This document shows, piece after piece, positions 1 through 64,000 of a DNA stretch of 64,000 nucleotides. Both the position numbers and the translations under genes were made by a program. How positions within the stretch are numbered: the first letter of the stretch is position 1; each line of letters starts with the position of its first letter. Location of the stretch: positions 20,360,494 through 20,424,493 of the forward strand of contig NC_087082.1 of the NCBI RefSeq assembly GCF_026151205.1, read 5' to 3'. The notes under the pieces are model-generated. The model worked only from the letters and a program-made list of their open reading frames with translations. It was not told where the DNA came from and searched no databases. Origin of the DNA: Bolinopsis microptera (Eukaryota > Ctenophora > Tentaculata > Lobata > Bolinopsidae).

Positions 1-249
1 TTACCTGGTTACATCGCTTAGTTAGTTTTATTTCTCTAGACTTTTTAAACTGAATTCACAGACAAATAATTAGTATTATTGGGGATGTTACAGATCTCTT
101 TTAATATTTTTGTCACTCGGTGGTTTTATTAGCTTCACGATAACAGTTTTACAGCAAGTTGCAAATCCACAAATCATCACACACATACATACATAACACA
201 CGCGTGCACACATCTTCACAATATTTACCAGCCCAATTTCCGGACTTCT

Positions 250-318
250 GACCAGTGTGACCAGTGTGACCAGCTGTGACTAGTGTGACTAGTGTGACCA
301 GTGTGACCAGTTGCAGTG
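250..318. repeat. 10-bp gtgtgaccag minisatellite
   Basis: About seven units of gtgtgaccag/gtgtgactag with small variations. Confidence 0.8.
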
Positions 319-577
319 TGACCAACAACAACAACAACCACTGTGTAGGTCCTGGTCAGCCAAATTCCATTAATGACCAGCCATTTACCCAGCCGGTTTT
401 ACCAACATTATGCCCGTTCAGGCGGGGGATTATGTTTACCTCGTAATGTTAGTCACGTGTAACTACACTTGTTGTAACTATGCCATATAATAAAGTGTGA
501 TCTGCAGCTGCTGTGATGTTGTGTCTCATGCTGTCTGTGTGGAGTGTAACACATTTTAACTGTAATTTTATTAAATT

Positions 578-685
578 CACGTGGTGTTGTGATGACGTCA
601 CGTGGTGTTGTGATGACGTCACGTGGTGTTGTGATGACGTCACGTGGTGTTGTGATGACGTCACGTGGTGTTGTGATGACGTCAC
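578..685. repeat. 21-bp array of overlapping CRE and E-box motifs
   Basis: Five units of gtgatgacgtcacgtggtgt type. Each has TGACGTCA (CREB/ATF consensus); in all but the last it runs into CACGTG. Lies upstream of kinase exon A, presumably in an intron. Confidence 0.85.
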
Positions 686-1402
686 ATGATCAATAATCGT
701 GGTGTAAGTGTGTGAATAGAACTTAATGGGGTTGTGTACTGATTTTGGTTGAATTGTAGCATGAATTTAGAACTGGTATAGCTCAACTGGATGTATGTTA
801 ACTGGGCATGTTAACAAATCAGTTATAAAACATGGTGTGAATGAATTCATGTACTTCACTCCCATTATTTCATAATTTACTGAGATTGGCAGCATTAAAG
901 AATTAAAACCACAATATAAAACAAATATTTTAATTCTGCTCGTCAAATGCACTCGAAAAGAGATCTAGATCATGCATAAGATATTACAGTGCAGCTTATG
1001 TGTTACTGTTATAGCTGAAGATGAGTGCAGTTGGCATTGACTTTCAGAATTTACAGAAAATGAAATGTACAAAAGTCGTTCGTAAGGACAACTTAAACCA
1101 AATTTCTATAATACTAACTTAAAAATGACTTCCCTACACAATACTTACTAATACAATACTTGCACACAGCACAACCGGTCATATTCCTGTCTGTTTCCCT
1201 ACAAAAGTACAAACTGAACATGTAGTATACCTTTCTTACTAGCAGTAAATCAGGGTAAGAGTATTAATAAACTCGTCGAGCAATAAACTTGAAGTTTAAC
1301 GTATTATTTTTGTTGTAATGTTAATTATAGTGATTAATTAAAGTAGAGAAGCTATTGGCGATGTAATGAGACATATTCACATGACAGTGTTACACGTGAT
1401 GC

Positions 1403-1412
1403 CCATATAAGG
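1403..1412. promoter_or_regulatory. CArG-box match, copy 1
   Basis: CCATATAAGG, a perfect SRF consensus, inside a 25-bp block (cgtgatgcccatataaggag..) repeated at 2494. Sequence match only. Confidence 0.3.
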
Positions 1413-2493
1413 AGTGAGAGCATTAATTATTATTATACACAGTCTAGTTAGTACCTCGTGATAATATGATCTTCTGAGAGGATGAAGGATCACGAGGTAC
1501 TTTGTTAACAAGAAGGCCAAACTTCTTCCGAGGCTCAGCCTCTGAGACAACCACAGGTATAATGTACACCAGAAGTAAAAAGCTACTTTACTAAAACCTT
1601 ACTTTTAGTACCAGTGTAGGGTCTACCCGGTAGTTTATTCTAGACCCTAAGTTTCTATGTAAAGATGTAACACTATTAATAGTGTAACAAGCCGGTGGCG
1701 GAGAGAGAGATGTAACACTATTAATAGTTACTATGGTAACGGTGGTGGTGTCCTTCTATTTTACTCACAGTGACTTGCAGTTAGTAGATTTATTCTTTAC
1801 GTCACAACGTCACAACGCAACTGTTAAATAGGTCTCTATTTGAGCTGCTCAAAGGGCTCATTTTAAGATTTTATCAGATAATGTCCTCTTATTGGCCATT
1901 AAACTATTAAAGTCTCTGTATCGGACTCAAGTAAAAGCATTGAAGGATGTAACGAATTTTAGAGCAGGGCGTGGTTTATTACGAATACAACTTGTGACGC
2001 TAACGAAGTGGACTATTTTAATGTTAACAATACTAATATGTAACAAATAATTTAATGTTCAAGTGCTATATTGTATGGACTTCATGATCTTTAAAAACTT
2101 CATAAATTTTACTAACTTTTGTTTGCAGACTTTAAAGATTACCTGCATCGTGAACAAATGATGACTAGATTTACAAAAATAACCAGTGAAAATCTATTTG
2201 AGTTTGTTTATATAGGTAATCAATAATCATTTGCCCAGACTGAAGGCATTCCTTATGTTGATATATATGAATTATAATATTTCTATTATTTCATGCCAAT
2301 CACCTCACGTAATAACGATAGAATATTTTTATGATAATATTGACTCCGCAAGAATATCGTAACTATTTTATTGAAAAAGAAATAGGAGTTATATGATTGA
2401 ATATCCTTGCCCATTTTTGTACCTGGCCCCATAAATTACAAATATTTGTGATAATATGATATTCTCATTATTTTACACGTGATGACGTGATGC

Positions 2494-2503
2494 CCATATA
2501 AGG
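2494..2503. promoter_or_regulatory. CArG-box match, copy 2
   Basis: Same block as at 1403, preceded by a CRE-like tgatgacgtgat. The block may be a dispersed repeat end and not a promoter. Confidence 0.3.
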
Positions 2504-2687
2504 AGTGAGAACACGACTGCTTAGAGAGATCAGGACTCTCTCTTTATCACGAGAACTCCTGTTTCAGGAATTATTGTGATAACGAGATATTCATATTGTA
2601 TTCTGGATTTCAGCTTTTAGGCGTAATTCTTAATAATATAATATATGCATTGGTCTGTGAACATGATCTGTGAAGTATGATCACGGT

Positions 2688-2764
2688 ATTAAGGCAGAGG
2701 CAATATGTAAGTGCGGTTATATTTTGCAAATAGTGCGATGCCTATATGTTGCCTCTGTCTTAAG
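2688..2764. repeat. Imperfect hairpin
   Basis: ttaaggcagaggcaatatg and its near-inverse (atgttgcctctgtcttaag) face each other across about 40 bases. Confidence 0.6.
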
Positions 2765-2941
2765 GGTGGTCTGTGAAGTGGGAATATGGTTTGCAAGCAT
2801 GATGTATCAATATAGCTTGTAAATGTGATTTTTAACTGAAGTCAGTGAACATAGCATGATCTGTGAGATAGTTATCAATATTAATCCACACTAAATAATC
2901 AATAAGATTGAGCTCAATACTAACTTTCTCCCCAATTCCAG

Positions 2942-3123
2942 TACACGACGCAGTCCCACACGCTTTATTGCCTGGTAATGGAATTAGCTGAAGGGGGAGA
3001 GTTGCTGACATTCGTCAAGAACAACAACGAACACAAGCGTCTTGAGGAGGCAAAGGCGAGACCTTTCGTACGCCAACTCATATCAGCTCTATACTATCTT
3101 CATAGCAAGGGCATCGTTCACAG
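2942..3123 (+). CDS. Kinase exon A: hinge, helices D-E, up to catalytic HR
   Basis: Phase 0 in, phase 2 out. Encodes the hinge and helices D-E ([36 protein letters not shown]) and ends in GIVH plus AG of the HRD Arg codon. The donor gtaacg lies inside the first unit of a 36-bp repeat that also copies the last 11 exon bases. Confidence 0.85.
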
Positions 3124-6100
3124 GTAACGTTAGATTTATGAAGGAGTAATCGTTCACAGGTAACGTTAGATTTATGAAGGAGTAATCGTTCACAGGTAAC
3201 GTTAGATTTATGAAGGAGTAATCGTTCACAGGTAACGTTAGATTTATGAAGGAGTAATCGTTCACAGGTAACGTTAGATTTATGAAGGAGTAATGCGTTC
3301 ACAGGTAACGTTAGATTTATGAAGGAGTAATCGTTCACAGGTAACGTTTAAAGATTTATGGATTCGTTGCAGGAATCAAACTGTTAAGTCCATAGTTTTA
3401 AGTTCCTGATTATTCTAAATTGAATCATTTAGATAAGTTAAATATTCCTGATCACTAAAATCTATGCAACAGTAATAGGGATACATTATAAGTTCTATTG
3501 TGATTAAGTCAAAAAAGAGAAAATTAGTCGGCAAATGATTTTAAAAGAGAGTTGGGATGGGGGGAGGAGGCAAAGGTACCTACAGTGTGTTTAGGCCTGT
3601 TATCTCAGATGATAGTAATATTTGCTGAATCAAGTGGTAAAATACGTAGATCGTTTTCTTATAGGATCGTTTATTGGTGGTGGTTCCCCAGAACTAATCA
3701 ATTATTCCGATGGTCTTATCAGCAGGTGGTTATGTGCCTTTCCTCGGTAGAATGTTCCGCGGTATTACAAACGCTGTCATTATGCATTTCTCTAGAGTTT
3801 CCAAAATAGTTGGAGAAAGACAGCACCCTAGCTCCGTCGTTACAGGGATAATTATGATTTGCCAATATTTGACCAAAGTTTACTTCAGAGATTTGAAGAT
3901 GGAAAACATCCTGCTCAACAAAAAGAAGACTGAAGTTAAAATAATCGGTGAGTCATTTAATTGGCAAGTTTCTTCTCTCTTCGCCTCTATCCTTTTGGGT
4001 TTTATCGTTCTCTTTCTTCGATAATTGATCTTATCGTTTTTCTAAAGTTCAACGCAGCTCACGACTGATTATCACTCAGAGGACTGAGCCAAACACAATC
4101 ATTTAAATTCGAAGCAAAATAATCGAGAAAACAACTTGCTTTCAAATTTGAAATTTTGGAATATATGGTTCCGCGCTATTGAGAATGGAGATTGTGTTGT
4201 CAGTAAAATGGCATCAGATATAAAATACATACTGCATCTAAATATATCATCTATTTTTTCCCTCGGGCATAAATACTTTTTTTCAGTCAAATAGTCAGAT
4301 ATTACATCGGTTATCAGACTGTGGATTGTTTAATCCTGATTAGTCGTGTTTATAGTAAAACTTCATTTCTTATTGTGTCAGCGCCTTCCTGGCTCAGTTG
4401 GTTAGAGCGTCAGTCTCATAATCTGAAGGTCGTGAGTTCGAGCCTCACGGAGGGCATAGATTTTGTCCAATCACAAACAAGAATGGTTAATTTCTAGAAA
4501 GAGTTGAGAGGTTTCAAATCACTTTTATCTTCTATCCAATAAAACTTCACACTACCCCTGTCAAGATAAAGAATGTTTCATTAGCAAGTGAACCAATGTT
4601 CAGTCCAATATTCTCGTGTGTGATCGGGGAGATCAAATTGCCACGAATATGGTCGTAATAGCTCTAATTATAAGGTTAAGTATTGGAATCTTGCTCTTTC
4701 ACCCTCATTAGCATCATTATCCCTTAACTCGCTGTTCAAGTTTACTGATCCTATTTTTAGCACATTTTGATCACAAAGCAATAATTCTGAATGCCTGCAA
4801 CCGAAACCACGCCCTAAATATTCTAATTTCTTATCCTGTAACCTGGAACCACGATTTTGGTGACCCTAAAACCCGGTTCACGGTAAGTATGTATAGTCAA
4901 CCAATTTGCAGGTATCAGGCCGCCCAAACTTCTCGTAGAGCTGTTATTAACATATCGGTTGACTTGTCGTTACTTGTGTGCCAACTGGCACGTGAGCCAA
5001 ATAATAACCATGTAAGTTGAATATACCACGTATAAATATGGTAAACTGTTCAAGAGCCTCACTAATTACACTCGCATCTGCTTGTACAAGCAAATCATGA
5101 TGACCGTGGTGGATATTAATTGCACAGCCATTGGTCCAGGGGCCAATCGTCTACATTTAATCACGATTTGTAGTGTATGGAACGCGCGAAACTTATTTTA
5201 AAATGAAAATATGAAGCAACTCAGCGCCCAGTGTGACATGACGAGAAATTCTGTATTCGGACTATTGAAAGTCGTGTGCCCCATGAAATACTTTCGGATT
5301 CTGATATGATCCTTTTCTCTTCTTTGGGACACCTCATGCTGGTTGAATCACACCTATCTGATATATTTTGTTGATAAGACTGAGCTGAACGGATTTGTAT
5401 GCAAATCTGAAATCGGGCCAGATGTGCAGTGCGCGGCTTATAGGATTATAGTCCGTACTTTCACGTACTGGACGATTTGTAAACAAAGGATTGTTGAAAA
5501 TTGAAATTTGAAACTTGAACAGGGCAATGTCATAAAAAACCCTAGTTTATCAATCGTCACATCCATCAGGCATATGCGTTTCTAACCAAGGACTTGTTCG
5601 AGAGGAAAGATTCACCTAGCAGTACCGACCCACAGTAATCAGTATTTACTATTTAGGTACTACGCTATAAATTTGGGAGTCATGGCAACAGCACTCACCA
5701 AACACATCCCCAGATTTTGGTTTGAGTAATCACCACGAGGTCGGAGAACTGTTGTCCACACATTGCGGCTCTCCAGAGTATGCTGCTCCGGAGTTATTTG
5801 TTGCTGGCCGACAGTACGGCGCTGAGGTTTGTCTTTTAACAAGTGCATTGTTGAGTGTGAGAGACGTTTTTTTTAAACACTTCTACTACTACTACTATGT
5901 CGGAACTAAGTCCGATCGACGCCAGATAACCCCCTCCATATATCCTTGTCCCACATCAGGGTTCGCAGTTCCTCTTTAGAGTTTGTCCCAACTTCCTTCA
6001 GTAACAGTTATAAAAATGGTGGGTTCTTTATCTGCCCCAATCCAGACTCCAGAGTCAGACCATCATGTCAAAACCTTCAGGCTAAATGAAATGAAATAAG

Positions 6101-9100
6101 TAAATTAAATGAGTAAATAGCTACAAGGATTACGTTCTGATCGAGCAATAACAATGAATAATGAATAATGTGTTACTGAAATTTCCCCTACAGGTTGACG
6201 TGTGGAGTTTAGGTGTGAACATGTACGCCATGTTAGTCGGTAAACTGCCCTTCAGATCCTCCCGGAACCACAGCAACCCCCGAGCCAAGCTCCTTCAACA
6301 GATATCAGCCGGGCTGGGCGCTCATCAGGAGGCTGATGCCGCTCATCTTCATCCCTGTGAGTATAATGTACTTCAGTACCAGGTAACCAGGTAACCAGGT
6401 AACCAGGTAACCAGGTAACCAGGTAACCAGGTAACCAGGTAACCAGGTAACCAGGTAACCAGGATGCCGCTCATCTTCAACCCTGTGAGTATGATGTACT
6501 TCAGTACCAGGTAACCAGGTAACCAGGTAACCAGGTAACCAGGTAACCAGGTAACCAGGTAACCAGGTAACCAGGTAACCAGGTAACCAGGTAACCAGGT
6601 AACCAGGTAACCAGGTAACCAGGTAACCAGGATGCCGCTCATCTTCATCCCTGTGAGTATCATGAGTTTTTGGAGAAGGAGGTTGGGTTTCAAAAATAAA
6701 TTGAATGGTTTATCAGGAATTTGGATGCTTATTACATGATTGCTCATTAATTTAAAGCTTATCTTCCATTATTATATTTCATATCTGAGGTTTACACACC
6801 ATTCTTTTCTGAAGAGTAACAACTGATAAAGATCCTATTTCAGCGTGTCTAAATCTGATAAAAGGGATGTTACAACCAGACCCCTGTAAAAGGCTGAAGC
6901 TGACTGCTGTAATGCAACACCCGTGGGTTACGAACAAGGGAACGTGGCCTCTTTACCCTTACATTACCCCCAAGTGTAATGATGCCTTAGAAAAACAGGT
7001 AGGTCACTTCAGTACCAGGTAACCAGGTAACCAGGTAACCAGGTAACCAGGTAACCAGGTTGCCATGGGTAACGAACAAGGGAACGTGGCCTCTTTACCC
7101 TTACATTACCCCCAAGTGTAATGATGCCTTAGAAAAACAGGTAGGTCATTATAGGAGGGCAGTTTTGTTCAACAACATAAACTGTGTTTGTGCTGGGCAT
7201 TTTTCGGCTTTTTCAAATCTCTTTGAAATAAAATTTGTCAAAATCTCTCGTTAAAAAATAAACTTTGTCAATATTACCCGTAAAAAATTTGTCAAAAACT
7301 CTCGTTAAAAATAAAATTTGTCAGACTTTGCCGGGGGTCCCTCCAAACATCTCAGATCAAATAATCACGCACTCTCCCGATCCCACCTAAACCCCCTTTT
7401 GCCAGGTAATACACCAGATGTCACGACTGCTAAAAGTCAACCAGTCTGACATTAAACGAGCTATAGACGAGAACAGGCTGGACTGGATATCAGCTATTTA
7501 TCATCTGTTGATGCGGGACAAAGAACAACACCTCGCTGCTAAAGTTTCCAACGTAAGTTATTTGGGTTACGTGGTTAATCAATAATCATCTGTCATTTTA
7601 AAATTCATGACTCGACACAAACAAATTTTTCTTATCTCACCGATATTGAAGAGTGGAAGTTGTTGATAACCTACAGTACTTAGTCATCTGATAACAAGCT
7701 TCGAACACTTCTAGAATCTCAAATAACCCCCTCACATCCCCTCAGTTCCACGACCCCTCACTAACCCCTCGGTTCCCCGACCCCTCACTAACCCATCACC
7801 TCTTTACAACATCATCCCCAGCTGAAGACGATTTACACATGTATTTTGAAAGCTCCTGCTAAAACAAACTTTTCGTATCACTTATATGTTTTAAATAATC
7901 CCCATCCAGTCTCCAGACTAACCCATCAGTTCAACGACCCCTCACTAGCCCCTCAGTTCCCCGACCCCTCACTAACCCATCAGTTCAACGACCCCTCACT
8001 AACCCCTCAGTTACCCGACCCCTCACAAACCCCTCAGTTCCCCGACCCCCCACTAACCCATCAGTTCCATAACCCCTCACTCACCCCTCAGTTCCCCGAC
8101 CCCTCACTAACCCATCAGTTCCCCGACACCTCACTAACCCCTCAGTTCCCCGACACCTCACTAACCCCTCAGTTCCCCGACCCCTCACTAACCCCTCAGT
8201 TCCTCGACCCCTCACTAACCCCTCAGTTCACCGACCCCTCACCGACCCCTCAGTTCCCCGACCCCTCATTAACCCTCGTTCCCCGACCCCTCACTAACCC
8301 CTCACATCCCAGACCCCTCACTAACCCCTCACATCCCCGACCCCTCACTAACCCCTCCGTTCCCCGACCCCTCACTAACCCCTCAGTTCCCCGACCCCGC
8401 ACTAACCCCTCAGTTCCCCGACCCCGCACTAACCCCTCAGTTCCACGACCCCTCACTAACCCCTCAGTTCCCCGACCCCCCACTAACCCATCAGTTCCAT
8501 AACCCCTCACTCACCCCTCAGTTCCCCGACCTCTCTCTAACCCCCCGTTCCCCGACCCCTCACTAACCCCTCACATCCCCGACCCCTCACTAACTCCTCC
8601 GTTCCCCGACCCCTCACTAACCCCTCAGTTCCCCGACCCCGCACTAACCCTCAGTTCCCCGACCCCGCACTAACCCCTCAGTTCCCCGACCCCTCACTAA
8701 CCCCTCCGTTCCCCGACTCCTCACTAACCCCTCCGTTCCCCGACCCCTCACTAACCCCTCAGTTCCCCGACCCCTCACTAACCCCTCAGTTCCCCGACCC
8801 CTCACTAACCCCTCACTTCCCCGACCCCTCACTAACCCCTCCATTCCCCGACCCCTCACTAACCCCTCACATCCCAGACCTCGCTGAGTGGTGAGATGAC
8901 GGAGAGTACGAGTGGAGTGGGGACCTCTATTGCAGACGAGCAGGAGTCCAAGACAATAGAGCAGATCACAGCACTCACCCTGAACGGCAGACACAGCTCC
9001 CCTGCTACTCCTCTAATGTAAGTTTATTTAGAGACACAGCTCCCCTGCTACTCCTCTAATGTAAGTTTAGTTAGAGACACAGCTCCCCTGCTACTCCTCT

Positions 9101-12100
9101 AATGTAAGTTTATTTAGAGACACAGCTCCCCTGCTACTCCTCTAATGTAAGTTTAGTTAGAGACACAGCTCCCCTGCTACTCCTCTAATGTAAGTTTATT
9201 TAGAGACACAGCTCCCCTGCTACTCCTCTAATGTAAGTTTAGTTAGAGACACAGCTCCCCTGCTACTCCTCTAATGTAAGTTTAGTTAGAGACACAGCTC
9301 CCCTGCTACTCCTCTAATGTAAGTTTAGTTAGAGACACAGCTCCCCTGCTACTCCTCTAATGTAAGTTTAGTTAGAGACACAGCTCCCCTGCTACTCCTC
9401 TAATGTAAGTTTAGTTAGAGACACAGCTCCCCTGCTACTCCTCTAATGTAAGTTTATTTAGAGACACAGCTCCCCTGCTACTCCTCTAATGTAAGTTTAT
9501 TTAGAGACACAGCTTCCCTGCTACTCCTCTAATGTAAGTTTATTTAGAGACACAGCTCCCCTGCTACTCCTCTAATGTAAGTTTATTTAGAGACACAGCT
9601 CCCCTGCTACTCCCCTAATGTAAGTTTAGTTAGAGACACAGCTCCCCTGCTACTCCTCTAATGTAAGTTTATTTAGAGACACAGCTCCCCTGCTACTCCT
9701 CTAATGTAAGTTTAGTTAGAGACACAGCTCCCCTGCTACTCCTCTAATGTAAGTTTAGTTGGAGACACAGCTCCCCTGCTACTCCTCTAATGTAAGTTTA
9801 TTTAGAGACACAGCTCCCCTGCTACTCCTCTAATGTAAGTTTATTTAGAGACACAGCTCCCCTGCTACTCCTCTAATGTAAGTTTATTTAGAGACACAGC
9901 TCCCCTGCTACTCCTCTAATGTAAGTTTATTTAGAGACACAGCTCCCCTGCTACTCCTCTAATGTAAGTTTATTTAGAGACACAGCTCCCCTGCTACTCC
10001 TCTAATGTAAGTTTATTTAGAGACACAGCTCCCCTGCTACTCCCCTAATGTAAGTTTAGTTAGAGACACAGCTCCCCTGCTACTCCTCTAATGTAAGTTT
10101 ATTTAGAGACACAGCTCCCCTGCTACTCCTCTAATGTAAGTTTATTTAGAGACACAGCTCCCCTGCTACTCCTCTAATGTAAGTTTAGTTGGAGACACAG
10201 CTCCCCTGCTACTCCTCTAATGTAAGTTTATTTAGAGACACAGCTCCCCTGCTACTCCTCTAATGTAAGTTTAGTTGGAGACACAGCTCCCCTGCTACTC
10301 CTCTAATGTAAGTTTATTTAGAGACACAGCTCCCCTGCTACTCCTCTAATGTAAGTTTATTTAGAGACACAGCTCCCCTGCTACTCCTCTAATGTAAGTT
10401 TATTTAGAGACACAGCTCCCCTGCTACTCCTCTAATGTAAGTTTATTTAGAGACACAGCTCCCCTGCTACTCCTCTAATGTAAGTTTATTTAGAGACACA
10501 GCTCCCCTGCTACTCCTCTAATGTAAGTTTATTTAGAGACACAGCTCCCCTGCTACTCCTCTAATGTAAGTTTATTTAGAGACACAGCTCCCCTGCTACT
10601 CCTCTAATGTAAGTTTATTTAGAGACACAGCTCCCCTGCTACTCCTCTAATGTAAGTTTATTTAGAGACACAGCTCCCCTGCTACTCCTCTAATGTAAGT
10701 TTAGTTAGAGACACAGCTCCCCTGCTACTCCTCTAATGTAAGTTTATTTAGAGACACAGCTCCCCTGCTACTCCTCTAATGTAAGTTTAGTTAGAGACAC
10801 AGCTCCCCTGCTACTCCTCTAATGTAAGTTTATTTAGAGACACAGCTCCCCTGCTACTCCTCTAATGTAAGTTTAGTTAGAGACACAGCTCCCCTGCTAC
10901 TCCTCTAATGTAAGTTTAGTTAGAGACACAGCTCCCCTGCTACTCCTCTAATGTAAGTTTATTTAGAGACACAGCTCCCCTGCTACTCCTCTAATGTAAG
11001 TTTAGTTAGAGACACAGCTCCCCTGCTACTCCTCTAATGTAAGTTTAGTTAGAGACACAGCTCCCCTGCTACTCCTCTAATGTAAGTTTAGTTAGAGACA
11101 CAGCTCCCCTGCTACTCCTCTAATGTAAGTTTAGTTAGAGACACAGCTCCCCTGCTACTCCTCTAATGTAAGTTTATTTAGAGACACAGCTCCCCTGCTA
11201 CTCCTCTAATGTAAGTTTAGTTGGAGACACAGCTCCCCTGCTACTCCTCTAATGTAAGTTTATTTAGAGACACAGCTCCCCTGCTACTCCTCTAATGTAA
11301 GTTTATTTAGAGACACAGCTCCCCTGCTACTCCTCTAATGTAAGTTTATTTAGAGACACAGCTCCCCTGCTACTCCTCTAATGTAAGTTTAGTTAGAGAC
11401 AAAGCTCCCCTGCTACTCCTCTAATGTAAGTTTAGTTAGAGACACAGCTCCCCTGCTACTCCTCTAATGTAAGTTTAGTTAGAGACACAGCTCCCCTGCT
11501 ACTCCTCTAATGTAAGTTTATTTAGAGACACAGCTCCCCTGCTACTCCTCTAATGTAAGTTTATTTAGAGACACAGCTCCCCTGCTACTCCTCTAATGTA
11601 AGTTTAGTTGGAGACACAGCTCCCCTGCTACTCCTCTAATGTAAGTTTATTTAGAGACACAGCTCCCCTGCTACTCCTCTAATGTAAGTTTATTTAGAGA
11701 CACAGCTCCCCTGCTACTCCTCTAATGTAAGTTTATTTAGAGACACAGCTCCCCTGCTACTCCTCTAATGTAAGTTTATTTAGAGACACAGCTCCCCTGC
11801 TACTCCTCTAATGTAAGTTTATTTAGAGACACAGCTCCCCTGCTACTCCTCTAATGTAAGTTTATTTAGAGACACAGCTCCCCTGCTACTCCTCTAATGT
11901 AAGTTTATTTAGAGACACAGCTCCCCTGCTACTCCTCTAATGTAAGTTTATTTAGAGACACAGCTCCCCTGCTACTCCTCTAATGTAAGTTTATTTAGAG
12001 ACACAGCTCCCCTGCTACTCCTCTAATGTAAGTTTAGTTAGAGACACAGCTCCCCTGCTACTCCTCTAATGTAAGTTTATTTAGAGACACAGCTCCCCTG

Positions 12101-15100
12101 CTACTCCTCTAATGTAAGTTTAGTTAGAGACACAGCTCCCCTGCTACTCCTCTAATGTAAGTTTAGTTAGAGACACAGCTCCCCTGCTACTCCTCTAATG
12201 TAAGTTTAGTTAGAGACACAGCTCCCCTGCTACTCCTCTAATGTAAGTTTAGTTAGAGACACAGCTCCCCTGCTACTCCTCTAATGTAAGTTTATTTAGA
12301 GACACAGCTCCCCTGCTACTCCTCTAATGTAAGTTTAGTTAGAGACACAGCTCCCCTGCTACTCCTCTAATGTAAGTTTAGTTAGAGACACAGCTCCCCT
12401 GCTACTCCTCTAATGTAAGTTTAGTTAGAGACACAGCTCCCCTGCTACTCCTCTAATGTAAGTTTATTTAGAGACACAGCTCCCCTGCTACTCCTCTAAT
12501 GTAAGTTTATTTAGAGACACAGCTCCCCTGCTACTCCTCTAATGTAAGTTTAGTTAGAGACACAGCTCCCCTGCTACTCCTCTAATGTAAGTTTAGTTAG
12601 AGACACAGCTCCCCTGCTACTCCTCTAATGTAAGTTTAGTTAGAGACACAGCTCCCCTGCTACTCCTCTAATGTAAGTTTAGTTAGAGACACAGCTCCCC
12701 TGCTACTCCTCTAATGTAAGTTTAGTTAGAGACACAGCTCCCCTGCTACTCCTCTAATGTAAGTTTAGTTAGAGACACAGCTCCCCTGCTACTCCTCTAA
12801 TGTAAGTTTAGTTAGAGACACAGCTCCCCTGCTACTCCTCTAATGTAAGTTTATTTAGAGACACAGCTCCCCTGCTACTCCTCTAATGTAAGTTTAGTTA
12901 GAGACACAGCTCCCCTGCTACTCCTCTAATGTAAGTTTAGTTAGAGACACAGCTCCCCTGCTACTCCTCTAATGTAAGTTTATTTAGAGACACAGCTCCC
13001 CTGCTACTCCTCTAATGTAAGTTTAGTTAGAGACACAGCTCCCCTGCTACTCCTCTAATGTAAGTTTATTTAGAGACACAGCTCCCCTGCTACTCCTCTA
13101 ATGTAAGTTTAGTTAGAGACACAGCTCCCCTGCTACTCCTCTAATGTAAGTTTATTTAGAGACACAGCTCCCCTGCTACTACTCTAATGTAAGTTTATTT
13201 AGAGACACAGCTCCCCTGCTACTACTCTAATGTAAGTTTATTTAGAGACACAGCTCCCCTGCTACTCCTCTAATGTAAGTTTATTTAGAGACACAGCTCC
13301 CCTGCTACTACTCTAATGTAAGTTTAGTTAGAGACACAGCTCCCCTGCTACTCCTCTAATGTAAGTTTATTTAGAGACACAGCTCCCCTGCTACTCCTCT
13401 AATGTAAGTTTAGTTAGAGACACAGCTCCCCTGCTACTCCTCTAATGTAAGTTTATTTAGAGACACAGCTCCCCTGCTACTCCTCTAATGTAAGTTTAGT
13501 TAGAGACACAGCTCCCCTGCTACTCCTCTAATGTAAGTTTAGTTAGAGACACAGCTCCCCTGCCACTCCTCTAATGTAAGTTTAGTTAGAGACACAGCTC
13601 CCCTGCTACTCCTCTAATGTAAGTTTATTTAGAGACACAGCTCCCCTGCTACTCCTCTAATGTAAGTTTAGTTAGAGACACAGCTCCCCTGCTACTCCTC
13701 TAATGTAAGTTTATTTAGAGACACAGCTCCCCTGCCACTCCTCTAATGTAAGTTTAGTTAGAGACACAGCTCCCCTGCTACTCCTCTAATGTAAGTTTAT
13801 TTAGAGACACAGCTCCCCTGCTACTCCTCTAATGTAAGTTTAGTTAGAGACACAGCTCCCCTGCTACTCCTCTAATGTAAGTTTATTTAGAGACACAGCT
13901 CCCCTGCCACTCCTCTAATGTAAGTTTAGTTAGAGACACAGCTCCCCTGCTACTCCTCTAATGTAAGTTTAGTTAGAGACACAGCTCCCCTGCTACTCCT
14001 CTAATGTAAGTTTATTTAGAGACACAGCTCCCCTGCTACTCCTCTAATGTAAGTTTAGTTGGAGACACAGCTCCCCTGCTACTCCTCTAATGTAAGTTTA
14101 TTTAGAGACACAGCTCCCCTGCTACTCCTCTAATGTAAGTTTAGTTAGAGACACAGCTCCCCTGCTACTCCTCTAATGTAAGTTTAGTTAGAGACACAGC
14201 TCCCCTGCTACTCCTCTAATGTAAGTTTATTTAGAGACACAGCTCCCCTGCTACTCCTCTAATGTAAGTTTATTTAGAGACACAGCTCCCCTGCTACTCC
14301 TCTAATGTAAGTTTATTTAGAGACACAGCTCCCCTGCTACTCCTCTAATGTAAGTTTAGATAGAGACACAGCTCCCCTGCTACTCCTCTAATGTAAGTTT
14401 ATTTAGAGACACAGCTCCCCTGCTACTCCTCTAATGTAAGTTTAGTTAGAGACACAGCTCCCCTGCTACTCCTCTAATGTAAGTTTAGTTAGAGACACAG
14501 CTCCCCTGCTACTCCTCTAATGTAAGTTTAGTTAGAGACACAGCTCCCCTGCTACTCCTCTAATGTAAGTTTAGTTAGAGACACAGCTCCCCTGCTACTC
14601 CTCTAATGTAAGTTTAGTTAGAGACACAGCTTCCCTGCTACTCCTCTAATGTAAGTTTAGTTAGAGACACAGCTCCCCTGCTACTCCTCTAATGTAAGTT
14701 TAGTTAGAGACACAGCTCCCCTGCTACTCCTCTAATGTAAGTTTAGTTAGAGACACAGCTCCCCTGCTACTCCTCTAATGTAAGTTTATTTAGAGACACA
14801 GCTTCCCTGCTACTCCTCTAATGTAAGTTTAGTTAGAGACACAGCTCCCCTGCTACTCCTCTAATGTAAGTTTAGTTAGAGACACAGCTCCCCTGCTACT
14901 CCTCTAATGTAAGTTTATTTAGAGACACAGCTCCCCTGCTACTCCTCTAATGTAAGTTTATTTAGAGACACAGCTCCCCTGCTACTCCTCTAATGTAAGT
15001 TTAGTTAGAGACACAGCTCCCCTGCTACTCCTCTAATGTAAGTTTATTTAGAGACACAGCTCCCCTGCTACTCCTCTAATGTAAGTTTATTTAGAGACAC

Positions 15101-18100
15101 AGCTCCCCTGCTACTCCTCTAATGTAAGTTTAGTTAGAGACACAGCTCCCCTGCTACTCCTCTAATGTAAGTTTAGTTAGAGACACAGCTCCCCTGCTAC
15201 TCCTCTAATGTAAGTTTAGTTAGAGACACAGCTCCCCTGCTACTCCTCTAATGTAAGTTTATTTAGAGACACAGCTCCCCTGCTACTCCTCTAATGTAAG
15301 TTTATTTAGAGACACAGCTCCCCTGCTACTCCTCTAATGTAAGTTTAGTTAGAGACACAGCTCCCCTGCTACTCCTCTAATGTAAGTTTATTTAGAGACA
15401 CAGCTCCCCTGCTACTCCTCTAATGTAAGTTTAGTTAGAGACACAGCTCCCCTGCTACTCCTCTAATGTAAGTTTATTTAGAGACACAGCTCCCCTGCTA
15501 CTCCTCTAATGTAAGTTTAGTTAGAGACACAGCTCCCCTGCTACTCCTCTAATGTAAGTTTAGTTAGAGACACAGCTCCCCTGCCACTCCTCTAATGTAA
15601 GTTTAGTTAGAGACACAGCTCCCCTGCCACTCCTCTAATGTAAGTTTATTTAGAGACACAGCTCCCCTGCTACTCCTCTAATGTAAGTTTAGTTAGAGAC
15701 ACAGCTCCCCTGCTACTCCTCTAATGTAAGTTTATTTAGAGACACAGCTCCCCTGCTACTCCTCTAATGTAAGTTTAGTTAGAGACACAGCTCCCCTGCT
15801 ACTCCTCTAATGTAAGTTTAGTTAGAGACACAGCTCCCCTGCTACTCCTCTAATGTAAGTTTATTTAGAGACACAGCTCCCCTGCTACTCCTCTAATGTA
15901 AGTTTATTTAGAGACACAGCTCCCCTGCTACTCCTCTAATGTAAGTTTAGTTAGAGACACAGCTCCCCTGCTACTCCTCTAATGTAAGTTTAGTTAGAGA
16001 CACAGCTCCCCTGCTACTCCTCTAATGTAAGTTTATTTAGAGACACAGCTCCCCTGCCACTCCTCTAATGTAAGTTTAGTTAGAGACACAGCTCCCCTGC
16101 TACTCCTCTAATGTAAGTTTAGATAGAGACACAGCTCCCCTGCTACTCCTCTAATGTAAGTTTAGTTAGAGACACAGCTCCCCTGCTACTCCTCTAATGT
16201 AAGTTTATTTAGAGACACAGCTCCCCTGCCACTCCTCTAATGTAAGTTTAGTTAGAGACACAGCTCCCCTGCTACTCCTCTAATGTAAGTTTAGATAGAG
16301 ACACAGCTCCCCTGCTACTCCTCTAATGTAAGTTTATTTAGAGACACAGCTCCCCTGCTACTCCTCTAATGTAAGTTTAGTTAGAGACACAGCTCCCCTG
16401 CTACTCCTCTAATGTAAGTTTATTTAGAGACACAGCTCCCCTGCTACTCCTCTAATGTAAGTTTAGTTAGAGACACAGCTCCCCTGCTACTCCTCTAATG
16501 TAAGTTTAGATAGAGACACAGCTCCCCTGCTACTCCTCTAATGTAAGTTTATTTAGAGACACAGCTCCCCTGCTACTCCTCTAATGTAAGTTTATTTAGA
16601 GACACAGCTCCCCTGCTACTCCTCTAATGTAAGTTTATTTAGAGACACAGCTCCCCTGCTACTCCTCTAATGTAAGTTTAGTTAGAGACACAGCTCCCCT
16701 GCTACTCCTCTAATGTAAGTTTAGTTAGAGACACAGCTCCCCTGCTACTCCTCTAATGTAAGTTTAGTTAGAGACACAGCTCCCCTGCTACTACTCTAAT
16801 GTAAGTTTATTTAGAGACACAGCTCCCCTGCTACTCCTCTAATGTAAGTTTAGTTAGAGACACAGCTCCCCTGCTACTCCTCTAATGTAAGTTTATTTAG
16901 AGACACAGCTCCCCTGCCACTCCTCTAATGTAAGTTTAGTTAGAGACACAGCTCCCCTGCTACTCCTCTAATGTAAGTTTAGTTAGAGACACAGCTCCCC
17001 TGCTACTCCTCTAATGTAAGTTTAGTTAGAGACACAGCTCCCCTGCTACTCCTCTAATGTAAGTTTAGTTAGAGACACAGCTCCCTGCTACTCCTCTAAT
17101 GTAAGTTTAGTTAGAGACACAGCTCCCCTGCTACTCCTCTAATGTAAGTTTATTTAGAGACACAGCTCCCCTGCTACTCCTCTAATGTAAGTTTATTTAG
17201 AGACACAGCTCCCCTGCTACTCCTCTAATGTAAGTTTAGTTAGAGACACAGCTCCCCTGCTACTCCTCTAATGTAAGTTTAGTTAGAGACACAGCTCCCC
17301 TGCTACTCCTCTAATGTAAGTTTATTTAGAGACACAGCTCCCCTGCTACTCCTCTAATGTAAGTTTATTTAGAGACACAGCTCCCCTGCCACTCCTCTAA
17401 TGTAAGTTTATTTAGAGACACAGCTCCCCTGCTACTCCTCTAATGTAAGTTTAGTTAGAGACACAGCTCCCCTGCTACTCCTCTATTGTAAGTTTATTTA
17501 GAGACACAGCTCCCCTGCTACTCCTCTAATGTAAGTTTATTTAGAGACACAGCTCCCCTGCTACTCCTCTAATGTAAGTTTAGTTAGAGACACAGCTCCC
17601 CTGCTACTCCTCTAATGTAAGTTTAGTTAGAGACACAGCTCCCCTGCTACTCCTCTAATGTAAGTTTATTTAGAGACACAGCTCCCCTGCTACTCCTCTA
17701 ATGTAAGTTTATTTAGAGACACAGCTCCCCTGCTACTCCTCTAATGTAAGTTTATTTAGAGACACAGCTCCCCTGCTACTCCTCTAATGTAAGTTTATTT
17801 AGAGACACAGCTCCCCTGCTACTCCTCTAATGTAAGTTTAGTTAGAGACACAGCTCCCCTGCTACTCCTCTAATGTAAGTTTATTTAGAGACACAGCTCC
17901 CCTGCTACTCCTCTAATGTAAGTTTATTTAGAGACACAGCTCCCCTGCTACTCCTCTAATGTAAGTTTATTTAGAGACACAGCTCCCCTGCTACTCCTCT
18001 AATGTAAGTTTATTTAGAGACACAGCTCCCCTGCTACTCCTCTAATGTAAGTTTATTTAGAGACACAGCTCCCCTGCTACTCCTCTAATGTAAGTTTATT

Positions 18101-21100
18101 TAGAGACACAGCTCCCCTGCTACTCCTCTAATGTAAGTTTAGTTAGAGACACAGCTCCCCTGCTACTCCTCTAATGTAAGTTTATTTAGAGACACAGCTC
18201 CCCTGCTACTCCTCTAATGTAAGTTTAGTTAGAGACACAGCTCCCCTGCCACTCCTCTAATGTAAGTTTAGTTAGAGACACAGCTCCCCTGCTACTCCTC
18301 TAATGTAAGTTTATTTAGAGACACAGCTCCCCTGCTACTCCTCTAATGTAAGTTTAGTTAGAGACACAGCTCCCCTGCTACTCCTCTAATGTAAGTTTAT
18401 TTAGAGACACAGCTCCCCTGCTACTCCTCTAATGTAAGTTTAGTTAGAGACACAGCTCCCCTGCTACTCCTCTAATGTAAGTTTATTTAGAGACACAGCT
18501 CCCCTGCTACTCCTCTAATGTAAGTTTAATTAGAGACACAGCTCCCCTGCTACTCCTCTAATGTAAGTTTATTTAGAGACACAGCTCCCCTGCTACTCCT
18601 CTAATGTAAGTTTATTTAGAGACACAGCTCCCCTGCTACTCCTCTAATGTAAGTTTAGTTAGAGACACAGCTCCCCTGCTACTCCTCTAATGTAAGTTTA
18701 TTTAGAGACACAGCTCCCCTGCTACTCCTCTAATGTAAGTTTAGTTAGAGACACAGCTCCCCTGCTACTCCTCTAATGTAAGTTTAGTTAGAGACACAGC
18801 TCCCCTGCTACTCCTCTAATGTAAGTTTATTTAGAGACACAGCTCCCCTGCTACTCCTCTAATGTAAGTTTATTTAGAGACACAGCTCCCCTGCTACTCC
18901 TCTAATGTAAGTTTATTTAGAGACACAGCTCCCCTGCTACTCCTCTAATGTAAGTTTATTTAGAGACACAGCTCCCCTGCTACTCCTCTAATGTAAGTTT
19001 AGTTAGAGACACAGCTCCCCTGCTACTCCTCTAATGTAAGTTTATTTAGAGACACAGCTCCCCTGCTACTCCTCTAATGTAAGTTTATTTAGAGACACAG
19101 CTCCCCTGCTACTCCTCTAATGTAAGTTTATTTAGAGACACAGCTCCCCTGCTACTCCTCTAATGTAAGTTTATTTAGAGACACAGCTCCCCTGCTACTC
19201 CTCTAATGTAAGTTTAGTTAGAGACACAGCTCCCCTGCTACTCCTCTAATGTAAGTTTATTTAGAGACACAGCTCCCCTGCTACTCCTCTAATGTAAGTT
19301 TATTTAGAGACACAGCTCCCCTGCTACTCCTCTAATGTAAGTTTATTTAGAGACACAGCTCCCCTGCTACTCCTCTAATGTAAGTTTATTTAGAGACACA
19401 GCTCCCCTGCTACTCCTCTAATGTAAGTTTAGTTAGAGACACAGCTCCCCTGCTACTCCTCTAATGTAAGTTTATTTAGAGACGATTTTCAGCTCTTTTG
19501 AAATAGTTGCTGTTGTTTCAGCGTAAATCGAGTCGGTTGTCAATGAGCTGAATTATTTAATGGTATATTTTCAGGAGTAACACTAGGAACACTAGTTATA
19601 TAATGGTATATTTTCAGGAGTAACACTAACCGATCAACCACAAAACCAACTTCCGCTAAAACACCCCCCGCAAGTAAACAGAACAGTAACACCAGCAGTC
19701 CTGTAACACTGTGAGTATTGTAACTATGGCAACTAGTAGTGTAACTATTGTAACTATGGTAACTAGTAGTGTAACTATGGTAACTAGTAGTGTAACTATG
19801 GTAACTAGTAGTGTAACTATGGTAACTAGTAGTGTAACTATGGTAACTAGTAGTGTAACTATGGTAACAAGTAGTGTAACTATGGTAACACCCCCCGCAA
19901 GTAAACAGAACAGTAACACCAGCAGTCCTGTAACACTGTGAGTATTGTAACTATGGTAACTAGCTGTGTAACTATAGTAACTAGTAGTGTAACTATGGTA
20001 ACTAGTAGTGTAACTATGGTAACTAGTAGTGTAACTATGGTAACTAGTAGTGTAACTATGGTAACTAGTAGTGTAACTATGGTAACTAGTAGTGTAACTA
20101 TGGTAACTAGTAGTGTAACTATGGTAACTAGTAGTGTAACTATGGTAACTAGTAGTGTAACTATGGTAACTAGCTGTGTAACTATAGTATTAACTAGTAG
20201 TGTAACTATGGTAAAACCCCCCGCAAGTAAACAGAACAGTAACACCAGCAGTCCTGTGACACTGTGAGTTAATAATTTAATTAAAATATGGTCACTACCA
20301 GTTACCAGTAACCAGTTACCATACTATATGAAAACTTGACTTTCTGATATTGACGACTGAAATTACTCGACTTACTCACAAATTTCAGGGAAACTGTGAC
20401 TGAGGACAAAAAAACTGACACACAAACTGACACGCAAACTTCTGAAACAGTACATACCAGTGTAACTATGGAAACAACCGATACTTTTACAGACCAACTC
20501 TCCCTCCCAACTGACACTACTCACTCCATTACCAATGAAAACAAGGTCCAACTACCACCTAGAAAATCAGTTAGTTCGGATGAATCTAAGTACTATTCAG
20601 TACTGGAGATTGAAGGGACGCCGCCCCGTGATAGTGATGTCATACAATCCTCCTGTAATGACATCGTCACTGCATCGTCACATGAAGCGCAAAATCACCC
20701 CAATAGCAATAAATTGTGGCCAGAATCGTCTGGAGGATCGGGCTCGTCCAATAACTCACAAAATAGAAAGGATTTTCACGAAGCTATGGAAAAAACAGTT
20801 CAAATCAGGAAGAAAATTGAATCAAAGCGTTCCTGGAAAATTAGTCCACGTGAAGATGATCCCCCGACTACAGCTCCTTATATGGGCATCACGTGTAACA
20901 GAACCTCTATGCCATCTCAGAGAGACCCTCCCTCTATACCTGAGAGATCAGCGAGAGACAGGTTGGATTATTCTAGACGACCAGATTTTAGAGATCCTAA
21001 GTTTGGAAACCGAGGGGCGGATGATCGTTCACGTGGCAGGATCGGGGACGATCAATTTCATGATTTCAAAAGTGAGTATGGATCTTATAATGACAGACAA

Positions 21101-22042
21101 AGTAGGGAAAACAGAGAGAACAGACCATCTGATGACTACAAACCTCGACAGTCTGATGACTACAGGTTGAGAACAGAGTATGATGAGAGACCTTACTCCA
21201 GCTACTACAACAGAAGACAATCAGATAACTTTAAAAACAGGCGCCCACCACCCCCTCCACCACCTCGTCCCCAGATCCCACCACCACTTCGTCCCCAGAT
21301 TCCTGAAAGGTATGATAAAGGTAGTTTAAGAAATTCCAGGACCTTTAGCTCTGTGAGGGGTCGTCCATCTCGGCAGGCTGTCCGGTCTCGTGGTCACAGT
21401 AGGACAAGGTCGTACGGTGGAGAGGGTTCTAGTGAGCTGGGACCACGTGACTTTAGATATATATCTGAAGGATCGTTTCTCCCATCTACAAGAGATAGAT
21501 CTGCTCCTCCGCACAAATTTAGAGATCGAAATCAGCCTGATTATTCTTCCACTTTATTCAGGAAATCTTCTACTCTACCCCAAAAATCTTCCTCTCTACC
21601 TAGAACATCTTTACATTCTTCAGCTCAACCTCGACCGATTTCCTCACGCAGTCGATCTCAACCTTCGTCTGCCCCGAGAGTTAGGGTATCGTTTGCAAAG
21701 GATCACGAGGTCAGGAGTAATTCAGGTTCCAGGAGTGTAGAACATGGCCTACATCAGGTAAACTTGAGCAGTGAAGGGGGACGTTCTAAAACGTTACCAA
21801 GACGCATGCCTAGTTTTCAATCAAGCTCCCAAAATTATCCGTTTACTAGACAAGATGCCGATCATGATATCCAGTGTGGTAATCAAAAGGAAGAAAGAGT
21901 TGGGTCAAGGAATCCTGATGATCTGAGACCCCTCAATTACGGAGACTATTTAGAAAATTCGTATAGGAGCAGTGGTCGGTTTAAAAGGAAATCAAACTAC
22001 AGTAGTAGAAGTTTTAAAAATTTCACTTTTTACAACTTGTAA
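2942..22042 (+). CDS. HUNK-like Ser/Thr protein kinase, 3' nine exons (5' end outside window)
   Basis: Join 2942-3123, 3889-3947, 5714-5826, 6194-6356, 6844-6998, 7406-7552, 8878-9017, 19618-19710, 20389-22042. All junctions are GT..AG and phases agree, giving 902 codons including TAA. The protein runs from the middle of the kinase N-lobe ([12 protein letters not shown]) through HRDLKMEN, DFGLSN, a T-loop [24 protein letters not shown] and a C-lobe ending HPWV, then a UBA-like helical segment and a tail of about 630 residues. The GVNMYAML string and the [15 protein letters not shown] block are what I recall of vertebrate HUNK, an AMPK-related kinase. HRD Asp, DFG Asp, APE Glu and the LKB1-type T-loop Thr are all present, so activity is expected. 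The glycine loop and VAIK lysine must lie upstream. SNRK or another AMPK relative is less likely. Five of the eight introns carry tandem arrays touching a splice site. Confidence 0.85.
3113..3349 (+). repeat. 36-bp array spanning kinase exon A donor
   Basis: About 6.5 units; each starts atcgttcacag|gtaacg, i.e. the last 11 exon bases (catalytic-loop codons Ile-Val-His) plus donor. One unit has an extra g. Using any later donor reads AGG then TAA, a stop. Confidence 0.95.
3350..3888 (+). other. Intron after kinase exon A
   Basis: AT-rich, no gene or repeat recognised apart from the array at its start. Confidence 0.6.
3889..3947 (+). CDS. Kinase exon B: catalytic loop [10 protein letters not shown]
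   Basis: 59 bp, phase 2 in, phase 1 out, acceptor tacttcag, donor gtgagt. Completes HRD and supplies the catalytic Asp, Lys and Asn (RDLKMEN), ending KIIG|D just before the DFG aspartate. Confidence 0.85.
3948..5713 (+). other. Intron after kinase exon B
   Basis: Contains tRNA-Met at 4383. The remaining 1.3 kb shows no coding or repeat signal I can support. Confidence 0.6.
4383..4456 (+). tRNA. tRNA-Met (CAU), elongator type
   Basis: Acceptor stem GCCTTCC pairs with GGAGGGC (one G-T) and the discriminator is A. D-arm GCTC..GAGC, anticodon loop CTCATAA with anticodon CAT, T-arm GTGAG-TTCGAGC-CTCAC. The anticodon arm matches the conserved eukaryotic elongator tRNA-Met. It lies in the intron after kinase exon B, on the same strand. 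No intron or encoded CCA. Confidence 0.93.
5714..5826 (+). CDS. Kinase exon C: DFG to APE activation segment
   Basis: Phase 1 in, phase 0 out, acceptor ccccag, donor gtttgt. Encodes DFGLSN, the T-loop [15 protein letters not shown] and GRQYGAE. The Thr before HCGSP matches the LKB1-phosphorylated position of AMPK-family kinases. Confidence 0.88.
6194..6356 (+). CDS. Kinase exon D: helix F-G region
   Basis: Phase 0 in, phase 1 out, acceptor ccctacag, donor gtgagt. Encodes [20 protein letters not shown] and the helix-G region. The last bases with the donor are repeated twice downstream (about 6461-6508 and 6629-6663); reading past the first donor meets a stop after a dozen codons, so the first copy is the functional end. 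Confidence 0.85.
6377..6663 (+). repeat. 8-bp (aggtaacc) arrays with two extra copies of exon D end plus donor
   Basis: Two runs of ggtaacca (about 10 and 15 units) separated by copies of gccgctcatcttc..ccct|gtgagtat. A short acttcagtaccagg links donor and array. The same link and array recur after exon E. Confidence 0.92.
6844..6998 (+). CDS. Kinase exon E: end of C-lobe
   Basis: Phase 1 in, phase 0 out, acceptor tttcag, donor gtaggt. Encodes [17 protein letters not shown], the usual kinase subdomain XI arginine, then HPWV. Its 3' half plus donor is duplicated at 7066-7145 without an acceptor. Confidence 0.85.
7014..7145 (+). repeat. 8-bp (aggtaacc) array plus duplicate of exon E end and donor
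   Basis: After donor 6999, acttcagtaccagg leads into about five ggtaacca units, then a copy of the last ~75 exon E bases and its gtaggt donor. The duplicate lacks an acceptor and starts with a TAA in the exon frame (ggg taa cga). Confidence 0.9.
7406..7552 (+). CDS. Kinase exon F: UBA-like segment after kinase domain
   Basis: 147 bp, phase 0 at both ends, acceptor tgccag, donor gtaagt. Encodes [19 protein letters not shown] then [12 protein letters not shown], the helical pattern of the UBA/AID-like segment that follows the kinase domain in AMPK relatives and is present in HUNK. Confidence 0.8.
7724..8876 (+). repeat. 27-bp pyrimidine-rich array ending at exon G acceptor
   Basis: About 42 units of cccctcactaac..cagttccccga type with many point variants; the last unit varies to cctcacatcccag, the acceptor of exon G. 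Another cacatcccag lies near 8305. Effectively a 1.1-kb polypyrimidine tract. Confidence 0.92.
8878..9017 (+). CDS. Kinase exon G: linker
   Basis: 140 bp, phase 0 in, phase 2 out. Encodes a polar Ser/Thr/Glu-rich linker ending HSSPATPL. The acceptor atcccag is the last part of a 27-bp pyrimidine-rich array, and the donor gtaagt is the first of about 244 tandem copies. Frame agreement with exons F and H supports it. Confidence 0.75.
8989..19483 (+). repeat. 43-bp satellite, about 244 copies, each with exon G end and a GTAAGT donor
   Basis: Span divided by 43 gives 244. The first unit is exon G itself: agacacagctcccctgctac..ctctaat|gtaagt. Units fall into two main types, gtaagtttagttag and gtaagtttatttag, with rarer changes (ctgccactcc, ctactactct, ttagatag, ttagttggag) and one single-base deletion near 17080. 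Reading past the first donor gives ATG TAA, an immediate stop. Confidence 0.97.
19562..19617 (+). repeat. Duplicated exon H acceptor
   Basis: tggtatattttcaggagtaa occurs twice, 43 bases apart. The upstream acceptor would bring TAA into frame within about 15 codons. Confidence 0.8.
19618..19710 (+). CDS. Kinase exon H: Ser/Thr/Lys-rich linker
   Basis: 93 bp, phase 2 in and out, acceptor attttcag, donor gtgagt. Encodes [20 protein letters not shown] and NTSSPVT. A duplicate acceptor 43 bp upstream would put TAA in frame, so this acceptor is preferred. The last ~50 bp plus donor are copied twice downstream. Confidence 0.7.
19711..20265 (+). repeat. 21-bp array with two extra copies of exon H end plus donor
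   Basis: Units of taactagtagtgtaactatg separate copies of ccccccgcaagtaaacagaa..cact|gtgagt at about 19889-19941 and 20214-20265. Neither copy has its own strong acceptor. Past the first donor the frame reads CTG TGA. Confidence 0.92.
20389..22042 (+). CDS. Kinase exon I: long disordered C-terminal tail
   Basis: Terminal exon, phase 2 in, 551 codons including TAA. Frame follows from exon H; an early GTG could be mistaken for a start. Composition is Ser, Arg, Pro and Asp rich, with a proline run ([11 protein letters not shown], about 21245-21300), RS-type stretches ([12 protein letters not shown]) and repeated R-x-S/T sites. It looks disordered, suited to SH3/WW or 14-3-3 binding, but no domain is recognised. 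An ATTAAA follows at 22045. Confidence 0.75.
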
Positions 22043-22352
22043 TAATTAAAATCTTAAACCATTGCATCACCTGAATTTTAAAATTTCAAACGATCGTCTA
22101 CATGTTTTTGACTTAATCGCATTGCATGTAACAGTAAAAGTTCAAATTTGTCTTTTTAAATTTTGTATGTTTTCATAATAGACTAGTATTTTCTCATTTA
22201 AGTTTTAACTAAGTGAGCTATATTTTGTTCTGATGATATTGGAAATTGTAGATGTTTTACAGGATTGAAAATGTAGATGTTTTTTCTCTTTAAAACAAAT
22301 CTAGCACAGGTCAACAGAATTTGTACAGAGTAGAGAAAATCTCAGAAATTTA
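22043..22352 (+). other. Spacer between kinase stop and gene 2 ATG
   Basis: AT-rich, with ATTAAA at 22045. A possible acceptor agcacag at 22305-22311 is followed by an open frame into gene 2, so gene 2 may have upstream exons or a trans-spliced leader. Confidence 0.45.
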
Positions 22353-22642
22353 ATGGATAAACTCAAGAAAAACTTCAAAAATACACACTACGATTTGGCC
22401 GATCAATCAGAATCAGAAAGATCACCCATCACCAGACACATACACAAAACTTTTGACTCGTTTAAATCCATTTTTCACTCGCTGACCCCGGATCTGAGAC
22501 ATACAAACGAACGTACAGACGAACACACTGACCTCAAAACAAACGAACGAAACAGCGATGATTTCCACGTGGTAAAGTGTGAAATTCAGAGCGATTCTAG
22601 TTCGGAATATTTGTCAGTTTTATCTGTCGTGCCTTACGATTG
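22353..22642 (+). CDS. Gene 2 exon 1
   Basis: Starts at ATG, phase 2 out, donor gtaagt. Encodes MDKLKKNFKN, THYDLADQSESERSP, FDSFKSIFHSLTPD and an acidic SDSSSEYLSVLSVVPYD end. Confidence 0.6.
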
Positions 22643-25600
22643 GTAAGTCATTAATGTTTCTATACTAACACCGTTAACTTAGTAACGAAATGACATCATT
22701 ATTACCATAAATCTCAAATGTAAATCAACAATTATCAATAATAACCTGAAAGTAACCCCTTGTTCCCCTGCAGTCGCCCGAAGACAGCCCAAGTACCCAG
22801 CCGTCAGACTAAGCCAACCAGCGGCTCACAATCCCAACCTGTTACCCCGGATACCAGCCGGACCCCACGTGCAGTGAGCAGTATGAGTTACAAGATACAC
22901 AAACAACCTAGTGCTGAGGAGAATAATGCTGACACCGCCATGTTCACCATGCCTAAAATAGGTTGGAGTTTAGCTTGCTTAATTGCTCATTTTCACTCCC
23001 AAACTTAGTTGTCATTGGGTTATTCGAATTTGTAAATCACTTAAACCCTTACTTGCTTCTGCTCCATGGTAAATCCTCATGAATTAATGTTTCACTATAA
23101 TAATTTGAATTAACATATTATGGTAACCCAGGGAGATCAGCCCGACATATTGCGTCACGTGGTTCCCCTAATACTGATCATGTGTACCAAGTAACCTAGT
23201 AACCTATTAACCTAGTAACCTAGTAACCTAGTAACCTAGAAACCTAGTAACCTAGTAACCTAGTAACCTAGTAACCTAGTAACCTAGTAACCTAGTAACC
23301 TAGTAACCTAGTAACCTAGTAACCTAGTAACCTAGTAACCTAGTAACATAGTAACATAGTAACCTAGTAACATAGTAACCTAGTAACCTAGTAACCTAGT
23401 AACCTAGTAACCTAGTAACCTAGTAACCTAGTAACCTAGTGACCTAGTGACCTAGTAACCTAGTTACCTAGTAACCTAGTAACCTAGTAACCTAGTTACC
23501 TAGTAACCTAGTCACCTAGTAACCTAGTAACCTAATAACCTAGTAACCTAGTAACCTAGTAACCTAGTAACCTAGTAACCTAGTAACCTAGTAACCTAGT
23601 AACCTAGTAACCTAGTAACCCAGTAACCTAGTAACCTAGTAACCTAGTAACCTAGTAACCTAGTAACCTAATATCGTAACCCAGGGAGATCAGCCCGGCA
23701 TATTGCGTCACGTGGTTCCCCTAAGACTGATCATGTGTACCACGAATACGGCCCTCAGAAGGATAAACGCAGGATACTATCAGGTAATATCATTACTTTA
23801 TTCTTTTATTTCATAGAGTTTAAATTTCATGGTTTATGGTTCTAATGACATAGATTTTTTATTAATTCGTAGATTTTGTATTTTATAGTTAAATATACTT
23901 CTTTAAAATGTTTTTACCTTCGGCTTGGTGCAATTATTGATATTTATCGATGTATTTTTTATTATTTAAACGTTTATCGTTCCTTTAAGCAGCTTGAATG
24001 TTAGGCAAATAATACGGCACTTTAATTGGAAGGAAGTAATATTATATATTAATTGATTTCTCTGTAAACACAGCCTCATCAGAAATTATTTAAAAAATAT
24101 TAATGTCAGAAATATTAGTAATTCAAAGAGTTCTTGTAAGCATAAGTTCTTTAAGCTCTCTTATATTTTCAAAAGATAGAACTTATGTCAATTACCATAC
24201 CGAAGTTAGTCAAGCGAGCGTAGAAAAAAAAATAAAGGTTTAAAAATAAAAAGCGACCCATGATTTTCTTGCTCAAAATAACGAAAGCTGAATTCTGCAA
24301 AATAAATTGAAAACAAGCCCTTCACTGCCATTTGTATAAGATAATTCAAATCGTGATAAAATAAGTTTTTGGACAAATAAGTCTTGTTAATTTAAATGTC
24401 TATAGGTACCTTTTATAAGTTATCTATCTTAAGCTCTATAAGACGGGACAGGTGTTCTTGTCGTTTTAAACTGGCGTGTCCAAGCTTAGCGTTTCCACCT
24501 GCCGAGGTTTTGTCTGCCGTAATTCCACTTGTCTCTTCTTCTGTTCACCTGTTATAAATAAGTAATATATGTAAGTGGAAACTGGAAAGAGAAACACGGG
24601 CCTAAATAAGTGAATAGCTTAAAGCTATATGTAATTTGTGGAATTTACAACAACAAAGGTTCACCTGGTTGAAGCTGTCTTTGACCTAGTAACATAGTAA
24701 CATGGGGGAGAGCATGATGAGATGATCCACCAGGACGTATCTTTTGGAGCAAGAACTCCCTGAAGCTAGAGAGGGTGAGGCAGTAGATGAAGAAGTTAGA
24801 CATTACATTGATCATGGACAGGAACACGCTAACTCTATGCAGATGGGAAGGACTTGTAAGATGATGGATATCAAGCACGAAGGAAACAGCGAGTGGCAGA
24901 GTGGAGATCAGGAAAACAGCAGCAGTCAGGACAACTGTTGCAACCCCTCGTAGGTTGACGCTACTTCTTCTCGCACGTGCAGCTCTTCTAGCCACATCGA
25001 GAGTCAGCAGGGAGGCTATGATGACTATCAGGTTTGGAGCGACGGTAGTCAAGATGGTACCTATGGGTAGCATCTTTTTCCAAATATCACTGCTAAATCG
25101 GTATTCACAATCATATGTTCTGTAGTCGAAAAGCACATCTTCACTGCCAAGGAGGTAACACAGAAGAGGGTTTACAAGAGAAGATAACCAGATTACTGCA
25201 CACACTGTATGAAACCTCCTTCTTGACCAACTGCCTGCTCGAAGAGGGAACTTCAGGGTGAGGTACTTGGAAGTGACTAATGTAGGGATGAGGTACCTAC
25301 CACATGACCCAACCCAGTAGGAGAATAATGGTTTCACCAGACATAAGGTGTCTCCTAGGACCCAGGAGCCCGCAAAGAGCGATATTGTGTGGGGGAGGAT
25401 ATGTGTTATCGAGATCAACAGGTCGGACACTGCAATGTGCTGTATTATTGTGACTATGACCTTGTGCAGCTTGAAAGCTCCTCGTTGATTTGTTGCGTAA
25501 AGGATAACACTATCCCCAATGAGTGATGAAGCAGTGACGAAGGCGGTGTAGCAAGCCAAGGAGTACCTCTCTGCGTCACTATGGATACCAAAAGTGGCAT

Positions 25601-28600
25601 AGTCACTATAATTGTTTGAAGTGATCATGATGCATTTAACTCACACCATGCAAGTGACTCAAAAAGGGAAGCTCAAATGTTGGATCTAATTTTTTTAATC
25701 AATAATAATACTCATCACGACATCACTCATTGTACATCCTGTACAACCTGGCAAAGCTCCACTTTGACTTACAAGTCAACAAGCGCCTCTTTCTGAATAA
25801 TAAGACACGTATCAGTCCACGTCAACAGATCTCCACCAGCAAACTACTCAGAGTAACCATAGTAACTACTCAGAGCACAAATTGAGAAACAGAACCTTGT
25901 GTATTAGAACAGTATACAAGAATTTGGTAGGAAGATTTTAGATTTTAGATATTAATATTTTGACCTTTATACGCCTTTGCAGACTTTATATACATACAGG
26001 GGTGGCCCATAAGTGACTACCCACACGCAACCTCTTAATAACTCACGTAATTCGTCTCCAAATTGCACCAAAATTTCAGAGATTATAGATATGGGTCAAA
26101 CTTAGATTTCCTGAAAGTTTCGTAAGCCCCACCCAATTACAGTGGGCGTGGCGTGACACTCCCTCTTTTTCACTATTGTCTTCATAAAATGAGAACGCTT
26201 TAAGCTAAGAACTCAAAATTTTTTGCACACATTTGGCTTGATAATTGAAAACCTTTCCCAAAGTTTCAAGTTCATTGGTTAAAATATGGCTAAGTTATGA
26301 CCATTTCAAAACTCATCGGATACGTGATCCGAGCACTCAGTCAGTGATCTCGTCACTTGGTTAATGGCCTGTTTGGCTCACATGCACCGCTTGATTGGTT
26401 GCAGCCTGCTTATGGGCCGGCCTATACAGCTGACTGCACCTAAAACGCTATCACACGAATTTATGGTGGTGTCACCATTTCAGGGCTTGTTAGCCCTGCT
26501 AGTCACAGGTTCCTTACAATCAATAAAAAGGAATGAACCATCCATTGAATCATCGAACCGGGCCTACCGAATCACAAAGAAACACAAACTTTTAGACCGT
26601 GATTTCCAATCGAGGATAGATTTCGCCAACACATTCCTGTCCAAGCAGAATGTGGATCCCTACTTTGAGGACGAAATCTGGTACAGCGACAAGGCCATAT
26701 AAACGGATATGTCAACTCCCAGAATGCAATTCACTGGGGCTCTACTAGACCGGATGAAGTGGTGGAGAGAACGGCTTTTCCTGAAAAGTCACGATCTGGT
26801 TTTTATCCTAAAAATTTGTGTTTCCCTTTCTAGCAAAGTCATCATCGGTATCCAATCAAAGCCTAATGAACCTCATTAATACACGCTAACGCCTTACTCT
26901 TGATCAGATTGGGTGACGAGATCACTAATTGAGTGCAAATAGCACTGACTGAGTGCTCGGATCACATATCCGATGGATTTTAAAATGGTCATAACTCAGC
27001 CATATTTTAACCAATGAACTTGAAACTTTTGGAAAAGTTTTCAATTATCAAGCCAAATGTGTGCAAAAAATTTTGAGTTCTTAGCTTAAAGCGTTCTCAT
27101 TTTATGAAGACAATAGTGAAAAAGAGGGAGTGTCACGCCACGCCCACTGTAATTGGGCGTGGCTTACGAAACTTTCAGGAAATCTAAGTTTGACCCATAT
27201 CTATAATCTCTGAAATTTTGGTGCAATTTGGAGACGAATTACGTGAGTTATTAAGAGGTTGCGTGTGGGTAGTCACTTTTGGGCCACCCTGTATATATCA
27301 ATTTAAACCTCTCAACATTTCATAAATGGTCAAGATCACACATTTTCTATGGGTACAATTTCACAGAACTGTTGTTACTGTATGATAGAGGAATTTGTTT
27401 CCTTTGAATCAATCAAGCTAGATGAATTGTTGTAAATACTGAGATAAAAATATCAATTTACAGGCTATCGTCAAACATGTTGCAAGGCGTCATATTCAGT
27501 GACATAAGCCCTAAAAATTGTAAAAAGTTAGTAAAACCCAAAATTCCTTTAAAAATCTGAACACTCTTAAAACGGTAATAAAGTTAAAATTAAGATGTTA
27601 GGAGTAATGGAAGGCCAAAAGGATTTATAGTGTTAATTCCCAAAGGTTTTAAAGTCTTGATTACTGTATTATACAGTTTTTTTTTGTATTTTTGTACCAG
27701 CTATGTCAGCGCTAAACCCCATAGTAAATCTTTCTTATTGTGCTTTATGCTAATAATATTAGCTACTTATGCTAATATATTATATTACATAGTACATACT
27801 AATTATTAATACTGTGCAGCGCCAGAGAACGCCAATACTGGCTACAACACTATCCCTGCTGATCGGTCCTACAAACACACCAACACTCTTATAGACACTC
27901 AGAAGATACTTAGTCATATCTACAAGAACAGCAACAAAAACGGACGAACGTGAGTACATAAACTTAGATCAGCCCTTCAGTCAACATCCCTATCAATCAA
28001 GAGATTTGAAAACAAAGATTTGATAACTTATGTTAATTTGAGTGCAGAAAATAGATAGCGTAGATAGAATATCCACAGAACAATAAAGCCCAACCAGTAA
28101 CCGATCTAGGTATGTGATAAACGGGCGGACAGTGAGTGACGGTGGAGCAGGCACTACGGAGCCTAGCAACACGAATCATCAGCACGTGCAGCGGAAACTG
28201 AGCGCGCCGTGTCGCGGAAACGCGGAAAAACCTCGCTATTACATGTCCGGGAAACGGTCTAGTGATCTCAAGATCGATACCAGTACCAGGTATGTTAATA
28301 GAATTTTACTAAACTGGTGGATCATCTCCAGTTATCCAGTTAGCCAAGAAATCCTCTTTCTCTCTCTCCATGTCAAAAAATGACCATGTCCTCACTAGCC
28401 CATAATAGTCCACTTGTAGTCCATTCTAAGACCTGATTCGTTATTGACAGTGCGGTTACTGATATAAAGTTGATTCTATCTCCAACAACAGCCGTATTGC
28501 CAAACAGGTTAGCTTTTGCGTGAATAATATTCGTCTATTATGAAACCGAATCTAGATTATCTACATATCTTTGGCCGGCGAATTTATCTCTAAAATATTC

Positions 28601-31600
28601 AAGAACCCGTTTCAGTGAACAATCAGCCAAGTCGAACAAAACGCCCAGTCCCAAATCAGCACTGACCCGCTTGGTTGAGGAGAAGTACATAGACCATAAA
28701 CAGAGACACGCTTGGAGCTTCAAGTCTGATCGGAAGAAATCAGAGGACACCGTCAGGTAGTGTATAATGGAGCAAGACTGACTGGACACTTACAGAGTGT
28801 TAGTTTACTGACCGGACACTTACAGAGTGCTAGTTTACTGACCGGACACTTACAGAGTGCTAGTTTACTGACCGGACACTTACAGAGTGTTAGTTTACTG
28901 ACCGGACACTTACAGAGTGTTAGTTTACTGACCGGACATTGACAGAGTGCTAGTTTACTGACCGGACACTTACAGAGTGTTAGTTTACTGACCGGACACT
29001 TACAGAGTGTTAGTTTACTGACCGGACACTTACAGAGTGTTAGTTTACTGACCGGACACTTACAGAGTGCTAGTTTACTGACCGGACACTTACAGAGTGC
29101 TAGTTTACTGACCGGACACTTACAGAGTGTTAGTTTACTGACCGGACACTTACAGAGTGTTAGTTTACTGACCGGACACTTACAGAGTGTTAGTTTACTG
29201 ACCGGACACTTACAGAGTGCTAGTTTACTGACCGGACACTTACAGAGTGTTAGTTAACTGACCGGTCACTTACAGAGTGTTAGTTTACTGACCGGTCACT
29301 TACAGAGTGTTAGTTTACTGACAAACAGGAAATACTATGACAAACTTTAAGTTGTGGGGATTGAGTTGTGGGGATTGACAGACCGAAATGGAATACATGT
29401 CTGGACATTTTCTGACCGACTTGTGACTATAATAACATTGAAATTGATATCAAATTATCATTAAATGAAACTATTAAATTATCATTTTGAAATTTATATA
29501 AGGTCAATATTAAATTATTAAATCAGCAATCAGCATTTGATTGGTATAGCATAAAAAGTTGCAATGAATCAAAATCAGTTTAAAATTATTATTTTATTAA
29601 ACCACCATTGAAGTAACATTCAATTACCATCAAATTAACATTGAGTTTACATTAGCATTGAATCAATATTAGATTAGATTGTTATACATTTTATAATAGA
29701 TTATATATTTTTTAATGATGTATTTTTTTGGATATAATAACAAAGAAATCAAAGATACCAATTTTTAGAAACATTCTGGCTCATCACATGGAATGTTTTT
29801 TATTAATAGGAAAGGAGAGATTATGAGCGTCAATTCAAGGAGATTTATTAGAAACTTTCAATGAATTTCTGTCCGTTCGGATTGTCAATTCCTCTATTTT
29901 TCTGTTTAGGGTCCACCTCTATGTTTCAGTTTTAATAGACTTCGGAAAATTTAACAACAACTTTAATCCAAAAACAGCTCTAACTATTATTGGATTTCTC
30001 ATTGGGAGTTCTACTTCTTATATATTTAAGTTATTTATATCTTGCACAATCTCTAAGCTGACCATGCTGTCTTAACAGTTGGGCGAGGAGTAGAAACCGT
30101 CAGAACCGGAACGAGAAGAACAATCCGGAATTGCCCAACATCTCCCAGAAAGCCTGCGCTTCTCAAGTAAGCAAGGTGAGCTATTTCTTGTGTGTTTTTG
30201 CTTCTCAAGTAAGCAAGGTGAGCTATTTCTTGTGTGTTTTTGCTTCTCAAGTAAGCAAGGTGAGCTATTTCTTGTGTGTTTTTGCTTCTCAAGTAAGCAA
30301 GGTGAGCTATTTCTTGTGTGTTTTTGCTTCTCAATTAAGCAAGGTGAGCTATTTCTTGTGTGTTTTTGCTTCTCAAGTAGGCAAGGTGAGCTATTTCTTG
30401 TGTGTTTTTGCTTCTCAAGTAAGCAAGGTGAGCTATTTCTTGTGTGTTTTTGCTTCTCAAGTAAGCAAGGTGAGCTATTTCTTGTGTGTTTTTGCTTCTC
30501 AAGTAGGCAAGGTGAGCTATTTCTTGTGTGTTTTTGCTTCTCAAGTAAGCAAGGTGAGCTATTTCTTGTGTGTTTTTGCTTCTCAAGTAAGCAAGGTGAG
30601 CAATTTCTTGTGTGTTTTTGCTTCTCAAGTAAGCAAGGTGAGCTATTTCTTGTGTGTTTTTGCTTCTCAAGTAGGCAAGGTGAGCTATTTCTTGTGTGTT
30701 TTTGCTTCTCAATTAAGCAAGGTGAGCTATTTCTTGTGTGTTTTTGCTTCTCAAGTAAGCAAGGTGAGCTATTTCTTGTGTGTTTTTGCTTCTCAATTAA
30801 GCAAGGTGAGCTATTTCTTGTGTGTTTTTGCTTCTCAAGTAAGCAAGGTGAGCTATTTCTTGTGTGTTTTTGCTTCTCAAGTAAGCAAGGTGAGCTATTT
30901 CTTGTGTGTTTTTGCTTCTCAAGTAGGCAAGGTGAGCTATTTCTTGTGTGTTTTTGCTTCTCAAGTAAGCAAGGTGAGCTATTTCTTGTGTGTTTTTGCT
31001 TCTCAAGTAAGCAAGGTGAGCTATTTCTTGTGTGTTTTTGCTTCTCAAGTAGGCAAGGTGAGCTATTTCTTGTGTGTTTTTGCTTCTCAAGTAAGCAAGG
31101 TGAGCTATTTCTTGTGTGTTTTTGCTTCTCAAGTAAGCAAGGTGAGCTATTTCTTGTGTGTTTTTGCTTCTCAAGTAAGCAAGGTGAGCTATTTCTTGTG
31201 TGTTTTTGCTTCTCAAGTAGGCAAGGTGAGCTATTTCTTGTGTGTTTTTGCTTCTCAATTAAGCAAGGTGAGCTATTTCTTGTGTGTTTTTGCTTCTCAA
31301 GTAAGCAAGGTGAGCTATTTCTTGTGTGTTTTTGCTTCTCAAGTAGGCAAGGTGAGCTATTTCTTGTGTGTTTTTGCTTCTCAAGTAAGCAAGGTGAGCT
31401 ATTTCTTGTGTGTTTTTGCTTCTCAAGTAAGCAAGGTGAGCTATTTCTTGTGTGTTTTTGCTTCTCAAGTAAGCAAGGTGAGCTATTTTTTGTGTGTTTT
31501 TGCTTCTCAAGTAGGCAAGGTGAGCTATTTCTTGTGTGTTTTTGCTTCTCAATTAAGCAAGGTGAGCTATTTCTTGTGTGTTTTTGCTTCTCAAGTAAGC

Positions 31601-34037
31601 AAGGTGAGCTATTTCTTGTGTGTTTTTGCTTCTCAAGTAGGCAAGGTGAGCTATTTCTTGTGTGTTTTTGCTTCTCAATTAAGCAAGGTGAGCTATTTCT
31701 TGTGTGTTTTTGCTTCTCAAGTAAGCAAGGTGAGCTATTTCTTGTGTGTTTTTGCTTCTCAAGTAAGCAAGGTGAGCTATTTCTTGTGTGTTTTTGCTTC
31801 TCAAGTAAGCAAGGTGAGCTATTTCTTGTGTGTTTTTGCTTCTCAAGTAAGCAAGGTGAGCTATTTCTTGTGTGTTTTTGCTTCTCAAGTAAGCAAGGTG
31901 AGCTATTTCTTGTGTGTTTTTGCTTCTCAAGTAAGCAAGGTGAGCTATTTCTTGTGTGTTTTTGCTTCTCAAGTATGCAAGGTGAGCTATTTCTTGTGTG
32001 TTTTTGCTTCTCAAGTAAGCAAGGTGAGCTATTTCTTGTGTGTTTTTGCTTCTCAAGTAAGCAAGGTGGGCTATTTCTTGTGTGTTTTTGCTTCTCAAGT
32101 AAGCAAGGTGAGCTATTTCTTGTGTGTTTTTGCTTCTCAAGTATGCAAGGTGAGCTATTTCTTGTGTGTTTTTGCTTCTCAAGTAAGCAAGGTGGGCTAT
32201 TTCTTGTGTGTTTTTGCTTCTCAAGTAAGCAAGGTGAGCTATTTCTTGTGTGTTTTTGCTTCTCAAGTATGCAAGGTGAGCTATTTCTTGTGTGTTTTTG
32301 CTTCTCAAGTAAGCAAGGTGGGCTATTTCTTGTGTGTTTTTGCTTCTCAAGTAAGCAAGGTGAGCTATTTCTTGTGTGTTTTTGCTTCTCAAGTAAGCAA
32401 GGTGAGCTATTTCTTGTGTGTTTTTGCTTCTCAAGTAAGCAAGGTGAGCTATTTCTTGTGTGTTTTTGCTTCTCAAGTAAGCAAGGTGAGCTATTTCTTG
32501 TGTGTTTTTGCTTCTCAAGTAAGCAAGGTGAGCTATTTCTTGTGTGTTTTTGCTTCTCAAGTAAGCAAGGTGAGCTATTTCTTGTGTGTTTTTGCTTCTC
32601 AAGTAAGCAAGGTGAGCTATTTCTTGTGTGTTTTTGCTTCTCAAGTATGCAAGGTGAGCTATTTCTTGTGTGTTTTTGCTTCTCAAGTAAGCAAGGTGAG
32701 CTATTTCTTGTGTGTTTTTGCTTCTCAAGTAAGCAAGGTGAGCTATTTCTTGTGTGTTTTTGCTTCTCAAGTAAGCAAGGTGAGCTATTTCTTGTGTGTT
32801 TTTGCTTCTCAAGTAAGCAAGGTGAGCTATTTCTTGTGTGTTTTTGCTTCTCAAGTATGCAAGGTGAGCTATTTCTTGTGTGTTTTTGCTTCTCAAGTAA
32901 GCAAGGTGAGCTATTTCTTGTGTGTTTTTGCTTCTCAAGTAAGCAAGGTGAGCTATTTCTTGTGTGTTTTTGCTTCTCAAGTAAGCAAGGTGAGCTATTT
33001 CTTGTGTGTTTTTGCTTCTCAAGTAAGCAAGGTGAGCTATTTCTTGTGTGTTTTTGCTTCTCAAGTAAGCAAGGTGAGCTATTTCTTGTGTGTTTTTGCT
33101 TCTCAAGTAAGCAAGGTGAGCTATTTCTTGTGTGTTTTTGCTTCTCAAGTAAGCAAGGTGAGCTATTTCTTGTGTGTTTTTGCTTCTCAAGTAAGCAAGG
33201 TGAGCTATTTCTTGTGTGTTTTTGCTTCTCAAGTAAGCAAGGTGAGCTATTTCTTGTGTGTTTTTGTCCTACCCAGCAACTTGTCGTTACATCCCTCGTT
33301 GAGAAGGGATTTTCTTTGACAGGGTGCTGTGGATAGAAGTCAGTCTCAGGTGGCCGACTTCAAAATCAAATTTCTTGTGTGTTAATGATGAGTTGCCGAA
33401 AGGGTTTTCAGTTTAAGTTAGTCTCTGAGATCACTGGGAATATTTTCTTCTGGCCCCTTTTTATTTTTTATGAGTATTTTTTATTTCACAGAGGCCTAGT
33501 TAAAACAGTTAAGTTGCTCTGTTCATTTTATCAAGGCGAGTTCTGAGGACTAACGTACCTGTGAAATCCAAACAGAGCTCTATTTTTACCATGTTTGAAC
33601 TCGCCTGTATTATTCTATATCAAGTTAAGTTGCTAGTATCTCTCTGGTCTACAGTAGACCTATACAACATGTTCTTATAGATGCCTGGGAACAATGTCTA
33701 GTAGTGTAACCATGGTAACTAGTAGTGTAACTATGGTAACTAGCAGTGTAACCATGGTAACACAAGTAGTCCAGCTGATAAAGCCTGGGAACAATGTCTA
33801 ATAGCAGTGTAATCAGTACAGAAGTAGTCCAGCTGAGCGGTGTTGTTTAATTTCCACCATGTCTGACACACATTGCATGATCGCTACTTCGCAACTATAT
33901 CAGGCATATTCTCGAGTCTTTGATTAATTGAGTACATGATTTCTTGAGTTTTTAATTAATTGAGTACATTATTTCAGCAGCTGCACTTACTCCGGCAGCG
34001 GTTACAACAAGCACGCGAGGAGTACAACGTCAAGTGA
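22353..34037 (+). CDS. Unrecognised eight-exon gene, basic polar protein of 391 residues
   Basis: Join 22353-22642, 22774-22961, 23685-23783, 27820-27949, 28110-28289, 28616-28756, 30079-30166, 33978-34037. Phases agree at all seven junctions and total 392 codons including TGA. The protein starts MDKLKKNFKN, is rich in Ser, Thr, Asn, Lys and Arg, lacks visible membrane segments or signal peptide, and ends in an amphipathic stretch (LHLLRQRLQQAREEYNVK). I do not recognise the family; a cytoskeletal or scaffold role is only a guess. The start is the first ATG, but the frame is open upstream to a possible acceptor at 22311, so 22353 could be internal. The gene begins 310 bp after the kinase stop on the same strand. 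Confidence 0.65.
22774..22961 (+). CDS. Gene 2 exon 2
   Basis: Phase 2 in (completes Cys), phase 1 out; acceptor cccctgcag, weak donor gttgga. Encodes a Ser/Thr/Pro/Gln-rich stretch and AMFTMPKIG. The weak donor makes the 3' end less certain; unspliced reading continues to a stop at 23008. Confidence 0.6.
23132..23190 (+). pseudogene. Truncated duplicate of gene 2 exon 3
   Basis: Near-identical copy of the acceptor and first 59 bases of the exon at 23685. It ends at a possible donor (CAA|gtaacc), the first unit of the 8-bp array. Joined to the downstream copy it would shift the frame (ends phase 0, next exon expects phase 1), so it is either unused or a mutually exclusive variant. Confidence 0.6.
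23191..23672 (+). repeat. 8-bp (gtaaccta) array between two copies of gene 2 exon 3
   Basis: About 60 units of gtaaccta with scattered substitutions. The first unit forms the donor-like end of the truncated exon copy; the array ends shortly before the acceptor of the complete exon. Confidence 0.95.
23685..23783 (+). CDS. Gene 2 exon 3 (complete copy of a duplicated exon)
   Basis: 99 bp, phase 1 in and out, acceptor acccag, donor gtaata. Encodes RSARHIASRGSPKTD and YGPQKDKRRILS. Its acceptor and first 57-59 bases are duplicated at 23132-23190, with an 8-bp tandem array between. Confidence 0.65.
23784..24644 (+). other. Intron 3 of gene 2, part before receptor
   Basis: Strongly AT-rich; no feature seen apart from being downstream of the receptor's 3' end. 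Confidence 0.5.
24645..25628 (-). CDS. Intronless rhodopsin-family (class A-like) 7TM receptor, divergent
   Basis: 327 residues, single exon, antisense within intron 3 of gene 2. Seven hydrophobic segments at about residues 23-46, 57-79, 94-122, 139-160, 187-209, 228-251 and 264-284. C96 before TM3 and C174 in extracellular loop 2 fit the conserved disulfide. TM2 has IAVSDLL in place of LAxAD; TM7 has SNFFIYCLTLSSFREFL, a clear variant of NPxxY with a following helix 8. The DRY position reads TSKY, TM1 has GDSVIL in place of GN..V, and TM6 lacks CWxP. An NNYS glycosylation site lies near the N-terminus. Ligand unknown; lineage-specific expansions of intronless receptors are common in cnidarians and placozoans. 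The Met at 25628 leaves a normal short N-terminus. Confidence 0.85.
   Translation of the reverse strand: MITSNNYSDYATFGIHSDAERYSLACYTAFVTASSLIGDSVILYATNQRGAFKLHKVIVTIIQHIAVSDLLISITHILPHTISLFAGSWVLGDTLCLVKPLFSYWVGSCGRYLIPTLVTSKYLTLKFPLRAGSWSRRRFHTVCAVIWLSSLVNPLLCYLLGSEDVLFDYRTYDCEYRFSSDIWKKMLPIGTILTTVAPNLIVIIASLLTLDVARRAARARRSSVNLRGVATVVLTAAVFLISTLPLAVSFVLDIHHLTSPSHLHRVSVFLSMINVMSNFFIYCLTLSSFREFLLQKIRPGGSSHHALPHVTMLLGQRQLQPGEPLLL
25997..27291. mobile_element. Tc1/mariner-superfamily relic with ~350-bp terminal inverted repeats
   Basis: Starts cagggGTGGCCCATAAGTG and ends with the inverse of cagggtggcccaaaagtg; arms of about 350 bp match with few changes. Flanked by TA on both sides (25995-25996, 27292-27293), the Tc1/mariner target duplication. 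The interior (about 600 bp) holds a broken transposase piece. It sits in intron 3 of gene 2. Confidence 0.85.
26556..26800 (+). pseudogene. Broken Tc1/mariner DDE transposase fragment
   Basis: Reads NRAYRITKKHKLLDRDFQ, RIDFANTFLSKQ, EIWYSDKA, then after a disrupted region NGYVNSQNAIHWG and RPDEVVERTAFPEK. The order (R-x-FA, SDEA-like, GYVNxQN-x-x-WG) matches the middle DDE region of Tc3-like transposases. An in-frame TAA and a small gap break it; catalytic regions on both sides are gone. Confidence 0.75.
27294..27819 (+). other. Intron 3 of gene 2, part after transposon
   Basis: AT-rich with nothing recognised except the acceptor of exon 4 at its end. Confidence 0.5.
27820..27949 (+). CDS. 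Gene 2 exon 4
   Basis: 130 bp, phase 1 in, phase 2 out, acceptor tgtgcag, donor gtgagt. Encodes ENANTGYNTIPADRSYKHTN and DTQKILSHIYKNSNK. Follows the 4-kb intron that holds the receptor gene and the transposon. Confidence 0.7.
28110..28289 (+). CDS. Gene 2 exon 5
   Basis: 180 bp, phase 2 in and out, acceptor gatctag, donor gtatgt. Encodes INGRTVSDGGAGTTEPSN, HQHVQRKLSAPCRGN and YYMSGKRSSDLKID. Confidence 0.7.
28616..28756 (+). CDS. Gene 2 exon 6
   Basis: 141 bp, phase 2 in and out, acceptor gtttcag, donor gtagtg. Encodes EQSAKSNKTPSPKSALTRL and a Lys/Arg-rich helix (EEKYIDHKQRHAW). A 30-bp tandem array begins about 20 bases after the donor. Confidence 0.7.
28778..29322 (+). repeat. 30-bp array just after gene 2 exon 6 donor
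   Basis: About 18 units of actgaccggacacttacag plus agtgttagttt. Begins about 20 bases after the donor. Each unit contains an acceptor-like cttacag followed by agtg. Confidence 0.95.
29323..30078 (+). other. Intron 6 of gene 2, remainder
   Basis: AT-rich with many attaaat/caattatc stretches; no feature recognised. Confidence 0.5.
30079..30166 (+). CDS. Gene 2 exon 7, ends inside the first unit of a 42-bp array
   Basis: 88 bp, phase 2 in, phase 0 out. Encodes WARSRNRQNRNEKNNPEL and ISQKACASQ. Two donors nine bases apart, gtaagc at 30167 and gtgagc at 30176, keep the same phase. The exon's reading frame then stays open through all 74 downstream repeat units. Confidence 0.65.
30158..33265 (+). 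repeat. 42-bp array, 74 copies, each with gene 2 exon 7 end and two donors
   Basis: Each unit has gcttctcaa|gtaagcaag|gtgagc and then atttcttgtgtgttttt. No indels: 74 x 42 fits the span exactly. Variants are mainly gtaggc, gtatgc, attaagc and gtgggc. Being 14 codons long and stop-free, it is open in exon 7's frame and in two other frames. Confidence 0.97.
33266..33977 (+). other. Intron 7 of gene 2 after the array
   Basis: Includes short copies of the gtaactatggtaactagtagt repeat at about 33698-33763. A possible alternative acceptor cctacccag at 33279 would read 20 codons to a stop. Confidence 0.5.
33978..34037 (+). CDS. Gene 2 exon 8, C-terminal helix
   Basis: Acceptor tttcagcag (a NAGNAG site, so the first Gln may be optional), phase 0. 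Encodes QLHLLRQRLQQAREEYNVK then TGA. The stop codon overlaps a TGACGTCA motif. Confidence 0.65.
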   Translation, partial: QLHLLRQRLQQAREEYNVK

Positions 34038-34125
34038 CGTCATCACAACAACCTGTGACGTCATCACATCATCACGTGACGTCATCGGCCCTTCAGTTGA
34101 CGAGCTCGTGACGTCACACGAGCTA
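34034..34125. promoter_or_regulatory. Cluster of four TGACGTCA sites at gene 2 stop codon
   Basis: TGACGTCA occurs four times in about 90 bases; the first contains the TGA stop of gene 2, another is fused to CACGTG. Could be a 3' enhancer or decayed minisatellite. Confidence 0.5.
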
Positions 34126-36240
34126 CTAATTAGAGCTACTAATTAGACACTAATACCACTTCTTACGCTGATTTTTAGGAGGAGGGATCATCACTTCATA
34201 ATATCGTTTTGTTTGGAGTTCAGTTCAATAGTTTATTGAACAGATAAATTGTGCAGCTTACTAAGCTTTGTTCTACTGTTTTGAGTGTGACAAGATAACA
34301 AGATAACAAGATACACATAAGTGTGTGGAGCTCAAGTTTGAGTGATATAAAGTTTTGGAATGCATCTCACTTTCTGGATGAGCGACGTCCAGCGCTCCCC
34401 TGAAAGTGTTCGTATTGGTGCTGATGAAGTGTGATCATGTGATCACTGTCGATCAAGTTATCTTGCTCCTTATTTGTGATAAAACTGAAGATATGAGGAA
34501 TACCAGTGAGGATAGAACCGTTCAGTGTTATTTAACGTTTTGATTGTTACATTATTATAATGTTATATTTGTACATTTGTATTACTGGTATGTTTTTACA
34601 TGTCGACGAAAAGTTGTTATCGGGGTATCTAGTTAAATTGATAGAGAAAGCGAGAAAAGTTTCCCCTTCAATTAATTAATTGCTAAAATATACAAGTCAC
34701 AGTTTGAATAGAGACCGGCAAAATATACACCCTTATTTATTGATATGAGACCATAAGAGCATAAGGATTAATCAAACTACTTTATGATTCCATTTCCTGT
34801 ACTCTTAGTGCCATTATAATATGCAATATTCGAATAATAACATTATTTATAAACCGAATTGTGTGATGATGATTACTCCAAATTTCTTATACTTACAAAG
34901 GAAACTACCCATGTTAGTAAAAAGTGCAATTATGAAAATAGAAAGCTAAAACAGTGGTCCTTCCAGAAGTTAGCCCGGCAAAAATGCCAAAGTACTAATC
35001 GATCGCAGGTCTCTATTTTTAATGTCAGAGGTATAATTAGTTAATTAATTAATTGATTGATGGAATGGTTGGAGTATAGAATTAGAAAGAATTTCAGAGG
35101 CTCTGATTTGAATCTAGAGAGAATTAATTTCAGAAACTAGAATTACCTTAATTAATTATGTTAATTATTGAATTGGTGATGCATTATTTTGAGTTGTAGT
35201 AGATTAATGAAAACACACGTGACTATATAGGATTTTATTTATTTATGTTTCAGTATAAAACTGTCGTGTAAACTTGTAAATATGTTAATTAAAAGATGCA
35301 TTAATTGTAAAACTTCCTAACATAGTCTCGAAAAGTATTAGTTTTGTCTGTTTTCCCTCTGGATAAGCCGTTACAAAGACTGAACTGTAAAAATCACGTT
35401 TCAATAAATTTTTAACACATACAGATTCTGAATTCCTCCTTAATTTAATTAGGTGAAAAAGGGAGCCGATAAATGAGAAGCATACACTTTCATAAACCAT
35501 TTGTTAGCCAAAATTTGGGTATTTGTTTTCATTCGTCACCTCATTCTTAGTTTGAATACCCACTCTGCCGAGTAGAAAGGAATTTCCGTGGTGGTTAAGA
35601 ACAACGTGGTTCAATAACCCCCCTAGAACAAGACCTCCCTGGTAAGATGATCTGAAAATTGAAATTCGACACGTGCAGATATCAATAAAATTGTGAAATA
35701 TTATCAACTCAGACTGTATTTTCATTCACCTGTCGTTTTAGCGCTGCACTTTTTTATCTCCAAGTCACTTTATGACATCCCAAAGCTATCACAAATTTAG
35801 GAGTCTACCCCGTCATATTATGTTTGTAAGAATATTGAGAAACTCTATTTTACCAGGACCGGAAGCTACTATCATATAACCGCCTATCATTGGATAATGA
35901 AGTTTTTAGATCCTTACAATCTCATAAATGGTATATTTTGTTATGAAAGGTGCTGTGTCAGTACCTCGCTTATCCAGATTCTAGTGTTTTAAGAGAGTCT
36001 TGCTTATCCGGATATTGGAGAATCCAGACGTTTCTGTTACAGTTGGTATCACACTTTACTGACCACGTGTATTATATGTTTCATTGTGCAATACTTGTTA
36101 AAAGCTTTTAACAACTAAAATATTATAAGCGTTTTATTGTTTAACTAAAATCCTTCAATTGTTGGAATGAATTTTGCGGAGAAATCAATGCCAATACTCC
36201 AATTCGAAATTATGACAACCTCCTACTAGAGGTTGTTAAT
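34126..36240. other. Intergenic, 3' of gene 2
   Basis: AT-rich, with ttaattaattaattg runs near 35037. No gene supported. Confidence 0.5.
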
Positions 36241-36269
36241 TTGAATGTTGAATATTTATCCAATCCCTA

Positions 36270-36600
36270 TTAATACCTTACTTATGCTATTAATACCTTA
36301 CTTATGCTATTATGTGCCTCGCCGGGCTAAAGCAGTGGATGACCTTGCTGTACGGCAAGTTAAACAAGGATCTGAAACTACTAGGTTCCGTACAGACTCA
36401 ACTCTGCACCCGTGTCAATATGTTCATTATATGCAAGCATCTTGATTTATTAATACCTTACTTATGCTATCAATACCTTACTTATGCTATTAATACCTTA
36501 CTTATGCTATTAATACCTTACTTATGCTATTAATACCTTACTTATGCTATTAATACCTTACTTATGCTATTAATACCTTACTTATGCTATTAATACCTTG
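36270..36600. repeat. 20-bp (ttaataccttacttatgcta) array split by unique sequence
   Basis: Two units, then about 140 bp of unique DNA (36312-36447), then about eight more units. The unique insert is less AT-rich than its surroundings and may be a displaced coding fragment, but no family is recognised. Confidence 0.85.
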
Positions 36601-36732
36601 CTGGTATACTAGCTCATAGCTTCTACCCGTGATTTGAGGATAACTCAGCTAACCTATATTGTAAAGTTAGATGACGAACATGTCAGCGGATCATCCTCTA
36701 ACCGGGGCTGATCAGGGTCCCAACGACCCTAC

Positions 36733-37112
36733 CCACGTGCTGATAACCTGATCACGTGCTGATAACATGATCACGTGCTGATAACCTGCCCACGTGCTGA
36801 TAACCTGATCACGTGCTGATAACCTACCCACGTGCTGATAACATGATCACGTGCTGATAACCTGCCCACGTGCTGATAACCTGATCACGTGCTGATAACC
36901 TACCCACGTGCTGATAACCTGATCACGTGCTGATAACCTGCCCACGTGCTGATCACCTGATCACGTGCTGATAACCTGCCCACGTGCTGATCACCTGATC
37001 ACGTGCTGATAACCTGATCACGTGCTGATAACCTGCCCACGTGCTGATCACCTGCCCACGTGCTGATAACCTGATCACGTGCTGATCACCTGATCACGTG
37101 CTGATCACCTGC
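36733..37112. repeat. E-box array: 20 CACGTG sites
   Basis: Units of cacgtgctgataacctg with either atcacgtg or cccacgtg context; I count 20 CACGTG motifs, about 19 bases apart. Followed at once by a donor-like cacagtgagtgag. Confidence 0.92.
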
Positions 37113-37121
37113 CCATTCACA

Positions 37122-40100
37122 GTGAGTGAGTTTAATATTTCCTTATCTGAATAAAAAATGAATTTGGTTGTACAACCCCAGAATCTTGTAAGAAGTTGAT
37201 AAGAAAATATAAAAGAGGTCCAAACCCTCACTCGGAAACTGCATCCCCTCACTCCATTTGAAGAAACTGACGAGCCTATATAATATTATATCGTATGGCC
37301 TATGGAATTAGTGAACTGGGAACGTGAGAATAAAGTGATGCGATTTAAATTATTGAACAGAAAATAAAAATTGATCTGATTTGGAGACGATAATCGATTT
37401 GGCACCACATTTTCTTGTTTTCTACTACCATTGCAATAACATTAACTTTTCTCCATTGATGAAAGAAATTAGGATGAATTCAATGAATCATTGCGGACGC
37501 AATTTTGGCAGACTGCTTAAAAGTTAAGGGGCCGGTCAACTCTAAAAGTTTTTTATGCGACAAAAATTTGTCCAAGTCAAGTACCGAAATAAAGTCTTAC
37601 TCGTCAACAGACCACAAAATTGTGGTTATCAAGAATGTTATATCGAGATGATAAGAGACGCGAGTCAAGTAAAAAGCATAACTATGAAACTCTACCGAAG
37701 TGTTAAAATATTTGGGTACATTGTGATTAATCTGAACCCCTCCCTCCCTTGTAAATTTTGTAAATATTAATTTCCTACCCCAGGGAGGCGTATTTCCGGG
37801 TATCCTAGTACCAATTGCCCCATATCTTCTCCCAAGCTGAGAGGAGTAAAGAAGAGGAGTTGCAGATTGTAAAGAAGAAGGAGGAGCCAAGAGATGGAGC
37901 TAGACAGAGACAGACATGGTCCGCTTTGAGGTGAATATTTTAAACAGGACTCACAAACACTACTTATTTTCACAATCTCTTTAGTTTAAACTGTGAGATT
38001 TACCGAAGGCAGGGTCGCCGGGAGGGAGCAGTGTGAGTTGTCTGATGTCGGGATCTTGTCCCTACCCTGCTGTCTAGGGTAGCCGTCTATCGGGCTCATT
38101 CTCTCAGCACCGGCTTATACTTGAGCTGTGAATTTGGTTGGGATGGTGGTTTTGTGCAGTGGTTTTTGGGGTACGAGCTGTTTTCTCCTGATTGCCGGGT
38201 ATTATTTTGTATATATTGGAGTATGTGTGGCCTGTGAACCGTTAATTGCCATAACAGTGCCATCTTTCTTCCAGTTTCTACCGTCTGAACCCCAGACTGA
38301 AGATATTTCTTCATCTTGGTGTGACATTTTCTAAATTCATTGCCTGTTATGTTTTAATGTTCTAATTATAAAACCCCCGCATTTAGATCTATTTCAATCC
38401 TCTTTAATTCCGACCTTTCAAGTCTGTAACTGCTTCCTTCGGCATTCTGACTGATTGTCGGTCTCTCTCAGGTGACTTGGGTCACCTGTAGGTACTCTCA
38501 TAATCACCATATAAAGCCCTCATAAAACCATCGCCGTGTCACCGGACTCCTTAACTTCAGTTATTTCTCCCTTTATTTGTCTCCATACGTCTTGATGATT
38601 TAGACTATCTGATGATTGAGAAATCTGACCGTACCATCCCTCCTTCTTCCCACGTGACAAGGCACGTGGGTAATGGGTAACTTGGTCACGTGATGAGGCA
38701 CGTGGGTATCAGGTTTTCTGACTGGTTCGGCTTGCTTGGTTAAAATTTCATATTTCAGTCATAATTGCAGTGGTTTGTGCTTAGTTTTTATTGAATCTGT
38801 CTGTGCTCGTGTTACGAAATTCTATTATCTGAAATGGCTGACACCCTGATGCTGTTAGCTTGTGATCTTTGACGCGTGCCACATCGAGAAATAGGATTCC
38901 GTCTGACTTCATAGATTTACTGAAACTCACAGTCGTCGCGTCGGTCCAGCCTAGTAACACTAACACAATTAAACGGACAATGGAGCACAGCCACCGTTTT
39001 AGAAGTTATGAATTCCACAATTGTTTTGACGGAATTTGCTGATATAATGTGCCCTTTTCCAAGGACATTGACTTGTTCTTCAACCTCTTGCTTTTTAAAA
39101 TGCTGTTTTGTCTGTGAGTATGTGTTTTTTATTTGGTAATGCCTACAACGACGTCAGAAATGATACACGATGAATAGTTACAGTTATTTCAATACTTTGC
39201 ATTTCACTATTATTTCTGGGCAGGTCTAATTATTTTGAAGTACTATATTAGCTGTTACATTCACTCGGAACTAATCTTCTTCAGATCACGAGGAATGTTA
39301 GCGCAACTTTCTTTTATTTCCCTGATTCAGAGTATACTAAGGATTTAAAATCCGTCCGATTTAATAAGAGCTCACTGAAGGTGGGTCGAGGTGAAATAAC
39401 GGCGTGGTTTATGAAGGAGTAACGATTGTGAAATAGACCACCAGTATGAGCAGTGTTTTACCGAGTAGACTGCCCAGTCTATTTTAAACCTCTGAATGTA
39501 CCATTTACAATTATTCACATTTGGACGTCTGTAACTGATGAATTAACGTTATTGTCGGGTCGTCTTCTCTGAGTCCCATTGTTACCATCTCCTCCACACT
39601 CCTCGTTAGATAAGAGCAGTTGTTTTTGCTTACACCGTACTTGCTAACTCAGATAAGATAATACACCCCAGACTCTTGCTGTCTGTATCTGGGAGTCAGG
39701 GCGAGATAATCTTTACTAAACCACACCACGTGACCCTCACATGACTATAATTTGCCCGTGAAGCTGCACACCCACCTGACTGAGAGTCTACAGTCTGGTC
39801 AGATCCAGACCCGCTCTCACATTGAGAGGACGCTTTTAGGATTTGACGTGTCTCGAGCTGAGCAGGACTGGTTTTCAAGTGAGCTGAGAATCCTGTTGTG
39901 CAGATTCGGCATATTTGGAGATTACTAATTCTGCACTACCGGACTTATCAGTGCTTTATTTACTAGCCTTACTAGTTCCGTGCGTGCAATTCCAATATTT
40001 CCCATCCCCCTCGTGATAGACATAGTTTGTTACATACATACACAACACATAGTTTGTAATATTGTTTGATGAGTGTTTTTTAGGTGAATTAGTGTTAATT

Positions 40101-40500
40101 TTGTATTTCTTGGTTCAGCCGCCACAATGTATTATATTATCATTATTATCCAATATTACGTAGTGTTGTGTAATTTTGTGAATTTAAACAGCCCAGCATT
40201 GCAATATAATAGTAGTAGTAGTAGTTGCTATAGTTACTATATATTGCAATATAATAACCGGTAATAATTTGACACTTGATTTGGACGACAGATATCCCCG
40301 CTGTTGCTTCACTTTAACTAATATCTACTATATAGTAATATAACTAGTATCTAGCTGCCTTATTCGGTAACTATCTAGCTGCCTTTTCAAATCCGGTTCT
40401 TGCCCTCTCCAACATGATGATCATTAGAATTATTGAGTCAGTCATTTTAGCATGTTTCTCGTGAGGTTGTATATCTTTTAAGAGACTCGATCAATCAAAT
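37122..40500. other. Intergenic, no supported gene
   Basis: Read in six frames without finding an exon with family resemblance. Contains short CACGTG-rich stretch near 38650-38705 and gtagtagtagtag near 40210. Confidence 0.45.
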
Positions 40501-40522
40501 CTAATGGTATTTCCTTGTGTGC

Positions 40523-42024
40523 ACGTAAGCAATATGTTCGGATGACCGGTAGCATGGCTACAGAAGTAAGCAATATGTTCGGATGACCGGTAGCTATGGT
40601 AGCTATGGTAACTATGGTAACTATGGTAACTATGGTAACTATGGTAGCTATGGTAGCTATGGTAACTATGGTAGCTATGGTAACTATGGTAGCTATGGTA
40701 GCTATGGTAACTATGGTAACTATGGTAACTATGGTAGCATGGCTACAGAAGTAAGCAATATGTTCGGATGACCGGTAGCTATGGTAACTATGGTAACTAT
40801 GGTAACTATGGTAACTATGGTAGCATGGCTACAGAAGTAAGCAATATGTTCGGATGACCGGTAACTATGGTAACTATGGTAGCTATGGTAACTATGGTAA
40901 CTATGGTAACTATGGTAACTATGGTAACTATGGTAACTATGGTAACTATGGTAACTATGGTAACTATGGTAGCATGGCTACAGAAGTAAGCAATATGTTC
41001 GGATGACCGGTAGCTATGGTAACTATGGTAACTATGGTAACTATGGTAACTATGGTAACTACGGTAACTATGGTAACTATGGTAACTACGGTAACTATGG
41101 TAACTATGGTAACTATGGTAACTATGGTAACTATGGTAACTATGGTAACTACGGTAACTATGGTAACTATGGTAACTATGGTAACTATGGTAACTATGGT
41201 AACTATGGTAACTATGGTAACTATGGTAACTATGGTAACTATGGTAACTATGGTAACTATGGTAGCATGGCTACAGAAGTAAGCAATATGTTCGGATGAC
41301 CGGTAGCTATGGTAACTATGGTAACTATGGTAACTATGGTAACTATGGTAACTATGGTAACTATGGTAACTATGGTAACTATGGTAACTATGGTAACTAT
41401 GGTAACTATGGTAACTATGGTAACTATGGTAACTATGGTAACTATGGTAACTATGGTAACTATGGTAGCATGGCTACAGAAGTAAGCAATATGTTCGGAT
41501 GACCGGTAGCTATGGTAACTATGGTAACTATGGTAACTATGGTAGCATGGCTACAGAAGTAAGCAATATGTTCGGATGACCGGTAGCTATGGTAACTATG
41601 GTAACTATGGTAACTATGGTAGCATGGCTACAGAAGTAAGCAATATGTTCGGATGACCGGTAGCTATGGTAACTATGGTAACTATGGTAACTATGGTAGC
41701 ATGGCTACAGAAGTAAGCAATATGTTCGGATGACCGGTAGCTATGGTAACTATGGTAACTATGGTAACTATGGTAGCATGGCTACAGAAGTAAGCAATAT
41801 GTTCGGATGACCGGTAGCTATGGTAACTATGGTAACTATGGTAACTATGGTAGCATGGCTACAGAAGTAAGCAATATGTTCGGATGACCGGTAGCTATGG
41901 TAACTATGGTAACTATGGTAACTATGGTAGCATGGCTACAGAAGTAAGCAATATGTTCGGATGACCGGTAGCTATGGTAACTATGGTAACTATGGTAACT
42001 ATGGTAGCATGGCTACAGAAGTAT
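40523..42024. repeat. Compound array: 9-bp taactatgg runs between copies of a ~40-bp cassette
   Basis: A cassette (ggctacagaagtaagcaata..tgttcggatgaccggtag) recurs about 13 times, separated by 3 to about 27 units of taactatgg. Cassettes carry gaa|gtaagc, a donor consensus. The last ~8 repeats are a regular 78-bp higher-order unit with three to four inner units. Confidence 0.93.
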
Positions 42025-44152
42025 CGAGTTAGGAGGGTTTGGTCAGTTCGTTAAATTTACTAGAATATGTTTTAGATCTTCCCATTATCCTTGTCATGAC
42101 TGTACACGTCATTAACTTCTCTACAATTAAAATCGAATTAAATCTATTGTATCATGCCCTTTAAAATGCTAAATTCTCGTAGCGTGTTATCTTGGCTGCC
42201 TAAAAAGCTTTCCACTTGTAACTATAATTTTCACAAGAATGCGAAAACGTAATGATGCCCTCTGGAAACTCACAAGAAAGGCCTCTAGAAACTCCCAAGA
42301 AAGGCCTCTAGAAACTCTCAAGAAAGCCCCCTAGAAACTCTTAAAAATTCTCTCTAAAAAACGCAAAAAAATGTTGTCTTTGACTGTACAGTCTAGAATT
42401 GTGAGTGCCCAAAAAAATCCCCAAAATGTTCACTCTTAATATTCAAGAATTAGCATTAAATTCACAGTGTAGGAAAATTAATGTGACTTTAAAATATCAA
42501 TTATTCGTCTTTCAGTCGACTTCACGCTTAATCTATTAGTATTAAGCTACAGTACTTTGCAGTATGGTAGATTTATGTTGTTTGATTTGGTTTCCTCCCT
42601 CAAGTTTTAAATATTAACGAAGATAGGGCACAGTAATAAGGTTTTCTAGTAGACACTCCTTGAAAGGACCGTTAGCGGAAAATTCATTAATTTAATTGAC
42701 AATACTCGTGCAGTCTCTCAAGCAAGCAAATTGTTTATAAACTTATAACTTTATAAATAAGTTTATGCTAAATATACCTTTTCTAAAATAAAGATTTTTC
42801 AACGTACCTTCATGTTTTGCTTTGCTTTTAATGATACCATTTGATATCTTGTCGCGTTCACCTCGCGACCTCAATATTCTGTAAACTTGACTTGGTTCCT
42901 GAAATTATTCTGCGAGAAATTAAGCTCATAAAGATTTGGGGGATCTAAACAAATGTTTCAAATTCCTAGGTGGTTTTTTTTTCAAAAAGATATAAAGATC
43001 TCTGATCTTGTGCGGTCAACAGACGTTTAGGCTCATGTATTATAGTGCCGTGTCTATAACTATGTCTAGGCTCCTGTATAATGCCATGTTGCTTAAACCT
43101 TAATTTTTAACACTCGATGACTTTTGATTAGAACAAAAGAATCTAACATGAACAGCTACTTCTGCTGATGACATACCCGGTCACAATGCTAATTAACTTC
43201 ATAAGACTCTCCTGATCATGACAAAAGACAGACGGCTCGGCAGCCCTCAAATCCAACTCATCACATCATCTCATGATCTGATCTGAGTGGGACGTGTTGG
43301 TCGCCCCCCCCCCCCCTCCTCGTGATGTGGCAAGTTTAAGCATCACTACTAATTATTGTTGGTGGACGCTAATTATTCAATATGCCCTGGTATGAGAATA
43401 TAATGTGGACATTGAGTAACTTAAGCACAATTAAAACAAACTTTTTGTATGAACTCCGTTCTAGAAGATTAATAGTCGTAACTTTTTATTCGTCTTGACA
43501 TCGTTCTAGCGGAGTGATAACTTTGTGCTTCTAACTCCATTCAGTAACATTGTGCGTTTGCTAAAGATTACGAGGGTCATTAAAAATATGTGACGCGGTC
43601 TTATCACTAACAGCTCTTTATAACTTCCTCGTTTAAATTTAAAGTTGATTTTTAGTCGCATTCTTATCATTCTTATCATTCCCTGCTACAATTCACGGCT
43701 TTGGAATGAGAGAAGAATCTCCGTCACTCGAACGACTAACGATTTTTTCATTTATTTAATTTTCTAAATATTTATTTAACGATTAACATAATGCAGGAAA
43801 CCATAGAAATTTGCGGATGAAAAACGTTTTGGCACTGCTATAACTACAAAAAATTTGAAATTTAAAGCATTTGTTTAATGACCGTCTGAAAACTTTAAAA
43901 ATTAGCTGCAAATGAGCAGATTACTCCGACTAGTGACGATCTTCACCAGAATTGTTGCTGCATCCGCTCTAATCTGCATGACACGTACTACTATACGCTT
44001 ATGTAACCAGTTTAAGCATTGACTTTGACGTCGCCAAATAACGAGTAAAAATACCTCAGTTTTTAAACTATCTTCTACCTACGTAATGTTGAACATTGAA
44101 CCGTCCCAATAATTTCCATGATTTTCGTTCGGAATTTGAACCTTCAGACTAC
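42025..44152. other. Intergenic, no supported gene
   Basis: Short near-repeats of aagaaaggcctctagaaactc at 42270-42335 and a C13-type run near 43305. No gene recognised. Confidence 0.45.
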
Positions 44153-44331
44153 AATAGCCCACGTGGGGATGGTGATTTGATTCCGTTAATCAAATTCCGT
44201 TAATAAGGTCAGACTGAAAAGTAAATAGTAAAAACCAAAATGAGAAAATAGTAGGACTACCCATTAAAACATACGTGGGACAGTCTCAAAAAATGGATGC
44301 TGGCTGATTCACCACCCCCACGTGGGCTATT
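44153..44331. mobile_element. Small MITE candidate with CACGTG in its inverted ends
   Basis: Ends aatagcccacgtggggatgg and its approximate inverse (accacccccacgtgggctatt) bracket about 180 bp. No clear target duplication. Confidence 0.5.
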
Positions 44332-47300
44332 TTCCCATATTCTATTAGGGTGCTATTTTAACAAGATTTGGAGGATAGGTCTGCCCATTGCTCCTTTATA
44401 ATATCTGCCCCATTCAGCACTTTTATATCCTGACTCACACCTCATCAAGCTCCAGGCTAGCCCCTCCAGTCAGTCTTTTAGAAGCTCCTCCCGACCAATC
44501 ACAGCGAGGCAGGGCCCCTTCCCACCAATGAAAACCCTCTATTTCCAGTCTATACCCCCGGGGATAGTGTTTACACACACGTGGTCTATTGACATGTTTG
44601 TATAGGCGGACTATTCAAGTACAGACAGGCTGAAGCTGAGTGAGCTGCCTGGATACCAGTGGTATGGTATTACCACCCTCCATCCCACCATTATCCACTT
44701 ACCCTGTCAGCACAGTTATACTACCTATCAATAACACATTGAGAGAGAGGATTGCAGGGGGTGACTGAGATTCCATATTCTGACTGGGACTGTGTTCCGG
44801 CTACGCGGCCCCCTCCTCCGGCTACGCGGCCCCCTCCTCATATTAGTAACCCATCACACTGCTAATAGAGTGAGACTGCCCCTTTATTACTTGTCGCTAG
44901 TTAGATGGCTGGGGAGGCCCGACTCGATTACAAAGTCAACAGTTCAGACTTCATATAAAAACAGGATAATCTCCCTTCTTCCCTCACTTTTAGTCTGTTA
45001 ATCGGGGATAAGTTTGTTAGGTTTTTTTTTGTGGAGCTGATTTTCTAAACTATTTGGTCCTGTTTGATCTGATGGTTAGATTTTCAGTTTCTCCCTGGGA
45101 TTCACTGTATTTTCTGTGAGATATTTTCTGTTCTAAGACACATACCTTTCTAGAAATTTCTGGTCTCAACTCAGTGCATCATATTTCGGGTTAAATTTAA
45201 AAACGCTCCTAGTCCTCATGTTTGATATTAGAACCTGCTTTACTTAGTCTGTTTTGTTTAAAAATATCGGCGGTAAGAGCCCGAGTTGTTATTATATCTC
45301 ACGTTATATCCTCTCCCTTGTTATTATATCTCACGTTATATCCTACAAATTCCTGGCGGAGCTGATGCATGAATACGGTGCTGTAAATTGCAACAAATGT
45401 GGGGCTGGCTGGCCCTCTCTCCCTCGTCTGCATTGTTCCCAATGTCCCTTTAATTCACGGGTCCGGGACAACTGTAATTAAATTTCTCTAGATTAGCGAA
45501 CAATTGAAATTCGATTTATAACATCATAAGGTTGATGAAGGGGATTGTAACTATACAGTATAAGGGCCTACTACCAGCTGTCTGATTACAGTTCACCCCC
45601 TCATCACGTGTTTTGCCATGGTCACGTGCTCTGCTCGATGTCACGTGATTTATGGGGAGATCATTAGGCTCGACGAGGACTCCGTCCGGCGCACGGACCA
45701 TTTAAAAATAGGATCCTCCGACATTTTGGAGACAGTAGGATCAGGTCGGCATTAGAGTTGTAGCCTCACTTCCATCGCTTGTCAATACCTGCTGGCAACC
45801 CTGACTCTGCGGGACTCTTATATCAGTTTTTATAGCAGAAGTAATGCGGAAGTGTCCTCCCTTTAACAGCTCTCCCTTTCTCTGTGTGAGAATGACGTGG
45901 CTTGACGCACTTAACATCTGAAGTCAGGTGAGACTGGGTGTCGGTGGATGTCGCACTCTTCCTACACACGAGAATGCTGACTACTAGGACGGAGCTATTG
46001 GAACCAGAGCATCAGTGCCCGGCTATCCCCCTCTGCACCTGTTAGGGACGGATGTTTGTCACTAGTGAGCCTGTCGAGGGAACCGGGGGGGGGGGCTGGG
46101 TCCCAAGACCTGGCTCGGCCGCGGGGGAGGGTATAATGCTGGGTTCCAGGAAGCGATGCTGGATCAGTCGTTGGTCCTGTGTCTTCTCCATCCACTCGCA
46201 CCCTGCCCCGGACTAAACTAAATCAATTGATCACGGTGCAACCCATAATAAGCCATAGTAGTGCGTAATTAGATAATATTGACTGCTAGTATTCGTGCTG
46301 TTTGTAGTAAAAGTATACTGCCGGCGGCCGGAGAGTTCCCGCATTCTATTTGAAGTCTAGCACGCGCTGGGGTGTGAATTAATTGACCAGGTTAATTCTG
46401 TAATCCATTGCTTGGGGCCACGTGGGGACGATAACCGCCCACGTGGAGAGCGCACACCCGTCTCATTGGTCCTCGATCACTTTGTGAGATTCATATCTTG
46501 TCAGACCGAGGTTTAGATACGCCACTAAATGGAAAGTCTATTGTACTGTAACTTCCCGTCAGATTGGGTAGATTGCAAGGGACTCTGTCTGTTCAGGGGT
46601 ACTTCAGGTCAGTCTTAACGAGCTAAACTTTGTTGAGTACCTATCTGTCTGAACCCTGAACACGTTTTACATGTAAAGATGACAGCATCTAATCGAAATG
46701 CGTCCCCTTGAGTGCCATTCTTATGTTCAGCTATAGCCTTGCTCCTCAAATAGACCTCAATCCAACTTTTAATTCTGATCCCATAGTCTGAGGAGCGATG
46801 ATATCTAATCTTTTTTGTCTTCTCAAGGAGAGGGAGTCCCCTGGTGAGGGGTCGCTAACTGAGATTCGTCTCTCTTCCACCTGACACGCTAGAACTGGGA
46901 AGCTGACTCACCCTGCCCTCCCTGGATCAGACCCCCATTAGCATACCTCCCTTAGCTGGAGGCTCGAGACTGAGGGAGGTACCCTGGTAGGCGCTCTAAC
47001 CCAGCCTCCGTTACCTGGGTTACCTAGGTTACCTGGGTTACCTAGCTCTGAGCACCCCGCTATATAACAGGTCAATTTGCCGGTCATAAGGTCATTCTGT
47101 CACATCGCTAAGTTTTGACGGTGTTTGCTAAACAGCAGCTGCCCGCTCTTTTGTTTGTTCTCGATGTCTGACACGAAATTCCAGTTTGATCCATCAACTC
47201 CCAACCATCTCTAAATTGGTGGGAGTTGTTTTGGTTACCTTGGTTACCGATCATGTTCACCGTGTCTGGTCCTGCAAGTCTATTGACGCACAATATTATT

Positions 47301-48329
47301 ATCATTGCAGCTTAAACAGTTTTATTAACTTTCTGTTACCAGTTACCGTCGTTGTGATGTCAAGAGAATATCCCAAATTCAACCCTAACAACAATTTGAG
47401 TCTGGGAAACTTCCCGCTTCAATTAGATTGGGTGGTCCCGGATCTCACAAGCTCAAAATCCGTCAATTTCCTAATGACCTTTCTGTGATAGCACGTTCAA
47501 AGAGATGACCACCAGATACTGTAGTCAAGGGTTAAAAATACACCAGTGGTTTTTATTACCTCACCGATTATTCACTAAGCGATCCTAAAATGCCACGACT
47601 GTTTCTATTATTAACTTCTGAATGATTTCGCAATTTGCAGTCTGGTTATGAGCTATTAGCGAAAGTCTTTGATTCGCTCGAGCGACATCGCTTAGATTCC
47701 AGGACTTTTACGTAACGTAGCGCTGACGATAGATCCTACTATTGTGACGTAATAAATGACATGTTTTAAATAGCTGCGTCTCAGAAATATTTGCAATTAG
47801 TTAAATCTAGTTTCGCTTGTCTTAGGAAGAGTAAAGAATATGGAGTTTCAAGGACTGAACCTGATGAAGATATACCTGCTGACTTCTCTTCATTTCATCC
47901 TTACCTTACAAAATGGTATGTTCTAAACTCTCATTTTGTCATTATGTTCATTGTTTTATCGTCACAATATTTGTCATTTTTACTACCAATCAAGCCCCAA
48001 TTACCAAATTTGTCGTATTTCCGTTTATCTGTCCCAATAATCGAATTCCCTCAATTTTGACATATTTCCCTAATCTGCGTCCATATGTCACCGCAAGTCA
48101 CAACAATAAATTCCCTGCATACCGGCCCACTCACCATTGAGTTAGCAGACCCTCGAACTCCATCAGATCTCAACTCTAATTCTCGAGAGGAGCAGGAAGT
48201 TTGTTTCCCAAAGAAGGGGAATGATGCACATGTTACCATGGTTACTGAGCTAGAAGCACCTGTTAACAGGGGGATGATGTTATGTTTGTTTGTTGTTCTG
48301 TCTGTTTGTTCACCTTCCTTTGTTCTCAG
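44332..48329. other. Upstream region of R-spondin-like gene
   Basis: More GC than its surroundings, with a TATATAA at 47061 after a short ggttacctgggttacctag repeat (47008-47043). A first exon with signal peptide should lie here or further upstream but no candidate of the right phase stands out. Confidence 0.35.
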
Positions 48330-48458
48330 ATTGCACGAACACAGAGTACACGGAGGTAGCGAGTAAGCAGTGTTCCAGATACCAGGTTAAGATTAATGGG
48401 GTCTGCAAGGACCCGCTCTGTAAGAAGGGCTACTTCCTCAAAGACAACTACTGTCACA
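48330..48458 (+). CDS. R-spondin-like exon: furin-like repeat, first part
   Basis: 129 bp, phase 1 in and out, acceptor gttctcag, donor gtaagt. Encodes CTNTEYTEVASKQCSRY, INGVCKDPLCKKGYFLKDN and YCH. In-frame stop at 48275 and no ATG after it show that an upstream exon is needed. Confidence 0.75.
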
Positions 48459-51400
48459 GTAAGTTAATATATTACATTTGTCTGTTTACTTGTTTAAGAG
48501 GCTAAATATGTTCATATCATCAATTAACTAATTAACTGTTTCGCTAAAACAGAAACTTATTTTTATAGAAAACAAAAGAAATTTATTGAAACTAAGATTA
48601 GATATGAAATCCAAAACTTATGACAAATTGAAAACGTAAAAAACATTACATCAAAAATTCCATCGTCGTTGTACGTATATTTGTATAGGCTTCTAAGTGT
48701 TACAATAGCATAGTAACAATGCATTTGTTGCTACATATTCTCCGCCACATACTATACGCTATAACATTAACTGATCATTCTCCCGCGCGTAACTACTAGT
48801 TACCATAGTTACACTACTAGTTACCATAGTTACTGTTTCAGGATGCCACTTCTCCTGCAAGAGCTGTATTGCGTATGACGTGTGCGACTCCTGCGCGGGG
48901 ACCCGGTCTCTGCACGGCGGCACGTGCCATTCCAAGTGCCCTAGGAAACACCGGTCAACATACTCTGACAGCACACTTGGAATTAAGATCTGCACTAAAA
49001 GGAAGCACCTTCAAGGTTTGTTTTTCTTTCATTTTTTAAAGATAACTACCTAGTTTATTTTTTTACTACTTAAGATTGGCAGTTGTTGTAAAAGTTAGCT
49101 CTCACAGTATTATAACACAGTAGGTACAGGTGTAAAGGTCATCTTCTCATCAAAATCTTGAAACATTTCATTCTTTCAGTAGTCCCAATTATCGTCCAAC
49201 TCAACGAAGTTTAATAATCTACGGATATTTATAGTACTTTTAGATTTTAGATTTCAATTTTCAAACATTGTGAGATTACTTAGGCACTAAAATTGTTATT
49301 CCTTGGAAAATTTTGTATTTTTTGAAGGCCGTTAAGGCATTTGACCCAGTCAAAAAAGTTTCAGTTTTATATCTTTTACGGTTTTTGCGGAACGTCGTGT
49401 TAAAGTTGATGCCGTGGTGTCGGTAAAATGGTACGGATATATATATATACATATATGCCTATATATATCGTATCGCTTTATGTATAGTTAGATTCTCAGA
49501 TATTATCCCAGGCGTGTTCAATTATTCAAAGATCATGTAAAGATATAAATACTTGAATTTGTTTATAAATTAAATGCGAACGTGTTGCATAATTATGGTC
49601 AATAATGATTTAGTTCTATTATCGATCTAGATATCCGCAATAAGTAATCCCCGGAAATTAGTTTGGAAATATATTTCCTGTGGTTGGTAGCCTGTTAGTG
49701 CCCAGTATTACCATCCCAAAGACTCTGAAAGTATGTCAGAGGAGCTCGAATTGAGGAGATTAGAATATTTTCCTATTGAAGCTGGGTAAAAGTAATGCTG
49801 AGCTGATCGTATAGTCAAGAGTTGATCAAAAAAAACATCAAACAGTCTCCATTTGTCATTTGATGGCTGCTCCCCTCAATTACCATCTCCCCGGACGTGT
49901 CTACTCCGCACAACTGTACAACTACCCGAACTTGTCTCGGTCCCTTCAAAAGTTTCCTCTTTTCCTCCTGGTCTCCTTCTTTCTCCGTCCCGGTCCCTTC
50001 CCGGTCCCTCTCCCCCGGTCCCTCCTGGTATGAAAGAAGGAGCCGGCATCATCATCCGGCACCCGACTGTTTTTATCGTTGCAGCTAATGTTCACAGTCC
50101 TCTATTTGGCTCATCCCGTGACTTACAAGCCTGCAACCTTTTACTAACAGTACCAGGACTAGGCCTGGGAGACATGACGCACTGCACTTATTGTGATGAT
50201 GTAGTTATTATCATCTCCCTCCTTCAACCCTCTCTTTTTGTCCTTCTCTTCTCCCTTGATCATGTGACCATGATCATGTAACCCTTTTAACCAGGGGGGC
50301 TACGTGCCCTTTTAACGTGAGTGAAATACTGCAACTCTGTCTCTTAGCTCTCACAACCGAGCTTTTTATCTCAAACTTTTCATGTTTACGGTATGGAGCC
50401 AGGGTGTGGCTACACATGGTTAAAACATTTCATTCTCATTACATTATACTGATGTATTCTGGGTAAAATTATCTTTATCCCGGTTGTTGCGACAAGTAAA
50501 AATGCTCTTATTAGGGAAAGGAGATTACTCGATGTTTCAATGTAACTACATCGTATTCATGATCTCAAATTATTTGTTATATAGTAGTGTTGAAAGTATT
50601 AAAAAGTTGAAAGTATTAAAAAGTAGTTACATTGAAACATCGAGTAATCTCCTTTCCCTAATAAGAGCATTTTTACTTGTCGCAACAACCGGGATAAAGA
50701 TAATTTTACCCAGAATACATTACAACAATGCGACTCATAAATAATACTCCAATCCGGATTTTACACATTATACTGAGATACAATAAATTATGCAATCATA
50801 AGATTATACTCAATAAAATATATTTAATCACAGAATCTTAGATATTTACTAGTGCGCTCATCTCTGTGGAGATATTCTCTCATCATATCTTATATTAGTG
50901 TTATAGTGTAGCAGGAGTACCTCCTCCTCCTCCTCCTCCTCCTCCTCCTTCTTCTTTCATCTCCCTTAGTGTGGATATATTCTCTCATCCCTGTTTATAT
51001 ATCAGAGATATTGCCTCATTCCCTCTAAGTATTAAGATAGTGACGTAATATTTGATAACATGTAATAATCGTTATTATCCTATATCAACCTAGATTCCTC
51101 AAGATTCCACAAAATGACACCCGCGGTACAAGGAATATCTGCTTTTCAGAACTAAGGTTCCGCATCTCGGAGTTTGTCGTTGTACAGGTCCTGTTATTTC
51201 CGTGTCTGAACTAACAGGACCTGAAGGATGAATTACTATTCATAGGATGACGCGACTCCAGGTGGGGAGGGAATACACAACGCACTTGTAGACAATGCTT
51301 CATTTGTGTACTCGAGCTTTATTGGATTAAGTTGTATAGCCAGGGGAGCTCCAAATTCCCTTGTAAATAATCAATTATATGGTGTCTCGCCAGTCCAATC

Positions 51401-54400
51401 ATGAGATGCAGTAATGGAAATAATATCCTATTAAAGCAGCCCTCCACTAATCAGGTATGTGACATAGCACAAATTGTAATATCTCGACTCTCCGGTCCTA
51501 AGTATGATTTGTGTTGTAAATGGAGGAATTTTATGCAGTAGCGTATGGTATCGTGGTTTGGAAAATATGGTTTAGCTCATTGAAAGTCTGTTCTGCATAC
51601 CAAGGAATTTAGATGGAAGTTAGAACGCTGGTTCCGAGCCAAAAAGTGAGCGGTCTGTAACGATTTGTAACGGTCTATGATGGTCTGTAATCTACTTACT
51701 TATTTAGAAGTGGCAGCACTACTCAGAAGTTAGAAGTGGCCGTATATGCAGTAGCAGCACTGCTGTTTTTACGGATATTTCGCAGTGAGGGTAACACTGG
51801 AAGGGTTTGTAAGATATTACAAAGGAGTAAGCCCTACTTGTTCCGCCTAATTATATCTTTACTTTACAGTTCCGGCTAATTACGTCCACCCACCAATTTA
51901 CACTATAATATTCAATATTCCTGTCTTCTCCTCCCTTTGTCCTCCTCCCTTTGACTAGCAGTCTCTTGTTTTCTCTCTTGTTCTCTTCCTCAGAACGATG
52001 TACTCGTAATCTGTAAATAATATTAAATTGCAACGATATTTACGCTAAGTAGACTTTTCGAGGAAGCCTTGGTCTGAGAATTTACAGGATTCTTTTTATC
52101 TCGTAATGGGATAGACTTGCAATGAAAATTATGGTAGTAGGGACTGATAGAGACTATAAATAAAGTTAGTGATGTTTACGTAACTATTAGTCACTGTTAG
52201 TTTCGAATTCCAGTACACATTTAACTTCTACAATAATTAGTGTATAAATTTTGCCGCCCATCAAAGATATCCATATCGCACAGACAAGGAGCTCGTTTTT
52301 CACCGAAGATGACGTCGTACAAATAAAAGTAACTAAGCACTTAAGTTAAGTGTTTTTAGAGAATTTACTCTCGTTAAGTGACTTAACGAGAGTAAATTCT
52401 CTAAAAACACTCGAGATATTCAATTATTGTCCTTGACATGACGCTGTATCAACAAATCAAACAATTAATTAAATATTAATTAAATAATCTGCATTCTCTT
52501 GCAGTTAGTACCCCCCGAGCGTGAATCTCATGACAAACAGATTATTGTCCGGCTATTTCCAAGCATCTTGTTTTAACTTTGAACTGACAGTTTATAGTAA
52601 TATAAGATGCCTTAATTAAGCTAGAAGATTTAATAAAGTTTCGTCATACTCGGTGCGGCTAATGGTAATAAACAATCGCCCAAAATTTAACAAATTGTAT
52701 TAATACTCAGTGAGCACTCTCTCGTTAGTACTCTGCTATTTCCGATCAAAGTCAGAAGTATAATCTAACTAGCATCACAAGCCTGCCTGTCCCTGACGGA
52801 CGCGGTATATTATTGTATTATGGGTTATTTATATATTATTATGATGAGCGTTAGCTGACGTTGAGTATGAAATCGTTAAGTCGGTTATGATGGTGTTAAG
52901 CCGAAGTAGTCCCAAGATAATCCAGTGTAGAATGTTAAGATTGATGGTGAAAACTTAAAAATGACATTATATATAAATTTTGACATAACAGTTTCTAAAA
53001 ATATAATTTCTATCTACCTCATCCACTCATTGCTCAAATATCAGTTCCTGTTGACCTCTATTTGTCACGTGACCAGCTCTATATTCCAGATACCAGATGT
53101 GAGGTGGGAGAGTGGGACCAGTGGACAGAGTGCGGGAGAATTGGTGGACCTAATGTCAGAACCAGGACCAGGACAGTTGGAAAGGGACCTTCTTGTGTTG
53201 GCATCGCGCCAATTCAGCACAGACATTGTCTTTCTCTAGGATTTGGTAAGTTTTGAGCTGAAGTTTTTATGATAATATGTTTACTAATACTCTAGTCTCT
53301 AATTATACTACGTGATTGCAATGTTCTGTGAAACACGGACAATTTTATTTTGTTATTTTCGCTTTTCAAACTTCGTTCAGTTACAGCTTCTGAAAGCTGA
53401 TGAATCTCATTATGGATAATTAATAAACACGAGTTACCCTAATACTGTAACACACTGCAACACACTGTAACACACTGTAACACACTGTAACACACTGCTA
53501 CACACTGCAACACACTGCAACACACTGTTACACACTGTTACACACTGTAATACACTGCAACATACTGTAACACACTGCAACACACTGCAACACACTGTAA
53601 CACACTGTAACACACTGTGACACACTGTAACACACTGTAACACACTGTAACACACTGTAACACACTGCAACACATTGTAACACACTGTAAAACACACTGT
53701 AAAACACACTGTAACACACTGTAACACACTGTAACACACTGTAACACACTGTAACACACTGCAACACACTGTAACACACTGTAACACACTGTAACACACT
53801 GTAACACACTGCAACACACTGTAACACACTGTAACACCTACAGCGAGTGACTTAGCAGCGTGCGTTGTATCAGAGTGGTTACCATGGGAACAATGCGACT
53901 CGTCCTGTGAGAACAAGTTCAGGAGAAGGCGGAGGATCCTGGAGACTCCACCTGATGGAATGAGGAAGAAGAGAGCTCTGTGTCCGAACCTTGTGGAGGA
54001 GGAACCCTGCCCTTGTTACTTTCAGAACCAGGCATCTGTCAACGGTAAGTTGTGGTAGTTAATTAATTGATGAATTATCTAATTATTGATTAGTGGTAAT
54101 TTATTAATTGATTAATTAATTAGTGAGTATTGTTCTCATCTTTATTACATTTAATTTACTTTCTTCTCTCAATTCTAGAGCCAAGTCTAAGAACTATATC
54201 ATTTATTACCAACAAATGATTTATTATTAATAATGCTCAAGTTATACTAAATACCTGTAACATGTTGATTGTTACAGAGTTGAGTCAGTGTGAGATGGGG
54301 GAGTGTTATACTAAATACCTGTAACATGTTGATTGTTACAGAGTTGAGTCAGTGTGAGATGGGGGAGTGTTATATTAAATACCTGTAACATGTTGATTGT

Positions 54401-57400
54401 TACAGAGTTGAGTCAGTGTGAGATGGGGGAGTGTTATATTAAATACCTGATTGTTACAGAGTTGAGTCAGTGTGAGATGGGGGAGTGTTATATTAAATAA
54501 CACGTTGATTGTTACAGAGTTGAGTCAGTGTGAGATGGGGGAGTGTTATATTAAATAACACGTTGATTGTTACAGAGTTGAGTCAGTGTGAGATGGGGGA
54601 GTGTTATATTAAATACCTGATTGTTACAGAGTTGAGTCAGTGTGAGATGGGGGAGTGTTATACTAAATACCTGTAACATGTTGATTGTTACAGAGTTGAG
54701 TCAGTGTGAGATGGGGGAGTGTTATATTAAATACCTGTAACATGTTGATTGTTACAGAGTTGAGTCAGTGTGAGATGGGGGAGTGTTATATTAAATACCT
54801 GATTGTTACAGAGTTGAGTCAGTGTGAGATGGGGGAGTGTTATACTAAATACCTGTAACATGTTGATTGTTACAGAGTTGAGTCAGTGTGAGATGGGGGA
54901 GTGTTATATTAAATACCTGTAACATGTTGATTGTTACAGAGTTGAGTCAGTGTGAGATGGGGGAGTGTTATATTAAATACCTGATTGTTACAGAGTTGAG
55001 TCAGTGTGAGATGGGGGAGTGTTATACTAAATACCTGTAACATGTTGATTGTTACAGAGTTGAGTCAGTGTGAGATGGGGGAGTGTTATACTAAATACCT
55101 GTAACATGTTGATTGTTACAGAGTTGAGTCAGTGTGAGATGGGGGAGTGTTATATTAAATACCTGATTGTTACAGAGTTGAGTCAGTGTGAGATATGGGA
55201 GTGTTAGATTAAATACCTGTAACATGTTGATTGTTACAGAGTTGAGTCAGTGTGAGATGGGGGAGTGTTATATTAAATACCTGTAACATGTTGATTGTTA
55301 CAGAGTTGAGTCAGTGTGAGATGGGGGAGTGTTATATTAAATACCTGATTGTTACAGAGTTGAGTCAGTGTGAGATGGGGGAGTGTTATACTAAATACCT
55401 GTAACATGTTGATTGTTACAGAGTTGAGTCAGTGTGAGATGGGGGAGTGTTATATTAAATACCTGTAACATGTTGATTGTTACAGAGTTGAGTCAGTGTG
55501 AGATGGGGGAGTGTTATATTAAATACCTGTAACATGTTGATTGTTACAGAGTTGAGTCAGTGTGAGATGGGGGAGTGTTATATTAAATACCTGATTGTTA
55601 CAGAGTTGAGTCAGTGTGAGATGGGGGAGTGTTATACTAAATACCTGTAACATGTTGATTGTTACAGAGTTGAGTCAGTGTGAGATGGGGGAGTGTTATA
55701 TTAAATACCTGATTGTTACAGAGTTGAGTCAGTGTGAGATGGGGGAGTGTTATATTAAATACCTGTAACACGTTGATTGTTACAGAGTTGGGTCAGTGTG
55801 AGATGGGAGAGTGGACACCCTGGTCAGACTGTGACGCACCCTGTAACCAGGGGACCATGAAGAGGACCAAGTCACCGGAGGGTCCTCAGTACTCACCAGG
55901 CTGCAGAACCTTCACTGAGACCAGACCCTGTTGTCAGCAGACATGTCAAGGTACTGAACCTTTTTAGTGTTTTGTAGCGTTATTGTAGCGTTTTTGTAGC
56001 GTTTTGTAGTGTTTTTGTAGTGATTTGTAGCGTTTTGTAGCGTTATTGTAGCGTTTTTGTAGCGTTTTGTAGTGTTTTTGTAGTGTTTTGTAGCGTTTTG
56101 TAGTGTTTTGTAGTGTTTTTAGTGTCTTTGAAATGACTTAGTGTATTCTGTGTAAAATTATCTTTATCCCGGTTGTTGCGACAAGTGAAAATGCTCTTAT
56201 TAGGGAAAGGAGTTTACTCGACGTTTCAATGTAACTACATCGTATTCATGATCTCAAATTATTTGTTATATAGTAGTGTTGAAAGTATTAAAACCGGGAT
56301 AAAGATAATTTTACACAGAATACATTACAACAATGCGACTCATAAATAATACTCCAATCCGGATTTTACAAATGACTTAGTGGTATGTTTCAAATGTGTG
56401 TGTTTCAGATTACTGTTCGGGAACACTACTAGGAGACTGGTCTAGCTGGGGGAAGTGTGAGGGCACCTGTGAGCACAGTACTCGCCGCAGAGTCAGGAGC
56501 AATCTCTTCCCTTCCGTTCTCATGTTCTGCGAGCTACACCAGCTCTACATGGAGATACCCTGTAAAAAGAGGGGCTGCAAAGGTTAGCTTTATCTGTTGT
56601 TAGTTTTATCACACTGTTGTTAGTTTTATCACACTGTTGTTAGTTTTATCACACTGTTGTTAGTTTTATCTGTTGTTAGTTTTATCTGTTGTTAGTTTTA
56701 TCACACTGTTGTTAGTTTTTATCACACTGTTGTTAGTTTTATCACACTGTTGTTAGTTTTATCACACTGTTGTTAGTTTTTATCGCACTGTTGTTAGTTT
56801 TATCTGTCGTTAGTTTTACCTGTTGTTAGTTTTATCACATTGTTGTTAGTTTTATCTGTCGTTAGTTTTACCTGTTGTTAGTTTTATCACATTGTTGTTA
56901 GTTTTATCACACTGTTGTTAGTTTTATCACACTGTTGTTAGTTTTATCACACTGTTGTTAGTTTTATCACACTGTTGTTAGTTTTATCACACTGTTGTTA
57001 GTTTTATCTGTTGTTAGTTTTATCTGTTGTTAGTTTTATCACACTGTTGTTAGTTTTTATCGCACTGTTGTTAGTTTTATCTGTCGTTAGTTTTACCTGT
57101 TGTTAGTTTTATCACATTGTTGTTAGTTTTATTTGTCGTTAGTTTTACCTGTTGTTAGTTTTATCACATTGTTGTTAGTTTTATCACACTGTTGTTAGTT
57201 TTATCACACTGTTGTTAGTTTTATCACACTGTTGTTAGTTTTATCACATTGTTGTTAGTTTTATCACACTGTTGTTAGTTTTATCACAATGTTGTTAGTT
57301 TTATCACACTGTTGTTAGTTTTATCACACTGTTGTTAGTTTTGTCAGATTCTGCTGTTGCAGGGTAATACAATAGCACAAAAGTCGTGATTAGAATCAGA

Positions 57401-57674
57401 ATACATTGTGGCCGGTTTTGGTTGTGTCATATTTGAACACATAATTTGTGTAGGATTGTGTCTTATTAAGTCCAGTTTTGTGTCTTATTAAGTTCAGTAT
57501 TGTGTCTTATTAATTTATTATACTCAACAATTGTCTCCCTCAGACCAATGCGTGTTAAGTGAGTGGGGAGATTGGTCTGCTTGTGATAACAACATAAAGT
57601 CCAGACACAGACAAATGCTATCCGGAAACAAATGCCCGAGTCCGGAACTCATGGACTCCATTCCTTGCAGCTGA
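48330..57674 (+). CDS. R-spondin-like secreted protein: furin-like repeats plus five TSP1 modules (5' exon not found)
   Basis: Join 48330-48458, 48842-49015, 53090-53245, 53844-54044, 55786-55950, 56409-56582, 57544-57674. Every intron is phase 1, as expected for shuffled extracellular modules, and the frame ends at TGA. The first two exons give Cys-rich furin-like repeats (CHFSCKSCIAYDVCDSC, GGTCHSKCP); the next five each give a thrombospondin type 1 module with WxxW-type cores (CEVGEWDQW, EWLPWEQC, CEMGEWTPWSDC, GDWSSWGKC, CVLSEWGDWSAC). Furin-like repeats followed by TSP1 is the R-spondin layout; R-spondins raise Wnt signalling through LGR receptors and ZNRF3/RNF43. Vertebrate members have one TSP1, so five is unusual. 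No signal-peptide exon of matching phase could be identified between 44300 and 48330. Another FU/TSP1 secreted protein is possible. Confidence 0.8.
48781..48833 (+). repeat. Two 21-bp units next to an acceptor
   Basis: actactagttaccatagtta twice, inverse of the kinase exon H array unit, ending about seven bases before the acceptor of the second furin-like exon. Confidence 0.8.
48842..49015 (+). CDS. R-spondin-like exon: furin-like repeat, second part
   Basis: 174 bp, phase 1 in and out, acceptor tgtttcag, donor gtttgt. Encodes CHFSCKSCIAYDVCDSCAG, LHGGTCHSKCPRKH and KICTKRKHLQ: the C-x2-C-x2-C..CDSC..GTC..CP spacing of furin-like repeats. Two copies of a 21-bp repeat stop seven bases before the acceptor AG. 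Confidence 0.8.
50453..50764. mobile_element. Palindromic non-autonomous element, full copy
   Basis: A near-perfect inverted repeat of about 90 bp per arm (tgtattctgggtaaaatt.. and its inverse ending near 50720) is followed by a single-copy tail ending ccggattttac. Flanked by a 12-bp direct repeat acattatactga (50441-50452 and 50765-50776), read as target-site duplication. Lies in the long intron of the R-spondin-like gene. Confidence 0.8.
52351..52411. repeat. Perfect 30-bp-arm hairpin
   Basis: gtgtttttagagaatttact.. (30 bases) is followed after one base by its exact inverse, ending taaaaacac. Confidence 0.93.
53090..53245 (+). CDS. TSP1 module 1
   Basis: 156 bp, phase 1 in and out. Encodes RCEVGEWDQWTECGRIGG, VRTRTRTVGKGPSCVG and HRHCLSLG: TSP1 Trp ladder, basic R-x-R strand and conserved Cys. 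Confidence 0.85.
53448..53837 (+). repeat. 10-bp (gtaacacact) array before TSP1 module 2
   Basis: About 39 units with gc and gt variants, ending directly before the cctacag acceptor of exon 53844. Confidence 0.95.
53844..54044 (+). CDS. TSP1 module 2
   Basis: 201 bp, phase 1 in and out. Encodes ACVVSEWLPWEQCDSSCEN, KFRRRRRILETPP and LCPNLVEEEPCPC. The 10-bp gtaacacact array ends about seven bases before its acceptor. Confidence 0.85.
54247..55785 (+). repeat. 64/54-bp array spanning the acceptor of TSP1 module 3
   Basis: 26 copies of gattgttacag|agttg (the last is the genuine acceptor). Each unit copies 28 exon bases (agttgagtcagtgtgagatg..) and then intron sequence. Long units include taacatgttg and hit TAA in the exon frame; short units lack those ten bases and stay in frame into the next unit. 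Confidence 0.96.
55786..55950 (+). CDS. TSP1 module 3
   Basis: 165 bp, phase 1 in and out. Encodes LGQCEMGEWTPWSDCDAPCN, MKRTKSPEGPQYSPGC and TRPCCQQTCQ. Its acceptor and first 28 bases are the template for 25 upstream tandem copies; the genuine copy differs where the Trp codon (TGG) replaces TGT. Confidence 0.87.
55965..56125 (+). repeat. Short-unit array after TSP1 module 3 donor
   Basis: Irregular units of gtagcgtttt / gtagtgtttt beginning about 15 bases after the donor. Confidence 0.85.
56142..56369. mobile_element. Second copy of the same element, right arm mostly deleted
   Basis: Same left arm, centre and tail as the copy at 50453, but most of the right arm is missing, from the centre to ccgggataaag. 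Flanked by aaatgacttag(tg) at 56131 and 56370. Lies in the intron between TSP1 modules 3 and 4. Confidence 0.8.
56409..56582 (+). CDS. TSP1 module 4
   Basis: 174 bp, phase 1 in and out. Encodes YCSGTLLGDWSSWGKCEG, TCEHSTRRRVRSN and MEIPCKKRGCK. A tandem array based on gttagttttat begins at its donor. Confidence 0.85.
56583..57343 (+). repeat. ~21-bp array starting at TSP1 module 4 donor
   Basis: The donor gttagctttatctgttg is the first unit; about 37 units of gttagttttatcacactgtt follow, with shorter gttagttttatctgt variants. Past the donor the frame reads GGT TAG. Confidence 0.95.
57544..57674 (+). CDS. TSP1 module 5 and stop
   Basis: Phase 1 in, acceptor ccctcag. Encodes QCVLSEWGDWSACDNN, SRHRQMLSGNKCPSP and DSIPCS then TGA. 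The module ends at its last Cys with no basic tail like that after TSP1 in vertebrate R-spondins. Confidence 0.83.
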
Positions 57675-59457
57675 GGAGGTCCCATCTCCAGACTCCTGGA
57701 TTAGACGTGCTAGTTGGAACTCTAGTGCTGCAACATCACAACAACAACACTATCCCAGGGACCTCAATCCTGAAAATACTCTCCGTTCTTCTTAGAGAAT
57801 AGTCAGATGAAAAAGAATTGCTAATGTTTGATGGTCAACATTTTGTGAAGTATTTAAGAGAAATGAGAACAATTCTAAACTAATTCACTTGCCTAATTCT
57901 GGTCTTCTGTTGAGTATTGATTTACCACGGCGCTACCAGGGTTACAGTTACCAGGGTTACAGTTACCAGGGTTACACCACGGCGCTTCAAATTAAAAAAC
58001 TTAGTCTAAAGCAGTTTAGCGAGTGATTTAGTCGAGATAGACTTGAAATGTTTAACGATCGAACTGGTTCGGACTTACGTTCTACTGAAAGACTCAAAAG
58101 ATAGTCATAGCGTAGTAATTAATGTCTAAAGTTTTATTAGAGTATTGTATAGTTAATGAAAACTAGATTTATGTGCGTTTTAGTACAAAGTTTTCACTCC
58201 ATTCGCCATTATTTTGTAACATCAAAACATGTGGCGAAAATTATATTATTTATAAATTTCCGTTTTTCCGACATAATTAATGATTGTGACACATTATTTT
58301 TGTAGAATGCAACTTCTTATCGTAATAATATTGATGCAATTTCTAAGTTTTTCCTTAAAAAGGCTGGCCATTCCACATTTGAAAGCTCACACATAGGCAG
58401 AAAATACTGTCTCATGAATTGTTGTTTAGAATTTCAAATTACAAATGCTGACAAGAGTCACAAAATTCAGAGTGACTGGCGCGCACCATGTGTAAAAGTA
58501 CAGCAGATCCGGCACTGGAATACCGTCTTGTTTTGTCCAATTACTCAATACTTATGGGTTTAATTTAATTACATTTATATATCGATGTTCTGATTTATGT
58601 ACATTAGATAATTTTTACATGCTAGTATTGAGATATAATCTAGATCCCTAATTTTTCTTTACAATGTTGCTAAAGAACATCATTGCCTCACAGCTCGTCT
58701 TGGTAATAGAGTGCTGAGTAGATTTCTAATATTTGATTTCATTGTTTACATTTCAATGTAAAACTTATGACAGAGTTTTATTTACAATTCCAAACCATCA
58801 TCTATATCAGCAGCTGGTGACCTGGCAATCGTTTATAAACTTTAAATAATTGGGCCGGGGAGTCTCCATTAAATTTAATGATTAAAATTCTCTCGGAATT
58901 GACTATATAGCTTGTTTATAATTATCGCTGGCCTAAGGTCAGCGCTTATTTGTAACTCTAACTGTAATTGTATTGCGCGAGCGATTTTGAATCGAGCGTC
59001 TTGAAAATCGAGTGTATAAATCTATCTTCTCTATTTTAAGCAATCACCCTCAAAAGCTTCCAGGATCTGGATATGTTTTGTCATACGTTGTATTGACATT
59101 GTGTGTATGACCCGCCGCGCACGAGTGCGCGGCTCCCCTGTATCGTAGAAACTCTACAGTCTACTATAGTGAAACGACCGTGGGGTCACGACGTGATACA
59201 AAATACCCAGCAAACCCTACCGGCTGGGGTTTATCTCCAAAAGTAAAATAAATAAAACCTTCCGGTTTTCAACAAAATTTTCGTCTCTTAAATCTAAAGT
59301 TAGTTTCCCAGGATAGGATCAGCAAAATTTGGAACAACTTAAATTTTGAATTAGACCAAAAAGTTTGATTTTGGGCCAAAATGAATGTGGTTGTCATGAC
59401 AACTAAGCTAAATACAGCGTACGAAAAGTGAACTTGACGTGACGTGCAAGGACAAAT
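57675..59457. other. 3' flank of R-spondin-like gene
   Basis: Includes three ccagggttacagtta units at 57937-57977. Otherwise AT-rich with no gene seen. Confidence 0.45.
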
Positions 59458-60566
59458 CACAGGAGGAGCAAAGTGCAAAGAAACTGCCACAAACTGCTTC
59501 TTAACGGTTGACCAGTGTAAATGATCTGACCCGGCGCGCGCTACTTTTCGAGAAGAAAGCGGCGCGCGCTACTTCGAAGAAATTTAGACGAGTAACATCC
59601 GTCAACTTAACGGGTGATATTCGTAAAATATTTGTTCCATATATTAGGACCGTCGACGAGTCCAACTCAGCGCGTGCGCGTGTCCTAGTAGGTTGCTACA
59701 AACTGCTAGTGCTACTAACTGCTACAAATTGGCACTAACTGGCACAAACTGCTACTAACTGCTGCAATCGCGCTGTTGAAAATTGATCACTTCTAGCGAG
59801 CCCGGCGCGGCAGGCAGTAAGGTTTTTTTGGGTATGTTCTAGTTACCATTTAGAAAAGATCGCTGAGCTACAACATTTTATGTAGCATGTAGGTTTTTAA
59901 GAAACATGAACGCCGAAATTGGACAAAAATGTGATTTTGAGTCGGCTTAGCCTTATATTTGCTTTAACCAAAACAATTTGGTTGTGGCTTGCAGTTAAGC
60001 TAATCCTGTGCCACCAAATGGCGGCACAGGATTTTACTTGTGAAACAAGCGCGCGTCACGCAGGAAGCTTCGGCGTATACTTATATATACTCAAAGAAAC
60101 TGCCACAACTTGCTAATAACTGCTGCAATCGCGCCCACGCATGTCTTTACTGCACAACGCACGCCGCGCGCAACTGCTACAAACTGCTACAAACTGGCAC
60201 TGACTGCTACAAACTGGCACTGACTGCTACAAACTGCTACTTAATTGACGATGTCAATTCATGGCAGCTCGGCGCGGCACAGTAGCGCATCTCGCCGATC
60301 TAGCGCATCTCGCCGATGTCGCTGTGAGAAGCCTTATTAAGTGCGCGGCGCGGCACAGTAACGCATCGCGCTACAAACTGCTACTAACTGCTGCAAACGG
60401 CGCGCGAATGCGTGGGCGCGATTGCAGCAGTTAGTGCTAGTTTGTGGCAGTTAGTGCTAGTTTGTAGCAGTTTGTGGCAGTTAGTGGCAGTTTGTAGCAG
60501 TTTGTAGCAGTTTCTAGCAGTTTGTAGCAGTTAGTGGCAGTTTCTTTGCACTTTGCTCCTCCTGTG
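59458..60566. mobile_element. CpG-rich fold-back element
   Basis: Terminal arms of 32 bp are exact inverses (left contains ggaggagcaaagtgcaaag at 59462). Inside, many short repeats based on actgctacaaactggcac lie in + orientation on the left (59690-60240) and inverted on the right (60420-60540). A second internal pair (aactgctgcaatcgcgccc near 60115 and its inverse near 60410) deepens the fold-back. GCGCGC runs stand out from the AT-rich surroundings. No coding capacity seen. Confidence 0.65.
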
Positions 60567-61641
60567 AGCCTGGGGTCCCTAGGTAATACAATTACAATGT
60601 GCATTGTGCAATGGACAATGTATTAAGTATTATATACGTCTTTTCGCGCATTCTAACTACATGAGGTTATCGAATATTATTTAAAAAAGTAGGCCCAGGA
60701 TCGAGGACGCTGTCGAGTTGAGCGCCGCGCGCATCCAGCACTGTTATGCTTGCATCGCTGACTTCGCTGAATTTGCTTACTGCGCTATTAAAATTAATTC
60801 GCTTACTTTGCGCGCTGATCGAGATCATGCTCTTTACATTGTACATTTATCAATGTAAAAAGCATATTAATAGTAGTAATAGAATTTGGATCATTTTCCT
60901 CAACCCAGCAAACCTTAGTGACTGGGCGTAATTACTAGCTAAAGGTGACCACGTCTTCACAGCGAGTTTATGCTCGCTCCCGCACTTATATTTATTTCAC
61001 AGGGGAAGCTGAAACCAGGTCTTCGATCAAACGCTGCCATTTGTATTAGGGGTTTTGTTTATAGTTGTTACTATAGGTTGCAGTCTTGTTATGACAAAAA
61101 ATCTACACTAAAACATACTTTAGTTTATATTGTGTAGTTCAAGGATATAAAATGCAGCTTCAAGATAGATATTGGAGAGCTGGCGAAAGATTATGGCCTT
61201 TGTATCAATGGTTATAATAAGCTATAAATATCTTAAACTATACAGTGTTAATTAAAAATTTCGTTATACTTCATTCTCAAATTAAATTTTAAAAATTCAA
61301 AAATATGCATTCATTTTATTCAAACTTTCTCACACATAGTTTACTCATTGCTCTAACCAGAGCCCTCCTGCTTGCTACTACTTGTGAAACAAGCGCCTCA
61401 CGCAGTACGCATATACACATGGCTATGTGAAGTTTACTCACAGGACAAGACTTAGAGAAGATGCGCAGAGCGACCCAGCAGTGCATCGCGCTACAAACAG
61501 TTCGGGAACGTGTACCTCGCCACCTGCGGACATGTAAAAATGTTTCAACCGGCAGGTGTATGTAAATATACTACTGAGGTAAAGATTGGTGTAGACAAGT
61601 GAAACTCGAGGGTAAACTATGGAAATGATAGAAGGATGATT
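60567..61641. other. Region after fold-back element
   Basis: Contains small pieces resembling the fold-back interior (cttgtgaaacaagcgc near 61380, gcatcgcgctacaaac near 61483), suggesting a degraded second copy. No gene. Confidence 0.4.
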
Positions 61642-61720
61642 CAATGAAACAATAGGTCTATTGTTTCATTGTAATGCCTTTGGGTAGTGTCCTCAATCAA
61701 TCAATCAATCATTGAATAGG
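61642..61720. mobile_element. Possible LINE 3' tail: hairpin followed by (TCAA)n
   Basis: A 14-bp-arm hairpin (caatgaaacaatag, loop gt, inverse; 61642-61671) is followed by tgcctttgggtagtgtcc and (tcaa)n. Stem-loop plus short tandem tail resembles L2/CR1-type LINE 3' ends. Inferred from form only. Confidence 0.4.
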
Positions 61721-61955
61721 CTGTCACTCTATTAATGCACCACACCGCTGCCTCCACTCCTAATAGTTATACAATAAATTCTAAATTGCTAATATGATTA
61801 TGAATTATGATATTATAAACAATTTAGTTGTTTTGCAAGTGCGAGATTAATTTTGACAAGCGTGTTAATGTAAGTAACTTATCGATGATTTTGACTCAAA
61901 GTGGGTATCAAAAGGAAGAAAAGCTTTTTGAAACCACAACAAGTTTAGAATAAAC

Positions 61956-63186
61956 TTGAGCATGCCCCTATATTTACCTTCACTTCAGTAGAGACCCCTC
62001 GCAGTACAGAGCCTCAGAAACATGTCCGCTATTATGATTACTCAAGTTCCAAATTGAAAAGCTTTGTAACTGAACTTGAGGTAAAGGTAAACCAGCTCAC
62101 TCCTTCAACAACATTTGATGAGTTTACGGCATGTTTTGACCAGACACTTGACAAACACTGCAAACTGGAGGTACCGAAAGTGACAAAAAGAACTCCCAAA
62201 CTTAACCCATGGATTACAGACAGTATCATCCAGTCTGTAGAAAGAAAGCATGAACTACGTAAGGAGTGGTCTGACACCGTTACCAACAAGAACCCTGGTG
62301 GTAATATCTTGCTATACCAAGTATTTAGTGATTATCGTAGGATGCTCAAAGCTATCATTAAAGCTGCCAAACGTTGGCATTACTGTAACGAAATTCTAAA
62401 CAACTGTGAAAACAGCAAGAAAACCTGGCAAATTATTAACGAACTCAGAGGCAAAAAGAAGAGGCAAACCAAGCCCCCATTTATCATTGATAACCAAAGA
62501 ATAGTTGATAGAAGAGCAATTGCTAATGGATTCAATGCTTGGTTTGTCTCTATTGCACCAAAGCTGAATGAGACACTGAATAATCTATCTAATGGCCTGC
62601 CTATATTACCCATGAAAACTTTCTATGACTTCCTGAACCCAAGAAATGAAAAAAATATTAGGTTAGAAGATTGCTCCTCGAACGAAATATTGAAAATCAT
62701 AAGAGAGTTCGAAAATGGTAAAGCCAGTGACATTCCCATAAGTGTACTAAAAAAGTCATCTCATGTAATTGCACCTGTATTATCAAACTACTTCAATATC
62801 CTTATGACCCAAGGTATATTTCCTGATGTCCTGAAAACTGGTAAAATAACACCTGTATATAAGAAAGGTAACCCAGAAGAAATCGAGAACTACCGTCCTA
62901 TCTCCACACTGTCCGTCTTCGGTAAGATCTTTGAAAAGCTCATATATTCTAGAATATACGGATTTGTTAGCTCCCAGGGAGTTATATCGAAGACACAGTT
63001 TGGATTTAGGAAATCTCACTCTACATCTCATGCAGTCAATTACTCTGTAGATTTAATTACGAAATCTCTTAAACTTAAGAATCATGTTTTAGGAATATTC
63101 ATTGACCTTAGCAAAGCTTTTGACACCATCGATCATTCAACACTTCTTATAAAATTAGAGGGATGTGGAGTGAGAGGAGTTGCAAA
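61956..63186 (+). pseudogene. CR1/L2-like LINE ORF2 fragment: linker plus N-terminal half of reverse transcriptase
   Basis: One open frame reads a typical endonuclease-RT linker (KLNPWITDSIIQSVERKHEL, IIKAAKRWHYCN, KTWQIINELRG) then RT motifs (GKITPVYKKGNPEEIENYRP, STLSVFGKIFEKLIYSRI, TQFGFRKSHSTSHAV and motif A GIFIDLSKAFDTIDH). It breaks off after GVRGVANLL near 63186; the FADD motif is absent and the following residues are unrelated. The endonuclease is missing too. Non-functional piece of a jockey/CR1-group retrotransposon. Confidence 0.88.
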
Positions 63187-63761
63187 TTTGTTGTTTGGGG
63201 ACCGGTTTTTGGTACACCGGCCAATGTTTACAAAATCATATGATACATAACAATATAATTGTATTTAATATACGTGAATATTAGAATAGAAATGAAATCT
63301 TAAATTTCTATTTTTCCCCTGAAATTGTTACTAAGTTCAAAATAAATTTATATGACGAAGTCTACTATAAGAATATATATGAAAGTCAGACCTGCTTCGC
63401 GAAAACTAACAGTTCTGTGTGCTAACAGATCCTGACTGATACTCATTTACACTAACTAACTAAGTAACTAATACTCTTAACTATCTAAAAACCAACTAGC
63501 TAGCGTGTGTGCTCGTAGAGCAGCTTAAATAATAAAATATGAGCCACAGTTCATGCTGCCTAAATCTCCTCACAAAATACTGCATCGTAAAAAAAACTCG
63601 TTAAAAACGGTTTATAGAATACAACGGCCACCACTTAAACCAAATTAAAATACATACTATGTAAAAACTACACTGTATCACCACGTAGATAACGAAAGTG
63701 AACATAACATATTAAAGTTCATAAGTTCTGATAACAAGTCAGTGTACTTGTAGATAAGGCT
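63187..63761. other. Spacer between the two LINE fragments
   Basis: AT-rich; begins with a small hairpin (ggaccggtttttggtacaccggcc). Nothing coding. Confidence 0.4.
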
Positions 63762-64000
63762 CTAGCTCTCACTAACACAATTAACTTTATTGTCTCTGAT
63801 AAAATAACGCTTGCTATTGTCCTGCTTTATTAGTTCTTTCATCTGTTTGACAAGTCCACTGTGTAGTATTCTCTGCTCCCTTGTCCTATCCGGTGCAAGA
63901 TAAACTGACTTAAAATCATCATTTGTTTTAAGTTTGTGTGCATTCCTTAGTATAATGTCCACATCGCTAGAGCTTTGTAACTGAACTTTGACTGGTCGCG
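63762..64000 (-). pseudogene. LINE ORF1 C-terminal fragment, cut by the window edge
   Basis: Minus-strand frame open from the window end: RPVKVQLQSSSDVDIILRNA, HKLKTNDDFKSVYLAPDRT, REQRILHSGLVKQMKELIK then YFIRDNKV. The RPxKV, AxKLK, VYLAPDRT and FIRxxKV pattern is typical of CR1/L2-type ORF1 nucleic-acid-binding C-termini. Opposite strand to the RT fragment, so a separate insertion. It may continue outside the window. Confidence 0.75.

Follow-up and report, generated by a model that had tools for sequence, protein, structure and literature searches.

In amphioxus, minisatellites known as mirages are formed by tandem duplication over an exon-intron junction, in which one intact junction is kept beside the exon and the extra copies are intronic (PMC3087553). 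The affected genes are described there as spliced regularly and the arrays as changing in length between haplotypes (PMC3087553). A literature search on the phrase 'mirage minisatellites' gave no match, and judging from titles and the starts of abstracts we found no report of arrays at splice junctions in ctenophores. Here we describe such arrays in the ctenophore Bolinopsis microptera, in a window of 64,000 nucleotides (contig NC_087082.1), which is the whole stretch of DNA that was analysed. Our data suggest that they are probably mirage-type minisatellites in a genome rich in tandem duplication.

Exon models were predicted from the DNA for a kinase (6 exons), a kinase tail (3), a second gene referred to as gene 2 (8) and a TSP1 gene (7), which together give 21 introns and 42 intron ends. 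The kinase exons and five TSP1 exons were supported by Pfam. One furin-like exon had only a sub-cut-off match (E 0.0066) and a second had no Pfam match, and two scanned frames revealed no Pfam families in the kinase tail or gene 2. A search of Rfam at the gathering threshold returned one tRNA as the sole match. Arrays were called in the window with TRF at a score of at least 50, and as a null model the window's own arrays were re-placed at random within their introns in 4000 simulations.

Of the 42 intron ends, 14 have an array no more than 25 bp away (3.8 at random), 12 have one no more than 15 bp away (2.4 at random) and 7 no more than 5 bp away (0.9 at random), and at each distance none of the 4000 simulations reached the observed count. 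The preliminary description had held that tandem arrays sit at junctions too often and that their units can contain exon codons. Both observations were borne out, the first by the 12 of 42 ends, and the second by the presence of exon bases inside TRF arrays at four window junctions (3123, 9017, 30175 and 55786). At four other junctions (6356, 6998, 19710 and 23685) the short-unit array is intronic, and the exon end and splice site are duplicated on either side of it. The same description had listed 15 junction sites, and once its exon labels are matched to our models a TRF array lies no more than 25 bp from 13 of these. At the fourteenth, the acceptor of exon H at 19618, TRF called nothing within 25 bp, but the acceptor is crossed by a duplication in two copies, while the fifteenth, the acceptor of exon G at 8936, had to be dropped with its nearest array 55 bp away. 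One array-touched junction, 33978, was added.

In the kinase gene (all features are on the + strand, in window coordinates) a 36-bp unit repeated 6.5 times lies across the donor of exon A (array 3113..3348; exon A 2942-3123, with a Pfam kinase match), and each unit combines 11 exon bases (ATCGTTCACAG) with 25 intron bases. The end of exon D and its donor (GATGCCGCTCATCTTCATCCCT/GTGAGTAT, the slash marking the splice site) are present in three copies at 6335..6664, between which 8-bp ACCAGGTA arrays lie at 6378-6631. For exon E, the exon end and donor are contained in an 86-bp duplication (6921..7148; copies 6921-7006 and 7063-7148, 97.7% identical). The insert between its copies holds an 8-bp array and 55 bp identical to the exon D intron, which lies upstream. 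The largest array, a 43-bp unit repeated 244 times (8989..19483), crosses the predicted donor 9017 with 29 exon and 14 intron bases per unit. Further downstream, two copies matching at 32 of 33 bases (19553..19628) cross the predicted exon H acceptor 19618 with 22 intron and 11 exon bases, and the end and donor of exon 19618-19710 are found as three copies of about 57 bp at 19660..20269 with 21-bp GTAAC-core arrays between them (the outer two copies were found by BLAST and the middle one by eye).

The other genes gave similar results. In gene 2, the acceptor and start of exon 3 are duplicated (23111..23742; 79 bp, 93.7%) and the duplicates flank an 8-bp ACCTAGTA array at 23186-23670. A 30-bp unit repeated 18 times (28777..29322) begins 20 bp past the predicted donor 28756, and a 42-bp unit repeated 74 times (30158..33266) crosses the predicted donor 30175 (AGCAAG/GTGAGC). 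A 32-bp unit repeated 2.1 times (33909..33975) stops 3 bp short of the predicted acceptor 33978. At furin-like exon 2 a 21-bp unit (48792..48833) stops 9 bp short of the predicted acceptor 48842, an association that depends on 2.0 copies. At the Pfam-supported TSP1 exons, a 10-bp unit repeated 39 times (53444..53837) stops 7 bp short of acceptor 53844, and a 64-bp unit repeated 26 times (54241..55813) crosses acceptor 55786. The 64-bp units contain TTGATTGTTACAG/AGTTGAGTCAGTGTGAGATGG, and the consensus of the array departs from the exon copy at two positions. A 10/21/63-bp array (55961..56120) begins 10 bp past donor 55950 and a 20/277-bp array (56583..57346) begins at the first intron base past donor 56582.

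The short units within the duplicated borders recur elsewhere. Among units of at most 25 bp, two of 8 bp and one of 21 bp were shared between places, and overlapping matches to triples numbered 2399 for ACCTAGTA and 4515 for ACCAGGTA genome-wide compared with 0 for the reversed control. The intronic 8-bp arrays are members of a dispersed family and differ in kind from the straddling units. The pattern GTAAGT-N6-GTAAGT (1896 matches against 370 for its reversed control) was set aside because tetranucleotide runs are mixed with 12-bp arrays among the matches listed.

Array-rich introns and flexible exon calls could inflate such an association, in which case it would reflect chance and selective reading. 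Arrays account for 57% of intron bases in the window, the position of an exon end that falls inside an array is a matter of choice, and gene 2 is not backed by homology in the scanned frame. However, when only Pfam-supported exons were considered the excess persisted, with 6 of 18 intron ends touched (at most 15 bp) compared with 1.22 at random (0 of 4000 simulations), and adding the two furin-like exons gave 7 of 22 compared with 1.39. Moreover, straddling arrays in other genes include codons of the kinesin motor domain. We therefore give chance the least credence of all the explanations discussed here. The array share of intron bases is 9% in 86 introns elsewhere, which indicates that the window is exceptional.

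For a sample outside the window we used 251 called junction sides in genes of myosin, SLC6, dynein and kinesin. Of 73 myosin matches 70 were used, leaving out one of two mutually similar adjacent exons and two from a second gene copy; 74 of 88 SLC6 matches were used, leaving out 14 from apparent duplicate copies. The kinesin sample consisted of 8 trimmed pieces of 13 initially selected, its exons chosen for long introns. Of 120 adjacent exon pairs 52 were uncalled, and 50 of the 104 sides of these 52 pairs remained uncalled. In dynein, 5 of 23 pairs were uncalled.

At a score of at least 60 we found 7 straddling arrays compared with 1.8 expected, one of which crosses an acceptor whose call is weak, and 10 further arrays with a near end at -3..15 bp compared with 2.27 expected, a density about 4 times that at 31-350 bp. 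The excess outside the window is threshold-sensitive. In the paired subset (136 sides, at most 15 bp) P was 0.056 at a score of at least 50, 0.002 at 60 and 0.16 at 100, and in the full set at a score of at least 100 the straddlers remained significant (7 vs 1.28) while the near ends did not (3 vs 1.31). Within this sensitivity, the straddlers and the fourfold near ends agree with the earlier statement that random minisatellites would not favour junctions in this way. Array coverage drops toward junctions, as expected if exons exclude arrays, and the near-junction bins include short introns; for both reasons this trend was set aside as a test.

These counts also bear on the causes proposed at the outset. 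A process acting at the 5' splice site, such as nicking or R-loop formation, should produce a donor bias. Donors and acceptors were hit alike: outside the window arrays touch 7 donors out of 114 and 10 acceptors out of 137, and inside it 9 donors and 5 acceptors have an array within 25 bp. This argues against such a process. Selection that tolerates arrays solely at junctions is contradicted by the arrays found deep in introns and outside modelled genes. A broader version is that mutation is junction-directed, with tandem duplications beginning more often at splice junctions owing, for example, to polymerase pausing, nucleosome edges or composition steps that promote breaks or template switching. 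The 10 near ends and 7 straddlers outside the window and the 12 ends inside it all exceed expectation, as this predicts. However, the excess loses significance at some thresholds, 6 of the 10 near ends (3 at acceptors, 3 at donors) belong to arrays of fewer than 3 copies, which may be ordinary small duplications, and there is no donor bias. We regard junction-directed mutation as possible, although rather unlikely.

The seven straddlers outside the window lie in myosin, SLC6 and kinesin genes, 2 at donors and 5 at acceptors. In one kinesin (L116) the straddling unit encodes FSFIDLAGS, which are Pfam-matched motor domain codons, and the exon copy looks identical by eye to the array copies. In another (L118) the unit crosses the donor after INTSLSELG, also Pfam-matched motor codons. 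In SLC6 C11, an intron at profile position 260.7, phase 2, is straddled by a 49-bp unit repeated 7.6 times; its position and phase are common to the C5 paralogue, where the intron is 283 bp long with no touching array. In SLC6 C2, a 35-bp array whose units contain CTACAG/GTATGTAG covers about 447 of the 485 bases of the intron, and the intron position (249.0, phase 0) has no counterpart among the sampled paralogue introns. An array that nearly fills an intron at an unmatched position is what would be expected if tandem duplication of AG/GT segments gave birth to introns or made them slide (the Rogers model), leaving arrays as remains, and published work describes such gains (PMC4974935; PMC2891723). 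However, the straddled C11 intron is shared with a paralogue that has no touching array, and by eye most straddling units hold one splice site only. The Rogers model is therefore improbable as a source of these arrays.

It is also conceivable that the repeated splice sites are maintained because they control splicing or expression. In agreement with this, all 242 full copies of the 43-bp unit carry GTAAGT unchanged; however, only 9 of its 43 positions vary in all, which makes the invariance unsurprising and leaves too few variable positions to judge selection on splice sites within array copies. A sense-strand bias of donor-like motifs was likewise not clear, since by inspection 21 genic arrays carried them in sense, 12 in antisense, 1 in both and 81 in neither. 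A maintained function thus appears very improbable.

We propose that about 25-90 bp around an exon-intron border are duplicated locally in tandem, apparently by template switching during the repair of breaks or of replication. The 86-bp exon E duplication, whose insert matches the exon D intron exactly over 55 bp, supports template switching. The intact border adjoining the exon would still allow the spliceosome to produce the old mRNA and the extra copies would become intron. The array would then expand and homogenise through unequal exchange, up to 244 copies, and as a second layer the dispersed GTAAC-core units of 8 and 21 bp may expand, or be copied, between duplicated borders. The mirage account is favoured by units that straddle junctions, both in the window and at 7 sides elsewhere, by the repeated motor-domain codons in two kinesins, and by the C11 intron shared with the array-free C5 paralogue. 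Against it, the approximately fourfold density of array ends near junctions is unexplained by neutral duplication and an exon filter alone, use of the exon-proximal copy is an assumption, and in dynein all 18 introns are free of arrays in the 25 bp next to their ends.

The junction excess may be mutational, or may be an effect of retention or detection. A bolder and more doubtful proposal is that splice junctions are hot spots of tandem duplication in this ctenophore lineage, where borders would recruit break or template-switch repair about 4 times as often as interiors, the GTAAC-core satellite would be copied in, and intron length would be set largely from the junction outward. Mirages in several ctenophore gene families would make it possible to test whether introns grow, and perhaps slide, by way of duplication. 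Junction arrays also bear on how the spliceosome chooses one donor among hundreds of identical copies, and in such genomes gene prediction may place exon ends wrongly.

Related arrangements are known from three settings. Introners resemble these arrays in that repeated DNA with splice signals occupies introns (PMC9860276); however, introners are described as inserting their own copies into many genes, whereas our straddling units include exon bases of the very gene in which they lie. In the intron gains of potato RdRp and of Drosophila near intron pairs, a tandem duplication crosses an intron-exon boundary or carries a proto-splice site (PMC4974935; PMC2891723). Those gains are new introns, whereas here the single straddled intron placed against a paralogue pre-existed and one other is a candidate gain. 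The amphioxus mirages of Adh3 and globin genes share with our arrays tandem units that span the exon-intron boundary and hold exon bases (4 junctions in the window and 7 outside), and in both systems 5' and 3' boundaries are affected. Mirages are further marked by somatic instability and by an exon-adjacent copy that is left out of homogenisation; on the latter point, the exon copy shows two differences from the consensus at acceptor 55786 and looks identical by eye at kinesin L116. Our arrays differ from the amphioxus ones in their ctenophore host, in reaching as many as 244 copies, in affecting several junctions of one gene, in having duplicated borders that enclose a dispersed GTAAC-core satellite, and in a measured excess relative to the intron interior. 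In the published work we found, mirages are described from a few amphioxus genes; here they would extend, at giant copy numbers, to an unrelated animal and to several of its gene families.

The exons of the window were modelled from reading frames, splice signals and homology as four stretches: the kinase, the kinase tail, gene 2 and the TSP1 gene. The kinase exons encode a Pkinase domain and a SIK3-type UBA (Pfam); the best matches are from sea urchin and annelid at ~50% identity, and named relatives include HUNK, NUAK, MARK and AMPK-alpha entries. When the exons of the TSP1 gene were scanned singly, five each matched a TSP1 family (Pfam; best E 5e-9 to 0.0025), one further exon gave a furin-like match below the cut-off (E 0.0066), and one had no Pfam match. 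No Pfam family was found in the kinase tail or gene 2 (two frames scanned).

TRF returned 69 tandem repeat rows in the window. We found an array within 15 bp of 12 of the 42 ends of 21 introns, while 2.36 were expected when the arrays of each intron were re-placed at random inside that same intron, and 12 was reached in 0 of 4000 simulations. Between Pfam-supported exons only (9 introns), 6/18 ends were touched versus 1.22 expected. The preliminary description had held that arrays meet junctions more often than random placement allows, and this was borne out in the window and, in a threshold-dependent manner, at 251 exon-intron borders (sides) elsewhere in the genome.

The junction arrays of the window form two layers. 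First-layer arrays have a unit that itself runs across the splice junction; TRF placed them at junctions 3123 (36-bp unit), 9017 (43-bp unit, 244 copies), 30175 (42-bp unit, 74 copies) and 55786 (64-bp unit, 26 copies). The 42-bp array at 30158-33266 is open over its full length in the predicted gene frame (a frame of 1085 codons), so that splicing at a distal donor would bring in repeats of 14 residues; its commonest unit variants, worked out by hand, alter residues.

In the second layer the junction is present two or three times, and an intronic short-unit array separates the copies. This was observed at the exon D donor and the exon E donor of the kinase (86-bp copies, 97.7% identical at exon E), at donor 19710 and at acceptor 23685 (79-bp copies, 93.7% identical). 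The exon E insert shares 55 identical bp with the exon D intron, the bases preceding the array included, and from sequence comparison the structure may be read as a duplication with a templated insert. The short units are not local to the window. Triples of ACCAGGTA gave 4515 and triples of ACCTAGTA 2399 overlapping matches genome-wide, each with 0 for the reversed pattern, and these units also occur in a myosin gene and an SLC6 gene. They belong to a dispersed 8-bp minisatellite family with a GTAACC core, seen in both orientations (e.g. C1:40457 and C1:1100046) and in blocks ~100-160 bp apart at some of the places listed. Outside the modelled genes, a composite array at 40525-42023 alternates a block ending in ACAGAAGTAAGCAATATG with GGTAACTAT repeats, arranged as at the duplicated junctions.

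Pfam searches of the genome located exons of myosin, SLC6, kinesin and dynein genes; of its 264.65 Mb, 97.5% lies on 13 contigs, each 15-26 Mb long. We sampled four myosin stretches and then exons with ~350 bp on each side; the kinesin sample was 8 pieces with 150-200 bp flanks, from genes selected, ahead of seeing any of their sequence, because their introns are long. A junction caller applied to neighbouring exon-hit pairs called 68/120, 54/104 sides from dropped pairs were called singly, dynein paralogues served as templates for calling 18/23 dynein pairs, and 25 kinesin sides were assigned manually from scored sites, giving 136 + 54 + 36 + 25 = 251 sides. An 8-bp array with one end close to a myosin acceptor (L055) was not counted, since the exon pair concerned had been dropped. 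The expected number of junction-crossing arrays was computed from background array density and unit length, and for the background, 46 kb of sequence 31-350 bp from a junction contained 26 array ends (score at least 60).

At a TRF score of at least 60 we found 7 junction-crossing arrays versus 1.8 expected (P 0.003), one of which (C3 myosin, 48 bp x2) has a weak acceptor call, and 10 additional arrays ending at -3 to 15 bp versus 2.27 (P 1.3e-4). At a score of at least 50 the counts were 7 versus 2.19 (P 0.007) and 11 versus 3.40 (P 8e-4); at a score of at least 100, crossing arrays remained in excess (7 versus 1.28, P 4e-4) and near ends were 3 versus 1.31 (P 0.15). A placement test on paired calls only (within 15 bp) gave 7 versus 3.76 (P 0.056), 7 versus 2.51 (P 0.002) and 3 versus 1.66 (P 0.16) at scores of at least 50, 60 and 100. 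Sides within one gene are not independent, and therefore these P values from outside the window are optimistic.

The three best examples were found independently of the window. In one kinesin (L116) the unit TTTTCTCAG|GTTTTCGTTTATAGACCTGGCTGGTAGTG, in 4.8 copies, contains the FSFIDLAGS codons and their acceptor; in another (L118) a 69-bp unit x3.5 crosses the donor after INTSLSELG; and a 40-bp unit x9.8 in the C2:3.17 Mb myosin spans a donor that was called singly, 31 exon bases included. Outside the window 7/114 donors and 10/137 acceptors were touched. Since both are affected alike, a process confined to the 5' splice site is disfavoured. Of the junction-directed duplication proposed earlier, for example near the 5' splice site, the excess at junctions is supported and a specificity for the 5' site is not.

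One good junction beside the exon would suffice for the spliceosome, and a duplication across the border would leave one; such a duplication should therefore cost little, while an equal duplication within the exon would often shift the frame. This low cost accounts for survival of border duplications, not for their excess: a survival filter alone would predict crossing arrays at the expected density (1.3 to 2.2) and near ends that are evenly spread, and we observed more of both. The excess may reflect a mutational bias at borders. It may also reflect ordinary small duplications close to splice sites, with which the fewer than 3 copies in 6/10 near-end cases outside the window are consistent; or arrays may survive better when a constrained exon copy anchors them. 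At profile 260.7 of SLC6, the evidence suggests that the array was added to an intron already in place, and another SLC6 intron, on contig C2 and made up almost wholly of array, is a candidate case of intron gain or sliding. Many kinase domains of the genome each occupy a single open frame, and the open frames around six dynein heavy-chain matches run to 1670-3703 codons, which suggests that some genes have lost introns while the introns of others have grown.

The window holds other elements. A single-frame rhodopsin-family receptor (Pfam 7tm_1) lies at 24648-25640 on the minus strand and has 140 relatives at E <= 0.001; among the 120 of these that were listed, Mnemiopsis leidyi is the only organism named (best 42% identity over 306 residues), and closer matches at 74-76% identity are among the matches listed. 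A tRNA gene is present at 4383-4456 within a kinase intron. An element that by eye is palindrome-like is present in two 97% copies (50453-50768 and 56142-56373), one directly after the array in a TSP1 intron. Long inverted ends with a broken transposase-like frame were noted by eye at 25990-27290. A reverse transcriptase frame at 61949-63250 (Pfam RVT_1) is probably LINE-like.

In B. microptera, 13 chromosome-scale scaffolds are reported to hold 97.23%, with a k-mer size near 254 Mb (PMC10232365), and in the ctenophore Hormiphora TRF reportedly marks 13% of the genome as repeats and the indel rate is reported as elevated in introns and intergenic DNA (PMC8527503). Searches of the open-licence literature, which misses most subscription papers and preprints, showed no report of such junction arrays in ctenophores. 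The mirages of amphioxus (Adh3, globins; PMC3087553), tandem duplications across a junction in which the intact junction stays beside the exon and the extra copies become intron, match the junction-crossing arrays in kind. As far as the literature shows, what is new here is the phylum, the scale, the way a dispersed family of short units forms composites with the junction copies, and the control against intron interiors.
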